From assembly GCF_036013915.1 (NCBI RefSeq), contig NZ_CP107899.1:1984001-2048000 (forward strand): a stretch of 64,000 bases of DNA. The letters run 5' to 3'. The stretch's first letter is position 1. Each line of letters opens with the position of its first letter. The notes beneath the pieces are model-generated. The model was not told the DNA's origin. It searched no databases and worked only from the letters and a program-made list of their open reading frames with translations. Both the position numbers and the translations under genes were made by a program. Shown here in pieces: positions 1-64,000 of the stretch. This DNA comes from Streptomyces sp. NBC_00464. Its GTDB lineage: Bacteria; Actinomycetota; Actinomycetes; Streptomycetales; Streptomycetaceae.

Positions 1-1442
1 GCCACGCCGCCGCGTTCTGTCTGCTGCTGCTCGTGGCACTTCTGGTCAACGCCGCCCGCATCCAGGTCTTCGAGGCCGACGAGCTCGACGACAACTCCGC
101 CAACCGCCGCACCACGATCGACCGTTACGACCAGCCACGCGGCAACATCCTGGTCGGCGGCCGGTCCGTCACCGGCTCCAAGGACACCGGCGAGCAGCTC
201 GCGTACGAACGCACCTACCGCAACGGCCCGCTGTACGCGCCGGTGACGGGGTACGCCTCGCAGACGTACGGCACCACCCTGATCGAGCACGCCGAGGACT
301 CGATCCTCTCCGGCACCGATCCCATGCTCGCGCCGCTCCCGTTCTGGAACGAGATCACCCGCGACAGGCAGCCGGGCGGCGACGTCGTCACCACGATCAA
401 GGACTCCATGCAGCGCGCCGCCTACGAGGGGCTCGGCGGGCGCCGGGGCGCCGTCGCCGCCATCGAGCCGACGACCGGCAAGATCCTGGCCCTGGTCTCG
501 ACCCCGTCGTACGACCCCGGGCGGCTCTCCGGCACCGGCTCGTCCGTCACCGACGCCTGGCGCGAGCTCAACGCGTCCACCAGCCAGCCGATGCTCAACC
601 GGGCGATCCGGCAGACGTATCCGCCCGGCTCCACGTTCAAGATCGTGACGGCCGCTGCGGCGCTCGACGCCGGCGTCGTCAACGATCCGGACGCCGAGAC
701 CGACACCCCCTCCCCCTACGTCCTGCCGGGCACCTCGACCACGCTGCCCAACGAGGCGAGCGGCTGCGAGCAGGCGTCGCTGGCCGAGGCGATCCGGGTC
801 TCCTGCAACACCGTGATGGCGCACCTCGGGGTGGAGGTCGGGCTGGACGGCATGGTGGAGGCGGTCGGCAGGTTCGGCTTCAACGACACGGGGCTGACGA
901 TCCCGTCCGGGGTGGCGAAGAGCAACTTCGACACGGAGATGAGCGACGACCAGCTGGCCCTGTCCTCGATCGGCCAGTTCGACACGACGGCGACCCCGCT
1001 CCAGATGGCGATGGTGGCCTCGGCCGTGGCCAATGGCGGCGACCTCATGCGCCCGCACCTGGTGGACCGTACGACCACACACAGCGGCTCCACCGTCCGC
1101 ACCACCGGGTCGCGTTCGTACCACCGGGCGATGAATCCGATGACGGCGACGCAGTTGCGGCAGATGATGGTCGACGTGGTGCAGGACGGCACCGGCACCA
1201 ATGCGGCGATCGACGGGGCGACGGTCGGCGGCAAGACCGGTACGGCCCAGCACGGTATCGACAACTCCGGTACGCCGTATGCCTGGTTCATCTCCTGGGC
1301 GCAGGCGGACGGATCGGCGAGGCCGGCGGTCGCCGTGGCCGTGGTCGTCGAGGACGCGGCCGCCGACCGGGCCGACATCAGCGGCGGGGGAAGCGCCGCG
1401 CCGATCGCCCGCTCGGTGATGGAGGCCGCGCTCGACGACTGA
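1..1442 (+). CDS. Peptidoglycan D,D-transpeptidase, PBP2/FtsI-like (5' end missing)
   Basis: Class B penicillin-binding protein that cross-links peptidoglycan at the outer face of the membrane. The reading frame is open from base 3 with no start codon in view. The first visible residues are a hydrophobic stretch (AAFCLLLLVALLV) that should be the single N-terminal membrane anchor, so only the first few residues are lost. All three active-site motifs are present: SxxK as STFK in PPGSTFK, SxN as SCN in RVSCNTVMAHLG, and KTG in GGKTGTAQ. The RGNI segment after the anchor is typical of the PBP dimerisation domain. The visible 479 residues match the usual length of actinobacterial PbpA/PBP2-like proteins. 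The stop is at 1440-1442. An amidase gene follows 44 bases later on the same strand. Confidence 0.93.
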   Translation, partial: HAAAFCLLLLVALLVNAARIQVFEADELDDNSANRRTTIDRYDQPRGNILVGGRSVTGSKDTGEQLAYERTYRNGPLYAPVTGYASQTYGTTLIEHAEDSILSGTDPMLAPLPFWNEITRDRQPGGDVVTTIKDSMQRAAYEGLGGRRGAVAAIEPTTGKILALVSTPSYDPGRLSGTGSSVTDAWRELNASTSQPMLNRAIRQTYPPGSTFKIVTAAAALDAGVVNDPDAETDTPSPYVLPGTSTTLPNEASGCEQASLAEAIRVSCNTVMAHLGVEVGLDGMVEAVGRFGFNDTGLTIPSGVAKSNFDTEMSDDQLALSSIGQFDTTATPLQMAMVASAVANGGDLMRPHLVDRTTTHSGSTVRTTGSRSYHRAMNPMTATQLRQMMVDVVQDGTGTNAAIDGATVGGKTGTAQHGIDNSGTPYAWFISWAQADGSARPAVAVAVVVEDAAADRADISGGGSAAPIARSVMEAALDD

Positions 1443-1486
1443 GCCGGTGACGGGTTCCGGGGACGCGGACCGGGAAGACTGAGCCG

Positions 1487-2584
1487 GTGACGGACTTCAG
1501 GGATGCGGCGGCCTCCGATGCGCTGGCCGCGATCGCGCGCGAGGACCCGCGGCTCTGCGCGTTCACCGACGTGTGGCGCGAGGAGGCGCTCGCCCGGCTG
1601 CCGGCGGCGGCCCGGCTCCCCCTGGCCGGGCTGCCGTTCGCGGTGAAGGGCCCCACCGGGATCCGTTCGTACGCCGCCCGGCGCATCGTCGCGGCCGGTG
1701 GCGTCCCCGTCGGCTCGACCTCCGTACCGGGCCCCGGCACGCACTGGAAGACCTGGGGACTGGGCGCCCATGGACGTACGGTCAACCCGTGGCGGCCGGA
1801 CCGGACGCCGGGCGGCTCGTCGGCGGGCTCGGCGGTGGCGGTAGCGGCGGATCTGGTGGAGCTGGCGACGGGCAGCGACGGGGCGGGGTCGGTGCGCATC
1901 CCGGCCGCCTGGTGCGGGGTGTTCGGGCTGAAGACGACGAACGGGCTGCTGCCCTCCCCCGACCGTTCCGGCCTCGCCTCGGCCGGGGTCCTGACCCGGA
2001 CGGCCGCGCAGGCGCGAGCCTATCTGCGCTGCGTCCTGGACGACGACGCCTACAGGGACGGCTACGGGGACGGGCCGGAAACGGCCGCACTGCCCCTGCG
2101 CGCCGTCTACAGCCCGGACCTGGGATTCGCGGACGTCGACCCGGAGGTGGCGGCGGTGGTGCGGGGAGCGGTACGGAAACTGGCCGCAGCGGGGGTGGTG
2201 CGGCTCGCGGACGGCGGCTGCGAGCTGCTGGACCCGGGGGCGGCCTGGCAGGCCGTACGGATCGGGGAGGTGCCGCCGCACCTCGGGGAGGTCCGGCGCG
2301 AGAACGACCGCAGACTGGACGCCTTCTTCGCGGGCACGCCGCTGCTCCTCACGCCCGTCACCCCCAACCGCCCGCACGGCCACGACGGTCCGGGCGAGCT
2401 TTTCTCCACCGCGCTGACCTGGGCGTTCAACCTGAGCGGGCATCCGGCGGCGAGCGTGCCCGCCGGATTCACCCCGGACGGCTGCCCGGTCGGGCTCCAG
2501 TTGGTGGCGCGACCCGGCGCGGACGCCGCGCTGCTCGCCATGGCCTGTGCGGTGGAGGACGCGCTGGGCCCCGTACGGCCTTGA
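1487..2584 (+). CDS. Amidase-signature family hydrolase
   Basis: Predicted amide hydrolase of the amidase-signature (Ser-cisSer-Lys) family. The catalytic lysine lies in FAVKGPTG near residue 48. The glycine/serine-rich signature follows as [15 protein letters not shown] and [13 protein letters not shown], ending in GVFGLKTT as in family members. At 365 residues it is shorter than most amidases (450-500), with a reduced middle and C-terminal part, so the substrate cannot be guessed. The start is GTG at 1487. The next gene is convergent and a hairpin lies between them. Confidence 0.85.
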
Positions 2585-2615
2585 CGGACGGCGATGGCGG
2601 GCAGCGCCCCGGCGG

Positions 2616-2638
2616 CGGAGCCCGGTCAGCCGGCTCCG
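2616..2638. terminator. Hairpin between convergent genes
   Basis: CGGAGCCCGG, loop TCAG, CCGGCTCCG forms a GC-rich stem with one bulged base in the 55-base gap between the amidase stop and the end of the minus-strand gene. It can act in both directions. There is no U-tract, which is common in Streptomyces. Confidence 0.55.
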
Positions 2639-3529
2639 TCAGTTCAGCGGCTCGCGGCGTCGCAGCCACTCGGCCGGCATCCCCTCGACCCCGGTGACCG
2701 CGCCGACGACCCCGCCGGTGATGGCGCACGTGGTGTCGACGTCCCCGAGCCCCTCGGCCGTGGCCCAGAGCGCCGCCTCCAGGTCGTCGGGATGGCGGGC
2801 CGCGGTCCACAGGGCGAACGGCACGGTGTCGTCGCAGCGAATGCGCTGCCCGTTGCCGAGCAGGTCGGCGGCCTTCCACGGCTCGGTGTCGAACGGTACG
2901 TCCACGGCCCGCAGCAGTCCGTCCCGCACCGCCCCCGCGGGGGTCCGACCGGCGACCCGGGCCAGCGTGAACTCACCGCGCACCGCCATCGCCGCCGCCA
3001 CGGCGACCGCCACCGCGCCCGCGATCCCTTCCGGATGGGCGTGGGTGACCTCCGCCTGCCGCGCGGCCTGTTCGGCCGCGTGGTCGACGTCCCGGTGGAA
3101 TCGCGCCCCGAGCGGGGCGACCCGCATCGCGGCACCGTTGCCGAGGCTCCCGCCCTCGAACAGCTCGGGGGCCAGCGTCCGCCAGTCGGCCGGGGACGTG
3201 AGCAGCTCGGGCAGCAGGAGGTGCATGCCGTGGCCGTACCCGCGTGCCGGATCGGCCTCGAAGGCGAGCGCGAAGTACAGCGCGAGCCGGTCCTGCTCGA
3301 CATGCCCGTGGTCGTCGAGCACCCGCTGCAGCGCACGCGCCAGGGCGGTGTCATCGGTCCAGTGCCACACGGGCTCGTGCGGTGTGCGGCGCGCCCTGAT
3401 CTCGTTGTACGCCTGCCGGGGCTGCCGGAAGAGCGGGAACCACCGCTCGCCGAACGCGTCCCCGAGTGCAAGGCCTTCGAGACTGCGGCGGGCGGCGGCG
3501 GGGTCCGGGGCAACGGTGGTGGAGGACAT
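2639..3529 (-). CDS. ADP-ribosylglycohydrolase family protein (DraG-like)
   Basis: Predicted hydrolase that removes ADP-ribose from proteins or small molecules using two divalent metal ions. Family motifs in order are GDAFGE near residue 20, WTDDTALA near 55, GSLGNGAAMR near 125, the histidine-containing THAHPEG near 160, and GDVDTTCAITGG near the C-terminus, whose aspartates bind metal. I chose the ATG at 3529, which begins directly before the conserved domain. The frame stays open further upstream but that part is not conserved-looking. Length is 296 residues, usual for the family. It is divergent from the GNAT gene with 88 bases between the starts. The substrate is unknown. Confidence 0.88.
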   Translation of the reverse strand: MSSTTVAPDPAAARRSLEGLALGDAFGERWFPLFRQPRQAYNEIRARRTPHEPVWHWTDDTALARALQRVLDDHGHVEQDRLALYFALAFEADPARGYGHGMHLLLPELLTSPADWRTLAPELFEGGSLGNGAAMRVAPLGARFHRDVDHAAEQAARQAEVTHAHPEGIAGAVAVAVAAAMAVRGEFTLARVAGRTPAGAVRDGLLRAVDVPFDTEPWKAADLLGNGQRIRCDDTVPFALWTAARHPDDLEAALWATAEGLGDVDTTCAITGGVVGAVTGVEGMPAEWLRRREPLN

Positions 3530-3617
3530 GGCCCCATCCTCCCGCCGCCCGCCCGGGGCCGTACACCTGATTTCGGCCTCGCCGCGGCCCGCCGCGGCCG
3601 CATGTGATCCTTGCTCC

Positions 3618-4154
3618 ATGAACGATCGACGCGTCCCTTCCGTCGTCCGGCCTCCGGCGCACACGCTCTCCAGCGTGAACGGGCTGTCGGCCCTGCTCAC
3701 CGACTACCACCTGCAGACGGAGGCGGAGAAGGGCCGGCCCGTCGCGGACGCGGCCGGCTTGCCCGACCGGTACCGGGCGGAGGCCGAGGATCCGGACCGC
3801 GCGTTCGCCGACGCCGCCGTGCTCGTCGCGCAGGACGGTGACACCGCCGCGGGCTGCGTCGTGGTCACCGCCCCCGTGGACGGGCGCGTGGAGATCAAGC
3901 GGCTGTGGACGGATCCGGGTTCCCGCGGCCGGGGTGTTGCCTCCGCCCTGCTCGACGCCGCGCTCGCACACGCCGCGCGGGGCGGGGCGCACACCGTCCG
4001 GCTGTCGGTGTGGCAGTGGCGCACGGGAGCCGTCTCGCTCTACGAGCGGTTCGGCTTCGTCGTCACCGCGCCGTGGGACGAGCGGGCGGGACTGATCTGC
4101 ATGGAGCGAGCGGTGGCCGCTCCAACTCCCTGTACAGAGCAGGGCCGTTCGTAG
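3618..4154 (+). CDS. GNAT family N-acetyltransferase
   Basis: Acetyl-CoA-dependent acyltransferase of the GNAT fold, 178 residues. The acetyl-CoA-binding motif A is clear as RLWTDPGSRGRGVASALLDAA (R-G-R-G-V-A), followed by motif B around LYERFGFVV. The ATG at 3618 is the first plausible start. The same frame is open far upstream, but that part lies antisense to the ADP-ribosylglycohydrolase. The acceptor substrate cannot be deduced. A broken VOC gene follows after 12 bases. Confidence 0.88.
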   Translation: MNDRRVPSVVRPPAHTLSSVNGLSALLTDYHLQTEAEKGRPVADAAGLPDRYRAEAEDPDRAFADAAVLVAQDGDTAAGCVVVTAPVDGRVEIKRLWTDPGSRGRGVASALLDAALAHAARGGAHTVRLSVWQWRTGAVSLYERFGFVVTAPWDERAGLICMERAVAAPTPCTEQGRS

Positions 4155-4166
4155 ATCGTTGCTGCC

Positions 4167-4349
4167 GTGACAGAAACGAACGGCCCGAATGACTGGCCGG
4201 GCAGCATCAGCGCACTCACCCTGTTCACCGAAATGGTGCTCGCCGACCGCGGTGTGACGCTGCTCAACGGGCCCGTGGACCGGCCCTGGGGCATCCGTAC
4301 CGCCGGCTTCCGCGACCCGGGCGGCCACATCCGGGAGATCGCCCGATGA
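4167..4349 (+). pseudogene. VOC/glyoxalase-family gene with in-frame internal deletion
   Basis: The 60-residue product joins the first strand of a VOC domain (SISALTLFTE) directly to the last third of one (RGVTLLNGPVDRPWGIRTAGFRDPGGHIREIAR). Intact family members are about 120 residues and carry the rest of the beta-alpha-beta-beta-beta unit in between, so some 55-65 residues are missing in frame. Both half-domains needed for a metal site cannot form from one chain. The GTG start and the stop remain, and the stop overlaps the next gene's ATG (ATGA), so the remnant may be kept for translational coupling. I cannot exclude that it is a small functional protein. Confidence 0.65.
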
Positions 4350-4900
4350 CCGCGGCACAAGCCCCGTCCGACGCCCCGTCCGAGGCCCCGGACACGGCAC
4401 AGTCCCCGGGCGCCGAGATCCGCGCCCTCCTGTCATCCCTGGACGGGCAGCGCCGCCATGTCCTCGGCATCCTCGAAGGGCTCGACGCCGAGGCCCTGCA
4501 CATGCCCGTGCTGCCGTCCGGGTGGAGCTGTCTGGGGCTCGTCCGGCATCTGGCGCTCGACGTCGAACGGTTCTGGTTCCGCGCCGTGTTCACGGGCGAC
4601 CCGGCCGTGATCGCCGCCCTCGCCGAGATCGACGACGCCTGGCAGGTGGCCCCCGACGCCGACGCCGCCGAGGTCCTCGACCTGTACCGCGCGCAGACGC
4701 GCCTCGCGGACGCCGTCATCACCACGGCCACGGCCGACGCCCCGTTGGCCTGGTGGCCCCACGAGCAGTTCGGCGACCCGCATCTGCACACGCTGCGGGA
4801 CGTCCTGCTGCACGTCATCACCGAGACCGCGTGCCACGCCGGCCACCTCGACGCGGCACGCGAACTCCTCGACGGCCGGCGGTGGCTGGTCCTGACGTAG
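4346..4900 (+). CDS. DinB/DUF664-like putative metal-dependent protein
   Basis: A 184-residue protein of the DinB four-helix-bundle superfamily, whose actinobacterial members include thiol-transfer enzymes using mycothiol or related thiols. Visible features are the helix LVRHLALDVERFWFRAVF with its histidine and the C-terminal HVITETACHAGHLDAARELLDG, which together offer the usual three metal-binding histidines. The start ATG overlaps the stop of the VOC remnant. The convergent neighbour ends 20 bases downstream. The reaction is unknown. Confidence 0.82.
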   Translation: MTAAQAPSDAPSEAPDTAQSPGAEIRALLSSLDGQRRHVLGILEGLDAEALHMPVLPSGWSCLGLVRHLALDVERFWFRAVFTGDPAVIAALAEIDDAWQVAPDADAAEVLDLYRAQTRLADAVITTATADAPLAWWPHEQFGDPHLHTLRDVLLHVITETACHAGHLDAARELLDGRRWLVLT

Positions 4901-4920
4901 GGCGTGAGGGCCCGGCGGGG

Positions 4921-6030
4921 TCAACGGTCCGCTCCGCCCTCCGCTATCGCCTCCGCGACCTCCGCCACCCGCGCCCGCTCCTCCGCCTCGAAGCGCTCCC
5001 GGTCCAGCTCCTCGGCGATCTCCTCGTCCTGGGCCATCAACAGGTCCAGGTTCGAGTCGCCGAGCTCGAAGACACCCATGTCGACGTACGCCTTCTGGAG
5101 GCGCTCGCCCCACAGGCCGATGTCCTTCACACACGGGACGATGCGGCTGAACAGCAGCTTCCGGAAGAGCTGGAGGAACTCCGAGTGCTCGGAGAGGTCC
5201 TTCGCCTCCTGCTTGCCGATGCCGAAGTTCTCCAGCACCTCCACCCCGCTGAGCCGGTCGCGCATCAGATAGCAGCCCTCGATGACGAACTCCTCGCGTT
5301 CACGCAGTTCGGCATCGCTCAGCTGCTTGTAGTAGTCGCGCAGCGCCATCCGGCCGAAGGCGACATGGCGGGCCTCGTCCTGCATGACGTAGGCGAGAAT
5401 CTGCTTGGGCAGCGGCTGCGTCGTGGTGTCGCGGATCATGCCGAACGCGGCCAGGGCCAGGCCCTCGATGAGGACCTGCATGCCGAGGTAGGGCATGTCC
5501 CAGCGCGAGTCGCGCAGGGTGTCGCCCAGCAGCCCCTGGAGGTTGTCGTTGATCGGGTACAGCATCCCGACCTTCTCGTGCAGGAACCGGCCGTATATCT
5601 CCGCGTGCCGGGCCTCGTCCATGGTCTGGGTCGCGGAGTAGAACTTGGCGTCCAGATCGGGGACGGACTCCACGATCCGGGCCGCGCAGACCATCGCGCC
5701 CTGCTCCCCGTGGAGGAACTGACTGAACTGCCAGGAGGTGTAGTGCTTGCGCAGCTCGCCCCGGTCCTTCTCGGTCATCTTCGCCCAGTGCGGGGTTCCG
5801 TACAGGGTGAGAGCCTCGTCGGGAGTACCGAGCGGATCGGCGGGGTCGACCTCGATGCTCCAGTCGATGCGCTTGTTGCCGTCCCACTGCTTGTCCTTGC
5901 CTTTCTGGTACAGGGCGAGGAGACGCTCACGGCCGTCGTCGTAGTCCCAGCTGAACCGGGCGGCACCCGAGGCGGGCACCGTCCACAGCGGCTGCTCGGG
6001 GGCGGTGGTGTAGAGGTCGTGTGTCGACAC
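4921..6030 (-). CDS. Ferritin-like / ribonucleotide-reductase-R2-like diiron protein
   Basis: A 369-residue all-helical protein with the carboxylate-bridged diiron signature: HGEQGAM (first glutamate), DEARHAEIYGRF (E-x-x-H), VLIEGLALAAFG (glutamate), and MQDEARHVAFGRM (second E-x-x-H). This spacing resembles R2-type oxidases and AurF-type N-oxygenases rather than bacterioferritin. It probably performs an O2-dependent oxidation on an unknown substrate. The acidic C-terminal tail is variable-looking. It is divergent from a second diiron gene at 6210, so the pair may share the promoter region. Confidence 0.82.
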   Translation of the reverse strand: MSTHDLYTTAPEQPLWTVPASGAARFSWDYDDGRERLLALYQKGKDKQWDGNKRIDWSIEVDPADPLGTPDEALTLYGTPHWAKMTEKDRGELRKHYTSWQFSQFLHGEQGAMVCAARIVESVPDLDAKFYSATQTMDEARHAEIYGRFLHEKVGMLYPINDNLQGLLGDTLRDSRWDMPYLGMQVLIEGLALAAFGMIRDTTTQPLPKQILAYVMQDEARHVAFGRMALRDYYKQLSDAELREREEFVIEGCYLMRDRLSGVEVLENFGIGKQEAKDLSEHSEFLQLFRKLLFSRIVPCVKDIGLWGERLQKAYVDMGVFELGDSNLDLLMAQDEEIAEELDRERFEAEERARVAEVAEAIAEGGADR

Positions 6031-6209
6031 GGACGGCTCCTTCGCCTCGCAATGCTCCGGTAAGTCACCTGAACCCTGGCTCAGTTGGCAGGTTCACACG
6101 TTGGTAGACGCCGGGTCAACAAGTCGCGCACAAGGGATTGACGGCCTTGCTGACAAGTAGTCTCATAATGAGTGACCGTCGGTAACCCATGGGAGAGGTG
6201 CGTCCAGCC
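6031..6209. promoter_or_regulatory. Divergent promoter region of two diiron genes
   Basis: 179 bases separate the two divergent starts and are less GC-rich than the flanks. A TTGACG hexamer lies at 6138-6143 and an 11-base dyad CTCAT-A-ATGAG at 6162-6172, upstream of the plus-strand gene. The ribosome site GGGAGAGGTG at 6191-6200 favours the ATG at 6210 over the ATG at 6189. No clear -10 element was identified. Confidence 0.4.
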
Positions 6210-7145
6210 ATGACGACCGTGACCGAACGCGACGTGCAGTTGCTCCGCGACGCACTCGGCCCGCTCCGCGACCGCGAGCAGATCGCCGAACGGCTCCTGG
6301 AAGCCTCCGCCAAGCACTCGTTCGACCCGGACAAGGAGCTCGACTGGGACGCGGCGGTCGAGGACGGCAAGTGGTTCTGGCCGCCCGAGCTGGTCTCCCT
6401 CTACGACACCCCGATGTGGAAGCGGATGTCGCTGGAGCAGCAGCAGGATCTGGCCCGGCACGAGTCCGCCTCGCTGGCCTCGCTCGGCATCTGGTTCGAG
6501 ATCATCCTCATGCAGCTGCTGGTCCGCCACATCTACGACAAGCCCGTGGTCAGCAATCACGTCCGCTACGCACTCACCGAGATAGCCGACGAGTGCCGCC
6601 ACTCGTTGATGTTCGGCCGCATGATCACCTACGGCGGGGCGCCCTGCTACCCCGTGCCGCGCCGCTACCACAATCTGGCCCGGGTGCTGAAGACCGTCTC
6701 CACGACACCCGGTTCGTTCGCGGCGACACTGCTCGGCGAGGAGATCCTCGACTGGATGCAGCGCCTGACCTTCCCCGACGAGCGTGTCCAGACCCTGGTG
6801 CGCGGGGTGACCCGTATCCATGTGGTCGAGGAGGCACGGCACGTCCGGTACGCCCGCGAGGAGTTGCGCCGCCAGATGGTGACGGCCCCGCGCTGGGAGC
6901 GCGAGCTCACCCGGGTGAGCTGCGGGCAGGCGGCCCGTGTCTTCTCCGTCTGCTTCGTCAACCCGCAGGTGTACGAGAACGTCGGCCTGGACCGGCAGGA
7001 GGCCGTGGCCCAGGTACGGGCGAGCGGGCACCGTGCGGAGGTCATGCAGTCCGGGGCCAAGCGGCTGACGGACTTCTTCGACGACATCGGTGTCCTCAAC
7101 GGGGTGGGACGCAGGCTGTGGAAGAGCTCCGGCCTCCTCGCCTGA
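6210..7145 (+). CDS. AurF-like diiron oxygenase
   Basis: A 311-residue protein resembling p-aminobenzoate N-oxygenase AurF and related diiron oxygenases. Iron-ligand motifs are RHESASLASLGIWFE, EIADECRHSLMFG (E-x-x-H) and RIHVVEEARHVRYAREE (E-x-x-H). A conserved-looking C-terminal part contains NPQVYENVGLD. The ATG at 6210 is preceded by GGGAGAGGTG at good spacing. It is followed after 26 bases by a TetR-family gene that may regulate it or the next gene. No biosynthetic cluster surrounds it, so the substrate is open. Confidence 0.85.
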   Translation: MTTVTERDVQLLRDALGPLRDREQIAERLLEASAKHSFDPDKELDWDAAVEDGKWFWPPELVSLYDTPMWKRMSLEQQQDLARHESASLASLGIWFEIILMQLLVRHIYDKPVVSNHVRYALTEIADECRHSLMFGRMITYGGAPCYPVPRRYHNLARVLKTVSTTPGSFAATLLGEEILDWMQRLTFPDERVQTLVRGVTRIHVVEEARHVRYAREELRRQMVTAPRWERELTRVSCGQAARVFSVCFVNPQVYENVGLDRQEAVAQVRASGHRAEVMQSGAKRLTDFFDDIGVLNGVGRRLWKSSGLLA

Positions 7146-7171
7146 GCGCACCGGCGCTTACGCTGACCCGT

Positions 7172-7924
7172 ATGACCCCTGCCGCAGCCGCGCCGCCCAG
7201 CCGTGCGTACCGAAGGCTCAGCGTCGAGGAACGCCGCACCCAGCTCCTGGGCGCGGCGCTCACCCTCTTCGCGCACCGGGCCCCCGACGAGGTCTCGCTC
7301 GACGAGGTCGCGACGGTCGCCGGGGTGTCGCGCCCGCTGGTCTACCGCTACTTCCCCGGCGGGCGCCAGCAGTTGTACGAGGCGGCCCTCAGGTCCGCCG
7401 CGGAGAAACTGATCATGTGCTTCGCCGAACCGGCCGTCGGCCCGCCCACGGAACGGGTGACGCGGGTCCTCGACCGCTATCTCGCCTTCGTCGACGAACA
7501 CGACGCCGGCTTCAGCGCGCTGCTGCGCGGCGGCAGCGTCGCCGAGACGTCCCGGACGAGCACGATCGTCGACGAGGTACGGCGGGCGGCGGCCGAGCAG
7601 ATCCTGCTGCATCTGGGCCGGGGCGCGGGCAGCGAACCCGCGCCCCGGCTGCGGATGATGGTGCGCACCTGGATCGCGGCGGTCGAAGCCGCTTCCCTGA
7701 TCTGGCTGGACGAGGGGAAGCAGCCGGCCGCGGCCGATCTGCGCGACTGGCTCGTCGACCAGTTCATCGGGCTCCTCGCCGTCACGGCCGCCACGGACGC
7801 GGAGACCGCGTCGGCGGTGGCCGCACTGCTGCCGCTGGAGACCGCGGCCGGCCCGGCCGGCCGGCTGGCGGACCGGCTGGCGCCGCTGATCGGCGCGGCC
7901 GGGCATCTGCTGCCGCCTGACTGA
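7172..7924 (+). CDS. TetR family transcriptional regulator
   Basis: A 250-residue repressor-type protein with the TetR helix-turn-helix near residues 15-65 (ERRTQLLGAALTLF ... SLDEVATVAGVSRPLVYRYFPGG). The rest is a helical ligand-binding/dimer domain. The start ATG at 7172 follows the diiron gene closely, suggesting co-transcription. The last codons lie inside the first unit of a 34-base tandem repeat whose core is the palindrome GACTGATCAGTC, and the palindrome overlaps the stop codon. That arrangement makes it a candidate autoregulator or regulator of the following gene. Confidence 0.9.
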   Translation: MTPAAAAPPSRAYRRLSVEERRTQLLGAALTLFAHRAPDEVSLDEVATVAGVSRPLVYRYFPGGRQQLYEAALRSAAEKLIMCFAEPAVGPPTERVTRVLDRYLAFVDEHDAGFSALLRGGSVAETSRTSTIVDEVRRAAAEQILLHLGRGAGSEPAPRLRMMVRTWIAAVEAASLIWLDEGKQPAAADLRDWLVDQFIGLLAVTAATDAETASAVAALLPLETAAGPAGRLADRLAPLIGAAGHLLPPD

Positions 7925-8002
7925 TCAGTCCGCCGGGCATCTGCCGGCGCCGGACTGATCAGTCCGCCGGGCATCTGCCGGCGCCGGACTGATCAGTCAG
8001 AC
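7901..8002. repeat. Three tandem 34-base units carrying palindrome GACTGATCAGTC
   Basis: Units at 7901-7934, 7935-7968 and 7969-8002. The second and third are nearly identical; the first, which is still coding for the end of the TetR protein, differs at a few positions. Each contains the perfect 12-base palindrome GACTGATCAGTC (7919-7930, 7953-7964, 7987-7998). The array ends 7 bases before the GTG of the next gene, so it sits in promoter/leader position. It looks like an operator multiplied by tandem duplication starting inside the tetR 3' end. Confidence 0.85.
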
Positions 8003-8009
8003 TGGGGCG

Positions 8010-8276
8010 GTGAGAAGCGAGAACACCCCCTTCACCGGTGGCCCGCTGGACGGGCGGGTCCTGCCCGTCCTCGTCGGCGCGACCGGTCACCCGCCCAAGT
8101 GGTACGAGGTCCCGGTGCCGGCCGCCGACGGCGGACCGGCCACCGTGTACGCGTACCGCAGGGTCCCGGCCGGCCACACCAAGCGGCTGGGGATCCAGCG
8201 GGGCTGGGTGTACGAGTACGCCCCGGACGGCCGCGAGCGCCACAGCCCCAAGTGGCCCTGGTCGAAGCCGGGGTGA
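8010..8276 (+). CDS. Conserved hypothetical protein, 88 residues
   Basis: Small soluble protein, not assigned to a function. It is rich in Pro, Tyr and Trp ([33 protein letters not shown]) with no membrane segment or signal peptide. It resembles short hypothetical proteins common in Streptomyces. The GTG at 8010 is preceded by GGGG. The operator-like 34-base repeats end just upstream, so its expression is probably controlled by a factor that binds the palindrome, with the adjacent TetR protein the obvious candidate. Confidence 0.7.
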
Positions 8277-8368
8277 CGAGCCCGTCGCCGCCACCCCCGA
8301 TGGCCGGACTCCCGGGACCCCCTAAGATCGACGGTCTGGTCCGAGGGACGGTCACAAGGGGGTGCGCC

Positions 8369-10963
8369 ATGGAGGCGCTGCGTCAGGACGATCCACACCG
8401 CTTCGGCCCGTACACCGTGCTGGTGCGGTTCCGTGAGACGGCCGCCGCGGTCCAGTACCTCGCGCACGGATCGGCTCCGGACGACCTCGTCGTGATCACC
8501 GCGGCCCGGCCGGCGCTGGCCGCGCTGCCCGCGTTCCGGCGGCGTTTCCAGGCGGAGTCCCGTACCGCGGACCGGCTGGCGGGCGGCTGGGTGGTGTCGC
8601 GGCTGGACACCCCTGCCGACGGGGCCGAGGACGACGACCGGCTGTGGACGGCCTCGGCGTACGTGCCGGCGCTGACCCTCGCCGAGGCGGTCGACATCGC
8701 CGGACCGCTTCCCGGACGTGCCGTGCGGATACTGGGCGCGGGCATCGCCGAGACGCTCTCCCGGGTCCACGCGACGGGGGCCGTGCTGCAGGGTCTCGCC
8801 CCCAGGACCGTACTGCTGGCCGAGGACGGTCCGCGGCTCACCGCTTTCGGACCCCTGGGCGCGGCGGCCGACGCCGAGGCGCGGCCGGGCGGCCAGCTCT
8901 CCGTACGGCTCGGCTATCTGACCCCGGAGCAGGTCGCCGGCCAGGAGGCCGGGCCGGCATCCGATCTCTTCGTACTGGGCCTGCTGCTCGCGTACGCGGC
9001 GACGGGCAGCACCCCGCTGGCGGACGGCCCGGCCGCCGAGGCCGCCGACCGGATCGCGCACAGCGAGCCCCGGCTGGACGCGGTGCCGGACGATTTGCGG
9101 GAGCTGGTCGCCAAGTGCCTGGCGAAGGACCCGGCCGACCGTCCGACCGCGGGCGCGGTGGCGGCGGAGCTGGCGCTGGAGGGTGCGGCCGGACTGGCGA
9201 AGGGCGGCTGGCTGCCCGAGCCGCTGGTGGCCGCCGTGGCCCAACAGGACTCCCGGGTACGGAAGCTGGAAGCCGCCCCGCCCGCTGCCGAGGGAGCGGT
9301 GGTCGTGGCGGACGCCCCCGACGACGTGCAGGACGCGATCCCCGCCGCCGCCGAGGACACGCCGCAGGCCGCCGCCACGCCCCCGCCCGCACCGCTCGTG
9401 CCCAGCCGCGACACCCGGACCGCACAGCTCGGGGTCATCGACCACCAGGCCCCCCGGCCCGACCGGGTCACCACCCAGCTCTCCCTGCCGCCGGGGCAAC
9501 CGGGGCAACCGGGGCAACCGGGGCAACCGGGGCAACCGACGGGTATCCCCGCCGCCCCCATGACCCCGCACGCACTGCCCGCCCCCGTACCTGCGGCACC
9601 CTTCCCCGCCGCCGTTCCCCCGGCCGCCGTGAAGCCCGCCGCCGTCGACCGCCGGACCCTGCTGATCGGGGCCGCCGCCGGAGCCGCCGGGCTGCTGATC
9701 GGGGGCGGCGGGGTGCTCGCGCTCACGTCCGACGACGACGCCGGGGCCACGGTCGACGCCAAGCCCGCACCGAGCCCCAGCCGGCCGGTCGTCGCCGGAC
9801 TGGCTCCGCAGCCGCGCTGGATCTACACCCACCCGGCGGCCGAACCGGCCCCCCTCACCGCCGCCCTCTGGAACGATCGGCTGCTGGTCCTGACCGGTGA
9901 GACCCATACGTCCGCCGTCGACCTGAGCACCGGGCGCAGGGTCTGGGAGAGCCCCGACGCCGCCAAGGGCCAGGCGGCCCTGCCGGCCGGCAAGGAGTCC
10001 GTCTTCGTCGCCGGCCCGTCCGAATTCCTGTGGCTGTCCGCGAAGGACGGCCGGGTGGCCCACCGGGTGGCGTACGCCGACGGGTTCGAGGACGCTCCGA
10101 ACCTCTCGGTGCAGCGGATCGTCGGATCGTCCGGCCCGGAGCTCTGGTTCACCGGCTCGCACCAGGTGACCGTCAAGGCCCCCAAGCCCAAGAAGGGCAA
10201 GAAGCGCGGCAAGGACAAGCAGGTCGTCACGTCGTATCTCTTCGGGTACGACATCGAGCGGCGCAGGGAACTGTGGCGGACGCCCGTGCCCACCGGCCGC
10301 GGCCCGGCCGCGCCCGTGTACCGGCTGACGGCGGTCCGGCCGGACGCCGTCGTCGTACGGCAGGACCCGCTGACGCTCACCCCCGCCGAGGTGAAGGCCG
10401 CCAAGGGCAAGGCCCGCTTCCGCAGCTTCGACCGGAAGACCGGAAAGCTCCAGTGGACCAAGGCCTTCGGCACGGTCGCCCCCGACGCGGCGGCCATGGG
10501 CGACGCGGACGGGGTGCTCTACGCGGCGGTCGGCGACGACCTCCGCGCCTTCGAGATGCCCGGCGGCAAGCCGAAGTGGACGCTGAACGGCACACCGGAC
10601 TCCCCCTTCGGGACCCCGGTCGAGGCCGGCGCGCTGCTGCACACCACCAGCCGCAACCAGGAAGTGGGCGTGGCCGACCGGGAGACCGGGAAGCTGCGCT
10701 GGAGGCGGTCCACGGAGGCGGTGGCCGGCGGATCGGCCCCCGCGGTCACGGTCAGCGGCTCGGGCGGCACGCTGCTCGCGGCGGACCCGGGGCAGGTCAC
10801 CGCGTTCGCGGCAGCCGACGGGCGGCGGCTCTGGAAGTTCCAGGACATCGGGGACCAGGACCCGAAGGGCGAGAAGGTCACCGCGTCCTACCAGGTGCTG
10901 GCCTTCGGGAAGACCGCGGTCGTCCGGCGTGACCGCGTGGTCTACGCGTTCCCGGTCGACTGA
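8369..10963 (+). CDS. Membrane pseudokinase with PQQ-type beta-propeller
   Basis: 864 residues. Residues about 10-275 follow the serine/threonine kinase fold, but every catalytic motif is lost. There is no glycine loop, no VAxK lysine (VVITAARP instead), the HRDLKPxN loop reads LQGLAPRT (140-147), and DFG reads AFG (159-161). The C-lobe pattern GYLTPEQ ... ASDLFVLGLLLAYAATG ... DPADRPT remains. A Pro/Gly-rich linker with five GQP repeats and one membrane helix near 430-455 lead to an extracellular PQQ-like propeller (repeats of the type DLSTGRRVWES, DRETGKLRWRR). It is probably a ligand-sensing or scaffolding protein rather than a kinase. Start ATG at 8369. Confidence 0.85.
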   Translation: MEALRQDDPHRFGPYTVLVRFRETAAAVQYLAHGSAPDDLVVITAARPALAALPAFRRRFQAESRTADRLAGGWVVSRLDTPADGAEDDDRLWTASAYVPALTLAEAVDIAGPLPGRAVRILGAGIAETLSRVHATGAVLQGLAPRTVLLAEDGPRLTAFGPLGAAADAEARPGGQLSVRLGYLTPEQVAGQEAGPASDLFVLGLLLAYAATGSTPLADGPAAEAADRIAHSEPRLDAVPDDLRELVAKCLAKDPADRPTAGAVAAELALEGAAGLAKGGWLPEPLVAAVAQQDSRVRKLEAAPPAAEGAVVVADAPDDVQDAIPAAAEDTPQAAATPPPAPLVPSRDTRTAQLGVIDHQAPRPDRVTTQLSLPPGQPGQPGQPGQPGQPTGIPAAPMTPHALPAPVPAAPFPAAVPPAAVKPAAVDRRTLLIGAAAGAAGLLIGGGGVLALTSDDDAGATVDAKPAPSPSRPVVAGLAPQPRWIYTHPAAEPAPLTAALWNDRLLVLTGETHTSAVDLSTGRRVWESPDAAKGQAALPAGKESVFVAGPSEFLWLSAKDGRVAHRVAYADGFEDAPNLSVQRIVGSSGPELWFTGSHQVTVKAPKPKKGKKRGKDKQVVTSYLFGYDIERRRELWRTPVPTGRGPAAPVYRLTAVRPDAVVVRQDPLTLTPAEVKAAKGKARFRSFDRKTGKLQWTKAFGTVAPDAAAMGDADGVLYAAVGDDLRAFEMPGGKPKWTLNGTPDSPFGTPVEAGALLHTTSRNQEVGVADRETGKLRWRRSTEAVAGGSAPAVTVSGSGGTLLAADPGQVTAFAAADGRRLWKFQDIGDQDPKGEKVTASYQVLAFGKTAVVRRDRVVYAFPVD
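9493..9537 (+). repeat. Five perfect 9-base tandem repeats (GGGGCAACC)
   Basis: In-frame minisatellite in the linker of the pseudokinase gene, each unit encoding G-Q-P. Perfect identity suggests recent slippage and variable copy number between strains, without frame loss. Confidence 0.9.
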
Positions 10964-10979
10964 CCGGGCCGGCTGCGGC

Positions 10980-11010
10980 CCCCCGGAGCCGGACCGCCGC
11001 CTTCCGGGGG
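10980..11010. terminator. Hairpin after the pseudokinase gene
   Basis: CCCCCGGA and TCCGGGGG pair across a 15-base loop, 17 bases after the stop codon. A GC-rich stem without U-tract, as usual for Streptomyces terminators. Confidence 0.5.
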
Positions 11011-11055
11011 AATCGGCCCACCGCCACGCCCGGAGGTTCTTGCATCACCTGACGG

Positions 11056-11088
11056 TGAGTGAGCGTATGGAGGAATTGCGCTCACTCA
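11056..11088. promoter_or_regulatory. Ten-base inverted repeat upstream of NlpC/P60 gene
   Basis: TGAGTGAGCG at 11056-11065 and its exact complement CGCTCACTCA at 11079-11088 are separated by 13 bases, ending 42 bases before the GTG start. It could be an operator or a leader hairpin. It does not match the c-di-AMP (ydaO) riboswitch pattern found before some wall hydrolase genes. Confidence 0.55.
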
Positions 11089-11130
11089 TGGGGTAGTCGC
11101 ACGATTCACCCCGTTTCCGGAGGTGGTGTC

Positions 11131-12351
11131 GTGTCGGGCAAACTTCTGCGCTCCCTCGGGACGGCGGCGCTGGCCGCAGTCGTCGTGACCACGCCGGCCG
11201 CGGCCGTCGCGGCCCCCTCGCCGAGCCCATCGCCGAGCCCATCGCCTGCCCCCTCGCCTGCCCCCTCGCCGGGCTCCGAGGACCCCGCCGTCCCGGCTGC
11301 CGGACCCGAGGCCGCGCCCGGCAGCGTCGCCGGGCTGCTGAACCAGCTCCAGCGGCTCTACCAGGAGGCCGAGGAAGCCACCGAGACCTACAACGGGACG
11401 GCGGCCGAACTGAAGAAGCGGACCGCTCAGGCGAAGAAGCTGGACTCCGCGCTCGTCACCGCCCGCCTCTCGCTGTCCCGCAGTCACGACGACGCCGGCC
11501 GGCTGGCCCGCGAGCAGTACCAGGGCCGGTCCGACTTCTCCTCGTACCTCCAGCTGCTGCTGATGCGCGACCCCGAGCACGCCCTGGACCAGGGGCAGGT
11601 CATCCAGCGGCTGGCCGCCGGTCGGGCCGCGACGGTGAAGCGGCTCACCGGCGCCGAGAAGCGGGCCGACGAGCTGGCGAAGGAATCCCGCAAGGTACTG
11701 GACAGGCAACAGGTGCTGGCCGCACGGCAGAAGAAGGAACGCGACGCCGTCCGGTCGAGGCTGAAGGACGTCGAAGCCCTGCTCGCCACGCTCTCCGCCG
11801 ACCGGCTCGCCGAGCTCTCCCGCCTCGAACAGAAGGGCACGGCCGAGGCCCAGGACGCACTGGTCGCCTCCGGCGCCCTGTCCTCGTTCCGGCCGGCGAC
11901 CGCCGAGGGCGGCGAGGCGGTCCGGTACGCGATCGAGCAGGTCGGCAAGCCGTACGTGTGGGGTGCGGAGGGCCCTGACTCGTTCGACTGCTCCGGACTC
12001 ACCTCGCAGGCCTGGGCGAGCGCCGGCCGCACCATCCCCCGGACCTCGCAGGAGCAGTGGCGGCAGCTGCGGAAGGTGGAGCTGAACGCCCTGCGCCCCG
12101 GCGATCTGGTGATCTACTTCCCGAAGGCGACGCACGTGGCGCTGTACATCGGCAACGGCCTGGTGGTGCAGGCGCCGCGGCCCGGCTCCCGGGTCAAGGT
12201 CTCCCCGGTGGCGTCGAATCCGCTGCTGGGCGCTGTCCGGCCCGATCCGGAGAGCGCGCCGCTGGCCACGTACAAGCCGCCGGAGCTTCCCGAGGGTGCC
12301 ACCGAGGGCTCCGACGACGGATACGGGGAGTCCTCCGCACCCGAGGCGTAG
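11131..12351 (+). CDS. Secreted NlpC/P60 peptidoglycan endopeptidase
   Basis: 406 residues. The signal peptide (LLRSLGTAALAAVVVTTPAAAVAAP) is followed by a Ser-Pro repeat tract (PSPSPSPSPAPSPAPSPGS), a long coiled coil near residues 70-250, and a C-terminal NlpC/P60 domain. The catalytic cysteine is in DSFDCSGLTSQAW and the histidine in KATHVALYIGNG. It should cleave stem peptides of peptidoglycan outside the membrane, with the coiled coil serving regulation or partner binding as in RipA-like enzymes. The GTG at 11131 is chosen because GGAGGTGG lies just upstream and the signal peptide begins there. Confidence 0.92.
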   Translation: MSGKLLRSLGTAALAAVVVTTPAAAVAAPSPSPSPSPSPAPSPAPSPGSEDPAVPAAGPEAAPGSVAGLLNQLQRLYQEAEEATETYNGTAAELKKRTAQAKKLDSALVTARLSLSRSHDDAGRLAREQYQGRSDFSSYLQLLLMRDPEHALDQGQVIQRLAAGRAATVKRLTGAEKRADELAKESRKVLDRQQVLAARQKKERDAVRSRLKDVEALLATLSADRLAELSRLEQKGTAEAQDALVASGALSSFRPATAEGGEAVRYAIEQVGKPYVWGAEGPDSFDCSGLTSQAWASAGRTIPRTSQEQWRQLRKVELNALRPGDLVIYFPKATHVALYIGNGLVVQAPRPGSRVKVSPVASNPLLGAVRPDPESAPLATYKPPELPEGATEGSDDGYGESSAPEA

Positions 12352-12426
12352 GAGTCCCCGAACGCACGTCGGCCGGGCCGGGGCCCGTCGGAGGCCCTCG
12401 GAGAAACAACCTTCACGCGGTATGAC

Positions 12427-12443
12427 CACGGCGGGACGCCGTG
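12427..12443. terminator. Small hairpin after NlpC/P60 gene
   Basis: CACGGCG, loop GGA, CGCCGTG: a perfect 7-base stem 75 bases after the stop. Weak terminator or leader element. Confidence 0.35.
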
Positions 12444-12479
12444 AGCCGCGAGGGGGAACGTCAACCCGCGACTCAAGCG

Positions 12480-12573
12480 CCGAGATCAATTCGATCACGT
12501 CAAGTTACTGATTGAATACTCTAGGTAGTCAGTCGCGATCGGTGCGACGACCCGGAACGGGAAGAGACCCCTC
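12480..12573 (+). promoter_or_regulatory. AT-richer promoter region of BP74-like gene
   Basis: The stretch around 12485-12535 is clearly lower in GC than its surroundings and includes ACTGATTGAATACTCTAGGTAG. An ACTGA/TCAGT pair brackets it. GGAAGAGACCCC precedes the ATG at 12574 as a weak ribosome site. No -35/-10 pair is certain. Confidence 0.35.
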
Positions 12574-13038
12574 ATGCGAAATGTGTTCACCAAGGCAGCC
12601 GGTGTGGCCGCCGTCGGCGTGCTCGCCTTCACCGTGGCACAGCCCTCCCAGGCCAGCACTCCGCAGCAGGGGCCGGTGCGCGCGACCGCGTCGGAAACGG
12701 CGTACTTCGCGATGACCGACATCACGCGCGAGGAGTTCGTCATCAAGCTGACGACCAGCAAGGAAATCGAGCACGCACGCGCGCTCATCAGCGGCGAAAC
12801 CACCGACGAGCCCCACGTGCTCACGCGGATCATCCCCCGGCCGGCCTCCTACAACCCGCGATGGAGCTTCCAGGCGGACCCCGCCCAGACCAGCTTCTTC
12901 GACCAGGGCATTGAGGTCTGCGACTCGAGCATCCCCTACGTCGAAGACCACCTGGACGAGGTCGGCGGCCCCTTCCTGCCCGGCCGCATCTGGTGCAACT
13001 GGACCTCCCGCCTGGTCAGGGAGATTCCCAGCTCGTAA
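12574..13038 (+). CDS. Secreted BP74-related / calmodulin-binding-type domain protein
   Basis: 154 residues with a clear signal peptide (MRNVFTKAAGVAAVGVLAFT, cleavage after SQA). The mature part reads YFAMTDITREEFVIKLTT ... ARALISGE ... RIIPRPASYNPRWSF ... IEVCDSSIPYVEDHLDEVGG ... GRIWCNWTSRLVREI. This resembles the BP74 N-terminal domain, named after a Dictyostelium calmodulin-binding protein and found in many secreted Streptomyces proteins. Two cysteines may form a disulfide. The molecular role is unknown. It appears monocistronic, with a strong hairpin downstream. Confidence 0.75.
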   Translation: MRNVFTKAAGVAAVGVLAFTVAQPSQASTPQQGPVRATASETAYFAMTDITREEFVIKLTTSKEIEHARALISGETTDEPHVLTRIIPRPASYNPRWSFQADPAQTSFFDQGIEVCDSSIPYVEDHLDEVGGPFLPGRIWCNWTSRLVREIPSS

Positions 13039-13202
13039 TCCCGCAGGCGCCCGATGCCTCCGGGAGCTCCCGCTGGTGGGCGCCCGAAGGCCGCCCGCCC
13101 GCAGGGCGGTCTCTGCGGCAACAGGGACCGTCAGGCAGTGTCACGGGGCCCCTGACAGTCACGAAGATGTCAGGGCCCACGCAGCGCCGGCTGCTGCACC
13201 GT

Positions 13203-13230
13203 CTGTGGGCCGTCCGAGGACGGCCCACAG
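13203..13230. terminator. Strong bidirectional hairpin
   Basis: CTGTGGGCCGT and ACGGCCCACAG form a perfect 11-base stem around CCGAGG. It lies between the convergent BP74-like and monooxygenase genes and should terminate both. Confidence 0.75.
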
Positions 13231-13280
13231 CCGTCGGTGTTCACCGACGCCAACCAGCGCTTCGCAGGTCGGTCGGCAGA

Positions 13281-14516
13281 TCAGGCCCCGGAAACCGAAG
13301 CCAGGTACGCGTTCGTCTTCTCCGGCTCGTAGAAGAAGTTCTCGAAGTCCGCCGGGTTGTTGAACCCGTTGGCGAAGCGGTCGGCGACCGGCTGGAGCTG
13401 GCCGCCGGCGCCGATCAGGTTCAGCACGTGCTCCGGCGGAACGCCGAGCATCGCGTTCGTCCACTTCGTGACGTGCTGGGCGGTGTCCCAGTAGCGGTCG
13501 AACGTGGACTGCATCCAGTCCGCGTCGAACTCGCGGTCGCCGTGCTCGATGATCGAGTCCAGGTAGGCGTTCGCACACTTGGAGGCCGAGTTGGAGCCCT
13601 GCCCGGTGATCGGGTCGTTGGCGACGACCACGTCCGCGACGCCGAGCACCAGACCGCCGCCGGGGAGCCGGCCGATCGGCTTGCGGACGGTCGGGGCGTA
13701 ACGGCCCGCCAGGGTGCCGTTGGCATCGGTCAGTTCGACCTTGGTGGCGCGTGCGTACTCCCACGGGGTGAACTTCTCCATGAGCTCCAGCGTCTTGGCG
13801 AGGTGCTCCGAGGGGTCCTTGATGCCCTGGAAGGCGTCGAGCGGCCCGCCCGGGATGCCCTCCCAGAACAGGATGTCGGCGCGGCCCGACGTGGTCAGGG
13901 TCGGCATCACGAAGAGCTCGCCGACGCCCGGGACCAGGTTGCAGCGGACCGCGTCGAACTCGGGGTGCTCGGGGCGCGGGCCCATGCCGTGGACGTACGC
14001 GACGGCCAGGGCGCGCTGCGGGGCGTCGAACGGCGAACGGGACGCGTCCCGGCCGAACATGGAGACCAGCTCGCCCTTGCCGGCCGAGACCATCACCAGG
14101 TCGTAGGTGCGGGAGAAGTAGTCCAGGTCGGACACGGCCGCACCGTGGATGACGAGCTGTCCGCCGCGCTGGGCGAAGGTGTCCATCCAGCCGGCCATCT
14201 TCACGCGCTGGTCCACGGACTGGGCGAAGCCGTCCAGCTTGCCGACCCAGTCGATGGCGCGCGAGGAGTCGGGCGCGGCGACCGAGACGCCGAGGCCCTC
14301 GATGCGCGGGGCCTGGGACTCCCAGAAGTTGAGCTGGTAGTCCCGCTCGTGCTGGAGCGCCGTGTGGAACATGCACTGTGTCGACATGACCCGGCCGGAG
14401 CGGATCTCGTCGGCCGTGCGGTTGGACATGAGGGTGACTTCGTAGCCTCTGGACTGCAGTCCGAGGGCGAGCTGGAGCCCGGACTGGCCGGCTCCGACTA
14501 TGAGTATCTTCCGCAT
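13281..14516 (-). CDS. FAD-dependent styrene/indole monooxygenase-like protein
   Basis: 411 residues. The N-terminal Rossmann motif GAGQSGLQLALGLQ binds FAD. The length and motifs (SRAIDWVGKLDGFAQ, WEGIPGGPLDAF, the FAD ribityl-site region ADVVVANDPITGQGSNSASKCA) resemble the oxygenase component StyA of two-component styrene/indole monooxygenases, which need a separate flavin reductase. No reductase gene is nearby. It begins 22 bases after the conservon GTPase gene and reads the same way, so it is probably the last gene of that operon. Conservons are often followed by an oxidoreductase such as a P450. Confidence 0.85.
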   Translation of the reverse strand: MRKILIVGAGQSGLQLALGLQSRGYEVTLMSNRTADEIRSGRVMSTQCMFHTALQHERDYQLNFWESQAPRIEGLGVSVAAPDSSRAIDWVGKLDGFAQSVDQRVKMAGWMDTFAQRGGQLVIHGAAVSDLDYFSRTYDLVMVSAGKGELVSMFGRDASRSPFDAPQRALAVAYVHGMGPRPEHPEFDAVRCNLVPGVGELFVMPTLTTSGRADILFWEGIPGGPLDAFQGIKDPSEHLAKTLELMEKFTPWEYARATKVELTDANGTLAGRYAPTVRKPIGRLPGGGLVLGVADVVVANDPITGQGSNSASKCANAYLDSIIEHGDREFDADWMQSTFDRYWDTAQHVTKWTNAMLGVPPEHVLNLIGAGGQLQPVADRFANGFNNPADFENFFYEPEKTNAYLASVSGA

Positions 14517-14538
14517 CGCGGTTCTCCGTTGTGTGTGA

Positions 14539-15189
14539 CTATGCCGGGGTGGCGTCGAGCGCGTGGCCCACCAGGGCCAGCAGCGACTCGACGACGGTGA
14601 TCCTGTTACGCGCGTCCATGATCACAACAGGCACGTGCGGGGGGACAGTCAGGGCCTCCCGGACATCCTCGGCCTCGAACCCGGGTGTTCCCTCGAAGTG
14701 GTTGACGGCCACGATGTACGGCAGCCCGCAGCTCTCGAAGTAGTCGAGGGCGGGGAAGCAGTCGGCGAGCCGGCGGGTGTCGGCCATCACGACCGCGCCG
14801 ATCGCGCCGCGTACCAGGTCGTCCCACATGAACCAGAAACGCTGCTGGCCCGGTGTGCCGAAGACGTACAGCACCAGGTCGTCGTCGAGCGTGAGGCGGC
14901 CGAAGTCCATGGCGACGGTCGTGGTGACCTTGTCCGGCGTCGCGCTGAGGTCGTCGGTCTCCTCGCTGGCCTGGGTCATCATCGCTTCGGTCTTCAGCGG
15001 GGTGATCTCGGAGACCGAGCCCACGAAGGTGGTCTTGCCCACGCCGAAGCCGCCCGCGACCACTATCTTCGTGGCGATCGGGGCCCTGGTGTGATCGAGC
15101 TGCCAGGCCTGGAGCGATTCCTCGGCCTGGTCCTTCGGCCCCGGCTGACGCGGGGCGAACAGCGGCGACTCAGAGACGACGGAGTCCAT
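14539..15189 (-). CDS. cvnD: Conservon GTPase CvnD
   Basis: 216-residue Ras/MglA-like small GTPase of the conservon signalling unit. The P-loop is GGFGVGKTTF near residue 47. Switch II is FGTPGQQRFWFMWDDL and the base-recognition region contains VAVNHFEG. It is the output switch expected to work with the CvnA-C proteins at the membrane. The start ATG at 15189 overlaps the cvnC stop by 20 bases, which indicates translational coupling. Confidence 0.93.
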   Translation of the reverse strand: MDSVVSESPLFAPRQPGPKDQAEESLQAWQLDHTRAPIATKIVVAGGFGVGKTTFVGSVSEITPLKTEAMMTQASEETDDLSATPDKVTTTVAMDFGRLTLDDDLVLYVFGTPGQQRFWFMWDDLVRGAIGAVVMADTRRLADCFPALDYFESCGLPYIVAVNHFEGTPGFEAEDVREALTVPPHVPVVIMDARNRITVVESLLALVGHALDATPA

Positions 15190-15586
15190 TGAGCACCCTT
15201 TCGAGCAGTGCGCGGTCGGGCTGGCCGGTGCCGTGACCGGTTCCGTACACGCGGATCTTTCCCTGGTCGGCCAAGTCGCTGAGCAGCACCCTGACGACGC
15301 CGAGCGGCATCTTCAGCAGGGCCGAGATCTCCGCGACGGTACGCATCCGGCGGCAGATCTCGACGATGGCCTGGAGCTCCGGCATGACGCGCGAGGCCAG
15401 GTTGCCGTTGGTCAGTTCGCGGCGCTCGTCGGGCGCTTCGAGCGCGGCGACGAAGGTCTCGACGAGCAGCACGTGGCCGAAGCGGGTACGGCCGCCGGTG
15501 AGCGAGTACGGGCGCACCCGCGCGGGCCGTTTGTCGGCCCCGCGCACGGGGAGCCTGCGGGCGGGTTCAGCAGCAGCGGGGATCAC
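15170..15586 (-). CDS. cvnC: Conservon protein CvnC (DUF742)
   Basis: 138-residue DUF742 protein with a winged-helix-like C-terminal half (QAIVEICRRMRTVAEISALLKMPLGVVRVLLSDLADQGKI). The N-terminal VRPYSLTGGRTR is typical of CvnC. It probably acts as an adaptor between the sensor-like kinase and the GTPase. Its start overlaps the cvnB stop by 4 bases. Confidence 0.93.
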   Translation of the reverse strand: MIPAAAEPARRLPVRGADKRPARVRPYSLTGGRTRFGHVLLVETFVAALEAPDERRELTNGNLASRVMPELQAIVEICRRMRTVAEISALLKMPLGVVRVLLSDLADQGKIRVYGTGHGTGQPDRALLERVLNGLRRL

Positions 15587-16062
15587 TGGGCGCTCTCCAT
15601 CGATTTGCGCAGCTCACTGCGGAGTTCGGGGGTGAGTACGTGTCCGGCACGGCCGACGAAGAGCGCCATGTGGTAGGCGATGACGCTCATGTCGCAGTCG
15701 GGTGTGGCGTGCACACCGAGCAGCGAGCCGTCGCTGATCGACATGACGAAGACGCTGCCTTCGTCCATGGCGACCATGGTCTGCTTGACGCCGCCGCCGT
15801 CCATCAGCTTCGCGGCGCCGACGGTGAGGCTGCCGATGCCGGAGACGATGGTGGCCAGGTCGGCGCTGGAGCCGCGGGGGCCGTCCTGCCGACCGGTCAC
15901 CTGGGCGTTCTGGTGTCCGGGGTCGGAGGAGAGCAGCATGAGTCCGTCGGACGAGACGACGGTGACCGAGTGGACCCCTGGCACCTCCTCCACCAGATTG
16001 CTCAGCAACCAGTGAAGGTTCCGGGCCTCGGTGCTCAGCCCGAATGTGCTGGGCGCAGTCAA
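15583..16062 (-). CDS. cvnB: Conservon roadblock/LC7 protein CvnB
   Basis: 159-residue roadblock/LC7 domain protein (LSNLVEEVPGVHSVTVVSSDGLMLLSSD, then LATIVSGIGSLTVGAAKLMDGG). This fold is found in GTPase-activating partners of MglA-type GTPases, so it likely modulates CvnD. Its start overlaps the cvnA stop by 4 bases. Confidence 0.93.
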   Translation of the reverse strand: MTAPSTFGLSTEARNLHWLLSNLVEEVPGVHSVTVVSSDGLMLLSSDPGHQNAQVTGRQDGPRGSSADLATIVSGIGSLTVGAAKLMDGGGVKQTMVAMDEGSVFVMSISDGSLLGVHATPDCDMSVIAYHMALFVGRAGHVLTPELRSELRKSMESAQ

Positions 16063-19055
16063 CTGCGTGCCTCCTCGACTGTGTCCCCCGTCTCTCCGGT
16101 TCGGCCGTCGGTACGGCCTGCCGGCTCAGTGTGCTCGGTACGTGTGGCGCCTGTGGCCGGGGCGGTGGCCTCGGCGATCTCCGCCTCGACGTCCCGGCGG
16201 CCGTTCTTCGCGCCCTGGTGGAAGCCGCCGAGCCGGCGGCGCAGGGCCTCCTTGTCCACGCTGCCCGTGCGCTCGGGTGCGGGGGCCGCCGCGGGCTTGA
16301 CCACCTTGGGGGTGCGCTTGGGCAGCCCCTTGTCGGTGATGCGCTCGGGCTGCGGTTCCGGCTCGGGGTGGCGCGGTCCCGGCAGGGCGTCGGCCACGGG
16401 GGTCGCGACGGGGGCGGAGGCCGCCGGGGCGGGCTCGGGGGCCGGGGAGTCGAGCGACGGGCCGGGGTGCGGCTGCGCACCCTCGTCGGCGGCGCGCTCG
16501 TGACGGTCGGGGCCTATGGCGTAGGGCCCGGCGTCGGCCGTGGGCTCCGGGCCGTCCCCGAAGGCGGGGGCGTGGGTGAACTCGGGTACGTCCTCGAATT
16601 CGGGCACCCGCGGGAGCCGGACCTGCATCGTGGTCTCGGCCTCGCTCTCCACGGGCAGCACCGGCAGTACGGGCTCGGGGCCCTGCGCGGGCTCGGGCTC
16701 GGGCGCGACCGGGGGTGCGTGGTCGGGGGCGGCGAGGGCCCCGGCCTCCGGTCCCGGCGAGGGAAGGGCTGCCGGGCCGGCGTCGGCGATCGTCTGCTCG
16801 GCGGCCGCGATCAGCGGGTCGCCGGGCAGGGCGAGGGTGCGGCGCGGCAGGGCGTTGGAGTTGGCCTCGGCGACCGATCCGGGGAGGTTCAGCGTGGGCG
16901 CGTCGCCGAGGGCCGTGACCGGCGGCGGGGTCGCGGCCGGGGGCGCCTTCGGGAGCAGGGCCTGCGGCAGCACGACGACCGCGGTCACCCCGTTGCCCTT
17001 CTGCTCACGCAGCTGGACCCGTACGCCGTGGCGCGCGGCGAGCAGCGAGGTCACCTGGAGGCCGAGACCGGCCCCGTCCGCGCTCTGCTCGCCCGCCTCG
17101 AAGCGCGACGGGTCGCCGAGGCGGGTGTTGAGCTCGCCCATCCGTACGGACGACATGCCGATGCCCTCGTCCTGCACGGAGAGCATCACCTCGCCGGTCT
17201 CCAGCAGCCATCCGGAGAGCTGGACATGGGAGTCCGGCGGGGAGAACGAGGTGGCGTTCTCCAGGAGTTCGGCGACGAGGTGGCTGAGGTCGTCGGCGGC
17301 GAACCCGGCGATCTGGGCGTGCGGCGGCAGGGACTGGATGGTGACCCGCTCGTACCGCTCGATCTCGCTGACAGCGGCGCGCAACACGTCGACCAGCGGG
17401 ATCGGCCCCGGGTGCCCGTGTCCGTGCTCGGCGCCCGCGAGAACCAGCATGTTCTCGCTGTGGCGGCGCATGACGGTGGCCATGTGGTCGAGCTTGAACA
17501 GCGTGCCGAGCCGCTCCGGGTCCTGCTCGCGCTCCTCCAGGGACTCGATGACGCCGAGCTGGCGTTCGACGAGACCGAGGGTGCGCAGCGAGAGGTTGAC
17601 GAAGGTGTGGTGGACGGTGTTCTTCAGCTTCTCCAGCTGGGCGGCCAGATCGGCGGTGTGGACCTGGAGTTCGGCGCGCTGGAGGGTGAGGGCCTCGCGG
17701 CCGGCGATCAGTTCGCCGCGCTCGCTCTCCAGCTTCTCGAACCGTCCGTTGAACTCGTGGAGCAGTCCGTGCAGTCGGCCGTGCAGGGCGTTGATGGACC
17801 GGACGACCTGGGCGAACTCGTCGTTGCGGCCGGTGTAGCGGACCGGTTCGGCGGTCTCGGGTTCCGCGGCGAGGCGGCCGGCGCCGATGCGCAGGACGGC
17901 GAGCGGCTGGGTGAGGGTGCGGGCCACGGCGGTGGAGACGCCGACGGCGATGAGCAGACAGCCGCCGAGCAGCGCGATCCGCAGTTCGAGCGCGGTGACG
18001 TCGTCGTCGCGCAGCTGCTCCAGGCGCTGCACCTGGGCGGTGCCGAGGGCGGACTCGACGCCGCGCATCCGGTCGATCCGGGCGGAGAGTGCCGCCTGGA
18101 GCTTCTTGCTGCTGGTCTTCTGATCGGACTCGGAGAGCTCGGGGCGGTCGGTGAGCCCGGCGAGGTACTTCTCCGCGCTGTTGACCTCGGGGCCGGTGAC
18201 GGTGGTGGCCAGCTTGTCGCGGGCGGTGGCACCGGCGGCCTGGTCGAAGTCGGAGAGGGCCGAGAGCTCGCCGACCCGGTACTGCTGGGCGGCGCCGCTC
18301 AGCTCGTCGCGGGTGCGGTCCTCCTTGGTCTCGCCCTCGTCCTGGGTCTGGACGGGCAGACCGGTGAACGGGTCGATCTGCGGGGCGGCCGGTTCCTTGC
18401 GGGGGACGGCCAGCGCGGCGAGCAGCAGCCCGCGGGTGGCGGAGGCCTGTTCGGTGGCCCGGCCGAGCGCGAGCGGGGCGCGGACCGACTCGGCGGCGCG
18501 CGGCGGGGTCCCGTCCGCGAGTTCGTCGGCGAGGTCCTGGAGCTTGGAGATGACCTCGGTGTACGCCTGGTGGGCCTCCAGCGCCGTGCCCTTGCCGCCG
18601 ATGGCGTCGCGACGCAGGGAGGGGATGGTGGAGAGGTCGCGGCGCAGGACCGCGGAGGCCGCGTCCCTGATCTCGTCCACCTGCTGGTCGACGCGGGCGC
18701 TGCGGCTTCCCGCGGCACCGCTGGTCGAGCCCAGCTTGCCCTCCCGGCCGCCCGCGATGAAGGCGGTGACCTCGTCGCGCTCGTCGGCGAGGGAGTGCGC
18801 GAGCGCGATGGCCTGCTGGTTCAGCTCCGCGAGGGTGACCAGCCGCTGTGAATCGGTCAGGTCGGAGGAAGCACTCAGGGCCGCCGGCGCTCCCGCGGCT
18901 ATGACGGTGATCCCGACGACCGCGACGCCCGCGACGAGCCGGCTGCGGACGCGCACGGTGCGCCCGCTCTCAGCCGGCGCCGAAGACGCCACCTCGGAAC
19001 CGCTGTGCTTGCTGCCCTTGCTCCGAGGCCGCTTCTTCTGCACCGGTGCTCGCAA
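16059..19055 (-). CDS. cvnA: Conservon sensor histidine-kinase-like protein CvnA
   Basis: About 998 residues. It has an N-terminal membrane helix (LVAGVAVVGITVIAAGAPAAL), a large extracellular nitrate/nitrite-sensing-type helical region, a second membrane segment near residue 360 (LLGGCLLIAVGVSTAVA), a HAMP-like segment and a coiled coil. The kinase-like core has HMATVMRRHSENMLVLAG and an ATPase N-box HLVAELLENATSFSPP. It ends in a 300-residue Pro/Ala-rich tail. It senses an unknown signal and passes it to CvnB-D. The start is uncertain: TTG at 19055, or GTG at 19043, which begins with VQKKRPRSKG. Both have poor ribosome sites. Confidence 0.9.
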   Translation of the reverse strand: MRAPVQKKRPRSKGSKHSGSEVASSAPAESGRTVRVRSRLVAGVAVVGITVIAAGAPAALSASSDLTDSQRLVTLAELNQQAIALAHSLADERDEVTAFIAGGREGKLGSTSGAAGSRSARVDQQVDEIRDAASAVLRRDLSTIPSLRRDAIGGKGTALEAHQAYTEVISKLQDLADELADGTPPRAAESVRAPLALGRATEQASATRGLLLAALAVPRKEPAAPQIDPFTGLPVQTQDEGETKEDRTRDELSGAAQQYRVGELSALSDFDQAAGATARDKLATTVTGPEVNSAEKYLAGLTDRPELSESDQKTSSKKLQAALSARIDRMRGVESALGTAQVQRLEQLRDDDVTALELRIALLGGCLLIAVGVSTAVARTLTQPLAVLRIGAGRLAAEPETAEPVRYTGRNDEFAQVVRSINALHGRLHGLLHEFNGRFEKLESERGELIAGREALTLQRAELQVHTADLAAQLEKLKNTVHHTFVNLSLRTLGLVERQLGVIESLEEREQDPERLGTLFKLDHMATVMRRHSENMLVLAGAEHGHGHPGPIPLVDVLRAAVSEIERYERVTIQSLPPHAQIAGFAADDLSHLVAELLENATSFSPPDSHVQLSGWLLETGEVMLSVQDEGIGMSSVRMGELNTRLGDPSRFEAGEQSADGAGLGLQVTSLLAARHGVRVQLREQKGNGVTAVVVLPQALLPKAPPAATPPPVTALGDAPTLNLPGSVAEANSNALPRRTLALPGDPLIAAAEQTIADAGPAALPSPGPEAGALAAPDHAPPVAPEPEPAQGPEPVLPVLPVESEAETTMQVRLPRVPEFEDVPEFTHAPAFGDGPEPTADAGPYAIGPDRHERAADEGAQPHPGPSLDSPAPEPAPAASAPVATPVADALPGPRHPEPEPQPERITDKGLPKRTPKVVKPAAAPAPERTGSVDKEALRRRLGGFHQGAKNGRRDVEAEIAEATAPATGATRTEHTEPAGRTDGRTGETGDTVEEARS

Positions 19056-19407
19056 TCTTGACTCGTCCGCCCTTGAAGCAGAGGTGACGCTCGGTCACGT
19101 GAACGAGCGCCCCGACCCCTGGTACGGCTTCTGACCATTCCAGTGCTTTTGAGAGGGGGGCGCGCATCAACCGCTCCGCCACTCGAAGGAGTGAACATCA
19201 CTCCCGAGTTGACGAACAAGTCTCCCCACGGGCCCCCGACGGCACACCCGGGCGTCTGGCTGGATCTTCCGGGCAGGCTTTGGCAGGATGCCCGCCCGCA
19301 CACTTCCCGGAGTGAATCCTTCCGCTCCACCTGCCCTTCTGACCTGCTGGTACGGGCCAATCCCCGCTCCGTGCAGGCTCCGTGAAGGCATCGTGCAGAC
19401 TGACTGA
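19056..19407. promoter_or_regulatory. Divergent intergenic region with two strong dyads
   Basis: 352 bases between cvnA and the PP2C-like gene, with no convincing ORF. A 22-base dyad at 19088-19109 (arms CGCTCGGTCAC / GTGAACGAGCG, one mismatch, CACGTG at the centre) lies 33 bases upstream of the cvnA TTG. A second dyad at 19181-19209 has arms GGAGTGA-ACA-TCACTCC extended by ACTCG/CGAGT. A further GGAGTGA half-site lies near 19309. These are operator or leader-hairpin candidates for the divergent promoters. Confidence 0.6.
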
Positions 19408-20193
19408 ATGCGCATCGAACTCGCCACCGCCGCCGGTCTCGCCGAACGCCCGAACGAGGACTGGGTGGCCACCGTCCTTCCCGCCTCCGGCCAGGGTGGG
19501 GGGCTCGTCCTGCTCGACGGGGTGACCCCGCCGCAGGGCGACGACGGTTGTGCGCACTCGGTCCCCTGGTTCACCGCACGGCTCGGCGGCGCCCTGGTCG
19601 AACTGTCGGGTTCGCGGCGGGATCTGACCCTGCGGGAGATCCTCGCGGAGTCCATCCGGCGCACCGCCGACGCACACCGCACCGTGTGTGACCTTTCTCA
19701 CGTGCGTACGCCACAGGCGACTGTCGTCCTGGTGCGTTGGGACGAGACGGAGATCGAGCACCTGGTGCTGTCCGACTCGGTGCTGCTCCTCGAGTCACCC
19801 GGAGGCGCCGTCAGCGCCCTGCTGGACGACCGCCTCGACCGGCTGCCGCCGGGCTCCCTCGCCTCCGAGGCGATCGCCGACGCCCAGGTGCGGAACAAGG
19901 AGGGCGGCTTCTTCACCGCCGCCGCCGACCCGTCCGTGGCGGACCGCGCGGTCGCCGGGCGCACGCCGCGCGCCGAGGTGCGGGCCCTCGCCGCGATGAC
20001 GGACGGGGCGAGCCGCTGGACGGAGATGTTCGGCGAGGGCGACTGGACGGCCTGCCTCGGGGTGCTCCACAAGGAGGGTCCCCAGGGCCTGATCGACCGG
20101 GTCCGGGCCCTGGAGGACGCGGACACGGACCGTACGCACCTGCGGCGGAGCAAGCTGCACGACGACGCGACGGCGGTCTACGCGCAACTGTGA
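19408..20193 (+). CDS. PP2C-like protein phosphatase domain protein
   Basis: 261 residues arranged like a compact PP2C/SpoIIE phosphatase. Aspartate motifs are ERPNEDW near residue 20, VLLDGVTP near 35, AMTDGASR near 200 and KLHDDATAV at the C-terminus, matching the metal-ligand pattern of the family. The usual GDSR is replaced by SDSVLLL, so activity may differ. It is likely cytosolic, dephosphorylating Ser/Thr targets. The start ATG is at 19408. It lies opposite the conservon, but a link is only suggested by position. Confidence 0.75.
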   Translation: MRIELATAAGLAERPNEDWVATVLPASGQGGGLVLLDGVTPPQGDDGCAHSVPWFTARLGGALVELSGSRRDLTLREILAESIRRTADAHRTVCDLSHVRTPQATVVLVRWDETEIEHLVLSDSVLLLESPGGAVSALLDDRLDRLPPGSLASEAIADAQVRNKEGGFFTAAADPSVADRAVAGRTPRAEVRALAAMTDGASRWTEMFGEGDWTACLGVLHKEGPQGLIDRVRALEDADTDRTHLRRSKLHDDATAVYAQL

Positions 20194-20265
20194 ACCGCCC
20201 GGCGTCCCGCGGCGCGCCCCCCGTCAGCCCGACCCGGCCCGCAGCGCGCCCCGCGCCGGCCCGGC

Positions 20266-20763
20266 TCAGCCCTCGGCGCGGGCGTTCAGCTGGTGCAGCA
20301 GCCGGGCCAGTTCCGCCACCTCGGCACGGTCCCAGTCGGCGAGATTGCGCACATAGCGGTCGCGGCGCGCGTCCCTGACACTGCGGAAGCGGGCGAGGCC
20401 CTCGTCCGTGAGGTGGACGAGGAAGGCCCGCCCGTCGGCCGGATCGGGCTCGCGCGCCACCAGCCCGAGGACTTCCAGGGCGCGCAGTTGACGGCTCATG
20501 GTGGCCTTGCCGACACCGAAGTACGAGGCGAGGTCGGTGGCCCGCTGACGGCCGGCCGATTCCAGGCGTACGAAGAGTCCGTAGGCCGCCGCCTCCAGCT
20601 CGGGGTGCACCTCGCGCGCCATTTCGCCGGAATTGGCCCGTGCGCGACGCAGGAAGACCGCCAACTCCAGCTCCAGGGCCAGGAATTCGTGGTCCACACC
20701 ATTTCCTGCGGTTGCGCCGGGTTCACTCCCGCTTTCGCTCCCGTGCACGTCAACACCCCTCAT
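20266..20763 (-). CDS. MarR family transcriptional regulator
   Basis: 165 residues with the MarR winged helix: RATDLASYFGVGKATMSRQLRALEVLGLVAREPDPADGRAFLVHLT, including the DxRxxxVxLT-like wing. The ATG at 20763 is chosen because GGGAAAG lies 5 bases upstream; a GTG at 20778 is an alternative. A perfect 6-3-6 palindrome (20779-20793) sits immediately upstream and is probably its own operator. The likely target is its own gene and perhaps the divergent GH25 gene. Confidence 0.9.
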   Translation of the reverse strand: MRGVDVHGSESGSEPGATAGNGVDHEFLALELELAVFLRRARANSGEMAREVHPELEAAAYGLFVRLESAGRQRATDLASYFGVGKATMSRQLRALEVLGLVAREPDPADGRAFLVHLTDEGLARFRSVRDARRDRYVRNLADWDRAEVAELARLLHQLNARAEG

Positions 20764-20778
20764 GAGCTTTCCCGCCAC

Positions 20779-20793
20779 TGAAAGTTTCTTTCA
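20779..20793. promoter_or_regulatory. Palindrome TGAAAG-TTT-CTTTCA before marR
   Basis: Perfect inverted repeat of 6-base arms with a 3-base spacer, 15 bases upstream of the marR ATG and unusually AT-rich for this DNA. Placement and symmetry fit a MarR-dimer operator. Confidence 0.6.
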
Positions 20794-20894
20794 CCGCTGG
20801 TCATCACCGCAGCTCCACCAGTATTTCGCAGGAGTAGACCAACGGCACCGCCCAGGCCCTCTTCCGCCACCCGGGTCTACGTGCGTAGCGTCAT

Positions 20895-20924
20895 GCATGG
20901 CATGTTCACACCATGGCATGCCAT
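20895..20924. promoter_or_regulatory. ATGGCATG repeats and 12-base palindrome before GH25 gene
   Basis: The perfect palindrome ATGGCATGCCAT lies at 20913-20924, and the half ATGGCATG is repeated at 20897-20904, 16 bases away. It lies about 65 bases upstream of the GH25 start codon, in promoter position. The binding factor is unknown. Confidence 0.5.
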
Positions 20925-20988
20925 CAGGGGTGTGTCCGCCGCGCCCCCGGTCAGCAGATCCCCCCCACCGAGGCCTCGGAGGCACGCA

Positions 20989-21834
20989 ATGCCCGTGCAC
21001 AGATCCGGCTCCAAGACAGCCCGTCGCTCGCGCTTCGCAGCGGCGGGAACTCTGCTCGCAGCTCTCTCCCTCCTTGTCGCCCTGCCCGGCGCCGCCGGCG
21101 CGGCCCCCACCGCCGGGGACCCCACGAAGCCCGCCCGGGGCACAGCCACGATGGGCATGGGCGTCGTCGCCCACGACGGCCAGGGCGGACTGCCCACCAC
21201 CCGCGCGGTCCAGACCGAGGGCGTGGACGTGAGCGGCCACCAGAACGCCGTGGCCTGGTCCACGCTCTGGAGCAGCGGCGTCAAGTGGGCCTACGTCAAG
21301 GCCTCGGAGGGCACGTACTACACGAACGAGGACTTCGCCCAGCAGTACAACGGTTCGTACAACGTCGGAATGATCCGCGGCTCGTACCACTTCGCCACCC
21401 CGGACACCACGAGCGGCGCCGTCCAGGCCAACTACTTCGTGGACCACGGCGGCGGCTGGTCCAAGGACGGCAAGACGCTTCCGGGCGTGCTCGACATCGA
21501 GTGGAATCCGTACGGAGCACAGTGCTACGGCAAGACCGCGGCCGGAATGGTCTCCTGGATCCGCGACTTCGTGAACACCTACAAGGCACGCACCGGGCGC
21601 GACGCGGTCATCTACACCGCGACCAGCTGGTGGCAGACCTGCACGGGCAACAACGCGGGCTTCGGCGCCACCAACCCGCTCTGGGTGGCCCGCTACAACA
21701 CCACGGTCGGCACACTCCCGGCCGGCTGGGGCTTCTACACGATCTGGCAGTACACCTCGTCCGGCCCGACGGTCGGCGACCACAACCACTTCAACGGCGC
21801 CCTCGACCGCGTACAGGCGATGGCCAACGGCTAG
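20989..21834 (+). CDS. Secreted GH25 muramidase (lysozyme)
   Basis: 281 residues. After an Arg-rich signal peptide (RRSRFAAAGTLLAALSLLVALPGAAGAAP) comes a GH25 domain that hydrolyses the MurNAc-GlcNAc bond of peptidoglycan outside the cell. Key residues are the first Asp in GVDVSGHQ, the catalytic Asp/Glu of GVLDIEWNP, and the C-terminal FYTIWQYTSSG typical of cellosyl-type lysozymes. The ATG at 20989 is preceded by GGAGGCAC; the frame stays open upstream but lacks a signal-peptide-like start. No separate wall-binding domain is present. Confidence 0.93.
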   Translation: MPVHRSGSKTARRSRFAAAGTLLAALSLLVALPGAAGAAPTAGDPTKPARGTATMGMGVVAHDGQGGLPTTRAVQTEGVDVSGHQNAVAWSTLWSSGVKWAYVKASEGTYYTNEDFAQQYNGSYNVGMIRGSYHFATPDTTSGAVQANYFVDHGGGWSKDGKTLPGVLDIEWNPYGAQCYGKTAAGMVSWIRDFVNTYKARTGRDAVIYTATSWWQTCTGNNAGFGATNPLWVARYNTTVGTLPAGWGFYTIWQYTSSGPTVGDHNHFNGALDRVQAMANG

Positions 21835-21928
21835 GACCCCTCGGCCGGATCACGTCGGCCTCGCGGGCCGATCCGGACGAAGCTCCTGACCCCTCCGCCG
21901 CCGGCAGCCGCCCGGCAGTCCTTCCCCA

Positions 21929-21962
21929 CAGAGCCCGGTGACGCACCCGTCGCCGGGCTCTG
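21929..21962. terminator. Hairpin terminator after GH25 gene
   Basis: CAGAGCCCGGTGACG and CGTCGCCGGGCTCTG pair across a 4-base loop with one bulge, a long GC stem 94 bases after the GH25 stop. Confidence 0.7.
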
Positions 21963-22016
21963 TCCCGTCCACCGCCCCGACCAGGCACGATGCCGTCGCA
22001 GCCTCACACCCTCCCC

Positions 22017-22075
22017 CTATACATGCCGTGTATACGTGATGTGTATAGTCCATGCAGTCCGCACATAAGTGCGAC
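22017..22075 (+). promoter_or_regulatory. Clustered TGTATA sites and dyad upstream of deacetylase gene
   Basis: CTATACA (22017-22023), TGTATAC (22029-22035) and TGTATAG (22042-22048) are spaced about 12-13 bases apart in an AT-rich block. GTCCGCAC-ATAA-GTGCGAC follows at 22057-22075. The TGTATAC element resembles GntR-type half-sites. They lie 25-85 bases before the start codon, so they probably overlap the promoter. Confidence 0.5.
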
Positions 22076-22100
22076 TTAAGCAACGAGGGAGTGACCCGCC

Positions 22101-22865
22101 TTGCCCACTAGGACGAAGTCGATCGGTACGGGGTTGGCCGTCGCTCTTGTGACGGCGCTCACGCTGACACTGAGCGGCTGCTCGATGGAGACCACGGCCC
22201 CCGGATCCGCCCGCGGCGACGCCGGATCGGACGCCAAGGGCTCCTTCGGCCCGGTGGACTGCCGCAAGGCCAAGTGCATCGCGCTCACCTTCGACGCGGG
22301 CCCGGCCGAGGACACCCCCCACCTGCTGGACATCCTCAAGAAGGAGAAGGTCCACGCGACCTTCTTCCTGCTGGGCAAGAACCATGTGAAGAAGCACCCC
22401 GACACCGTCCGCCGCATCGCGGCGGAGGGGCACGAGGTGGCCAACCACACCTGGTCGCACGAGATCCTGACGGACAAGAAGCCCGCGGAGATACGCGCCG
22501 AGCTGGAGAAGACGCAGGACGCGATCGAGGCGATCACCGGCAAGAAGCCGCGACTGATGCGCCCGCCGCAGGGCCGCACCGACGACACGGTCTCCGGGAT
22601 CAGCAAGGACCTGGGCCTGTCCCAGATCCTGTGGAGCGCCACCGCCAAGGACTACTCGACGACCGACTCCGCACTGATCAAGAAGCGGATACTCGACCAG
22701 GCGAGCAAGGACGGCATCATCCTGCTGCACGACATCTACAAGGGCTCGGTCCCCGCCGTGCCGGGCATCATCAAGGAGCTGAAGAAGCGCGGCTACACCT
22801 TCGTGACGGTGCCCCAGCTCATGGCGCCCGCCGAGCCGGTGCCGGGGACCATCTACCGCCCGTAG
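22101..22865 (+). CDS. Polysaccharide deacetylase lipoprotein (NodB domain)
   Basis: 254 residues, probably a surface lipoprotein (lipobox LTLSGC, Cys near residue 27) that removes N-acetyl groups from peptidoglycan or another glycan. NodB motifs are ALTFDAGP (the usual second Asp of TFDDGP is Ala), the metal-binding HEVANHTWSHE, RPPQGRTDD, and LLHDIY. The Ala variant is common in actinobacterial members and need not abolish activity. The start is TTG at 22101 with GAGGGAG 9 bases upstream; no in-frame ATG or GTG lies before the signal sequence. Confidence 0.9.
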   Translation: MPTRTKSIGTGLAVALVTALTLTLSGCSMETTAPGSARGDAGSDAKGSFGPVDCRKAKCIALTFDAGPAEDTPHLLDILKKEKVHATFFLLGKNHVKKHPDTVRRIAAEGHEVANHTWSHEILTDKKPAEIRAELEKTQDAIEAITGKKPRLMRPPQGRTDDTVSGISKDLGLSQILWSATAKDYSTTDSALIKKRILDQASKDGIILLHDIYKGSVPAVPGIIKELKKRGYTFVTVPQLMAPAEPVPGTIYRP

Positions 22866-22882
22866 GACCTCCGGTACGCGAA

Positions 22883-22918
22883 ACGGCCCGCCTCCCCCGC
22901 ATGGGGGTGACGGGCCGT
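22883..22918. terminator. Bidirectional terminator between deacetylase gene and lon
   Basis: ACGGCCCG pairs with CGGGCCGT, with an inner CCCCC-GCAT-GGGGG stem, in the 85-base gap between two convergent genes. Confidence 0.8.
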
Positions 22919-22950
22919 CCGTACCGGCCGTGTCCGTGGTGCCACGTCCG

Positions 22951-25371
22951 TCACGCCGCGGCCGGGATCCTCCGCTCCGCCGGGGCCGTGGCCGGGGCGA
23001 GGGCGATCTCCAGGACCTGGCGGACGTCCGTGACCGGGTGGACCTCCAGCGTGTCCAGCACCTCGGCGGGGACGTCGTCCAGGTCGGCCTCGTTGCGCTG
23101 GGGGATCACCACGGTGGTGATGCCCGCGCGGTGGGCGGCCAGCAGCTTCTGCTTCAGGCCGCCGATCGGCAGCACCCGTCCGGTCAGCGACACCTCACCG
23201 GTCATCGCCACATCCGTACGGACCAGCCGTCCGGAGAGCAGCGAGGCCAGCGCGGTCGTCAGGGTGATGCCCGCACTCGGGCCGTCCTTGGGGACCGCGC
23301 CCGCCGGGAAGTGGATGTGCACGCCCCGGTCCTTGAGGTCGGCGACCGGCAGCTCCAGTTCCGCGCCGTGCGAGCGCAGGAAGCTCAGCGCGATCTGCGC
23401 GGACTCCTTCATGACGTCGCCGAGCTGACCGGTCAGCGTCAGTCCGGACGCCCCGGTCTCCGGGTCGGCGAGCGACGCCTCCACGAAGAGCACGTCACCG
23501 CCCGCCCCGGTCACCGCGAGCCCGGTGGCCACGCCCGGCACCGCGGTGCGGCGCCCGGCCGGGTCCTGGGCGGACTCGGGGACGTGGTGCGGCCGGCCGA
23601 TGAGACCACGCAGGTCCTCGTCGGTCACCGTGAACGGCAGCTCGCGGTCGCCCAGTTCGTGCTGGGCCGCGACCTTGCGCAGCAGCCGGGCGACGGAACG
23701 CTCCAGGTTCCGGACACCGGCCTCCCTCGTGTACTCGCCGGCCAGCTTGCGCAGGGCGGACTCGTCGAGGGTGACCTCTTCCTTCTCCAGACCGGCCCGC
23801 TCCAGCTGGCGCGGGAGCAGGTGGTCGCGGGCGATGACGACCTTCTCGTCCTCGGTGTAGCCGTCGAGCCTGACCAGTTCCATCCGGTCGAGCAGGGCCT
23901 CCGGGATGGCGTCCAGGACGTTGGCGGTGGCGAGGAAGACGACGTCGCTGAGGTCGAGTTCGACCTCCAGGTAGTGGTCGCGGAAGGTGTGGTTCTGTGC
24001 CGGGTCGAGCACTTCGAGGAGGGCCGCGGCGGGGTCGCCGCGGAAGTCGGAGCCGACCTTGTCGATCTCGTCGAGCAGGACGACCGGGTTCATCGAACCG
24101 GCCTCCTTGATGGCGCGGACGATGCGGCCGGGGAGTGCGCCGACGTACGTACGCCGGTGGCCACGGATCTCCGCCTCGTCCCGGACACCGCCGAGTGCGA
24201 CGCGGACGAACTTGCGGCCCATGGCGTGCGCCACGGATTCACCGAGCGAGGTCTTTCCGACCCCGGGCGGCCCGACCAGGGCCAGCACCGCACCGCCGCG
24301 ACGCCCGCCGACCACACCCAGCCCGCGATCGGCGCGCCGCTTGCGCACCGCGAGGTACTCGGTGATGCGCTCCTTCACGTCCTGCAGGCCCGCGTGTTCG
24401 GCGTCGAGGACCTCCTGGGCGCCCTTGATGTCGTACGCGTCCTCGGTCCGCTCGGTCCAAGGCAGTTCGAGGACGGTGTCGAGCCAGGTCCTGATCCAGG
24501 AGCCCTCGGGACTCTGGTCGGAGGAACGCTCCAGCTTGTCGACCTCCTTGAGCGCGGCCTCGCGGACGTGCTCGGGAAGGTCGGCGGCCTCGACGCGTGC
24601 CCGGTAGTCGTCCGACTCGTCCTCCGGGTCGCCGTTGAGCTCGGAGAGCTCCTTGCGTACGGCATCGAGCTGGCGCCGCAGCAGGAACTCGCGCTGCTGC
24701 TTGTCGACGCCCTCCTGGACGTCCTTGGCGATGGACTCGGCGACGTCCTGCTCGGCGAGGTGCTCGCCGAGCCACTGGATGGCGAGCTTCAGCCGGGCGA
24801 CCGCGTCGGCGGTCTCCAGCAGCTGCACCTTCTGGGCCGTGGTGAGGAAGGGTGAGTAGCCGGAATTGTCGGCGAGCGCGGAGACGTCCTCGATCTGCTG
24901 GACCCGGTCCACGACCTGCCAGGCGCCACGCTTCTTCAGCCAGCTGGTGGCGAGCGCCTTGTACTCCTTGACCAGCTCGGCGGCGGCTCCGGGGAGGGGT
25001 TCGGGGACGGAGACGTCGACCCGGGTCCCCTCCACCCAGAGGGCGGCACCGGGACCGCTGGTCCCGGCCCCGATCCGCACGCGGCCACGGCCGCGGATGA
25101 GCGCGCCGGGGTCGCCGTCGGAGAGCCGTCCGACCTGCTCGACGGTGCCGATGACACCGATCCCGGTGTACGAGCCGTCGATGCGCGGGACGAGCAGCAC
25201 CTCGGGCTTGCCGCCGCTCTCGCCGGCCGCGGCCTGGGCGGCCTCGACGGCAGCGCGCACCTCGGTGTCGGACAGATCCAGAGGAACCACCATTCCGGGC
25301 AGCACGACCTCGTCGTCGAGCGGCAGCACAGGCAGGGTCAGCGGTGTGACGGCGTTGGACTCAGTAGCCAT
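22951..25371 (-). CDS. lon: ATP-dependent protease Lon
   Basis: 806-residue cytosolic AAA+ protease that degrades misfolded and regulatory proteins. It has an N-terminal substrate-binding domain, Walker A GPPGVGKTS (367-375), Walker B VVLLDEIDKVG, and the protease domain with catalytic Ser699 in PKDGPSAGIT and Lys740 in LPIGGLKQK. Length matches bacterial Lon. The ATG at 25371 has GGGGAGATC directly upstream and starts MATESNAVTPLTLPVLPL, so the slightly longer frame is discarded. A HAIR-like inverted repeat upstream suggests control by HspR, the known repressor of lon in Streptomyces. Confidence 0.98.
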   Translation of the reverse strand: MATESNAVTPLTLPVLPLDDEVVLPGMVVPLDLSDTEVRAAVEAAQAAAGESGGKPEVLLVPRIDGSYTGIGVIGTVEQVGRLSDGDPGALIRGRGRVRIGAGTSGPGAALWVEGTRVDVSVPEPLPGAAAELVKEYKALATSWLKKRGAWQVVDRVQQIEDVSALADNSGYSPFLTTAQKVQLLETADAVARLKLAIQWLGEHLAEQDVAESIAKDVQEGVDKQQREFLLRRQLDAVRKELSELNGDPEDESDDYRARVEAADLPEHVREAALKEVDKLERSSDQSPEGSWIRTWLDTVLELPWTERTEDAYDIKGAQEVLDAEHAGLQDVKERITEYLAVRKRRADRGLGVVGGRRGGAVLALVGPPGVGKTSLGESVAHAMGRKFVRVALGGVRDEAEIRGHRRTYVGALPGRIVRAIKEAGSMNPVVLLDEIDKVGSDFRGDPAAALLEVLDPAQNHTFRDHYLEVELDLSDVVFLATANVLDAIPEALLDRMELVRLDGYTEDEKVVIARDHLLPRQLERAGLEKEEVTLDESALRKLAGEYTREAGVRNLERSVARLLRKVAAQHELGDRELPFTVTDEDLRGLIGRPHHVPESAQDPAGRRTAVPGVATGLAVTGAGGDVLFVEASLADPETGASGLTLTGQLGDVMKESAQIALSFLRSHGAELELPVADLKDRGVHIHFPAGAVPKDGPSAGITLTTALASLLSGRLVRTDVAMTGEVSLTGRVLPIGGLKQKLLAAHRAGITTVVIPQRNEADLDDVPAEVLDTLEVHPVTDVRQVLEIALAPATAPAERRIPAAA

Positions 25372-25388
25372 GATCTCCCCTTCGGCAC

Positions 25389-25430
25389 TCAAGTTGAGCT
25401 ATGAAGACTCAATGCTTGTGAGCCGCTCAA
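25389..25430 (-). promoter_or_regulatory. HspR operator-like (HAIR) repeats upstream of lon
   Basis: TTGAG-N9-CTCAA at 25394-25412 (TTGAGCTATGAAGACTCAA) has the arm sequence and spacing of the HAIR element CTTGAGT-N7-ACTCAAG. Extra half-sites CTCAA at 25389-25393 and 25426-25430 and TTGTG at 25416-25420 flank it. The block lies 18-60 bases upstream of the lon start, in promoter position. Confidence 0.75.
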
Positions 25431-25590
25431 TGTTCCCCTGGGTGCGTTCGCTGTGAGCGATCGCGGTACGGCTGCCGCTGGGTGCCCTGTGTGCAACACC
25501 GGTCACCACCCTCGTAGTCCCCGCGACCCCACTGGCCCGCGTACGCGAAATCCTGTGGAGGCCTTCGGTGGCGCAGGACAGGATGGCGCC

Positions 25591-26169
25591 ATGACCGATT
25601 CCGCGCTTCCCTCGCATGCCCTCCTCGTCGTGGACGTCCAGAAGGCCGGGGTCACCGGGGACAGGGCGGTGCCCGGGGCGGCCGGACTCCTGGAGCGGAC
25701 CGCCGACCTGATCGCGCGGGCCCGACAGAGCGGCGCGCTCGTCGTCCACCTCCAGAACGACGGCGCCCCCGGCGCGGGCGACGAGCCCCACACCCCGGGC
25801 TGGGCGCTCCACCTGCCCGTCGAGGAGGGCCCCACGGAGTCCGTGATCCGCAAGACCCGGGACGACGGCTTCGCCGGTACACCGCTGGGCTCCTTGCTGA
25901 GCGGGGCGGGCGTCGGGGCGGTCGCCGTCTGTGGCGTGATGTCGGAGATGTGCGTCCAGGCGACGGCCCGCACGGCCCTGGCCCTGGGCTACCGGGTCGT
26001 CCTCCCTCACGACGCGCACGCGACGCAGGACGTCCCCGCAGCTCCCGGGATCAGCGAGGCGGTTCCGGCCGCCGTGGTGTCCCGGGTCGCGGCGTGGGCG
26101 ATCAGCGGGGATGCGGACGTCACGACGGCGGCCGCGGACGTGACGTTCGGGGCGCCGCCGCAGCCGTAG
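25591..26169 (+). CDS. Isochorismatase-like cysteine hydrolase
   Basis: 192 residues of the isochorismatase/nicotinamidase superfamily. The catalytic triad is visible: Asp in LLVVDVQKAG, Lys in VIRKTRDDGF, and Cys in GVMSEMCVQATARTAL. The substrate is uncertain; the absence of the nicotinamidase metal-binding DxHxxH motif argues against nicotinamide. The ATG at 25591 follows GGACAGGATGG. It is divergent from lon across 219 bases. Confidence 0.85.
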   Translation: MTDSALPSHALLVVDVQKAGVTGDRAVPGAAGLLERTADLIARARQSGALVVHLQNDGAPGAGDEPHTPGWALHLPVEEGPTESVIRKTRDDGFAGTPLGSLLSGAGVGAVAVCGVMSEMCVQATARTALALGYRVVLPHDAHATQDVPAAPGISEAVPAAVVSRVAAWAISGDADVTTAAADVTFGAPPQP

Positions 26170-26227
26170 CCGTGGTCATGCGGATGCGGGCTGGTCAGGG
26201 GTCTGGCGGGACGGGCAGAGTGCCGGT

Positions 26228-26712
26228 ATGAACGACGACCGAGGGCTGAACCGGGACGGCACGATCGCACGGGAGGGCTCGCTGAGCCGGGTCCAGGAGG
26301 AGTTCGCGCCTGCCTGTTGCTCCCGCGCTGGCACAAGCAGGCCGCCGAGGCCACCACGGACGCCGAACGCCGCGCCCTGAGCCGCCGCGCTGCCCGCCGG
26401 ATCGTCCGTACGGGCTTCACCCCGGTCATGCCGCAGTGGGGCGGCTGGACCAGTGACCTGGCCGAGTCCGCCGAGCTCTTCGCCCGCTACTACCCGCATC
26501 TTCCCGAGCGGGCCGGGCAGATGCGGGTGGCCGCGCGCACGGGCCGCACCCCGACCGCCGATCCGGCCGTCCTGTCCCTGCTCGTCGACGACCTCGCCCC
26601 CTGGCTGGCGGCCGAACACATCGCGGTGCACGGCGAGAAGGCCCCACGCCCCTGTCCGCGTCCGCTTCCGCATGCGCCGCGCGTGAACCGACTCGCGTCC
26701 GGCCCCCGATAG
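26228..26712 (+). pseudogene. Frameshifted hypothetical gene
   Basis: An ATG at 26228 opens MNDDRGLNRDGTIAREGSLS and runs to about EEFAP near 26307. It then leaves the frame of a well-formed coding stretch that continues to 26712 (LLPRWHKQAAEATTDAERRALSRRAARRIVRTGFTPVMPQWGGWTSDLAESAELFARYYPHLPE). The downstream frame has no good start (TTG at 26317, no ribosome site). A deletion of 3n+1 bases near 26300-26315 would explain this. Near the end the other frame reads VRVRFRMRRA then stop, so a second shift is possible. The ancestral product is not recognised. Alternatively the downstream frame is a real short gene starting at TTG. Confidence 0.5.
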
Positions 26713-26728
26713 AGGAGGTGTGAGCCAC

Positions 26729-27322
26729 TTGCGCCCCGCGGGGAACGACCGGAACGACGAGGCGCTGCTGCGTGCCGTCGCACAGGGGGACACGACCGCT
26801 CTGGCCGCGCTCTACGACCGGCACGCCGGCTGGCTGCTGGCCCGGCTGAACCGGCGGTGCGCGGACCCCGAGACCGTACGGGAGGTGCTCCAGGACACGT
26901 TCGTCACGGCCTGGCGCTCCGCCGGTACGCACCGGGGCGCCGAGGCCGGCGGCTGGCTCTGGGTGATCGCCGCCCGCCGGCTGGTCGACGCGCAGCGGAC
27001 CCGGGCCAGGACGGAGCGCGTGGCGCAGGCCGAGCAAGCCGGTGGCGCGGAGTGGACGGCCGCCGTGCCGTCCGCCGAGGACCGGGTCCTGGCCGGTCTG
27101 GAGTACGGCGACGTCGGTGCCGCGCTCGACCGGATCTCGCCGGAACTCCGGGAGGTCCTGCGGGCGACGGTCATCGACGGGCTGACCACCCGGGAGGCCG
27201 CCCGGCTGCTCGGCATACCGGAGGGCACGGTCAAGACCCGGGCCATGCGGGCCCGGCGCGAGCTGCGGGCGGCACTGGACCGGCTGCTTGTGGAGAACGG
27301 TCCCTTGGGAGGCACGGCATGA
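26729..27322 (+). CDS. ECF-type RNA polymerase sigma factor
   Basis: 197 residues with region 2 (DTTALAALYDRHAGWLLARLNRRCADPETVREVLQDTFVTAWRSA) and region 4 (LDRISPELREVLRATVIDGLTTREAARLLGIPEGTVKTRAMRARRELRAAL). It directs RNA polymerase to promoters of an unknown regulon. GGAGG at 26714-26718 fits the TTG at 26729 (10-base spacing), while the GTG at 26720 would touch the ribosome site. The stop overlaps the next gene (ATGA), whose product carries an anti-sigma-type zinc motif. Confidence 0.93.
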   Translation: MRPAGNDRNDEALLRAVAQGDTTALAALYDRHAGWLLARLNRRCADPETVREVLQDTFVTAWRSAGTHRGAEAGGWLWVIAARRLVDAQRTRARTERVAQAEQAGGAEWTAAVPSAEDRVLAGLEYGDVGAALDRISPELREVLRATVIDGLTTREAARLLGIPEGTVKTRAMRARRELRAALDRLLVENGPLGGTA

Positions 27323-28227
27323 CGGCCTGGCATGTGGGAGACGAACTGGCCGGGCGGTACGCGGCGGGGACCGCCGCCGAGACCGACGCCTGGTCGCTGG
27401 AGAAGCACGTCGAGTCGTGTGCGCTCTGCGCGGCCCGGGTGTCTGCGGCGGTACGCGGCCGGGGGGCCGCGGCACCGCTGCTGGAGGGGGTGCGCGCGGC
27501 GGTGCTCGAAGCCGCGGCGGCGCAGCCGGTGCGGGGGCGCTCGTGGTGGCGGGCCCGGGTGCGGGGGCGCCCGCGGTTGCCGGTGCCGGGGCCCGCCACC
27601 CGGGCCGGCCGGTTGCTGTGGGCCGCCGGGCCCGCCCTGCGCGGGTCATGGGCGGCGGCGCTGGTGCTGGTGGCGCTCGGGTCCGTCGCGCTGGCGTACG
27701 GGGGCGGGCTCGGCGGCTCGGCGCGGCCGCTGCTCCTGGTCGTCGCGCCGGTGCTGCCGCTCGCCGGGGTCGGCGTCTCGTACGGGCGCTCCGCCGACCC
27801 GATGCACGAGATCGCCGCGACGACGCCGGGCGGCGGGCTGCGGCTGCTGTTGATCAGGACCGCCGCGGTGCTCGCGGTGACCGTCCCGGTGCTCGCCCTT
27901 GCCTGGGCGGCGCTGCCCGCTTCGGCTGCCGGTCCGGGGGCCGTGGCGTGGCTGCTGCCTGGCCTCGCCATGACGCTGGGGGCGCTGGCGCTCGGCTCGT
28001 ACGTCGGCTGCCGCACCGGCGCCTCGTCCGTCGCCGGGTGCTGGGCCGTCGCCGTCGTCGTACCGACGTTCACCACATCGCCTTCGGGACTCGACGCGCC
28101 GCTGGCGGCCGGTGCCCACTACTTCGCGGGGCCCGCCGCCCAGGGTGCCTGGGCTGCCGCGGCCGTGCTCTGCGCCGGGCTGCTGGCCCTGCGCCGCAGA
28201 TCCTTCGACCACCTGGAGACATCATGA
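27319..28227 (+). CDS. Zinc-finger anti-sigma-like membrane protein
   Basis: 302 residues. Near residue 30 the sequence EKHVESCALCAARV gives the H-x3-C-x2-C zinc motif of ZAS anti-sigma factors. About six membrane helices follow (AALVLVALGSVALAYG, LLLVVAPVLPLAGVG, LIRTAAVLAVTVPVLALAWAAL and others). Translationally coupled to the sigma gene, it probably holds that sigma factor inactive at the membrane. The large membrane part is unusual for a simple anti-sigma factor and may couple sigma release to the ABC exporter encoded next. Confidence 0.88.
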   Translation: MTAWHVGDELAGRYAAGTAAETDAWSLEKHVESCALCAARVSAAVRGRGAAAPLLEGVRAAVLEAAAAQPVRGRSWWRARVRGRPRLPVPGPATRAGRLLWAAGPALRGSWAAALVLVALGSVALAYGGGLGGSARPLLLVVAPVLPLAGVGVSYGRSADPMHEIAATTPGGGLRLLLIRTAAVLAVTVPVLALAWAALPASAAGPGAVAWLLPGLAMTLGALALGSYVGCRTGASSVAGCWAVAVVVPTFTTSPSGLDAPLAAGAHYFAGPAAQGAWAAAAVLCAGLLALRRRSFDHLETS

Positions 28228-28237
28228 GCGTGACCGC

Positions 28238-29014
28238 GTGAACAGCACGGTCAGGGTTTCGGGACTGACGGTCCGCCACCGTCGCACGACCGCGCTGGAC
28301 GCCGTCGATCTCGACTTCGCGCCCGGCGTGCACGGCCTCCTCGGGCCGAACGGCGCCGGCAAGACGTCGCTGATCAGGGTGGTGTCGACGGCCGTCGCAC
28401 CGGCCTCCGGGCGGGTCGAACTGCTCGGCAGCCAGGTGGGTGCGGACGCGGACCACCGCAGCCGCGCGGCGGTCCGGCGCAGGCTCGGCTATCTGCCGCA
28501 GGAGTTCGGCTACTACCCGGGCTTCACCGTCCGCGAGTTCGTCGCCTATGTGGCGTGGCTCAAGGAGATGGACGGCGCCCTGATCGCGGGCGCCGTGGAG
28601 CGTGCGGTGGACCGGGTGGGCCTGACGGACCGCATCGATGCCCGGATGAAGACCCTGTCGGGCGGGATGGTCCGGCGCGTGGGCATCGCGCAGGCGATCG
28701 TCAACGAACCGGAGCTGCTGCTGCTCGACGAGCCGACCGCCGGGCTCGACCCGGAGCAGCGGGTGGAGTTCCGCGCGCTGATGCGGGAGCTCGGCGAACG
28801 GGCCACGGTCATCCTCTCCACGCACCTGGTCGAGGACGTGGTCACGGCCTGCGCCGATGTGACGCTGGTCGAGGCGGGCCGAATCGCGTACCGGGGGACG
28901 ACGGCCGAGCTGGCGGCCCTGGGCAGCGACGGGGACCGGCTCGACGGCAGCCCCATCGAGCGCGGCTACACCGCGGCCCTGCTCACCCACCGTTCGACGG
29001 CGGCCGCCCGATGA
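28238..29014 (+). CDS. ABC transporter ATP-binding protein
   Basis: 258 residues: Walker A GPNGAGKTS (36-44), signature LSGGM, Walker B LLLLDEPTAGLDP and switch histidine in LSTHLVED. The Gly after LSGG is Met, as in DrrA/CcmA-type exporters. It powers the membrane proteins that follow. The start is GTG at 28238, 10 bases after the anti-sigma-like gene's stop and without a strong ribosome site, so translation is probably coupled. Confidence 0.93.
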   Translation: MNSTVRVSGLTVRHRRTTALDAVDLDFAPGVHGLLGPNGAGKTSLIRVVSTAVAPASGRVELLGSQVGADADHRSRAAVRRRLGYLPQEFGYYPGFTVREFVAYVAWLKEMDGALIAGAVERAVDRVGLTDRIDARMKTLSGGMVRRVGIAQAIVNEPELLLLDEPTAGLDPEQRVEFRALMRELGERATVILSTHLVEDVVTACADVTLVEAGRIAYRGTTAELAALGSDGDRLDGSPIERGYTAALLTHRSTAAAR

Positions 29015-30360
29015 CGACGACCGACAACTCCGTTGCCCGGAAAGAGGAGCAGGACGCCTCCGGGTCCGCCCGCTCCCCCGTCGCCGCGTACCGGCCGACG
29101 CTCCTCGCGCTGCGGACCGAGCTGCGCCGCGGCATCGCGCCGTGGACCGGTGTCTGTACGGCGGTCATGCTCGCCGTCACCATGGCGGCCAAGGCCGATA
29201 CCTGGCAGGGGAGCTGGGGCGAGACCCAGGGACTGCTGCATTCCGGCGCCACCCTGCTCGTCGGCCCGCTGGTGGCGGCCGCCTCCTGCTGGCAGGGCGC
29301 CCGCGAGCACCGGCGCTCGACCACCGAACTCTGGCTCTCCACCCCGCGCCCCAGGTCGACGCGGGCCGTGGTGGCCGCGCTGCCGCTCGCGCTCTGGGCG
29401 GTCGCCGGGTATCTCGTCGCGCTGGCCGCCTCGCTGCTGGCCACCTGGCCGTACGCCGGGGGCGGGAGTCCGTTCCCGTCCTTCGCCGTCGCGGACAGCG
29501 CCTTCCTGGTGGCCGTCGGACTGGTCGGGTTCGTCGTCGGGCAGCGGTGCCGGTGGCGGCTGGCCGCGCCCGTTCTCGCCGCGCTGCTGTATCTCGTGCT
29601 GGGGGTGCCGAGCTACTCCGAGTCCTCGGCCCAGTTCCTCGACCCGGCCGTGCAGTACGCGCTCGACGGGTCGCTGCCCGTGTGGTGGTTCGCCCCGGCG
29701 ATGGTGGCCTGGACCTGCGGTCTCGCCCTGGCCGCTCTGATCGCCCATGCGGCCAGGCGCCGGTTCCTCGCCGTCGTACCGCTCGCCCTGGCGGCTACGG
29801 TCGCCGCGCTGATCGTGGACACCGGCCCCGGTCTGCTGCGGGAGGACCCGGCCACGGACCGCGTCACCTGCACGGACGGCACCCCGCAGCTCTGCCTGAC
29901 CGGGTACGACGGGCCTCTGCTGCCGCAGGTCTCCCAGGCACTGTCCGGGCTGCTCGGCCGGCTGGACGGAGTGCCGGGGGCGCCGGTCCGCTATGTGGAC
30001 CAGGAGACGCGGCCGGGCTCCGGTGCTGCCTGGATGCCGACGCCGAACCTCGGCTGGTACCTCCTGCGAGGACGGCTGCAGCATGCGGAGGACTTCGCCT
30101 GGCAGGTGGCCTACCGGTTGGCGAACCGGGAGTGCCCGGACGCCGTCCACACCGGCCGGGTGACGGCGACCGACGACGCCGTCACGAACTGGCTCGCCGG
30201 CGCGTCGCAGAGCCCCGGCGCATCGCCTGCCCCCGGCGCGGAGAAGTCCCCGCAGCTCCGTCGGCTCGAAGCCATGCCGGCCCCCGAGCGCCGGGCCTGG
30301 CTCGGCCGCTTCCTGGCCACGCACACGAGCTGCTCCCCGTCGGAGGTGCCCGTCCTGTGA
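29011..30360 (+). CDS. ABC-2-type membrane component
   Basis: 449 residues with about six membrane helices in the first 270 residues, then a roughly 180-residue soluble C-terminal region with four cysteines (VTCTDGTPQLCLTGY, NRECPDAV, THTSCSPSE) that is probably extracytoplasmic and disulfide-bonded. It overlaps the ATPase gene by 4 bases, so it is the likely permease. The soluble tail has no family I recognise and could sense or bind the exported substrate. Confidence 0.8.
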   Translation: MTTTDNSVARKEEQDASGSARSPVAAYRPTLLALRTELRRGIAPWTGVCTAVMLAVTMAAKADTWQGSWGETQGLLHSGATLLVGPLVAAASCWQGAREHRRSTTELWLSTPRPRSTRAVVAALPLALWAVAGYLVALAASLLATWPYAGGGSPFPSFAVADSAFLVAVGLVGFVVGQRCRWRLAAPVLAALLYLVLGVPSYSESSAQFLDPAVQYALDGSLPVWWFAPAMVAWTCGLALAALIAHAARRRFLAVVPLALAATVAALIVDTGPGLLREDPATDRVTCTDGTPQLCLTGYDGPLLPQVSQALSGLLGRLDGVPGAPVRYVDQETRPGSGAAWMPTPNLGWYLLRGRLQHAEDFAWQVAYRLANRECPDAVHTGRVTATDDAVTNWLAGASQSPGASPAPGAEKSPQLRRLEAMPAPERRAWLGRFLATHTSCSPSEVPVL

Positions 30361-30989
30361 ACACGGCCGCCGGAACCACCACGAAACGTTCGGCACTCCT
30401 CCCCGTCCTCTATATGCGCTCCCGGGGCCTCCCCCGCACCGCCGCCGCGCTGGCCTGCGTCGTCCTCCTCGCCGCCTGGTCCGCCGACCGGCTGGAGAGT
30501 CACTTCGACCCGGGCGCCCGCGTCCCGGTCCTCGTGCTGGCGCCGCTGCTGGTGTCCGCGGCCATCGGCACCAGCCTGTACGCCGCCGCCGACGAGCTCG
30601 ACCGGACCGCGGTGCACCGCTGGTGGCCCCGGCGGCTGCTGCACCTGCTCGCGCTCACCGTCCCGGCCGCGGCGGCTCTCGCGCTGGCCGTCCCCGGGCA
30701 TCCCGGGGAGTTCGGCGCCCCGGGCATGATCCGTAACGTGCTCGGCGCCACCGGGGTGGCGGCCGCCTCCGCAGCCCTGATCGGCGCCCGGCTGAGCTGG
30801 CTGCCGATGACGGTCTACGGCGGCGCGGTGTACCTGGCCGCACCGCGCACCCCGGGCGGCGCGGCCTCCGTGTGGGCCTGGCTGATGCAGCCGGGGCCGC
30901 AGCCCGGGGCGTGGGGGGCGGCGCTGCTGGCGTACGCGGCGGGGACCGCGCTGTTCGCGGTACGGGGCGCCCGCCCCGAACGCGGCTGA
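30357..30989 (+). CDS. Small multi-pass membrane protein of the ABC operon
   Basis: 210 residues, five to six hydrophobic helices (AAALACVVLLAAWSA, VPVLVLAPLLVSAAIG, LLHLLALTVPAAAALALAV, GATGVAAASAALIGA, LLAYAAGTALFAV). It overlaps the previous gene by 4 bases with GTG start at 30357. Probably a second transmembrane subunit of the exporter. A hairpin follows. Confidence 0.8.
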   Translation: MNTAAGTTTKRSALLPVLYMRSRGLPRTAAALACVVLLAAWSADRLESHFDPGARVPVLVLAPLLVSAAIGTSLYAAADELDRTAVHRWWPRRLLHLLALTVPAAAALALAVPGHPGEFGAPGMIRNVLGATGVAAASAALIGARLSWLPMTVYGGAVYLAAPRTPGGAASVWAWLMQPGPQPGAWGAALLAYAAGTALFAVRGARPERG

Positions 30990-31023
30990 CCGCACCCCGA
31001 TCGGCCGGTGTTCGGCTAAACCG

Positions 31024-31051
31024 CTGGCCCGGCCACTGCCGGGCGGGCCAG
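31024..31051. terminator. Hairpin ending the ECF/ABC operon
   Basis: CTGGCCCGGC, loop CACT, GCCGGG-C-GGGCCAG: a 13-base stem with one bulge, 35 bases after the last stop of the operon. Confidence 0.65.
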
Positions 31052-31093
31052 GATGACGGGAACACCGACCGCCATCCACCGGAGACCAGCGCC

Positions 31094-31786
31094 ATGCCCC
31101 TCATCCTCGGCCCCGACGCCCTCGCCCCCGTCACCCTGGACCGCCGCGAGGGACCGTACGGAGAGGTCGTCCTGCGCAGGCGGGGCGAGGACTTCGAGAT
31201 CATCGCCAACGGGTGCTTCCTGATGGACACCTCGGACGGGCGCTCGGAGCGGCTGCTGATCGACGCCGCACTTGCCGCGCTGCCCGCCGGCCGGCCCGCC
31301 CCGGCGGTGCTCATCGGCGGACTCGGCGTCGGGTTCTCGCTCGCCCGGGCCGCCGCCGAGCCCCGGTGGGGCCGGATCGCGGTCGCCGAGCGGGAGCAGG
31401 CCATCGTCGACTGGCACCTGGACGGGCCGCTGGCCGGGATCTCGGGGGCGGCGCTCGCCGATCCGCGGACCGCGGTCCTGACGACGGACCTCGTCGCCTA
31501 CCTCCGTACGACTACGGACCGTTACGACGCACTGTGTCTCGACATCGACAACGGGCCGGACTGGACCGTCACCGAGGACAACGGAAATCTGTACTCCCCG
31601 GCCGGACTCGCCGACTGCCACGCGCGGCTCACGCCGGGCGGCGTGCTCGCGGTGTGGTCCGCACAACCGTCCGCGGAGTTCGAACAGGCCTTGCGGAATG
31701 CCGGATTCCATGGGGTAAGGACGGAAGAGGTAGGTGTTGCCCGAGGTGTGCCCGACGTGGTCCATCTCGCAATTCGAGCGGACTGA
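31094..31786 (+). CDS. Spermidine-synthase-like methyltransferase-fold protein
   Basis: 230 residues with the SAM-binding fold of the spermidine synthase family: VLIGGLGVGFSLA is the glycine-rich motif, IAVAEREQAIVDWHL carries the acidic residue, and LCLDIDNGPDWTVTEDNGNLYS the active-site-like region. It lacks the N-terminal beta-barrel and is shorter than true SpeE, so it may be a methyltransferase or an orphan aminopropyltransferase. The start ATG at 31094 has only a weak ribosome site (GGAG at 31081-31084). Confidence 0.75.
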   Translation: MPLILGPDALAPVTLDRREGPYGEVVLRRRGEDFEIIANGCFLMDTSDGRSERLLIDAALAALPAGRPAPAVLIGGLGVGFSLARAAAEPRWGRIAVAEREQAIVDWHLDGPLAGISGAALADPRTAVLTTDLVAYLRTTTDRYDALCLDIDNGPDWTVTEDNGNLYSPAGLADCHARLTPGGVLAVWSAQPSAEFEQALRNAGFHGVRTEEVGVARGVPDVVHLAIRAD

Positions 31787-32021
31787 GATCCCCCCGCCGG
31801 GTATGCGGGACCCCCGGACGCCCGGGGGCCAAGTGTCACAAGCGCGACACTCCGCCTCCCCTGTTCCCCCGGACCGCCCCCGCGGCCTTGCACCCTGCGT
31901 AGCCGGGAGCCCTCCGCTGCCTTTACGCTGCTGACCGACAGCGGGATCACCCACGAAATTCACGAGCGAAAACCGTACGTCCGGGGGAATGGCCTCCGTG
32001 AGAACGGGCAGGGGCGGGGCG

Positions 32022-32759
32022 ATGGAACAGACACACACCACCCACACAGGTGTCGCGGCCACCCCGGGCGCACAGCGCCGCGTGCTGGTGGTCGAGGACG
32101 ACGCCACGATCGTCGATGCCATTTCCGCCCGGCTGCGGGCCGAGGGCTTCCTGGTGCAGACCGCACTGGACGGCCCGGCGGCTGTGGACGCGGCCGAGGC
32201 ATGGCAGCCGGATCTGATGGTGCTCGACATCATGCTTCCCGGCTTCGACGGCCTGGAGGTCTGCCGGCGCGTGCAGGCCCAGCGCCCGGTGCCGGTGCTG
32301 ATGCTGACCGCCAGGGACGACGAGACCGACATGCTCGTCGGTCTCGGTGTCGGTGCCGACGACTACATGACGAAACCGTTCTCCATGCGTGAGCTGGCGG
32401 CCCGGGTGCACGTCCTGCTGCGCAGGGTCGAGCGGGCCGCACTGGCCGCCGTGACGCCGCGCAGCGGAATACTGCGCCTCGGCGAGCTGGAGATCGACCA
32501 CGCGCAGCGCCGGGTGCGGGTGCGTGCGGACGATGTCCATCTGACGCCGACCGAGTTCGACCTGCTGGTCTGCCTGGCCAACACCCCGCGCGCGGTGCTC
32601 TCCCGGGAGCAGCTGCTGGCGGAGGTCTGGGACTGGGCCGACGCCTCGGGCACCCGTACCGTCGACAGCCACATCAAGGCACTGCGCCGGAAGATCGGCG
32701 CGGAGCGGATCCGCACCGTGCACGGTGTCGGCTACGCCTTGGAGACCCCGGCGCCATGA
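32022..32759 (+). CDS. OmpR-family response regulator
   Basis: 245 residues. Receiver domain with phosphoacceptor Asp69 (LMVLDIMLPG), acidic pair VVEDD and the lysine in DDYMTKPFS. C-terminal winged helix (LTPTEFDLLVCLANTPRAVLSREQLLAEVW ... RTVDSHIKALRRKIG). The ATG at 32022 follows AGGGGCGGGGC. Its stop overlaps the sensor kinase start by 4 bases. The pair lies directly upstream of kgd, the arrangement seen in other Streptomyces, though no regulatory link is shown here. Confidence 0.95.
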   Translation: MEQTHTTHTGVAATPGAQRRVLVVEDDATIVDAISARLRAEGFLVQTALDGPAAVDAAEAWQPDLMVLDIMLPGFDGLEVCRRVQAQRPVPVLMLTARDDETDMLVGLGVGADDYMTKPFSMRELAARVHVLLRRVERAALAAVTPRSGILRLGELEIDHAQRRVRVRADDVHLTPTEFDLLVCLANTPRAVLSREQLLAEVWDWADASGTRTVDSHIKALRRKIGAERIRTVHGVGYALETPAP

Positions 32760-33832
32760 GCGGGCCCGGGTCGGGGCTGCGGCCGTTCTCCATCAAGGCC
32801 AAGCTGGGCACGCTCGTCGTGGTCTCGGTGTTCATCACGACCGGGCTGCTCATGGTGGCCCTGCGGACGCGCACCGAGCTGCGGTTCATCACGGTGTTCT
32901 CGGTGATCGCGACCCTGCTGATCACCCAGTTCGTGGCGCACGGGATGACCGCGCCGCTGGACGAGATGAGAGCCGTGGCCCGGTCGATCTCGCACGGCGA
33001 CTACACCAGACGGGTGAGCGGCGCCGACCGGCGCGACGAGCTCGGTGACCTGGCACAGACGATCAACCTGATGGCGGACGATCTGGCGGCCGTGGACCGG
33101 CACCGCAAGGAGCTCGTGGCGAATGTCTCACACGAGCTGCGCACCCCCATCGCGGCGCTGAGAGCCGTGCTGGAGAACGTCGTGGACGGGGTGTCCTCGG
33201 CCGATCCGGAGACGATGCGCACGGCGCTGAAACAGACGGAGCGGCTCGGCCGGCTGGTGGAGACGCTGCTGGACCTGTCCCGGCTGGACAACGGCGTCGT
33301 CACGCTGAAGGCCGGCCGCTTCGAGGTGTGGCCCTATCTGTCGGGGGTCCTCAAGGAGGCGAACCTCGCCGCCGCGCACCGCCGGCTGTCCTCGGGCTCC
33401 GGCAACCACGCCCGTAAGGACGTCCATCTGCACCTGGACGTGTCCCCGCCGGAGCTGACCGCGCACGCGGACGCCGAACGGCTGCACCAGGTGGTCGCCA
33501 ACCTGATCGACAACGCGGTGAAGCACAGCCCGCCGCACGGCCGGGTCACGGTGCGCGCCCGCCGCGGCGCGCAGCCCGAGTCGCTGCACCTGGAGGTCAT
33601 GGACGAGGGCCCCGGCATCCCGGAATCCGAGCGGCACCGGGTCTTCGAGCGTTTCAACCGGGGTGAGATGCCGTCCCCGCACGGTCCCGGCAGCGACGGC
33701 GGTACGGGGTTGGGCCTGGCGATCGCCCGCTGGGCGGTGGATCTGCACGGCGGCCGGATCGGGGTGGCCGAATCGGCTCGCGGCTGCCGCATACGCGTCA
33801 CTCTTCCGGGGATCCATCAGCCGCGAGGTTGA
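32756..33832 (+). CDS. Two-component sensor histidine kinase
   Basis: 358 residues: two N-terminal membrane helices with almost no extracellular loop (LGTLVVVSVFITTGLLMVAL and FITVFSVIATLLITQFVA), a HAMP domain, phosphoacceptor His126 in NVSHELRTPI, N-box LIDNAVKHSPP, G1 DEGPGIPE and G2 GTGLGLAIA. The minimal loop suggests it senses membrane or cytosolic signals. It is the partner of the overlapping response regulator. Confidence 0.95.
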   Translation: MSGPGSGLRPFSIKAKLGTLVVVSVFITTGLLMVALRTRTELRFITVFSVIATLLITQFVAHGMTAPLDEMRAVARSISHGDYTRRVSGADRRDELGDLAQTINLMADDLAAVDRHRKELVANVSHELRTPIAALRAVLENVVDGVSSADPETMRTALKQTERLGRLVETLLDLSRLDNGVVTLKAGRFEVWPYLSGVLKEANLAAAHRRLSSGSGNHARKDVHLHLDVSPPELTAHADAERLHQVVANLIDNAVKHSPPHGRVTVRARRGAQPESLHLEVMDEGPGIPESERHRVFERFNRGEMPSPHGPGSDGGTGLGLAIARWAVDLHGGRIGVAESARGCRIRVTLPGIHQPRG

Positions 33833-34089
33833 CATAGGGTTCGAACCGGAAGGGCACGTTCTACGTGTTCTGTTCAAGGGGTACGGTCCAAGGGGCCGTA
33901 ACTGCGGCCTCGCGTACCCGGAGCGAAGCGGAACCAAGCTTGTTTCCCGCCATTTCCTGCCCCGAAACCCGACTTTCGATGTGACTTGCACGACGAAGAC
34001 CGGCCCGGCCTGCATGGAACGGCCGGGGAGGCGTAGCCTTGATTTCCGCTGTCCATCACCTTGTGAAGCGGAAGAGGGCGGTTGCCGCC
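33833..34089. promoter_or_regulatory. Leader/promoter region of kgd
   Basis: 257 bases with no convincing gene, and less GC-rich between 33836 and 34000. It contains CGGTCC-AAGG-GGCCG-like partial dyads and a long untranslated leader if the promoter is near 33840-33870. GGAAGAGGGCGG precedes the GTG at 34090. No riboswitch family was recognised. Confidence 0.3.
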
Positions 34090-37000
34090 GTGTCGTCTCA
34101 GTCCCCCAGTAACTCGAGCATCTCGACCGACCAAGCCAGCCCGGGTACGAACCCGGCTGCTGCTTTCGGGCCCAATGAGTGGCTCGTCGACGAGATCTAC
34201 CAGCAGTACCTCCAGGATCCCAATTCGGTCGATCGCGCCTGGTGGGACTTCTTCGCCGACTACAAGCCGGGTACGTCCGGCACGGCGGACAAGCCCGTTC
34301 CCGGCGCCGCAGCCGCGGGGGCTGCGGTGCCTGCGGCTCCGGCCGCCACCGCGCCCGCCGCACCTGCGCAGCCCGCAGCAGCTCCGGCTGCGAAGGCCCC
34401 GGCCGCACCCGCTGCCCCGGCGCCCGCTCCGGTCACGCCCGCACCTGCCGCCCCGGCGGCACCGGTGAAGGCCGCCCCGGCGAAGGCAGCACCGGCTCCG
34501 GCCACGAAGGCCCCGGCCGCTCCGGCGACCGAGGCACCTGCCGGTCCGGAGTACGTGACGCTGCGCGGCCCGTCCGCCGCTGTCGCGAAGAACATGAACG
34601 CCTCGCTGGAGCTGCCGACGGCCACGTCCGTCCGCGCGGTCCCGGTGAAGCTGCTCTTCGACAACCGCATCGTCATCAACAACCACCTCAAGCGCGCCCG
34701 TGGCGGGAAGATCTCCTTCACGCACCTCATCGGGTACGCGATGGTGCAGGCCCTCAAGGCCATGCCGGCGATGAACTACTCCTTCGCCACCAAGGACGGC
34801 AAGCCGACCCTGGTGAAGCCGGAGCACGTCAACCTCGGCCTCGCCATCGACCTGGTGAAGCCGAACGGCGACCGCCAGTTGGTCGTCGCGGCCATCAAGA
34901 AGGCCGAGACGCTCAACTTCTTCGAGTTCTGGCAGGCCTACGAGGACATCGTCCGCCGGGCCCGCAACGGCAAGCTCGGCATGGACGACTTCACCGGAGT
35001 CACCGCCTCGCTGACCAACCCCGGCGGCATCGGCACCGTTCACTCGGTGCCCCGCCTGATGCCCGGACAGGGCCTCATCATGGGCGTCGGCGCGATGGAC
35101 TACCCGGCGGAGTTCCAGGGCACGTCGCAGGACACCCTGAACAAGCTGGGCATCTCCAAGGTCATGACGCTGACCTCGACGTACGACCACCGGGTCATCC
35201 AGGGCGCCGCCTCCGGCGAGTTCCTGCGGATCCTCTCCCAGCTGCTGCTCGGCGAGAACGAGTTCTACGACGAGATCTTCAAGGCGCTGCGCATCCCCTA
35301 CGAGCCGGTCCGCTGGCTCAAGGACATCGACGCCTCGCACGACGACGACGTCACCAAGGCCGCACGGGTCTTCGAGCTGATCCACTCCTACCGGGTCCGC
35401 GGCCACGTCATGGCCGACACCGACCCGCTGGAGTACCACCAGCGCAAGCACCCCGACCTGGACATCACCGAGCACGGCCTCACCCTGTGGGACCTGGAGC
35501 GGGACTTCGCGGTCGGCGGTTTCGCCGGCAAGACGATGATGAAGCTCCGCGACATCCTCGGTGTGCTGCGTGAGTCGTACTGCCGCACCACCGGCATCGA
35601 GTTCATGCACATCCAGGACCCGAAGCAGCGCAAGTGGCTCCAGGACCGGGTGGAGCGTCCGCGCCCCAAGCCCGAGCGCGAGGAGCAGCTGCGCATCCTG
35701 CGCCGGCTGAACGCCGCGGAGGCGTTCGAGACCTTCCTGCAGACGAAGTACGTCGGCCAGAAGCGGTTCTCGCTGGAGGGCGGCGAGTCCGTCATCCCGC
35801 TGCTCGACGCGGTCATCGACTCCGCCGCCGAGGCCCGCCTCGACGAGGTCGTCATCGGCATGGCCCACCGCGGCCGGCTGAACGTGCTGGCGAACATCGT
35901 CGGCAAGTCGTACGCGCAGATCTTCCGGGAGTTCGAGGGCAACCTCGACCCGAAGTCGATGCACGGCTCCGGCGACGTCAAGTACCACCTGGGCGCCGAA
36001 GGCACCTTCACCGGTCTGGACGGCGAGCAGATCAAGGTCTCGCTGGCCGCCAACCCCTCGCACCTGGAGGCGGTCGACCCGGTCCTGGAGGGCATCGCCC
36101 GCGCCAAGCAGGACATCATCAACAAGGGCGGTACGGACTTCACCGTCCTGCCCGTCGCGCTCCACGGCGACGCGGCCTTCGCGGGCCAGGGCGTCGTCGC
36201 CGAGACGCTCAACATGTCGCAGCTGCGCGGCTACCGCACCGGCGGCACCGTGCACGTGGTGATCAACAACCAGGTCGGCTTCACCGCCGCCCCGGAGTCC
36301 TCGCGCTCCTCGATGTACGCCACCGACGTGGCGCGCATGATCGAGGCGCCGATCATCCACGTCAACGGTGACGACCCCGAGGCCGTCGTCCGCGTCGCGC
36401 GGCTGGCCTTCGAGTTCCGTCAGGCGTTCAACAAGGACGTCGTGATCGACCTCATCTGCTACCGCCGCCGCGGTCACAACGAGGGCGACAACCCGCAGTT
36501 CACCAACCCGCAGATGTACACCCTGATCGACAAGAAGCGCTCGGTGCGCAAGCTGTACACCGAGTCCCTCATCGGTCGTGGAGACATCACTCTGGAAGAG
36601 GCGGAGCAGGCGCTCCAGGACTTCCAGGGCCAGCTGGAGAAGGTGTTCGCGGAGGTCCGCGAGGCCACCTCCGCCCCGGCCCAGCCGCATGTCCCGGACG
36701 TCCAGGCCGAGTTCCCGGTGGCCGTGACCACCGCGGTCTCCCAGGAGGTCGTGAAGCGGATCGCCGAGTCGCAGGTCAACATCCCCGACCACATCACCGT
36801 CCACCCGCGCCTGATGCCGCAGATGCAGCGTCGTGCGGCCTCCGTGGAGGACGGCACGATCGACTGGGGCATGGGCGAGACCCTGGCCATCGGTTCGCTG
36901 CTGATGGAGGGCACCCCGGTCCGGCTCGCCGGCCAGGACACCCGCCGCGGCACGTTCGGCCAGCGCCACGCGGTGCTGGTCGACCAGGTGACCGGCGAGG

Positions 37001-37908
37001 ACTACACCCCGCTGCTCTACCTCACGGACGAGCAGGCCCGTTACAACGTCTACGACTCGCTCCTCAGCGAGTACGCGGCGATGGGCTTCGAGTACGGCTA
37101 CTCGCTGGCCCGCCCGGAGTCGCTGGTCATCTGGGAGGCCCAGTTCGGTGACTTCGTCAACGGCGCGCAGACCGTCGTCGACGAGTTCATCTCCTCGGCC
37201 GAGCAGAAGTGGGGCCAGACCTCCGGCGTCACGCTGCTGCTGCCGCACGGCTACGAGGGCCAGGGCCCGGACCACTCGTCCGCCCGCCCGGAGCGCTTCC
37301 TCCAGATGTGCGCGCAGGACAACATGACGGTCGCGATGCCGACCCTGCCGTCGAACTACTTCCACCTTCTGCGGTGGCAGGTGCACAACCCGCACCACAA
37401 GCCGCTGATCGTCTTCACCCCGAAGTCGATGCTCCGCCTCAAGGCGGCGGCCTCGAAGGCGGAGGAGTTCACCACCGGCGGCTTCCGCCCGGTGATCGGC
37501 GACGACTCGGTCGAACCGAGCGCGGTCCGCAAGGTCGTCTTCTGCGCCGGCAAGGTCTACTACGACCTGGAGGCCGAGCGTCAGAAGCGTGGCGACACGG
37601 AGACCGCGATCATCCGTCTGGAGCGCCTGTACCCGCTGCCGGGTGCCGAGCTCCAGGCCGAGATCGCCAAGTACCCGAACGCCGAGAAGTACCTGTGGGC
37701 CCAGGAGGAGCCGGCCAACCAGGGTGCCTGGCCGTTCATCGCCCTGAACCTGATCGACCACCTGGACCTGGCCGTCGGCGCCGACGTCCCGCACGGTGAG
37801 CGCCTGCGCCGCATCTCGCGGCCGCGCGGCTCGTCCCCCGCGGTCGGCTCGGCCAAGCGCCACCAGGCCGAGCAGGCACAGCTGGTCGCGGAGGTCTTCG
37901 AGGCCTGA
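34090..37908 (+). CDS. kgd: 2-oxoglutarate dehydrogenase E2/E1 fusion (Kgd)
   Basis: 1272 residues, the actinobacterial multifunctional 2-oxoglutarate decarboxylase/dehydrogenase of the TCA cycle. The N-terminus ([20 protein letters not shown]) matches the SucA/Kgd start. An Ala/Pro-rich linker (about 60-150) leads to an E2 succinyltransferase-like domain with the HxxxxD-type site near His367 ([10 protein letters not shown]). The thiamine-diphosphate E1 domain follows ([41 protein letters not shown]). There is no lipoyl domain, so lipoyl must come from the pyruvate dehydrogenase E2 as in mycobacteria. I prefer GTG at 34090 to the TTG at 34039. Confidence 0.96.
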
Positions 37909-37926
37909 CCGGTCGCAGTACGCACG

Positions 37927-37969
37927 GAAGGGGCCCGGCTCCGCGAGATAGTCGCGGGGGCGGGCCTTC
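37927..37969. terminator. Imperfect hairpin after kgd
   Basis: AAGGGGCCCGGCTCCGCGA pairs imperfectly with TCGCGGGGGCGGGCCTT around GATAG. It lies between the convergent kgd and NB-ARC genes and can serve both. Confidence 0.7.
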
Positions 37970-37991
37970 GGCGTGGGTGCGGGGGCATTCC

Positions 37992-40900
37992 TCAGATGAG
38001 GAGTGGCTCGAAGGGCCAGAAGGGCAGGGATCCGGCCCGTGCCGGATCCTCTGCCTCCCGGCAGGCGATGCTGAGCGGATGGCCCGGTCCCACCGCCGCG
38101 GTCGCCCGGCCCCCGTTCAGCGGGCCCAGCACATGCGCCTCGACGGTCCGCCCGCTCCTCGTCCGGACGATCGTCGCGTTCAGGGCGCAGCCGATCGCCC
38201 ACGGGTGCCTGCTCCCGACTGCCTCCGCCATCAGGGTGCGGGCGCGTTCGATCTCGTAGGCGGCGGCGTCCGGATCGCCCATGGTCCAGCGCATCAGCCC
38301 CAGATTGCCCTCGACGCCGATCGTGTACGGATGCCGGTCACCCAGCATCCTCCCGTAGCCGACCACCACCTGTTCGTGCAGTTCCAGGGCCTGCCGGGGT
38401 TCACCGGCCTCCCTCTGCGCCGTGGCGACGGCCGTGGTGATCAGCAGAGTGAGGGGGTCGCCCTCACCGAGGAGCCGCAGTGCGCTCTGCCTGGTCGCGG
38501 CGAGCGCCGGAAGGGCCGGCCCAGCTCCCTCCAGAGCGTACTGACAGAGCGTCAGGTGATACTGGGCGCGCAGCGTCTGCGGGTTGTTGCTGCCCATCCC
38601 CCGCAGATGACGTCCGACCGTGTCCCGCAGGGCGAGCTCCGCCTCCCGGTGCCGGCCGAGCAGCCGCAGGTCCATGGCGAGGTTGATCTCCGAGTACAGA
38701 GTCGGCGGCGCGTTCGGCGTCAGGACGGACCGGCGTAGCGCCAGGGTGCGTTCGTCCTGTTCCTTCGCCTCCTCGTACCGGCCGAGCAGCCGCAGCGATA
38801 CAGCGAGGTTGTTCTCCGCGTTGAGCGTGCGGGGGTCCTCGGGGCCGAGCAGCCGCCGGTCGCGCTCCAGGATCGAGGCGGAGAGGTCCAGCGCCTCCTG
38901 GTAGCGGCCGAGGCCTCGCAGATCGGCGGCGAGTCCGCCGGCGGCCCGCAGATGGTCCAGGTCCATCTCTCCGCGCTCGGCGACCAGGAAGTCGGCGGTG
39001 GCGCGTTCGACGCGCTCGCTGCCCCTGTAGTCGCCGAGGGCCCGCAGCAGGTTGGCGTAGTGGTGGCGCAGTGCCCAGATCCGTGGGTCGGCCGGTCCGA
39101 GCAGCCGTTCCCAGGACTCCGTCACCGGCCGGGCGAACCGGATGCCGCTGACGTACTCCCCCGAGAGGTACATGTACCGGAGGCAGTTGAGGATCAGCTG
39201 GTGCACCTGCGGGTCCGCACTGTCCACGACCCCCGCCCATTCGAGGTGAGGGGTGAGCGCGGCGTAGGCGGGCCAGTGACGGATCTCCGACGGGTCACCG
39301 GGGTCGGCGGCGGCGAGAGCGCGACAGGCGATGTCGGCGCAGTGCTGCCGTTCGTGTTCCGGCATGTCCTTGCGGACGATCTGGTGGACCATGCGGTGCA
39401 GATGGATCGACTCACCAAAGGACGCGTCCGTCTCCACGCGGACCACCGAGTACCGGCGCAGCTGGCCGATCGCCCGTTCCCAGGTCTGCGGATCATTCAG
39501 CGGGCTCGCTGCCTGTCCCGGCCGTTCCCGGCGCGGAACGGTTCTCAGCAGTCGTACGGGGATGGAGCCGGGTGCGAAGAAGCTGCACAGGCGCAGCAGG
39601 TCGAGGGACTCGGGGACGGTGTCGCGGAGTTTGTTGAGCAGTATCGACCAGGCGGTCTGGAAGGCCAGGGGGAAGTCGGCGGAGACCCTGATGACGTCCT
39701 GGTCGATGCCACCGCCGAGGAGGTCGATGTACTCCTCGACCGACATGTCCGAATCGTTGAGCCACCCCGCCGACTGGTCGAGCAGCACCGGCAGGTCCTC
39801 CAGTGCCTCGGCCAGGCGGCCCGCCTCGGAGTGCGTCAGCCGTGGGGCGCGGCGGCGGATGAAGGCGACCGACTCCTCGCGCTCGTAGACCGGCACCTCG
39901 ACCAGGTTGCTGTCGTGCTCGCTCCATTCGGGGTTGCGGGAGGTGATCAGGACGTGTCCGGGGCCGGTCGGCACCAGGTCCCGGATCTGGTCGGGTTCGT
40001 CCGCGCCGTCCACGATCAGCAGCCACCGGGAGTACGGGTCGCCGCGGCGCAGTGAGTCCCGGACCGCGCGGAGACGTTCGCCGTACTCCGCCCCGGTGGA
40101 CAGGTCCAGCTCGGGAGCGAGTTCAGCGAGCCTCTGCCGGTAGAGCGCACGCCTGTCGCCGGGCACCCACCACACCACGTCGTACTCGGAACCGAAGCGG
40201 TATACGTACTCGGCGGCAAGCTGCGTCTTGCCGACGCCCGGCAGTCCGTGCAGGGTGACGACGGCGGCGTCGGCCCGAGCGCTCTCCAGCGTGTCGAACA
40301 CGACGGAAAACAGTTCCTCGCGCCCGGTGAAGCGGACGTTGCGGCGGGGGATCCCGCCCCACACCTGCGGCATCTCGGCCGGGAAGCGGGAACCCACCCG
40401 CGCCTCGGCCTCCTCGGGCAGGGGCGTCGTGGGCAGACCCAGCCGCTCCAGCAGCCGCCACTCCCCCTCGTTCGCACCGACACCCGTGAGGTCCGCCGCC
40501 TCGAGGAGCGAGGCGGCGCCGGGCAGTGGCGCGGTGGTGACCGACACCGCGGCGAACCGGTCGGGGTCGGGGGCGACGACCTCGCGCAGCGCTCCGTCCC
40601 ACTCCTCGTGGCTGCGCGGGCCGAGCTGGAAGTACCACTCGCTGAACAGGAGCAGAACCCGGCCCGGGGCGAGCGTGAGGTCCCGGAGGGCATCCGCCAG
40701 CGGCAGCTCGGTCGGCGGGTTCCAGCGCTGGTAGCTCACGTTCACCCCGCGCCGCTCCAGCCGGTCCGCGATCCACGCCGCCCAAGCCCGGTTGAACCCG
40801 GCGAAACTGACGGTGACGCTGGAGTCGAGCGCGTCGGCGGTGGCACCGGAGCCGGGCGGGTCGAGATGCGGACCGGACGGGCCGAAGTCCTCGGTCCGGC

Positions 40901-41342
40901 CGGGCGGGCCGGTTCTCCCCGGCAGGTCGGCGAAGCGATCGGCTGGGGCCGGGGACGGTGCCGACTCCGTGATGGAGCACGGCAGTTCTGCCTTGCGTAT
41001 CGCAGCGCCCCACTGGTTGAAGACGGTCAGCCTCAGCACACCGTCGCCGGGCGAGGAGCCCGCGGTGACGAGGAATGTCGCCGGACTGTACGTCCCTCCG
41101 AATCGGTGCATGATGACGTCCGGGTCGTCGAGCACCTCGCAGACGAAGTGGGGTGCTCCGTCCAGGGTGACGCTGAAGGCCACTTCCTCCTCGTCGTACG
41201 GCCACGCGTCGCCGTCCGTCTCCCCCCGGTCGTCGAGAGGTCCGCGCAGGTCGATGCTGACGGCCTGGACGAGGCCGGGTTCGACCTCGGGCAGCCAGCC
41301 CGCGACGGGTTCGATCAGCAAGGGGCGTTCGTCCCGGGTCAC
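37992..41342 (-). CDS. TIR-like/NB-ARC/TPR protein, FxsT type (copy 1)
   Basis: 1116 residues. A roughly 170-residue N-terminal region found only in this copy contains a beta-rich part (SVTLDGAPHFVCEVLDDPDVIMHRFGG). A TIR-like domain follows (174-290: VTVSFAGFNRAWAAWIADRLERRGV ... LLFSEWYFQLGPRSHEEW). The NB-ARC STAND ATPase has Walker A LPGVGKTQL (about 367-375), Walker B LLIVDGAD and sensor ITSRNPEW. TPR repeats run from about 680 to the end, which is WPFEPLLI. STAND proteins of this build act as inducible switches in signalling or defence. The start GTG overlaps the CHAT gene's stop, so it is translated with that module. Confidence 0.85.
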   Translation of the reverse strand: MTRDERPLLIEPVAGWLPEVEPGLVQAVSIDLRGPLDDRGETDGDAWPYDEEEVAFSVTLDGAPHFVCEVLDDPDVIMHRFGGTYSPATFLVTAGSSPGDGVLRLTVFNQWGAAIRKAELPCSITESAPSPAPADRFADLPGRTGPPGRTEDFGPSGPHLDPPGSGATADALDSSVTVSFAGFNRAWAAWIADRLERRGVNVSYQRWNPPTELPLADALRDLTLAPGRVLLLFSEWYFQLGPRSHEEWDGALREVVAPDPDRFAAVSVTTAPLPGAASLLEAADLTGVGANEGEWRLLERLGLPTTPLPEEAEARVGSRFPAEMPQVWGGIPRRNVRFTGREELFSVVFDTLESARADAAVVTLHGLPGVGKTQLAAEYVYRFGSEYDVVWWVPGDRRALYRQRLAELAPELDLSTGAEYGERLRAVRDSLRRGDPYSRWLLIVDGADEPDQIRDLVPTGPGHVLITSRNPEWSEHDSNLVEVPVYEREESVAFIRRRAPRLTHSEAGRLAEALEDLPVLLDQSAGWLNDSDMSVEEYIDLLGGGIDQDVIRVSADFPLAFQTAWSILLNKLRDTVPESLDLLRLCSFFAPGSIPVRLLRTVPRRERPGQAASPLNDPQTWERAIGQLRRYSVVRVETDASFGESIHLHRMVHQIVRKDMPEHERQHCADIACRALAAADPGDPSEIRHWPAYAALTPHLEWAGVVDSADPQVHQLILNCLRYMYLSGEYVSGIRFARPVTESWERLLGPADPRIWALRHHYANLLRALGDYRGSERVERATADFLVAERGEMDLDHLRAAGGLAADLRGLGRYQEALDLSASILERDRRLLGPEDPRTLNAENNLAVSLRLLGRYEEAKEQDERTLALRRSVLTPNAPPTLYSEINLAMDLRLLGRHREAELALRDTVGRHLRGMGSNNPQTLRAQYHLTLCQYALEGAGPALPALAATRQSALRLLGEGDPLTLLITTAVATAQREAGEPRQALELHEQVVVGYGRMLGDRHPYTIGVEGNLGLMRWTMGDPDAAAYEIERARTLMAEAVGSRHPWAIGCALNATIVRTRSGRTVEAHVLGPLNGGRATAAVGPGHPLSIACREAEDPARAGSLPFWPFEPLLI
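39547..40236. repeat. Direct repeat, NB-ARC core of copy 1
   Basis: This stretch is nearly identical to 47634-48326, about 8.09 kb away in the same orientation; long runs match exactly by eye. Outside it the two genes diverge clearly. It codes for the NB-ARC ATPase and the segment after it. Confidence 0.8.
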
Positions 41343-42619
41343 GACGCGTTCGCCTCGGCCGGGTCCGGACCGTCGAGGGAGCGCCCGGTGAGGCGAACGG
41401 TGCTGAACGGGTGCCCGTAGTATTGGAACATCAGGCTGTACAGCAGCCGCAGCACGTTTCGCTGCCCCACGACGTCGAACGCGCCGTCGTCCCCGACCAA
41501 CATCGGCACACCGCCTCCGGCGGTGAACGTCTCGTGGACCTCGGCCCGGAACGCCCGCAGCGCACGGGCCACCGGCCGTTCGGGGTCTTCGGTCAGGGTG
41601 TCGACGATCTGGCGGATCATGACGCGGGCCTCGGCGTCACCCACCTCGCCTGCCGAGACGATGCAGCCGCCGGCGCCCTTGTCGAGGAAGATCTGGGTGA
41701 AGCCCCGCAGTCCCTGCATACCGTCCCCGCTGTAGTCGAGGAAGCGCCCCGAGTGGCAGGCGTTGAGGCAGACCAGTGAGGCGTCCTGGCGCAGGCGGCG
41801 CATACCGAGCCGCTGATAGTCCGCCCACGTCGCACCGGCCAGGGTGAGCTTGCTGAGCTGGTCGTCGAACGTACCGTGACAGCCCATGTACACCAGGCCG
41901 GTCCGCTGTGCTTCGCCGTCGTCGAGGTTGCGGAGGAAGGCCCCGATCCCGAAGTGCGGGCGGTGGTCGTAGCCCTGGAAGAACTCCTGGTCACCGACCA
42001 TGTCGGCGTGGAAGAAGCCCAGCACCGCACCCCTCGGCGCAACCGCCCGGTCCGGGAATCCGCCCAGCCAGCGCGCCACGTCGACGAGCGCGCCCAGAGG
42101 CCCTTCACGGAGCCCGGCGTCCGGGTCCGCGGGCAGCACGAGCGCCTCCCACGGCAGATCGAAACCGGTCTGGTCGAGGACGACGATCTGCAGGGCGTCA
42201 CCATGGGCACGTCGGCACCGGTTGATCCACTCCGTCAGCAGATTCTGGTATCCCGACCAGCGTTCGATGGATTTGAAGAGTTCGGACGGAGGGGCACCGC
42301 CCTGCCGGGCCAGGCCGAGGTTGACGTCGACAGGGCGCAGGAAGCCGTTGCCCGTCGTGTACGGCAGCGTCTCCACACCGTCGCACCATGCCCGGACCCC
42401 GAACGCCTCCGGATCGCCCGGGTCGTCCCTGCGGTGGCGCACGACGAGGATGCGCGCGTACGTGGTGTCCGGCGCCCGGCCGGCGTGAGCGGGGGCGGGA
42501 CCGAGCCGCCGCGGCTCCGCCGTGCGCGCCCTGTCCGGCACCGGGGTCCGCTGCCCGGGCAGTGCCTGAGCGGCCGATGCGACCATGCTGCGGATCAACC
42601 GCAGGCGGTCTTCACCCAT
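41339..42619 (-). CDS. CHAT-domain caspase-like protease
   Basis: 426 residues. The catalytic dyad of the CHAT clan is clear: His248 in VYMGCHGTF and Cys288 in VCLNACHSG. Residues 50-170 form the preceding alpha/beta subdomain (VLDQTGFDLPWEALVLP). It should cleave proteins after activation by a partner, in line with CHAT effectors of bacterial conflict systems. The ATG at 42619 overlaps the vWA gene's stop by 8 bases. Its own stop overlaps the downstream NB-ARC start by 3 bases, so the AAA+, vWA, CHAT and NB-ARC genes are one coupled unit. The longer upstream frame is an overlap artefact. Confidence 0.88.
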   Translation of the reverse strand: MGEDRLRLIRSMVASAAQALPGQRTPVPDRARTAEPRRLGPAPAHAGRAPDTTYARILVVRHRRDDPGDPEAFGVRAWCDGVETLPYTTGNGFLRPVDVNLGLARQGGAPPSELFKSIERWSGYQNLLTEWINRCRRAHGDALQIVVLDQTGFDLPWEALVLPADPDAGLREGPLGALVDVARWLGGFPDRAVAPRGAVLGFFHADMVGDQEFFQGYDHRPHFGIGAFLRNLDDGEAQRTGLVYMGCHGTFDDQLSKLTLAGATWADYQRLGMRRLRQDASLVCLNACHSGRFLDYSGDGMQGLRGFTQIFLDKGAGGCIVSAGEVGDAEARVMIRQIVDTLTEDPERPVARALRAFRAEVHETFTAGGGVPMLVGDDGAFDVVGQRNVLRLLYSLMFQYYGHPFSTVRLTGRSLDGPDPAEANAS

Positions 42620-44525
42620 GGCCGGCCGTCCGCGGATCCCGGTCCTCCCGGCCCGCGACGACCCCACAGCCGAGGGCCTCCGCCAGCGTGGCCGGCAGCC
42701 GGGTGCGCGGATGCCCGCCCGGGTCGACGACCACGCAGTGCAGCCGGCTCCGGCCCAGGGCGCGGAGGCGCGCGGCCACGGCCAGGGCGTCGTCGACGCC
42801 TGCCCGTTGAACCGGGCCTCGGCCACGCAGGCCGGAGCGGCTCACGGACAGCGGTACGTTGCCGCGGCCGTCGGTGACCACGACCAGCAACGCCTCGACG
42901 AGCCCGGCGCGGTGGTGACGGAAGGTGCGCCGCAGCGCGTGCGCGGCCCGGTCGAGGCCGTGCGCGAGCGGAGTGGCCCGGCCGGGTGGACGGGCCAGCG
43001 CGGCCGCGATCCGGGGATCCCGGGTGGAGCGGGCGGTGAACGCGCCGGCCCGCAGCTCGTTCGTCTCTCCCTCGCCGCCGACCTCGACGACCTGGACGGA
43101 TGCCCGGGTGACGTAGGCCCATTGCAGGAACGGTTCGAGCGTGGTGTGCCAGTCCCAGTCCCCGCGGCAGGTGTGGTCGAGCACCAGGGTGAGCATCCGG
43201 ACCGGTTCGGGCGCTCGGACATAGCCCCGCAGGTCCTGCGGGACGATCACCAGCGGTCCCCCGCCACCCCGGACCGCCCGGTATTTCGCGGCCTCCATCG
43301 CGGTACGTACCGGGGCCAGGTCCCACAGGTCGCGGGCGCGCCGCACCCCGACGACCGGGCCCCGCGAGGCGCGGGCGCCCGCCGAGCGCCGGGCGGGTGT
43401 CCGGAGCGTGCCGCCCTCCGGCCCCGGACCCGCCGTGTCCTCCGGGTACGGGGACGCGGAAACCGGCCGCTCCCCGCCCATCGGAGCGGGGCCGAGCGGT
43501 ACTTCCGCTTCCGGGTCGTGCACCGGAACGCCGGTTTCGGTGCCCGGTTCCGGGTTGCGCCGCGACTCGGGCCGGGGCAGGTTCCGGCCGGACTCGGGAA
43601 GCATTGGCGTCTCCTGGTCCGGAGGCGCTTCGGGCGGTGCGTCCGGACGGTGGACGGTACGCAGGCGGATCAGCCGGGCGGCCCGGCCGACGTGGTCGGC
43701 GGTGGCCGTGAGGGGGCGGCCGGAGGGCAAGCTGTCGGCGGCCCCCGCCTGCTCGGCACCGTCCAGCAGGGCCAACGCACGGGCGATACGGGCCAGGGCG
43801 AGCGCCCGGCGGTGTCCGGTGTTCTCCGGGTCCTCCAGGTGTTCCAGCACCGTCGGAGCGAACTCCTCGGAGAGCGTGACGCGGGGGCGCTGCGTCGCCG
43901 GGTCGAGGGCCGTGGCCCACGCGTCGGGGAGCGCTCCGAGCGGGTCGGCGCCCCCGTGCGGCCGCAGTCCCGGGGTCGCGAGGCGTACGGGGAAGCGGTC
44001 CAGCAGGTGCGGGGAGAGCAGTTCGGCGTCCTCGGCCCGGCAGCAGGCCAGCCATCGGGCGCGGGGCCGCCAGTGGTGCCGGATGCCGGAGTGTTCGAGG
44101 GTGGCGGTGTCCGCACCGAGCAGCTGAACGGCCGCCCGCATGCCCGGGACGCTGAGCCGGGCCAGATCGGGCACGACGACGAGCCGGGGGTCGTTGTCCG
44201 TCTCGGCCAGCGGCCCAGGGCCGACGGTGAACTCGACACCTCTCGGTCCGCGGTGCACCCGGGGCCGTATCCACAGGTCCTCGTCGACCGTGGCCGCGTC
44301 GAGCACCGTCCGTGGCACGGTGCGGCCCGGGGCATGCCCCGCGGCCCGGCCGAGCACCTGGGCGAACACCCCGGTGACGGCGGACAGATGCTCAGGAGGG
44401 AGGTCGAAGAGCAGGACGCCGCCGAGGGACGGTTCGAGGGCGGAGCAGACGAGAGCGGCCAGCAGCCGGCGGGAGACGTCGTCCGGCTCCCGGGGATCCT
44501 CGACCTGCTCCGGATGGGCGGACAT
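42612..44525 (-). CDS. ChlD-like protein with degenerate vWA domain
   Basis: 637 residues. The first 300 resemble an inactive magnesium-chelatase-type AAA+ domain (GGVLLFDLPPEHLSAVTGVFAQVLG, without a P-loop lysine). A Pro/Gly-rich linker follows, then a C-terminal von Willebrand A domain (LTLVLDHTCRGDW ... ALLVVVTDGRGN). The metal site DxSxS reads DHTCR, so metal binding is doubtful. Together with the next upstream gene it forms a ChlI/ChlD-style pair. Chelation is unlikely given the context; a chaperone or switch that loads the CHAT protease is more plausible. Confidence 0.78.
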   Translation of the reverse strand: MSAHPEQVEDPREPDDVSRRLLAALVCSALEPSLGGVLLFDLPPEHLSAVTGVFAQVLGRAAGHAPGRTVPRTVLDAATVDEDLWIRPRVHRGPRGVEFTVGPGPLAETDNDPRLVVVPDLARLSVPGMRAAVQLLGADTATLEHSGIRHHWRPRARWLACCRAEDAELLSPHLLDRFPVRLATPGLRPHGGADPLGALPDAWATALDPATQRPRVTLSEEFAPTVLEHLEDPENTGHRRALALARIARALALLDGAEQAGAADSLPSGRPLTATADHVGRAARLIRLRTVHRPDAPPEAPPDQETPMLPESGRNLPRPESRRNPEPGTETGVPVHDPEAEVPLGPAPMGGERPVSASPYPEDTAGPGPEGGTLRTPARRSAGARASRGPVVGVRRARDLWDLAPVRTAMEAAKYRAVRGGGGPLVIVPQDLRGYVRAPEPVRMLTLVLDHTCRGDWDWHTTLEPFLQWAYVTRASVQVVEVGGEGETNELRAGAFTARSTRDPRIAAALARPPGRATPLAHGLDRAAHALRRTFRHHRAGLVEALLVVVTDGRGNVPLSVSRSGLRGRGPVQRAGVDDALAVAARLRALGRSRLHCVVVDPGGHPRTRLPATLAEALGCGVVAGREDRDPRTAGHG

Positions 44526-44532
44526 CCGCGGC

Positions 44533-45477
44533 TCAGCCGAACAGCTCGTCGAGAGCGGCTTCCTCGTCAGGTCCCCAACTCAGTTCCGAACCGTGAACGG
44601 AATCGGGCCTGCGGTGGCGCAGTGCGAACGGCAGGACCCTGCGCACGTGCCGGGGCTCCACCCGCGGTGCCCCCTCCTTGGCAGCCAGTGCCCGGGCGGC
44701 CTTGGCAACCAGCAGGTCGCCGCGCTGTCCGACGGCCCCGGTCCGGGCAGCTGCCTCGGCACAGAGCCTGCTGACGTCCGTCCCGAGCCGCACGGCGGTC
44801 AGCCGGCCGCGGGCGGCCAGCAGCCCTTCGCGCTGCTGCCGGTTCTCCTCCTCGGCGGTGCGCAGCCAATCGGAACCGGGGACGTCCCGCTCCTCCTCGA
44901 ACGTGAGCACGGTAGTGATCATCCGGTGGCGTTCCCCCGTGTCCAGCTCGCTGGTCGTCACCATCAGGCCGAAGCGGTCCAGTAGTTGGGCCCGGAGGCT
45001 GCCCTCCTCCGGATTCATCGTTCCGACGAGCCCGAACGACACATGGGTCTCGGTGTCGATGCCCTCGCGCTGGACGGAGAGGACACCGGTGGAGACGACA
45101 TCGAGGATGATGTTGACGATGTGGTCGTCGAGGAGGTTGACCTCGTCGACGTAGAGCATCCCCTTCTCGTGGGCCTCTTCGAGCAGTCCGGTCTGCCGCT
45201 TCGCCTCGCCGCGCATCAGCGCGTCCAGTTCCCAGCCGCCGAGCACCCGGTCGTCGGTCGCGTTGATCGGCAGGGTGACGGGCAGCCGGCCACCGGTCAT
45301 CAGCGCGAAGGCGCGCACCACGGTGGACTTGGCCGTGCCGCGCTGGCCTGCGATGAGGACACCGCCGATGCCGGGAGCGATGAAGTTCAGTTCCAGGGCC
45401 AGCTTCAGTTCGTCCTGCCCGACGACACGGCTGTACGGGAGAATGGCCGCCGGCGTCCCCCCGGCCGCCCCGATCAC
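44533..45477 (-). CDS. AAA+ ATPase, ChlI/MoxR type
   Basis: 314 residues: Walker A AGQRGTAKST (43-52), Walker B GMLYVDEVNLLDD near 105-117, sensor 1 VGTMNPEEG and an arginine-finger region AQLLDRFGLMV. It most resembles magnesium chelatase subunit I. It sits 7 bases upstream of the vWA gene and its GTG start overlaps the Trypco1-like stop. It should form a ring that remodels or gates the vWA/CHAT partners. Confidence 0.88.
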   Translation of the reverse strand: MIGAAGGTPAAILPYSRVVGQDELKLALELNFIAPGIGGVLIAGQRGTAKSTVVRAFALMTGGRLPVTLPINATDDRVLGGWELDALMRGEAKRQTGLLEEAHEKGMLYVDEVNLLDDHIVNIILDVVSTGVLSVQREGIDTETHVSFGLVGTMNPEEGSLRAQLLDRFGLMVTTSELDTGERHRMITTVLTFEEERDVPGSDWLRTAEEENRQQREGLLAARGRLTAVRLGTDVSRLCAEAAARTGAVGQRGDLLVAKAARALAAKEGAPRVEPRHVRRVLPFALRHRRPDSVHGSELSWGPDEEAALDELFG

Positions 45478-45887
45478 GACGGGGACACCACCGCGGTCGC
45501 CTGCTCCTCGCGCCCCGGCTGCCAGCGGAACGTGACCTGGATCTGCGCCTCCGCACCGGCCTTCACCACCGCGGCCATGCCCGCCTCGAAGGTGATGCCG
45601 ACCTGGAGCTCGACCTCGTCGGGCCGCAGCCCGTCCCCGAGGTCGCCCAGCCTGCGCATGGCCTGGGAGGCGCAGCGCCGGGCGAGGTCGAGGCCGTCCC
45701 CGTACAGATCACCCGCCGCCCCCAGCGCGCGCCGCGCCGCACCGGCGCCGTCCCGGGTGTCCACACTCCCGTACAACGAGTCGGCGTCACTGACGGGCGA
45801 CGGGGTCGTGGTGTACGCCTCGGCGTCCACCACGACCGGTATCGGACCGTCCTCGCCGGGTGCCGCCGAACCCACCACGACCGCCAC
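45474..45887 (-). CDS. Trypco1-like (CU044_2847 family) small protein
   Basis: 137 residues with the C-terminal pattern DEVELQVGITFEAGMAAVVKAGAEAQIQVTFRW, which matches the short trypsin-co-occurring domain (Trypco1) found beside trypsin, AAA+ and vWA genes. GTG at 45887 is chosen because AGGGGGG lies just upstream; the frame is open to 45938. It is the first gene of the CHAT module. The role is unknown; it is probably a small subunit or pseudo-substrate of the protease. Confidence 0.72.
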   Translation of the reverse strand: MAVVVGSAAPGEDGPIPVVVDAEAYTTTPSPVSDADSLYGSVDTRDGAGAARRALGAAGDLYGDGLDLARRCASQAMRRLGDLGDGLRPDEVELQVGITFEAGMAAVVKAGAEAQIQVTFRWQPGREEQATAVVSPS

Positions 45888-45955
45888 GCGCCCCCCTGGG
45901 TGCTCAATTGACCTGCTGTACAAGATTACTGACGACACATCACTATCTCTGGGGA

Positions 45956-48949
45956 TCAGATGATCTGAGGCTCGAAATCCCAGTAGGGCCGTACGCGGGA
46001 CCGTGCCGACACCGTGTGGACGTGTTGGGCACCCAGTGTCTTCGTCAGGTCGTCCAGCGCCTCCGACTCGACCTTGTCCGCATGTCGCAGGTCGCGCAGG
46101 CCCCGGAGGTCCGCCGCGTGCGCGATACGGGCGGAGAGCGTCAGCGGGTGCGTGCGCCCCAGAACTTCGATAGCCCGGGTGCTGATCGCGTCCGTCAGCG
46201 CGGCAGCGGATTCCGGGTCGCCCACGAGATTCCGCAGGGCAGAAGCGTTGATCGCGCAGCCCAGGGTCCAGGGGTGGTTCTCGCCCACGGACCTTCCCAT
46301 CTCGGTGAGCGCTTCCTCCAGCAGGTGGTGTGCCTGGTCCCGCTCGCCGACGTTGCGCATGATCAGGGCATGGTTGGCACGGACGCCCGCGACATAGGGA
46401 TGCTCCTCACCGAGCATGTCGACATAGCCACCCACGACCTTCTCGCTTATGGCCCTGGCCTGGTCGATGTCGGCATGCTCCCGGGCGAAGAAACTCTGAC
46501 CGGCCGCGAACATCATGGTCGTCGGGTCGGTCTCACCCAGTACCCGCTCGCCCCGTTCCAGTACCCGGGTGAAGAGTTCCGCGGCCTCGCTCCGCTTGCC
46601 CGAGCGGTACAGGCAGAGGGCGAGGTTGTGCTCGGCCTTCAGGGTCTGCGGGTTGTCCTGGCCCATCACGGTGCGATGCACCTGAGCGCTCTGGGCCTGG
46701 AGTGATTCGGCCTCGGTGTACCGGCCGAGCAGGCGCAGGTCGGTGGCGTAGTTGATCTCGGAGTAGAGCGTCCAGCTGTGGCGCGGACGGAGCAGCTGCC
46801 TACGGGAGTCCAGGGTGCGCCGGTTGAGTTCCAGCGATTCCTTGTACCGGCCCAGCAGCCGGAGCGAAATGGCCAGGTTGTTCTGCGCGTTGAGCGTCCG
46901 CGAATCCTGATCACCCAGCAGTTCCCGGTAGGCGCCCAGGATCCACTCGGACATCTCATGAGCCTCTTCGTACCGCCCCAGCCCCCGCAGATCGGCCGCC
47001 AGACCGCCGGCCGCACGCAGGTGCTCCAGGTCCTGTGCACCCCGCTCGGCCCGCAGATGATCCACAGCGGCCCGCTCGATGGCCTCGGTCCCGGCGTAGT
47101 CACCGACGGCCCGCAGAAGATTGGCGTAGTTGTAGCTCAGGTCCCACACGCGCGGGTGGTTCTCGCCCAGCAGCTCCCGCCAGGCCTCCATGGCACGGGC
47201 ACCCAGCTTGATCCCGGCCCGGTACTCCCCGGAGAGGTACATGTAGCGCAGGCAGTTGAGCACCAGACTGTGCACCGCCGGATCCGTGCTGCGCAGGACG
47301 TCGGCCCACTTCAGGTGCGGAGTGATCTCGGCGTACGTGGGCCACAGCCGGGTGTCCGTGGGGCGGCCGGGGTCAGCCGCCGCCAGGGCCCGGCGTACGA
47401 CGTCGATGAACTCCCGGCGGTCCTGGTCCGGCATGTCCTTGCGGACGATCTGGTGGACCATGCGGTGCAGGTAGATCGACTCACCGGACGACGCGTCGTC
47501 GATGATCGAGTCGTGGGACTCCAGGCGGACGACGGAGTACTGACGCAGCTGACCGATCGCCTTGTTCCACAGCAGCGGGTCGTTCATCAGGCCCGAGAGC
47601 TGTTCGGGCAGCTCCCCGGACGGCATTTCCTTCAGCAGTCGTACGGGGATGGAGCCGGGCGCGAAGAAGCTGCACAGGCGCAGCAGGTCGACGGACTCGG
47701 GGACGGTGTCGCGGAGTTTGTTGAGCAGTATCGACCAGGCGGTCTGGAAGGCGAGAGGGAAGTCAGCGGAGACCTTGACGACGTCCTGGTCGATGCCGCC
47801 GCCGAGGAGGTCGATGTACTCCTCGACCGACATGTCGGAGTCGTTGAGCCATCCCGCGGTCTGGTCGAGCAGCAGCGGGAGGTCCTCCAGCGCCTCGGCC
47901 AGCCGGTCCGCCTCGGTGCGGGTGAGGCGCGGGGCGCGGCGGCGGATGAAGGCGACCGACTCCTCGCGCTCGTAGACCGGCACCTCCACGAGGTTGCTGT
48001 TGTGCTCGCTCCACTCCGGGTTCCGGGAAGTGATCAGGACGTGTCCGGGGCCGGTCGGCACCAGGTCCCAGATCTGGTCGGGTTCGTCCGCGCCGTCCAG
48101 GATCAGCAGCCAGTGGCCGTGCGGGTCGCCGCGGCGCAGCGAGTCGCGGACCGCGCGGAGGCGTTCGCCGTATTCGGCGCCGGTGGACAGACCGAGTTCC
48201 GGAGCGAGTTCGGCGAGCTTCTGCCGGTACAGCGCACGCCGGTCCGCGGGCACCCACCACACCACGTCGTACTCGGAACCGAACCGGTACACGTACTCGG
48301 CGGCAAGCTGCGTCTTGCCTACCCCCGACATGCCGTGGAGCGTGACCACACCGGCGCCGGTCCCGGCGTCCTGGAGCGCCTGGTAGGCCTTGCTGAGCAG
48401 TTCCTCGCGGCCGGTGAAACGGGTGTTGCGACGTGGAACCCCGCCCCACACCTCGGGGGTGTCGAACGGAAAGCGGGGCCCGGTCCGGGCCTCGGTGCCC
48501 TCAGGCAGTGCGGTCGTCGGCAGGCCCAGGCGTGCGAGCAGCCGGCGTTCGGCCTCGACCGCACCGACGTTGGTCAGGTCGGCGGCGCCGAACACGGATG
48601 TGGCGCCGGGCAGTGCCGAGGTCGTGATGGAGACCGCGGCGAACCGGTCGGGGTCGGGGGCGACGACCTCGCGCAGGGCCCGGTTCCACTCCTCGTGGCT
48701 GCGCGGGCCGAGCTGGAAGTACCAGTCGCTGAGCAGGACCAGGACCTGCCCTCGGGAGAGCGTCAGATCCTGCAGCGCGTCCTCCAGCGGGAGCTCCACC
48801 TGGGGGTTCCAGCGCTGCTGGACGACCGTCACTCCGCGCCGCTCCAGCCGGTCCGCGATCCATGCCGCCCAGGCCCGGTTGAACCCGGCGAAACTGAGGG
48901 TGACGGTCCGCGCCCCGATTGCTCCAACTTGCTTACGCGTACCGGGCAT
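45956..48949 (-). CDS. fxsT: TIR-like/NB-ARC/TPR protein, FxsT type (copy 2)
   Basis: 997 residues. A TIR-like domain begins near residue 15 (VTLSFAGFNRAWAAWIADRLERRGV ... LLSDWYFQLGPRSHEEW). NB-ARC follows with Walker A MSGVGKTQL (about 207-215), Walker B LLILDGAD and ITSRNPEW. About ten TPR-like units then run to the C-terminus YWDFEPQII. It matches the FxSxx-COOH-system tetratricopeptide protein FxsT in layout and lies 81 bases downstream of the RiPP enzymes. It probably senses or responds to the matured peptide. The ATG at 48949 is the only good start. Confidence 0.85.
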   Translation of the reverse strand: MPGTRKQVGAIGARTVTLSFAGFNRAWAAWIADRLERRGVTVVQQRWNPQVELPLEDALQDLTLSRGQVLVLLSDWYFQLGPRSHEEWNRALREVVAPDPDRFAAVSITTSALPGATSVFGAADLTNVGAVEAERRLLARLGLPTTALPEGTEARTGPRFPFDTPEVWGGVPRRNTRFTGREELLSKAYQALQDAGTGAGVVTLHGMSGVGKTQLAAEYVYRFGSEYDVVWWVPADRRALYRQKLAELAPELGLSTGAEYGERLRAVRDSLRRGDPHGHWLLILDGADEPDQIWDLVPTGPGHVLITSRNPEWSEHNSNLVEVPVYEREESVAFIRRRAPRLTRTEADRLAEALEDLPLLLDQTAGWLNDSDMSVEEYIDLLGGGIDQDVVKVSADFPLAFQTAWSILLNKLRDTVPESVDLLRLCSFFAPGSIPVRLLKEMPSGELPEQLSGLMNDPLLWNKAIGQLRQYSVVRLESHDSIIDDASSGESIYLHRMVHQIVRKDMPDQDRREFIDVVRRALAAADPGRPTDTRLWPTYAEITPHLKWADVLRSTDPAVHSLVLNCLRYMYLSGEYRAGIKLGARAMEAWRELLGENHPRVWDLSYNYANLLRAVGDYAGTEAIERAAVDHLRAERGAQDLEHLRAAGGLAADLRGLGRYEEAHEMSEWILGAYRELLGDQDSRTLNAQNNLAISLRLLGRYKESLELNRRTLDSRRQLLRPRHSWTLYSEINYATDLRLLGRYTEAESLQAQSAQVHRTVMGQDNPQTLKAEHNLALCLYRSGKRSEAAELFTRVLERGERVLGETDPTTMMFAAGQSFFAREHADIDQARAISEKVVGGYVDMLGEEHPYVAGVRANHALIMRNVGERDQAHHLLEEALTEMGRSVGENHPWTLGCAINASALRNLVGDPESAAALTDAISTRAIEVLGRTHPLTLSARIAHAADLRGLRDLRHADKVESEALDDLTKTLGAQHVHTVSARSRVRPYWDFEPQII
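47634..48326. repeat. Direct repeat, NB-ARC core of copy 2
   Basis: Second copy of the near-identical core at 39547-40236, offset about 8.09 kb with a 3-base length difference. Homologous recombination between the two would delete or amplify the Trypco1/AAA+/vWA/CHAT genes and leave one hybrid NB-ARC gene. Confidence 0.8.
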
Positions 48950-49030
48950 TCAACCGTCTCCCTGACATCGTTGCGAGCCTTTTCAAGATACACCGGGGCG
49001 CGCTCGCTCCGGCCGGAATCACCTGGCAGC

Positions 49031-50422
49031 TCAGGTCCAGGATGATCCGTTCCTCTGCTGCCATATCACCCTCGTGGTGTTCACATACGCGTCCGCGCGC
49101 GCCAGGTGACCCGTGGGTGGCGGCGAATCCTCCAGACGGTGGTAGAGCGTGATCATCTCGTTGACGAGCACGCGCCCCTCGGCGGTCAGCAGGGCCGATC
49201 CGGCCAGTACGGGCAGTACGGCCCCGACCTGCTGACGGCAGCGGGCATGTTCGGCCCAGGCCAGGTCGCGGTGGGTGACGCGTCGCGCCCCGAGCGCGAA
49301 CCGCTGCCAGTAGTCGGCGAGCGCGAGGTGCGAGTAGGCACCCTGGAACAACCCGTCGAAGGGCCTGGGGTCGGCGCGCCAGGGGGCGAAGTGGCGGGGC
49401 GCGGCGTCCTCGTGGTGCAGCGGGACGAGTGCGCCGAGCGCGGCGAGCTTGGTGTGCTGGAGCTCGTGGACGAGCGTCGAGGCGAAGTAGGCGGGGGTGG
49501 CGGGTCTACTGCTGAGGACCGCGCCGAAGGCCTCGCGCCGGGTGCCGCTGCAGTGGGCCGCGGCCTCGCCGGTGGGCCCCGAACCGGGCGGCGGGCCGAG
49601 CGGGACGAGGCAGCGCAGCAGCACGGCCGCTTCGGTGAGCCGGTGCTCGCCGCCGAGCCGGAGCAGCGGTTCGACTCCGGCCCAGGACGCGATCCACGCC
49701 TTGCGCTCCTGGTCGTCGACATGGGTGGCAGCGCTCAGTCCGCGTGGTTCGAGGCCCGTTCCGCGGATGCGGTACGGGTCGACGTCGTCCAGGGGCACGG
49801 GGCCGCCGCCGGGCAGCGCGGGATGCAGCATGAGCACCGGGAGCCAGCGGGGGTCGGCCGAGGTCAGGGTTCCGTCCGGCTGGGCCCGTACCTCCAGGGG
49901 CGGTCCGCCGGCCGGCCGTACGGTCATCCCCCCGTTCTCGAAGGCGATTTCGGCCGGTCCGTCCTGGGCTCGTACCGCCCCGAGCGTGGGCAGGGAGAGC
50001 TGTCCGCCGCGGGCCGTGAGCCGGGCGGTGACGGGCGTCCCCGCGCGGATCGCGGCCGCTGCCGCGAGGGCGGTCAGATGGGCCAGGCCGGCAAGGAGAT
50101 CGGGATCCGTCGCGGTGTGCGCGGTGAGGCCGGCCAGGAGACCCTCCGCCCAGGGACCCGTCATGGGATGGAACAGCACGGCGCGCACTGCGGCCCGGTC
50201 GGTGCGCTCGGCGGCTTCGAGGAGCGCCCAGTCCCTGTGCAGCCGGTCGAGCAGTGGGGGCGGGCACACGGTCACGGGCGCTGCGGCGGCGGCGTCGAGC
50301 AGGGCCCGGAGGAGGACGAGACGGCGGGTGTCCTGGTCGCGTACGAGCAGGCCGAGAGTGTCGGCGGTGCCTTCGGTGCGGCCGAGTTCGCGCAGGGCGC
50401 GGTCGGGGACTGCGGAGCTCAT
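49031..50422 (-). CDS. HExxH-motif peptide-modifying enzyme (probable beta-hydroxylase)
   Basis: 463 residues, with the metal motif HELQH at 319-323 (STLVHELQHTKLAAL) and a downstream histidine in QGAYSHLALADYW (near 365) as likely third ligand. This is the C-terminal pattern of the HExxH family found beside FxsB-type radical SAM enzymes. Members of the family have been characterised as Fe(II)/2-oxoglutarate-dependent peptide beta-hydroxylases rather than peptidases. In some clusters the domain is an inactive extension of FxsB; here it is a separate gene with an intact motif. The ATG overlaps the radical SAM stop by 4 bases. The substrate should be the FxsA-like peptide. Confidence 0.85.
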   Translation of the reverse strand: MSSAVPDRALRELGRTEGTADTLGLLVRDQDTRRLVLLRALLDAAAAAPVTVCPPPLLDRLHRDWALLEAAERTDRAAVRAVLFHPMTGPWAEGLLAGLTAHTATDPDLLAGLAHLTALAAAAAIRAGTPVTARLTARGGQLSLPTLGAVRAQDGPAEIAFENGGMTVRPAGGPPLEVRAQPDGTLTSADPRWLPVLMLHPALPGGGPVPLDDVDPYRIRGTGLEPRGLSAATHVDDQERKAWIASWAGVEPLLRLGGEHRLTEAAVLLRCLVPLGPPPGSGPTGEAAAHCSGTRREAFGAVLSSRPATPAYFASTLVHELQHTKLAALGALVPLHHEDAAPRHFAPWRADPRPFDGLFQGAYSHLALADYWQRFALGARRVTHRDLAWAEHARCRQQVGAVLPVLAGSALLTAEGRVLVNEMITLYHRLEDSPPPTGHLARADAYVNTTRVIWQQRNGSSWT

Positions 50423-51660
50423 GGGGGGTCTCCTGCGGTTGCGTCGGCGAGCCGGTCCGCCACGTGGCGGACCAGCCGGTCGAGGTCGGCGCAGTAGACG
50501 GACGGATTGACGAAGCCGTTCTCTGCGCGGTACCGGTGGGCGTAGTGGCCGCCGCCGCAGACGCTCAGCAGCGGGCAGGCGCGGCAGACGGCGGCGAGTG
50601 CGCCGGCCCCTGCCTGGCGTGCGGCGACGCCGGGGTGGCGCAGGGCGTCGTCGAAGGTGTGGCGGAAGACGTCGAGCCCGGTGGCGGCCGCGGTGTCGTA
50701 GGCGGACTTGAGGGAGTCGACCTGTTCGATCGATCCGTCCGTCTCGACCACGACCGCGTTGACCGGGTCGAGCCCCAGGGACTCGGTGGCGGCGGGCAGC
50801 CCGAGGAGCAGGGCGATGCACTCCTCGAAGAGCCTGATCCGGGTCTCCCGCCGGGCGGCCGGCCACCAGCGGTCGAAGACGGTGCACAGCCAGTCGCCGT
50901 ACGGGGTGGCGCGGCCCGGTCGCGGGCCGGCGGGCGGACCTGCCCGGTCCGCCAGGCCCGGCGGCGGAGTGGTCCAGTTGCCGTGCGGCAGCAGGAGGTC
51001 CAGGGCCGGGGGGCGCAGGGCGAGCAGTGACTCGTACATCTCCAGGGGGTCGGTGCGCGGGTCGACGACGGTGAGGATGCCCGCGTACGCCTCCGGGTGG
51101 CGGTCGGCGAGCAGCCGGGCGCCACGCGAGGCGGCGGGCCAGGAGGGGCGGCCCGCATGGTCGGTGCGCAGGGTGTTGTGCGCGGCCAGGCCGCCGTCCA
51201 GGCTGATGCCGATGCGTATGCCGTGCCGGGCGAGGGTGGCGACCTTCGCGTCGGTGAGCAGGGTGGCGTTGGTCTGCACGGTGGCGTGGACGGTGCAGTG
51301 GCCGGGCACCCGCTCACGCAGCCGGTCGGCGAGGGCGGCGAGCCGTTCGGGGCCGGCGAGGAGGGGTTCGCCCCCGTGCAGGACGAGGGCGACATGACGG
51401 AGCCGGTGGGTGGCCGCGTGTTCGGCGATCCGGTCCGCGGTGCGGTCGAGGACATCGGGCGAGGCGGCGGCGGGCCGGGTCCGCCACGTCGCGTCGGGCC
51501 CCTCGTAGAGGTAGCAGTAGCGGCACGCCAGGTTGCAGCGGCCGTGCACCTTCACGATGAACTGCCCGAAGGGCACGGGAGTCACGTCCGAGGGGACCGG
51601 CACCGGTGCCGGTTCCGGGCGCGCCCCCTCCGCGCGCCGCGGCGTCGTTGGTCGGGCCAC
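50419..51660 (-). CDS. fxsB: Radical SAM/SPASM cyclophane synthase FxsB
   Basis: 413 residues. The [4Fe-4S]/SAM motif is CNLACRYC (Cys42, Cys46, Cys49), followed by the SAM-contact glycines ALVLHGGEPLL. The C-terminal SPASM-like cysteines are in VCRACPLLSVCGGG and NPSVYCADLDRL, the latter typical of FxsB. The family joins an aromatic side chain to the beta-carbon of the residue two positions on, giving a three-residue cyclophane. The start GTG at 51660 lies 162 bases downstream of the precursor gene. Confidence 0.92.
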   Translation of the reverse strand: MARPTTPRRAEGARPEPAPVPVPSDVTPVPFGQFIVKVHGRCNLACRYCYLYEGPDATWRTRPAAASPDVLDRTADRIAEHAATHRLRHVALVLHGGEPLLAGPERLAALADRLRERVPGHCTVHATVQTNATLLTDAKVATLARHGIRIGISLDGGLAAHNTLRTDHAGRPSWPAASRGARLLADRHPEAYAGILTVVDPRTDPLEMYESLLALRPPALDLLLPHGNWTTPPPGLADRAGPPAGPRPGRATPYGDWLCTVFDRWWPAARRETRIRLFEECIALLLGLPAATESLGLDPVNAVVVETDGSIEQVDSLKSAYDTAAATGLDVFRHTFDDALRHPGVAARQAGAGALAAVCRACPLLSVCGGGHYAHRYRAENGFVNPSVYCADLDRLVRHVADRLADATAGDPP

Positions 51661-51822
51661 TCGGGCACCCCCGTGCTGTACGTCTGCCGGGACGGATCCC
51701 GGAAATGGCCGCCCGGGCCGGTCGGTCTCCCCGCGTCGTGCGGCGAGGGCCGGTCGGTCCCGGGCGGTGAAGTCGTGGTCGTCGGCGCCCCGGACCGCGT
51801 GGCTGCGGGGCGGCGCCCCGCC

Positions 51823-52014
51823 TCAGAAGGCGTTGTTGAATCCCCAGAGCATCTCCCGCGGCTGTTCGACGCGGCCGCGCAGATCCGCGACCACCTCGGA
51901 CAGCACGGGGTGGTCCATGGTCCGCAGGGACTCCAGATCGAGGCCCAGCAGATCCGGCAGCTCGCCGGCGGCACCGGTCGCCCCTGCCCCGTCCTTACGT
52001 ATCGACTCGCTCAT
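51823..52014 (-). CDS. fxsA: FxsA-like RiPP precursor with FxNxx C-terminus
   Basis: 63-residue peptide. The leader (LPDLLGLDLESLRTMDHPVLSEVVADLRGRVEQP) has the acidic, helical look of FxSxx-COOH precursors, including the DHPVL-like block. The last residues are M-L-W-G-F59-N60-N61-A62-F63, immediately followed by the stop. The family signature is F-x-S-x-x at the very C-terminus; here Asn replaces Ser, and Phe is the last residue. GGGGAGGCGTG before the ATG at 52014 is an excellent ribosome site. The gene precedes fxsB and the HExxH gene, supporting precursor status. The expected product is a Phe59-Asn61 cyclophane, possibly hydroxylated. Confidence 0.85.
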   Translation of the reverse strand: MSESIRKDGAGATGAAGELPDLLGLDLESLRTMDHPVLSEVVADLRGRVEQPREMLWGFNNAF

Positions 52015-52054
52015 CACGCCTCCCCGTAGTGCAGCACCGGGACCGCCGCGCCGC

Positions 52055-52167
52055 GCTCGCCGTTGAGCGGACACCGCCGGTCCCGCGTCCCTGACCCGCC
52101 TCGGGCCTTTCGTGTGGATCACACCGGACGTCACCGGTCACGCAGCGCCCTGTGCTCGCCGTTGAGC
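52055..52167 (-). promoter_or_regulatory. Paired 14-base repeats upstream of fxsA
   Basis: GCTCGCCGTTGAGC occurs exactly at 52055-52068 and again at 52154-52167. Each copy is a partial dyad (GCTC ... GAGC around a central CG). They bracket the fxsA promoter region and are 99 bases apart; the distal one ends 2 bases before the stop codon of the upstream gene. They look like two sites for one dimeric regulator. Confidence 0.6.
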
Positions 52168-52169
52168 AC

Positions 52170-55100
52170 TCAGCGCTCCAGCTCGGCCAGCCGCCCGGCG
52201 GTCGACTGACCCGCCGCGCCGCCACCGTCCGGCAGTTTCCGCCACTCCTGACGGGCCGCCCGGTACGCGTCCCGCGCGGCCCGGGGGCGCCCCGCACTCT
52301 CATAGGTCTTACCCCGCCAGTCGTTGGCTGTAGCACTCAACTCCACGGCCTCTTGGAACTGTTGTGGACTCACCTGCTCCGCTTCTGCCTCCGCGGCGCA
52401 ATCGGCGGCCGACCGGAAGGCCTCGGCTGCGTCGTCGCGCCGGGCCGGCCGGTCCAGTGCGTCGGCGGCCTCAAGGCAGGCCCGGCCCAGCTCCAGCCAG
52501 CAGCGGGCCGCGGTCAGCGGGGACGCCGCCTCCTGCGCGGCGAGCCGGAGCAGATGCTCGGCCTCCCGCAGGTCGACCCGGTCCGCGGCGGCCCGGTGCC
52601 GCAGCATCAGGGCCCGACCGAGCATGAGCAGCCGCTCGGACTGGTGCGCGCCGCCCGCGGGCGTCTCGGAGCGGCAGTCGCGCAGCACCCGCACGGCCGC
52701 GCCGACATACGCGCCGCCGTCCGGCAGTTCGGCGCGGTGCAGCAGCGTGGCGCCCCACTCGGCGAGCAGGTCGGTGTGGGCCCGCGAGTCGCGCGGGGTG
52801 CCGCGGGCGGCGCGGGCGAACCACTCGGCGGCGGCGACGAGTTCGGCCGGGTCGCCGGTGTGCTCGTAGCGGGCCGCCCGGACCCGTCCGGCTCTGGTCT
52901 GCAGATGGGCGCGCTGGCGCTGTTCGCGTACGGTCTCCAGCGCCTGGCCGGTCAGCACCGCGGCTTCGTCCGGCTCCTCGCCGGAGGCGAGCAGGGCGTC
53001 CACCAGGTCCAGCACGATGCGGTTCTCGGTGCCCGTGGTGTATCCGCCGCCCTGGGTGAACGCCGTGCGCAGGGAGCGGGCGGACTGCCGGGCGTACTCC
53101 CGGGACTGCTCCGGGTCCTCGGTGGCACCGGCCAGTTTCAGCAGCGTCCTGCCGTGCTGCAGTGGCAGTGCGGCCGGGCGGTTCTCCTGGTCGGGCCAGG
53201 AGTCGGCGAAGGCTTCCAGCATCCCGCAGGCGCTCTGCAGCAGGGCGCTGTCACCGTCGAGCCGCCACTGCGCCTCCAGGGCCCGCACCCGCTCCAGGGT
53301 GAGCCGAAGGGCTTCGGCGGGCTCCATTCCGGGGGCCGCGCAGGCGAGGATGTACTCACGCTCGGCGCGCCGCAGGAGGTCCAGGGCGCCGCGCCGGTCC
53401 CCGCGCCGCCGCCCGTCGTCGGCTGCCGCGTGCAGCACCTGGGCCAGCACCGCCCGTTCGCGTACGGCGCCCGGGTGGGCCACGGCCCGTTCGGCGGCCC
53501 TTCTGGCCTCACCGAGAAGGTCGTCGCCGCCGCGCACCTCCCAGAGCCTCAGCACACACCGCGCGTACTCGGCCCAGAGCCCCGGCCCGGCGGCGGACTG
53601 CGGGCTGTTTCCGGCGACTCCCCTCAGCAGTTGCACGGCGTCGATCAGGCGCTGCACCATCTTGTCCGCCTCGAACTGCCGCACGAGCTCGCGGGCCTGT
53701 TCCACGGCGGGGCTCGTACCGGCCTCCGGGCGGCCCGTCGCGTCGGCGGGCTCCTGGGGCACGAACCCGGGGGGTACGGGCATGAATCGCTCCAGCACGC
53801 GGGCCGCGACCTCGGCAAAGGCGTGGGGAACGCCCCGGCCGTCGCCCGGCTCGTCCTCCTCGCCCTCGATCCCGACCGGCTCGTCACCGCTGTTCTCCTC
53901 GGCCTCCCCGGCGTCCCGTGCTCCGTCACCGAGCCAGGTACGGGTGGCGGCGGCGCCGGGCCGTGCACCGCGCAGCGTGCCGTCCCCGAGCTGCGCGAAG
54001 GCCAGAGCAGGGAAATTGGGACCGCCCTTGCCGAACCGCTGCTCGATGTACTGCGAACAGTGCTTCAGCACGAGCAGGGCCTCGTCACGGCCGAGCGGTC
54101 CGAGGAGTGCGTCCTGGACGCCGGGCTCGAACGCGTACCACTGCCCACGGCCGCCACCGCCGTCGGCACGGGTGAGAAGTCCGCTGAGCAGCACCTCGGC
54201 CAGTTCGGAGGGTCCCGAGTGGGGAAGCATCGTGCGTTGCACGAGCTGCATCACCGGGAGGTAGAGGGGTGCGGCCGCAAGATGCACGGCCAGTTGTCCG
54301 GCGGCCGGTGAGGCCACCGAGCGGAAGCGGCTGACGAGTTGGAGCGAGGAGAGCGATCCGCCGGACCGCTGGGCAGCGGCCGCCGGCTGGTCGGCCCGCA
54401 CCCAGCCGACCGCTCCGGCGATCCGGGCCGCACCGGTGCCGGAAAGCAGCCGGGCCCAGCCACCGAGCGCGTCCGCCGTCGGCGGGAGGACCGGGACGGC
54501 CAGGGCTCCGGGGTGCACGGCCGGGCCGGTACCGGCGTCCTCGGCGACCTTCAGCTGCGCCGCTCCGGCCGGGCCGTCACCCCGCGAGAGGAGGCCGAAG
54601 GTGACGGGCAGCCTGGTCCGGCTCCACATGCGCTGCGGCAGCGGTTGCAGGACCGCGACCGGGGACTGGCAGGCCAGCTGGTGGAGCAGCCGGTGGGCGC
54701 GCCCGCTGCGCCAGAGCGGTCCGGCGCAGTCGCTGATGACGACGGTGACCCGACGCCCGGTCGGATCACTGAGCCGGTCCGCGGAGTGCAGGGGGCCCGC
54801 GGCCGGGTCGGAGCTGCGGCTGACCGCGCATCCACCGTCGGGACCCTGGTGCAGATATCGCAGCTGGACATCGCGGAAGGCGCCCAACTGGGCAAATATG
54901 CGCTGGAGTTCATGGAACATCCGGTCCCACACCAGCATGGAGGAGGAGGCGTCCATGACGCACTGGAGGATGGCGTCACCCCTGCGGATGCCGCGGAAGA
55001 CCGGCATGATCATGCCGCCCGCCCGGGCGCTGCGTTCAGCGGTCGCCGTCTCGTCCAGGGCGCGCCTCAGCGGTGCGGAGGCCGGGTGATAGCGCTGCAA

Positions 55101-55664
55101 CGGGCGCAGGGCGCGGGCGAGTTCGAGGGGGGCGGGAAGCACGGGGGCTGCGGGCACGCCGAAGGTGAGCGCGGTGTCGGGGGCGTGCTCCGGGGGCCGC
55201 CGGCCGGAGCCGTGCTCATCGGCGCGGGGCGCACGCGCCCGGCCCGGTACGGGGTACAGGGAGATCTTCCCGTCACCGCTCGGCCCGCTCGGCCCGCTCG
55301 GCCCCTCGGGCGGGGCGTCCGCGTCAGGGGTGTCACCCTCCGGCGTGGCCCCCGCTCCGGCACGGGTGGGGGCCACGGGCTCCACGGGGGACGGTGCCGA
55401 CGGGGGTGCGCCCTGCCCCTCGGCCCGGTCCGTCGCCGACTCATCGGCGCCGCGTGTCCACCGGGCCAGCCAGAGCGCGTCGCACAGCTGCTCCACGTCG
55501 GGGTCGAGCCCGGCTCCGCGCAACCGCGCGACCAGCGTCGCGAGCTGCCCCTCACCGGGTGCCGCACCGTCCGGGCCCGCACCGCGTGCCGCACCGTCCG
55601 GGTCGGGTGCGCCATCCGGCTCCCGGCCCCCTGGGCCCCCGGGCGTCCCGTCCGCCGCACGCAT
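52170..55664 (-). CDS. SAV_2336-like vWA and TPR-like protein
   Basis: 1164 residues. A short N-terminal helical domain (LATLVARLRGAGLDPDVEQLCDALWLARW) is typical of SAV_2336-family proteins. A low-complexity linker leads to a vWA-type domain with an intact metal site, D-x-S-x-S at Asp238-Ser240-Ser242 (VMDASSSM). A long alpha-helical, TPR-like C-terminal half follows (about 600-1160). Such proteins pair with MoxR ATPases; the MoxR gene lies 7 bases upstream. The role is probably an effector-loading adaptor regulated by nucleotide and metal binding. Confidence 0.8.
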   Translation of the reverse strand: MRAADGTPGGPGGREPDGAPDPDGAARGAGPDGAAPGEGQLATLVARLRGAGLDPDVEQLCDALWLARWTRGADESATDRAEGQGAPPSAPSPVEPVAPTRAGAGATPEGDTPDADAPPEGPSGPSGPSGDGKISLYPVPGRARAPRADEHGSGRRPPEHAPDTALTFGVPAAPVLPAPLELARALRPLQRYHPASAPLRRALDETATAERSARAGGMIMPVFRGIRRGDAILQCVMDASSSMLVWDRMFHELQRIFAQLGAFRDVQLRYLHQGPDGGCAVSRSSDPAAGPLHSADRLSDPTGRRVTVVISDCAGPLWRSGRAHRLLHQLACQSPVAVLQPLPQRMWSRTRLPVTFGLLSRGDGPAGAAQLKVAEDAGTGPAVHPGALAVPVLPPTADALGGWARLLSGTGAARIAGAVGWVRADQPAAAAQRSGGSLSSLQLVSRFRSVASPAAGQLAVHLAAAPLYLPVMQLVQRTMLPHSGPSELAEVLLSGLLTRADGGGGRGQWYAFEPGVQDALLGPLGRDEALLVLKHCSQYIEQRFGKGGPNFPALAFAQLGDGTLRGARPGAAATRTWLGDGARDAGEAEENSGDEPVGIEGEEDEPGDGRGVPHAFAEVAARVLERFMPVPPGFVPQEPADATGRPEAGTSPAVEQARELVRQFEADKMVQRLIDAVQLLRGVAGNSPQSAAGPGLWAEYARCVLRLWEVRGGDDLLGEARRAAERAVAHPGAVRERAVLAQVLHAAADDGRRRGDRRGALDLLRRAEREYILACAAPGMEPAEALRLTLERVRALEAQWRLDGDSALLQSACGMLEAFADSWPDQENRPAALPLQHGRTLLKLAGATEDPEQSREYARQSARSLRTAFTQGGGYTTGTENRIVLDLVDALLASGEEPDEAAVLTGQALETVREQRQRAHLQTRAGRVRAARYEHTGDPAELVAAAEWFARAARGTPRDSRAHTDLLAEWGATLLHRAELPDGGAYVGAAVRVLRDCRSETPAGGAHQSERLLMLGRALMLRHRAAADRVDLREAEHLLRLAAQEAASPLTAARCWLELGRACLEAADALDRPARRDDAAEAFRSAADCAAEAEAEQVSPQQFQEAVELSATANDWRGKTYESAGRPRAARDAYRAARQEWRKLPDGGGAAGQSTAGRLAELER

Positions 55665-55671
55665 CAGCGCG

Positions 55672-56691
55672 TCACCTCGGCCGGTCGAGTCGCTGGATGA
55701 GCAGGTCGGCGAGCCGGTCGCGGCCGGTCGGGGCCGCCGCCTGGGTGAGGTAGATCGCGTTCAGCAACTGGTCGGTGGCCAGGAGTTCGCTGCGCGAGCG
55801 CTCCAGGAAGAGCGTGATGAGGTCCTCGCTGGACCGGGCGGCCTCCTCACCCAGGTGCGCCTTGACGAACGCGGCCAGTCGCTTGTGGTCGGGACGTCCC
55901 AGCTCCAGGTGAATGCAGCGGCGCATCAGCGGGGCGGGGAAGTCCCGCTCCCCGTTGCTGGTGAGCACCACGAACGGGAAGGCCCGGCACTGCACCCGGC
56001 CGCCCTTGATCCGCACCTTGTTGCCGTCGTGGTCGAGCACGTCCGCCTCGCCGTCGGGCAGTCGGTCCGCGATCCGTTCCAGCTCGGGGATGGCGAACTC
56101 GCCCTCCTCCAGCACGTTGAGCAGGTCGTTCGGCAGGTCGATGTCGCTCTTGTCGAGCTCGTCGATGAGCAGCACCCGCGGCCGGTCCGAGGGCAGCAGC
56201 GCGGTGCCCAGCGGTCCGAGCCGGATGTAACTTCCCACGCTCTGCGCCGAGTCGACTCCGGCACCGCCGTCCGTCGACGCGTGCGAGGCGATCTGTACGT
56301 CCTGCAGCCGCGCGATCGCGTCGTAGTGGTAGAGGCCGTCCAGCAACGTGGTGCGGCTGACCACGGGCCAGCGCAGCACCTTTCCGAACTCCAGCTCCCG
56401 GGCGACGGAGTGGGCCAGGGTGCTCTTCCCCGCGCCCGGGTCGCCGGTGACCAGCAGCGGGCGCCGCAAGTACAGTGCGGCGTTGATCATTTCGAGTTCC
56501 TCGGCCCCGGGCCGGTGCTCATCGGCGATGCGTCCGGGAATGCCGAGGCGGCGGTCGGCCGACTCGGCTCCGTCCGCTCCGCCGGACTCACCGGCGAAAT
56601 CGCGCCAGGGCGGAGGGGGCGGCAGTTGCGCCACCTCGTCGTGCGGTTCGCCGATGCCTCGGTAGATGAGCCACTCGCTGGGTTCACTCAT
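55672..56691 (-). CDS. MoxR-type AAA+ ATPase
   Basis: 339 residues: Walker A GDPGAGKST (83-91), Walker B RVLLIDELDKSD near 170, sensor 1 VLTSNGERDFP and arginine finger APLMRRCIHL. MoxR ATPases act as chaperones for vWA proteins, and the partner vWA gene follows after 7 bases with its ribosome site over this stop codon. The ATG at 56691 is preceded by GAGGAA. Confidence 0.92.
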   Translation of the reverse strand: MSEPSEWLIYRGIGEPHDEVAQLPPPPPWRDFAGESGGADGAESADRRLGIPGRIADEHRPGAEELEMINAALYLRRPLLVTGDPGAGKSTLAHSVARELEFGKVLRWPVVSRTTLLDGLYHYDAIARLQDVQIASHASTDGGAGVDSAQSVGSYIRLGPLGTALLPSDRPRVLLIDELDKSDIDLPNDLLNVLEEGEFAIPELERIADRLPDGEADVLDHDGNKVRIKGGRVQCRAFPFVVLTSNGERDFPAPLMRRCIHLELGRPDHKRLAAFVKAHLGEEAARSSEDLITLFLERSRSELLATDQLLNAIYLTQAAAPTGRDRLADLLIQRLDRPR

Positions 56692-56765
56692 AGCGTGTTC
56701 CTCGTTGTCACTCGCCTGCGGGCGGCCACCGTCGAACCTGCCTTACCGTAGCGATCCGGAGTAAC

Positions 56766-56788
56766 CCCCGTAAGGGGGAGGCCCCTTG
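56766..56788. terminator. Overlapping hairpins between trypsin-like and MoxR genes
   Basis: CCCCC-GTAA-GGGGG at 56766-56779 overlaps AAGGGG-GAGG-CCCCTT at 56773-56788. They sit in the 127-base gap and offer two mutually exclusive stems, which could attenuate transcription into moxR or simply terminate the upstream pair. Confidence 0.4.
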
Positions 56789-56818
56789 ACCCCTGGGCGC
56801 GAGGTGGAAAACTTTGCG

Positions 56819-58903
56819 TCACGGCGCCTCCAGGAACGCGTCGGAATCCGGCAGTGCGTGATTCGGGTCTTCGTAGTACAGGGCAACTCCGTCGGACCAG
56901 AACATCTCCGTACGTCCCGCCCCCACTCCTCTTCTCAGCTCATGGATCCTCCACGGCAGCCGGTCCCGGGTGCGGGCGCCCGACACGGCGTCGGCCACGC
57001 GTCGGTGGAACTCCCTGCAGACCGTGTCGGCCTCGGCGGCCCTTCGCTGCAGCAGGACGGCCCCGAAGCCGGCGTCGATCAGCCGGACCACCCCGGCGGT
57101 GATGCCGGAGTCCGGCCGGCTGCCGTAGCGGCAGAGGACCGGCACGGTGTCGTGCGCCAGGGTCCGCAGCCGCGTCACATCCGGTACACGTACCCTCAAA
57201 TCGTCCTCGCAGTCGACCACTTCGGCATGGATCCCCGGCTCCGTCCCGGCGTCCCGGCGCGCCCGCCGCTTGTCGGCCGGCCCCTGGTACGAACTGCGCA
57301 GGACCACCGGCCGTACGACTCCGAGCGGCAGCCCGTTCGAGGGAAGCACCCACTCGTCGACCGGCAGCCCAAAGAGCGCGGGTGCCACGACGACCTGGAG
57401 CATCGCCGGACTGCCCGGCTCGTCGCACCGCCGGAAGGCCTCGGCGAGCGCGGCGGCCAGCCGGTCGGGAACGGTGCCGAGCGGGGCCCCGCGGCTGTCC
57501 TCGTCGATGGGCTCCGCCCCCGAGGCCTGCCGGTCGACGGCGACCCGCCAGTCGTACTGGTCGCGGGCCCAGCCCTGGAGGTCCACGTTCAGCACGACTC
57601 CGTCGCGGTCCCCGTGCGGGACGGGTTCGCTCACGGACGGGTACACGGCCTGCTGGCGGTTCTCTTCCAGGCGCAGCCGGATGGCCGCCCACTCCATGTC
57701 GAGCTGCCCGCGCAGATCCCGGGAGAGTTCGACGTCGGCGATCCGCTTCACCCACCCCCACAGCGCCTTGGCGTTCGTGACGGAGAGCTGTCCGCAGGGC
57801 CGGTCCGCCGTGAGGACGCCCATGCAGTAGCGCACGATCAGCTCGAAGCGGGCCTGCCGGTCGTGGGCGCGGGTCTCGTACAGCACCCCCAGACCGTCCC
57901 GCCAGCCGCGCGGGGCCGGCCGGTGGTCACGGGAGTAGACACCGGGCAGGCGGTCGAGGAGGGCGAGCAGACTGCGGGTGCTGGCCGGTGGCGGGAGTTC
58001 GGCGAGCCGCCCGAGCAGGTCCGCGCGCAGTCGGGGGCCGAGGACGCCGGCGGAGGGTCCCGGCAGTTCGCTCTGCACGTCGGTCCAGGTCCGCTCGGTG
58101 CCGACCGCGACGTTGTGCCGGTCCGCGTGGTAGCGGTCGTGGGCGTGGAACACGGACTGGTAGGTGTCGTCGGTCTCGGTCTCGATGGGTGTGGACGGCA
58201 CCTCCAGGGTGCGCAGCCGCTCGATCCCGACGGCCGTGCCGCCCTGCTGCCTGTCCAGCCGCGACTTGACCACCCCGACCACCTCGCCCCGGGCGAAGTC
58301 GATCACGGGCCCGCCGGACATACCCGGCTCCAGCCAGCCCTCGTCGAGGAGGACGACCTGCTCCACATCGTCGGCGGCGCCGTAGGAACCGTTCACCCGG
58401 TAGGTACCGTTGCGCAGCTTCAGCCCGCCGCCGGGCGAGTTGACCCACCCCACGCAGCGGATGTCGCCGCCGCGGAGCAGGGCCCCGGAGCGCTCGGCGA
58501 CGTACACGCAGGCGTGCTCGACGGGCCGGCGGAGCTGGATGAGCGCCAGGTCGGGGGCGGGCCAGGCGGTGGTCCCCGGCGGCCGGGTGCCGGGCATCGC
58601 GACGACGACCTTGCCGGGGACTTCGGCGAGTTCGCCGCTGTGCCGGTCCCCCTTGAACACCACGTTCACCATGCCCCCCTCCCCCCGCATGGCCACGTGG
58701 GCGCACGTCAGGATCCAGCTCGGAGCGATGAAGAACCCGCTCCCCAGGAACTCCCCTCCCGGGGCCTGACCGCCCGGTCCGTCAGGGGCATACCCGGACC
58801 CCGGTCGATGGATGCGCACGGTCGCGTCCTCCACGAGGCCCAGAAGAGCAGCGTCCGACTGTCCCTGACCGCCCTCTGCGCCCCCGTCGGGGTCCGAGGT
58901 CAT
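56819..58903 (-). CDS. Trypsin-like serine protease with VMAP-type C-terminal region
   Basis: 694 residues. The protease domain has an intact triad: His69 in LTCAHV, Asp118 in APDLALIQL, Ser196 in PGMSGGPV. There is no signal peptide, so it should be cytosolic. Residues about 270-430 are helical and look like a small effector-associated domain. The C-terminal third (VVLNVDLQGWARDQYDWRVAV, DEWVLPSNGLPLGVVRPVVLR, SGITAGVVRLIDAGFGAVLLQRR) resembles the C-terminal region of vWA-MoxR-associated proteins. It would be the effector triggered by the MoxR/vWA pair. Its ATG overlaps the Trypco1-like stop. Confidence 0.82.
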   Translation of the reverse strand: MTSDPDGGAEGGQGQSDAALLGLVEDATVRIHRPGSGYAPDGPGGQAPGGEFLGSGFFIAPSWILTCAHVAMRGEGGMVNVVFKGDRHSGELAEVPGKVVVAMPGTRPPGTTAWPAPDLALIQLRRPVEHACVYVAERSGALLRGGDIRCVGWVNSPGGGLKLRNGTYRVNGSYGAADDVEQVVLLDEGWLEPGMSGGPVIDFARGEVVGVVKSRLDRQQGGTAVGIERLRTLEVPSTPIETETDDTYQSVFHAHDRYHADRHNVAVGTERTWTDVQSELPGPSAGVLGPRLRADLLGRLAELPPPASTRSLLALLDRLPGVYSRDHRPAPRGWRDGLGVLYETRAHDRQARFELIVRYCMGVLTADRPCGQLSVTNAKALWGWVKRIADVELSRDLRGQLDMEWAAIRLRLEENRQQAVYPSVSEPVPHGDRDGVVLNVDLQGWARDQYDWRVAVDRQASGAEPIDEDSRGAPLGTVPDRLAAALAEAFRRCDEPGSPAMLQVVVAPALFGLPVDEWVLPSNGLPLGVVRPVVLRSSYQGPADKRRARRDAGTEPGIHAEVVDCEDDLRVRVPDVTRLRTLAHDTVPVLCRYGSRPDSGITAGVVRLIDAGFGAVLLQRRAAEADTVCREFHRRVADAVSGARTRDRLPWRIHELRRGVGAGRTEMFWSDGVALYYEDPNHALPDSDAFLEAP

Positions 58904-59472
58904 GCCCCGCCGCCGTCGGTGTCGTCCGCGCCGTCCGGGTGTGCCGGTGCGCCGGGGGCTGCCCCGGCGTGCGGGAGGCCCGCGGGTGCGCCGGCGGGCG
59001 GCGACGGGCGTACGGGCGCCGGGGGCGCGAACGGAACGGGTGGCATCGCGGGGGCGGGTGCCTGCGCCGGCACGGGTACGGGCACGGGCTCCGGCGCCGG
59101 CGGATCGACCGGAGGTCCGCCGCCGTTCCAGGTGAGCGTGACCTTGATCGCTCCCTTGGCCTCGCCGTCCGCGAGCAGCCCGACGACCTTGCCCGACTTG
59201 GCGGTGAGCTCGATCCCGAACTCGACGCTGACCTCGTCCGGCCGCACGGCACGCAGCGGCACGGCGAGTGAGCGCGCGACACTGGTCACCACGGAGTGCA
59301 GGCTCTCGACCCGGGCCTGCACCTGGTCGGTGAGGTTCCCGAATCCGGTGTCCGTGAACGTCAGGCCACCGGGCTCCGGACGGTCCAGCTCCTCGGCTCC
59401 CGAGATCCGCGCCCAGACCGGTGTGCCGTCCGGCATCTCGATGCGCGTAATGCGGGCCCCACTGTCACCCAT
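58900..59472 (-). CDS. Trypco1-like (CU044_2847 family) protein with Pro-rich tail
   Basis: 190 residues. Residues 1-125 carry the trypsin-co-occurring pattern (DEVSVEFGIELTAKSGKVVGLL ... AIKVTLTW), homologous in layout to the 137-residue protein at 45474-45887. A Pro/Ala-rich tail of about 65 residues follows. It is coupled to the trypsin-like gene by a 4-base overlap and heads the module. Function is unknown; close pairing suggests an inhibitor, substrate or docking subunit of the protease. Confidence 0.75.
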   Translation of the reverse strand: MGDSGARITRIEMPDGTPVWARISGAEELDRPEPGGLTFTDTGFGNLTDQVQARVESLHSVVTSVARSLAVPLRAVRPDEVSVEFGIELTAKSGKVVGLLADGEAKGAIKVTLTWNGGGPPVDPPAPEPVPVPVPAQAPAPAMPPVPFAPPAPVRPSPPAGAPAGLPHAGAAPGAPAHPDGADDTDGGGA

Positions 59473-59666
59473 GACACCCCCCGCTCCCCAACTCCCCGCA
59501 GGTTAACGGCCGTAGGCGGCCGATGCGAGGCACATGCACCATGACGCCGGAGCACCGCGGGCCGGTTCTCGGCCGTCCCGCCCTGCCGACGCCGGGCCGC
59601 CGCCCTGCCGACGCCCGGCCGTCCACCGGCCACGGCGGGGCTGTCACCAGGGCTTAAACTTGCGCC

Positions 59667-59852
59667 ATGTACTTCACCGACCGCGGTATCGAGGAGCTGG
59701 AGAAGCGGCGAGGCGAGGAAGAGGTCACTTTCGAGTGGCTCGCCGAGCAGCTCCGTACGTTCGTCGATCTGAACCCCGACTTCGAGGTGCCGGTCGAGCG
59801 CCTCGCCACGTGGCTGGCCCGGCTGGACGACGAGGACGAGGACGACGACTGA
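59667..59852 (+). CDS. DUF6104 family protein
   Basis: 61-residue acidic, soluble protein (YFTDRGIEELEKRRGEEEVTFEWLAEQLRTFVDLNPDFEVPVERLATWLARLDD, then an Asp/Glu tail). It belongs to a small family widespread in Streptomyces with no known function. The ATG at 59667 is the only sensible start. The downstream gene is convergent 14 bases away. Confidence 0.85.
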   Translation: MYFTDRGIEELEKRRGEEEVTFEWLAEQLRTFVDLNPDFEVPVERLATWLARLDDEDEDDD

Positions 59853-59866
59853 CCGGCCCGGGGCGT

Positions 59867-60727
59867 TCAGGGCCTGCCCGGCCCCTCGTCCCTGATCCGG
59901 TCGTACGCGAGCCCGAGCGCGCCGTGGATCATCAGCAGCGCTCCGGCGAAGACCCACCCGCCGTTGCGCCGGCCCGCTCCCCAGACGGCGATCGGAAGCC
60001 CCGCCGCCAGTTGGGCGCCCGCCAGGGCGCGGGCTCGGGGGCCGCGCATCCAGGGGCCCATGCGACTGCTCTCGACCGCTTCGAATTCGACCTTGACCGC
60101 CTCGCGCCAGCCGGTCCAGGCGATCCGCTCGGCCTCCGGCCACACATCGGCCCCCGCGGTCAGCCGGCCGGAGGGCTCACCCGGTTCCAGGCCCGGCGGG
60201 AGCTCCAGTCCGATACGGGTGAGCACGGCGAGCAGTCCGCGGAGTCTGGCCCGCGCGTCCGTCTCCGGATCGGGACGGGTGAGGGCTTCGAGGGCCTGGA
60301 CGTCCAGCACGGGATCCAGGCCGAGCCGCTCGGCGAACGTACGCATCGCCTCGTCCTCGCCGGCCGGCGTCCCGTCGGCGAGCCAGACGTAGCCGACGGG
60401 GCGACGGAATCCCGCGGCGAGCGTGTAGCCGGCCCGGTCACCGTCCCACCACAGCGCCAGCACCGGCCAGGTGGAGCCGACCGCGAGCGCGGTGGCCCAG
60501 CCGCCGACCACCCGGTCGACCGGCTCGGCGCCCTCGTCCGCCACCGGCGCTCCACCTTGTTCGCCCTGCCCGCCCTGCCAGGGCGTTCCCTCCGGTACGA
60601 GGACACTCCAGCCCTCTCCGGCGGGCGCGAGCAGCATCCGCTCACGCAGCAGACGGGCGACCGGCCGCGCCGTATCCGGTGTGGCCCGGCACAGCAGCAG
60701 TGCTCCCACGGGTGATGTCGCGTTCAT
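59867..60727 (-). CDS. Hypothetical protein with C-terminal membrane segment
   Basis: 286 residues, not recognised as a characterised family. The N-terminal part (VGALLLCRATPDTARPVARLLRERMLLAPAGEGWSVLVPEGTPWQ) resembles conserved Streptomyces hypotheticals. The C-terminus has two hydrophobic segments (ALAGAQLAAGLPIAVWGAG and WVFAGALLMIHGALGLAY). The ATG at 60727 is preferred over the open frame upstream. It is divergent from the DUF4097/PadR operon. Confidence 0.7.
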   Translation of the reverse strand: MNATSPVGALLLCRATPDTARPVARLLRERMLLAPAGEGWSVLVPEGTPWQGGQGEQGGAPVADEGAEPVDRVVGGWATALAVGSTWPVLALWWDGDRAGYTLAAGFRRPVGYVWLADGTPAGEDEAMRTFAERLGLDPVLDVQALEALTRPDPETDARARLRGLLAVLTRIGLELPPGLEPGEPSGRLTAGADVWPEAERIAWTGWREAVKVEFEAVESSRMGPWMRGPRARALAGAQLAAGLPIAVWGAGRRNGGWVFAGALLMIHGALGLAYDRIRDEGPGRP

Positions 60728-60819
60728 GCCCCACACCGTAGGACAAATTGCCCCACTCTGAGGCATTTTGCCCCGACAATCGCGCCGCCTCCTCCCCCAG
60801 CACACCGTCACGACCGCGC

Positions 60820-60874
60820 TTGACTTCCCCTATCCGCGATATATCGTGTTCTGCAAGAGACGCGATATGTTGCG
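60820..60874 (+). promoter_or_regulatory. Promoter with CGATATATCG palindrome before DUF4097/padR operon
   Basis: TTGACT at 60820-60825 and TATCGT at 60842-60847 (16-base spacer) make a plausible -35/-10 pair. The palindrome CGATATATCG (60837-60846) covers the -10, and a related CGCGATATGTTGCG lies at 60861-60874. Such AT-rich palindromes are typical PadR operators, and the second gene of the operon encodes a PadR protein, so autorepression is likely. Confidence 0.6.
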
Positions 60875-60903
60875 TCATCCGCGCTCCCCAGGAGGTCAGA
60901 TCC

Positions 60904-61761
60904 ATGCCTGTGTCGACGTGGGCCATCGCCGAGCCTCGCAAGCTCACCTTCGACGAACCCGTGACCGCACTCAGCGTGCGCATCGTCAACGGCACGGTCA
61001 ACGTCGTCGGCAGCGACGAGCCGACCGCCAGGCTGGAGGTCTCCGCCATCGAGGGGCCGCCGCTGATCGTCACGCAGCACGACGGCGTCCTGACCGTCAC
61101 GTACGAGGACTTGGCCTGGCAGAACATGCTCAAGTGGCTGGACCGCAAGGGCTGGCCGCGCCACGCGGTCATCTCCCTCACGGTCCCGGCCGACTCGGCG
61201 GTGGAGGTCGGCGTGGTCGGCGCCGGCGCCTTCGTCTCCGGGGTACGCGGCCGTACGGACGTACGCGGCGTCGCCGGCGACACCACGCTCGTCGGGCTGG
61301 CCGGACCGGTCGGCGCGGAGACCGTGTCCGGCAACATGGAGGCCCAGGCCGTCACCGGCGCGCTGCGCTTCCACTCCATCTCCGGCGATCTGACCGTCGT
61401 CGAGGGCGCCGGGGCCTTTGTGAAGGCGGAGACCGTCAGCGGGAACATGACCCTCGACCTGAACCCGGCCGGGAAGCCCACCGACGTCCGGCTGTCCACG
61501 ATCGCCGGCGAGCTCGCCATCCGCCTGCCGCACCCGGCCGACGCGAAGGTCGAGGCGAACACCGCGAGCGGCACCGTCTCCAACGGCTTCGAGGACCTCC
61601 GGGTCAGCGGCCAGTGGGGCGCGAAGAAGATCACCGGCACGCTGGGCTCCGGAACCGGGACACTGAGGGCGACGACGGTCTCGGGATCGATCGCCCTGCT
61701 GCGCCGCCCACCGGCCGAGGACGATCCGCGCGACGCCGAGCCGACCGGAAAGGTGCTCTGA
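60904..61761 (+). CDS. DUF4097 family beta-strand repeat protein
   Basis: 285 residues forming a repetitive beta-solenoid-like pattern (GAGAFVSGVRGRTDVRGVAGDTTLVGLAGPVGAETVSGNM, ETVSGNMTLDL, TTVSGSIALL). No signal peptide or membrane segment is visible. DUF4097 proteins are often encoded with PadR regulators in stress operons. AGGAGGTCAG precedes the ATG at 60904. The padR gene follows after 1 base. Confidence 0.88.
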   Translation: MPVSTWAIAEPRKLTFDEPVTALSVRIVNGTVNVVGSDEPTARLEVSAIEGPPLIVTQHDGVLTVTYEDLAWQNMLKWLDRKGWPRHAVISLTVPADSAVEVGVVGAGAFVSGVRGRTDVRGVAGDTTLVGLAGPVGAETVSGNMEAQAVTGALRFHSISGDLTVVEGAGAFVKAETVSGNMTLDLNPAGKPTDVRLSTIAGELAIRLPHPADAKVEANTASGTVSNGFEDLRVSGQWGAKKITGTLGSGTGTLRATTVSGSIALLRRPPAEDDPRDAEPTGKVL

Positions 61762-61762
61762 C

Positions 61763-62800
61763 ATGCCCCCCGTATTCGCCCACGGCCGCCTGCGCCTCTA
61801 CCTGCTCAAGCTGCTCGACGAAGCCCCCCGCCACGGCTACGAGGTGATCAGGCTTCTCGAAGAGCGCTTCCAAGGTCTGTACGCCCCTTCGGCAGGCACC
61901 GTCTACCCGCGCCTGGCCAAGCTGGAGGCCGAGGGCCTCGTCACGCATGCCACCGAGGGCGGCCGCAAGGTCTACTCGATCACCGACGCCGGCCGCGCCG
62001 AGCTGGCGGACCGCACCGGCGAGCTCGCCGATCTGGAGCTGGAGATCAGGGAGTCGGTCTCCGAGCTGGCCGCCGAGATGCGCGACGAGGTCCGGGGAGC
62101 GGCGGGCAAGCTGCGCAGCGAGATGCGCGCCGCGGCCGACGAGTCGCGTCACACGGGGTCTTCGCGACCGGCCGGCAAGGCGGGAAAGGCGTCCCCGTTC
62201 GGCGGCTTCGGCGATCTCGGCGACCTGGGCAACTTCGGGGACTTCGGCGACAAGGAGGCCTGGAGCACCGCGAAGGAAGAGCTGCGCAAGGCGAAGCAGG
62301 AGTGGAAGGAGCAGGCGCGCCGGGCGAAGGACGAGTCCCGCCGCGCCCGCGAGGAGGCCCAGCAGGCCCGCCGCCAGGCCAAGGAGGCCCAGGACCGGGC
62401 GCGCGAGCAGATGCAGAACGCCGCCCGTCAGGTCCAGGCCCACTTCGCCCGGGGCGACTGGCCGGCGGGCGTACGGGAGGGGCTGGCCGAGATCACCGGC
62501 CAGCTGGGCGGCTTCGCCCGTACCGGCAACTGGCCGCCCTACGCGAAGCCGGACGCCACCGACGCCACCCCCGACACCGACTCCGCCTCCGACTGGGGCA
62601 AGGACACGGGCGGCACCGGTGACCCGGCCCGCGACCTGGACCGCCTGCTCGACCGGTTCCGCGACGACATCCGTGATGCCGCCAGGGACCGGGGCGTGAC
62701 GGAGGACCAGCTCGCGGCGGCCCGCCGTCATCTGTCGACGGCGGCGGCCCACATCGGCGCGCTGCTGCGCGAGGACACCGACGGCAACGCGAAGCAGTAG
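61763..62800 (+). CDS. PadR family transcriptional regulator with long coiled-coil tail
   Basis: 345 residues. The N-terminal PadR winged helix (LRLYLLKLLDEAPRHGYEVIRLLEERF ... SAGTVYPRLAKLEAEGLVTHATEGGRKVYSITDAG) is followed by a very charged coiled coil (about 170-225, rich in EEARRQAK-type heptads) and a C-terminal helical region. PadR proteins are usually 110-180 residues, so the extension is notable; it may bind the DUF4097 protein. Co-transcribed with that gene from a palindromic promoter. Confidence 0.9.
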   Translation: MPPVFAHGRLRLYLLKLLDEAPRHGYEVIRLLEERFQGLYAPSAGTVYPRLAKLEAEGLVTHATEGGRKVYSITDAGRAELADRTGELADLELEIRESVSELAAEMRDEVRGAAGKLRSEMRAAADESRHTGSSRPAGKAGKASPFGGFGDLGDLGNFGDFGDKEAWSTAKEELRKAKQEWKEQARRAKDESRRAREEAQQARRQAKEAQDRAREQMQNAARQVQAHFARGDWPAGVREGLAEITGQLGGFARTGNWPPYAKPDATDATPDTDSASDWGKDTGGTGDPARDLDRLLDRFRDDIRDAARDRGVTEDQLAAARRHLSTAAAHIGALLREDTDGNAKQ

Positions 62801-62820
62801 CAGAGGGAGAAGAAGAGACG

Positions 62821-62852
62821 GGGCGGCCCGGGGAACACTCCCCGGGCCGCCC
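62821..62852. terminator. Perfect 14-base-pair bidirectional terminator
   Basis: GGGCGGCCCGGGGA, loop ACAC, TCCCCGGGCCGCCC between the convergent padR and Clp-N genes. Confidence 0.88.
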
Positions 62853-62857
62853 GGCGT

Positions 62858-63433
62858 TCAGCCCGCCTTGCGGTCCTGGCCCGCGTGGCCGTCCCCGTAC
62901 AGCGCACGGTTGGCCGTCTCGTACGTCGCACCGTGCTCGGCGAGCACGTCGGCGACGACTCCGGGGGACGCGGTGAGGGCCAGCAGCAGGTGCTCCTCGC
63001 CGATGAACCGGTCACCGCGGCCGAGTGCGATCCGCAGCGACTTCTCCAGGATCTTCTTGGCCTCCTTGGTGAACGGCCGGCCGCCCGTCCACCGGCGACG
63101 GTCCTCACGGTCGCCCGTCAGGGCTCCCTCGCCGTGCGCCTCCTCGATGCGGGAGACGATCGCGGTGAGATCGATGCCGATCCCCGCGAGGGCGTCGACG
63201 TCGGCCTTCGTCATGCCGCCGCGCCTGCGCGCTTCGGCGAGCGCCGCCTCCACCGAGGCCCTGCGGTCCGTGAGTCCCAGTGCGGCAACGGCGAACGAGG
63301 CCCGGCTGCCCTCCTGGTCCAGCAGGGCGAACAGCAGATGCTCCGCGGTGACCGAACCGGCGTCGGCCCGTTCGGCATGTGTCACGGCACCGGTCACGGT
63401 GGCGCGGGCACCCTTGGTGAATCGCTCGAACAT
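62858..63433 (-). CDS. Clp N-terminal-domain protein (no ATPase)
   Basis: 191 residues comprising two Clp-N repeats (FERFTKGARATVTGAVTHAERADAGSVTAEHLLFALL and FTKEAKKILEKSLRIALGRGDRFIGEEHLLLAL), the substrate- and adaptor-binding domain of ClpC. There is no AAA+ module. Stand-alone Clp-N proteins probably modulate ClpC/ClpP or bind its degrons. The ATG at 63433 has GGGAGGC upstream and shares one base with the stop of the preceding HTH gene. Confidence 0.9.
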   Translation of the reverse strand: MFERFTKGARATVTGAVTHAERADAGSVTAEHLLFALLDQEGSRASFAVAALGLTDRRASVEAALAEARRRGGMTKADVDALAGIGIDLTAIVSRIEEAHGEGALTGDREDRRRWTGGRPFTKEAKKILEKSLRIALGRGDRFIGEEHLLLALTASPGVVADVLAEHGATYETANRALYGDGHAGQDRKAG

Positions 63434-63642
63434 CAATGCCTCCCGTACTTCTTGTGCACGGCCTGCCGGCTGACACCCAGTTCGGCCGCGATCTCCTGCC
63501 ACGACCAGCCCTGCACCCGGGCGCTTCTGACTTGTACGGCTTCGAGCTGCTCCAGCAGCCGCCGCAGCGCGGCGACCGACCGCAGCCCCACCCGGGGGTC
63601 GCGGTCGCCGGCGCGCTCGGCGAGATCCGTTGCTTCGGTCAT
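63433..63642 (-). CDS. Small helix-turn-helix regulator
   Basis: 69 residues with a C-terminal HTH (GWSWQEIAAELGVSRQAVHKKYG) preceded by a helix (RSVAALRRLLEQLEAVQVRSARV). Coupled to the Clp-N gene. No ribosome site precedes the ATG at 63642; a good -10 lies so close that the transcript is probably leaderless. Two GTCAA-N6-TTGAC dyads over the promoter suggest autoregulation. Confidence 0.85.
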   Translation of the reverse strand: MTEATDLAERAGDRDPRVGLRSVAALRRLLEQLEAVQVRSARVQGWSWQEIAAELGVSRQAVHKKYGRH

Positions 63643-63688
63643 GGCGTCAACTTACATTGACACCTGAGGCACGTCAACCCTAGTTGAC
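63643..63688 (-). promoter_or_regulatory. Leaderless-type promoter with two GTCAA-N6-TTGAC dyads
   Basis: On the minus strand TTGACG (63677-63672), a 17-base spacer and TAAGTT (63654-63649) are followed by 6 bases and the ATG at 63642. Dyads GTCAACTTACATTGAC (63646-63661) and GTCAACCCTAGTTGAC (63673-63688), 27 bases centre to centre, cover the -10 and the -35 respectively. Confidence 0.75.
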
Positions 63689-64000
63689 AGCAGTCAGTAC
63701 GATCTTCCCGAACTGGTCACCCGAGGCAAGCCGTTCGAAGCCCTCGCGGGCGCGGTCCAGCGGCAGCACCTCGTCGATGACGGGACGCACCCCCGTGGCC
63801 GCGCAGAAGGCGAGGAGGTCCTCCAGCTCGTCCTTGGTGCCCATGGTCGAGCCGACGACCTTCAGTTCCAGGAAGAAGATGCGGGTCAGCTCGGCGTGCG
63901 CGGGCCGGTCGCCGCTGGTGGCGCCGGAGATGACCAGCGTGCCTCCGGGGCGCAGGGACTTGACGGAGTGCGACCAGGTGGCGGCGCCGACGGTCTCGAT
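63680..64000 (-). CDS. Zinc-binding dehydrogenase / quinone oxidoreductase (C-terminal part)
   Basis: Open on the minus strand from the window edge to a TAG at 63680-63682; the start is outside the window. The visible 106 residues include the end of the Rossmann fold (ETVGAATWSHSVKSLRPGGTLVISGATSGD) and the family C-terminus (VRPVIDEVLPLDRAREGFERLASGDQFGKIVLTAVN), as in medium-chain zinc-binding alcohol dehydrogenase-like proteins. It probably reduces or oxidises a small molecule with NAD(P)H. Its stop codon lies inside the distal dyad of the downstream HTH gene promoter. Confidence 0.88.
   Translation of the reverse strand: METVGAATWSHSVKSLRPGGTLVISGATSGDRPAHAELTRIFFLELKVVGSTMGTKDELEDLLAFCAATGVRPVIDEVLPLDRAREGFERLASGDQFGKIVLTAVN

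Follow-up and report, generated by a model that had tools for sequence, protein, structure and literature searches.

Cyclophane peptides of the FxsA type are widespread (192 of 249 Streptomycetaceae genomes encode FxsB), and the sole proposal for their role that we found is that of Kaur et al. (PMC7159879), who, in the passages considered here, allow the FxSxx product to be a "peptide toxin or signal". In Streptomyces sp. NBC_00464, one such peptide system lies between two different motor-protease switches and is accompanied by paired sensors with repeatedly homogenised NTPase domains, which makes the role of the peptide directly testable. This arrangement raises the question of whether the peptide and the two switches work together. 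Our tentative reading, with a probability of about 40%, is that the locus is a composite island in which the peptide and two motor-protease cassettes would form a conflict system of the self-protection or abortive-infection type.

Gene content and arrangement of the island

The island is a block of 13 minus-strand genes at 37992-59472 of the window, by which we mean the whole 64,000-nt stretch analysed. The original prediction had described twelve consecutive genes; the consecutive minus-strand block was confirmed, whereas the count is 13 when the 63-aa FxsA is included. All of the domains it named lie where it placed them, on that strand; the TIR domain at the N-terminus of both NB-ARC proteins had not been named. 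The genes are given below in order of transcription, followed by the flanks.

Upstream (right) half, comprising module A (the first four genes), the Fxs genes and the first TIR-NB-ARC-TPR gene:
58900..59472, minus strand, Trypco1 protein A (trypsin-co-occurring domain 1), 190 aa; PF19493 68.2 bits, NF041216 63.9 bits
56819..58903, minus strand, VMAP, trypsin-like peptidase plus VMAP-C, 694 aa; PF13365 56.4 bits, PF20028 116.2 bits
55672..56691, minus strand, MoxR-type AAA+ ATPase, 339 aa; PF07728 (AAA_5) 29.4 bits
52170..55664, minus strand, vWA protein, 1164 aa; NF041121 SAV_2336_NTERM 483 bits
51823..52014, minus strand, FxsA precursor peptide, 63 aa, C-terminus LWGFNNAF; TIGR04268 45.6 bits (cut-off 28)
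50419..51660, minus strand, FxsB cyclophane-forming radical SAM/SPASM maturase, 413 aa; TIGR04269 433 bits (cut-off 370)
49031..50422, minus strand, aKG-HExxH-type peptide beta-hydroxylase, ~463 aa; TIGR04267 163 bits (cut-off 40)
45956..48949, minus strand, TIR-NB-ARC-TPR protein 1 (TIRNB1), 997 aa; NF040586 FxSxx_TPR 879 bits (cut-off 300), TIR_2 56.9 bits, NB-ARC 33.1 bits
Downstream (left) half, comprising module B (Trypco1 B to CHAT) and the second TIR-NB-ARC-TPR gene:
45474..45938, minus strand, Trypco1 protein B (TrypcoB), at most 154 aa; PF19493 51 bits
44533..45477, minus strand, ChlI/BchI-like AAA+ ATPase (AAA_B), 314 aa; 247 bits against BchI structure 1g8p
42612..44525, minus strand, ChlD-like protein (vWA_B), 637 aa: degenerate AAA, linker and altered-MIDAS vWA
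41339..42619, minus strand, CHAT caspase-like protease, 426 aa; PF12770 51.9 bits (cut-off 24)
37992..41342, minus strand, TIR-NB-ARC-TPR protein 2 (TIRNB2), 1116 aa, with a fast-evolving N-terminal extension; NF040586 778 bits, TIR_2 55.1 bits
Flanks, outside the system:
34039..37908, plus strand, kgd (2-oxoglutarate dehydrogenase), left flank, converging on the island; PF00676, PF16870
60748..62800, plus strand, DUF4097 and PadR-family genes, right flank

The Trypco1 A gene overlaps the trypsin-VMAP gene by 4 bases, and the HExxH gene overlaps fxsB by 4 bases. A promoter and terminator scan of 41-60 kb gave one promoter-like and two terminator-like sites (shuffle means, 0.2 and 3.1) and was uninformative, so operon structure was deduced from gene spacing alone.

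The FxsA peptide and its enzymes

The precursor, the maturase and the hydroxylase all scored above the curated cut-offs for FxSxx-COOH cyclophane systems, and the FxsA product is accordingly a predicted cyclophane RiPP. The CxxxCxxC motif of FxsB and the HExxH motif of its partner were present in 21/21 rows each. The two enzymes are encoded by separate genes in the island, whereas they are joined in one frame in a second copy in the same genome. The HExxH protein is a metallopeptidase in the passages of Kaur et al. considered and a beta-hydroxylase in NCBIfam.

In each of the 22 distinct type-1 loci that carry module B and have a detected precursor, the core includes LWGF; behind the invariant LWG, the S position of FxSxx is N in 21 of these and S in one. 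The core is near-invariant, and conservation within the island is among the lowest for VMAP, CHAT, TrypcoB, vWA_B and TIRNB2. Of 12 loci that lack module B, 5 have the LWGF core as well. A strict tie between module B and one peptide core was considered and rejected, given these 5 loci and the other peptides of type-2 islands.

These observations bear on the possibility that the modified peptide itself acts as the effector, being a toxin or an antimicrobial for secretion that the enzymes mature and the trypsin or CHAT protease sets free, with the STAND proteins guarding. The wording of Kaur et al. quoted above, from the part of that paper considered, leaves room for such a role, and two aKG-HEXXH enzymes cleave peptide backbones oxidatively (PMC12636437). 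However, none of the 13 genes was recognised as encoding an exporter or an immunity protein, and the core is not diversifying across the type-1 loci; we consider this explanation improbable.

The right half is a VMAP ternary system

The FxSxx-type VMAP ternary system was described by Kaur et al. in 2020 (PMC7159879), and the right half of the island matches this known system. VMAP-C and an N-terminal peptidase (Trypsin_2, 56.4 bits) occur together in one protein, whose His, Asp and Ser motifs were present in 4/6, 5/6 and 6/6 rows, respectively, the remaining rows being gapped at those sites. The MoxR AAA+ gene adjoins that of the vWA protein; Walker A and B are intact in 6/6 rows, and the vWA MIDAS reads D[AT]SSS in 6/6. 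In the passages of Kaur et al. considered, the FxSxx subtype has a vWA protein with TPRs only and a separate TIR-AP-ATPase-TPR protein downstream of the peptide genes. The island has a TIR-NB-ARC-TPR gene at that place, and its vWA protein ends in a helical, TPR-like C-terminus, judged as TPR by eye and from that description, with no Pfam match. Trypco1, trypsin-VMAP, MoxR, vWA, the FxSxx peptide, the rSAM-SPASM enzyme, the HExxH protein and the downstream TIR-NB-ARC-TPR are common to both systems. The same passages describe these systems without a ChlI/ChlD/CHAT module or a second TIR-STAND protein.

The left half carries a chelatase-type motor and a CHAT protease

The original prediction likened both protease modules to the vWA-MoxR ternary type. 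This holds fully for the right half alone, with its VMAP-C; the left half instead encodes a chelatase-type I/D motor and lacks VMAP-C, PF12770 being the only match of the CHAT protein at E ≤ 0.001. Profile comparison identified AAA_B and vWA_B as homologues of ChlI and ChlD. AAA_B has Walker A and B in 21/21 rows; it also passes the bpMoxR domain model (PF20030, 39.5 bits, cut-off 27), while chelatase models score far higher. vWA_B gave no Pfam match, so that the fused beta-propeller of beta-propeller MoxR-vWA systems was not recognised, and its alignment with ChlD spans 556 columns.

Module B differs from the magnesium/cobalt chelatase motor in several respects. Both proteins fall below the magnesium chelatase equivalog cut-offs (AAA_B, 221.5 against 466.95; vWA_B, 33.4 against 499.55), and the displayed rows of vWA_B have no Walker A and show an altered MIDAS reading DHT[CS][RH]. 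The motor genes adjoin those of a CHAT protease and a Trypco1 protein, and no gene for subunit H is present among the 13. A first structural model of vWA_B (5 rows, pLDDT 55) was discarded for one built on 31 rows (pLDDT 77), whose best structural matches, MCM and BchI chains, were tied; the ChlD assignment therefore rests on profile comparison.

The CHAT protein combines a CHAT domain with a His/Cys dyad, which was present in 12/12 aligned rows and then in 21/21 in a wider motif count. We take these two residues to be catalytic. The pairing of a caspase-like protease with an AAA+/vWA pair recalls the caspase-type VMAP systems of Kaur et al. (PMC7159879); in the passages considered, the caspase of those systems is paired with an alpha/beta-hydrolase, whereas neither an alpha/beta-hydrolase nor VMAP-C was recognised in module B. 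Trypco1, a trypsin partner in those passages, has a CHAT neighbour here. Neither module B nor its association with the peptide genes was found in the literature searched, and both appear to be new.

Distribution and linkage

A CHAT search of 249 Streptomycetaceae genomes (E ≤ 1e-30) found module B in six, this genome included. The other five all keep the other 12 genes, the first Trypco1 excepted, in the same order beside kgd, so the arrangement is not due to chance. The first Trypco1 was present in two of them (G144 and G226) and not found in G043, and its place lies beyond the fetched stretch in G097 and G121.

Both protease modules proved to be linked to fxsAB far above chance, as predicted, and independent assortment was not observed. 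All 26 distinct loci for which sequence on the upstream side is available have module B downstream of FxsB (21 of 23 from a pattern search, plus the window, G144, G226, G121 and G674); most of these loci inherited a single address and do not count as independent events. FxsB loci lay within 10 kb of VMAP-C in 29/91, against 0.36 expected, in a survey of 91 genomes (135 of 137 VMAP-C rows kept, two being dropped as second pieces of one gene). The linkage searches were seeded with Fxs-linked sequences, one of them with two peptide patterns taken from five such rows, so copies of module B that are unlinked and have diverged may have been missed. One relative of module B, in Frankia, lies on a 26.7-kb contig without Fxs, and no second copy of it was found among 35 genomes of the Frankia order. 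As a weak match, G488 gave two AAA_B-like matches (36% and 42%) and an FxsB-like match (35%) to window proteins.

The block occupies a fixed slot beside kgd, a conserved neighbour across loci, and empty sites occur; DUF4097/PadR genes lie near kgd in 6/7 fetched genomes without FxsB. Module B was absent from all 12 fetched VMAP-linked loci (29 in total), and the space between TIRNB1 and kgd in these 12 was empty in seven, held a second TIRNB gene in two and other DNA in three. Module A is absent at L037 and L044, and in part at L116, while Fxs and module B remain, so module A and Fxs/module B are not obligate partners. The link between module B and FxsB is kept in type-2 islands with two other peptides, where module B stands directly behind a second FxsA-FxsB pair; kgd was not seen on the downstream side read at L049, L052 and L110. 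Behind that second pair lies ChlI/ChlD/CHAT at L110 and TIR/MoxR/vWA at L109, and these comparative loci suggest that the two cassettes may be alternative occupants of a swappable slot in the RiPP-gated circuit proposed below.

Such a pattern could also arise if the kgd slot gathers unrelated systems, with module B and the Fxs-VMAP genes as functionally uncoupled neighbours. The fixed address with its empty sites, the variable place between TIRNB1 and kgd, the occasional loss of module A on its own and the Frankia copy without Fxs all fit this account, as does the lack of distance covariation between FxsB and AAA_B (0.09, 563/2000 permutations as high) or CHAT (0.07, 647/2000). Against it stand the 26/26 linkage, preserved behind the second FxsA-FxsB pair of type-2 islands, and the behaviour of TIRNB2, which covaries with module B (vWA_B 0.78, CHAT 0.77) and with TIRNB1 (0.48; 17 loci, kgd distance removed) and whose NB sequence is homogenised with that of TIRNB1. 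On balance, we regard the uncoupled reading as somewhat unlikely. As regards the sensing of the peptide by the NB-ARC proteins that the original prediction suggested, FxsB and TIRNB1 distances covary in most subsets, and those of FxsB and module B do not: the FxsB-TIRNB1 value is 0.51 over the same 17 loci (0/2000 permutations as high) and falls to 0.21 among the 14 Streptomyces loci that remain when L037 and L044 are set aside.

The distribution also bears on a developmental role, in which the island would govern programmed cell death or differentiation in the mycelium and not phage defence. Kaur et al. (PMC7159879), in the passages considered, associate VMAP systems with multicellular bacteria, but patchy presence (module B in 6/249 genomes) and fast divergence fit conflict better, and we rate this role a shade below the effector explanation.

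Paired TIR-NB-ARC proteins

Walker A and B were found in 21/21 rows for each of TIRNB1 and TIRNB2, and the two genes share a 300-nt stretch at 84%. In the NB tree, the two proteins of one locus formed own-paralog cherries at 5/21 loci; the TPR tree had none, and 17/21 of the first proteins fell in a clade free of second proteins. These rate, motif and tree counts exclude L049, which is split into several frames; L040, L042 and L046, where the contig ends within the locus; L045 and L054, which duplicate G043 and G097; and the type-2 loci L052 and L053.

This recurrent own-paralog similarity of the NB parts, with the TPRs apart, suggests, without proving, two sensors that share one switch. Tandem proximity alone could cause the homogenisation, and because gene conversion requires similarity, TPR divergence alone could halt it there. 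In the TPRs too, own paralogs were closer than the median orthologue at 19/21 loci; orthologues, too, are more alike in NB than in TPR, and the crossing expected of conversion was seen in only 92/420 ordered locus pairs. The same-genome control was one distant unlinked homologue (L019, 31% to TIRNB1).

A tentative model: one composite conflict system

Under the composite conflict-system reading, FxsB and the HExxH enzyme would staple and hydroxylate the FxsA C-terminus, and the modified peptide would act inside the cell with the TIR-NB-ARC-TPR proteins, as a licensing ligand or amplifier. TIRNB1 would serve the peptide/VMAP side and TIRNB2 module B; with NB parts repeatedly homogenised, the two may share one oligomer while their TPRs take different inputs. 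The known MoxR/vWA/trypsin-VMAP cassette and the new ChlI/ChlD/CHAT cassette would be partners: upon a trigger, the motors would free the proteases or make them active, and the TIR domains would come into play, with growth arrest or death as the outcome. If this is true, a chelatase-derived motor joins the candidate immune switches. A more far-reaching version, a RiPP-gated circuit in which the peptide licenses both TIR-STAND proteins, a mixed oligomer with NB domains kept similar by gene conversion reads two inputs through its TPRs, and this oligomer fires the chelatase motor to unleash CHAT beside VMAP-trypsin, is unlikely.

Island boundaries

A PADLOC scan of 10 island proteins gave weak partial matches and nothing stronger. 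The sole tRNA of the window lies 18 kb to the left of the island, and reading to the right was limited to 4.5 kb. The ends of the island lack repeats of at least 40 nt (37700-60200 examined); repeats of this length in that interval sit within both TIR-NB-ARC genes and fxsB.

Gene content of the island and relation to known VMAP systems

The original prediction of an unbroken run of minus-strand genes proved sound: in the source genome G000 (8.96 Mb), 13 genes, all on the minus strand, take up positions 37992–59472. ORF coordinates place few-base overlaps between several adjacent genes and the widest intergenic gaps, of 162 and 155 bases, on both sides of fxsA. Both NB-ARC proteins of the island, TIRNB1 and TIRNB2, carry a TIR domain and passed the "FxSxx-COOH system tetratricopeptide repeat protein" model with 879 and 778 bits, respectively (curated cut-off 300).

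In the available text of Kaur et al. (2020, PMC7159879), approximately 20% of actinobacterial VMAP ternary systems occur with a peptide-processing system, and the FxSxx-type VMAP system is described as having a vWA protein fused solely to TPRs, with the TIR-AP-ATPase encoded separately further downstream. This description matches the right half of the island (module A, namely Trypco1 A, trypsin-VMAP, MoxR, and vWA_A, together with FxsA, FxsB, HExxH, and TIRNB1), which is an already known system. Half of the earlier interpretation had already been published (Kaur et al. 2020, PMC7159879); we infer that the peptide may act as a ligand and that the island may have a conflict function. New features are an AAA+/vWA/CHAT module derived from chelatase (module B: TrypcoB, AAA_B, vWA_B, and CHAT), its invariable linkage to fxs genes among the Streptomycetaceae loci identified, an island variant with two peptides, and a partly homogenized sensor pair.

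Distribution and linkage of module B

Among 249 Streptomycetaceae genomes, six were found to contain the CHAT gene (E ≤ 1e-30), and the island order beside kgd was kept in all five of the others besides G000; the first Trypco1 was seen in two (G144 and G226), was not found in G043, and lay beyond the stretches fetched for G097 and G121. When 84,980 species genomes were scanned with the vWA_B alignment, 23 loci were obtained, all in Streptomyces or Actinacidiphila, with FxsB upstream in all 21 loci that retained upstream sequence (L040 and L046 were cut). When the scan loci, which include G043 (L045) and G097 (L054), were combined with the window, G144, G226, G121, and G674, module B had FxsB upstream in 26/26 distinct loci with upstream sequence, bearing out the proposed fxs neighborhood, although this count is neither unbiased nor one of independent events because the scans were seeded from Fxs-linked sequences and the loci mostly represent one address by descent. 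The link is one-way, with FxsB present in 192/249 Streptomycetaceae genomes versus 6/249 for CHAT. One Streptomyces locus, L032, showed 88–97% identity to the window across module B.

A profile search of 394 genomes of the class returned four matches: the window, G144, a Frankia genome, and G488 (weak). The Frankia match lay on a 26.7-kb contig without Fxs. This locus (L089, in Frankia canadensis G439) consists of the module-B core (ChlI-like, ChlD-like, and CHAT), after which comes a short protein that matches the TIRNB2 N-terminus (36%), and is possibly a simpler form.

Type-2 islands

Type-2 islands (L049, L052, L053, and L110) are the principal second context for module B and are arranged as a protein related to the vWA_A C-terminus, FxsA1-FxsB1, TIRNB1, FxsA2-FxsB2, module B, and TIRNB2. 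The contig of L053 ends inside module B, and L049 is split into several frames, its first precursor not being found. The precursors carry other C-terminal cores, those of L052 being AYHEDSPGVER and AMAFYEDGPYQL. As far as the sequence was read, kgd was not seen downstream in L049, L052, or L110. VMAP-C had no match in the genomes of L052 and L053, a weak match elsewhere in that of L049, and four matches, all elsewhere, in G674 (L110). In L109 (G684:C1:1938000-1957900), a type-2 island with double FxsB, a TIR protein, MoxR, and a vWA-like frame (labeled by eye, Pfam giving no match) replace module B, and a 1545-aa frame ends in TIR-NB-ARC-TPR. In L110, a precursor frame on the reversed strand (bases 1412–1681) contains AYHEDSP twice, possibly a tandem FxsA duplication.

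FxsB neighborhoods and the kgd address

Across 91 genomes of the genus, 135 VMAP-C and 91 FxsB loci were identified. Co-occurrence exceeded expectation: VMAP-C lay within 10 kb of 29/91 FxsB loci versus 0.36 expected under uniform placement, and FxsB was near 29/135 VMAP-C loci (21%). Linkage was found for 28/56 FxsB loci scoring up to 500 bits versus 1/35 above 500 bits, the latter usually lying within longer frames.

Sequence was fetched for 12 of the 29 FxsB loci linked to VMAP-C; each of these adjoined kgd and lacked module B. The interval between TIRNB1 and kgd was empty in seven, held a second TIRNB in two (L097 and L107), and contained other DNA in three (L099, L104, and L106), including an IMPDH-family gene in L104. 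Among FxsB-free genomes (eight searched, seven fetched, G618 being left out), kgd was followed within approximately 5.5 kb by the right-flank genes of the window in 6/7; in the seventh (L120), the flank genes were not matched. At L037 and L044, Fxs and module B are present and module A is absent, with VMAP-C elsewhere in the same genomes; L116 retains vWA_A, Fxs, and module B, with MoxR and VMAP not seen; and the sole trace of module B in L115 is a Trypco1-like match (41%). From the loci compared (kgd loci, type-2 islands, and L109), it follows that the motor cassette varies and the peptide-maturase and TIR-STAND parts recur. A third TIR-NB-ARC-TPR-like gene was observed beyond TIRNB2 at L043:16496-19225.

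Peptide cores and the HExxH protein

Among the distinct type-1 loci with module B, all 22 that yielded a precursor had a C-terminal LWGF in FxsA, followed by [NDT] and then N (21 loci) or S (one locus) at the S position of FxSxx. In the 12 loci at kgd that lack module B, the cores were LWGF (five), ILNAFDS (three), LAEYTQS (one), and AYYED (one), with no precursor found in two; the core type thus tracks the FxsB lineage rather than module B.

The available text of a preprint (PMC12636437) describes a fused rSAM-HEXXH protein, attributed to Morishita et al. 2024, as an aKG-dependent beta-hydroxylase, and two HEXXH enzymes performing hydroxylation and oxidative backbone cutting. By analogy with these enzymes, an oxidative role is more likely for the island HExxH protein than the metallopeptidase role assumed for it in 2020.

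Paired TIR-STAND sensors

Between TIRNB1 and TIRNB2 of the same genome, NB identity (65–94%) exceeded TPR identity (43–65%) at 21/21 loci; constraint accounts for part of this, since NB is better conserved than TPR among orthologues as well. Crossings are more telling: in G144, the NB regions of its own paralogs shared 94% identity versus 79% between the G000 and G144 TIRNB2 orthologues, whereas the TPR values were 51% and 69%. Such crossings occurred in 92/420 ordered locus pairs for NB and 72/420 for TIR. Compared with the median TIRNB2 orthologue, own paralogs were closer in NB at 21/21 loci, but also in TIR and TPR at 19/21 each, the latter two because TIRNB2 diverges fast. Own-paralog cherries appeared in the NB tree for 5/21 loci from several lineages, and in neither the TIR nor the TPR tree of these loci. 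In the TPR tree, a clade without TIRNB2 proteins held 17/21 TIRNB1 proteins; tree agreement was 38/42 tips for TPR, 26/42 for NB, and 28/42 for TIR. The plain reading of these sequence comparisons is that the NB region would have undergone recurrent gene conversion or domain replacement. Such homogenization could be what matched subunits of one oligomer would give; alternatively, it would result from tandem proximity alone.

The TIRNB2 N-terminal extension (residues 1–170, window 40833–41342), which precedes the first Pfam match, had the lowest mean identity of the parts compared (36%) and is a candidate for a variable sensing or adaptor region.

Divergence and distance covariation

Mean pairwise identity across six loci was 80% for MoxR, 71% for FxsB, 68% for TIRNB1, 65% for AAA_B, 60% for vWA_A, 55% for HExxH and TIRNB2, 53% for vWA_B, 50% for TrypcoB, 47% for CHAT, and 50% for VMAP (two rows cut); fewer loci gave 67% for Trypco1 A (n = 3) and 58% for FxsA (n = 4).

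In an exploratory analysis, distances were correlated across 17 loci (L037 and L044 excluded) after regressing out kgd distance, with 2000 permutations that take no account of relatedness. FxsB correlated with TIRNB1 (0.51; 0/2000 permutations as high) and HExxH (0.28; 11/2000). TrypcoB, AAA_B, vWA_B, and CHAT formed a block of mutual correlation (0.70–0.89), which TIRNB2 joined (0.78 to vWA_B, 0.77 to CHAT); TIRNB2 correlated with TIRNB1 at 0.48, and HExxH with module B at 0.38–0.54. FxsB showed no excess over permutation with AAA_B (0.09) or CHAT (0.07). The FxsB–TIRNB2 value fell from 0.49 with all 19 loci to 0.11 without the VMAP-less L037 and L044. Restricting the set to Streptomyces and leaving out these two gave 14 loci, in which correlation was found nearly throughout except for FxsB (FxsB–TIRNB1, 0.21).

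Further fxs genes in G000

A second fxs locus in G000 (L019, G000:C1:6355778-6363501) encodes FxsB within a frame of 756 aa that also contains an HExxH-like region, and in addition a TIR-NB-ARC-TPR protein; proteins of the window's VMAP module were not matched across the 20 kb read. The four FxsB-family matches of G000 all lie on contig 1. Three FxSxx_TPR proteins above the family cut-off are encoded on the second contig, of 245 kb (L020 and L021, G000:C2:44262-77045).
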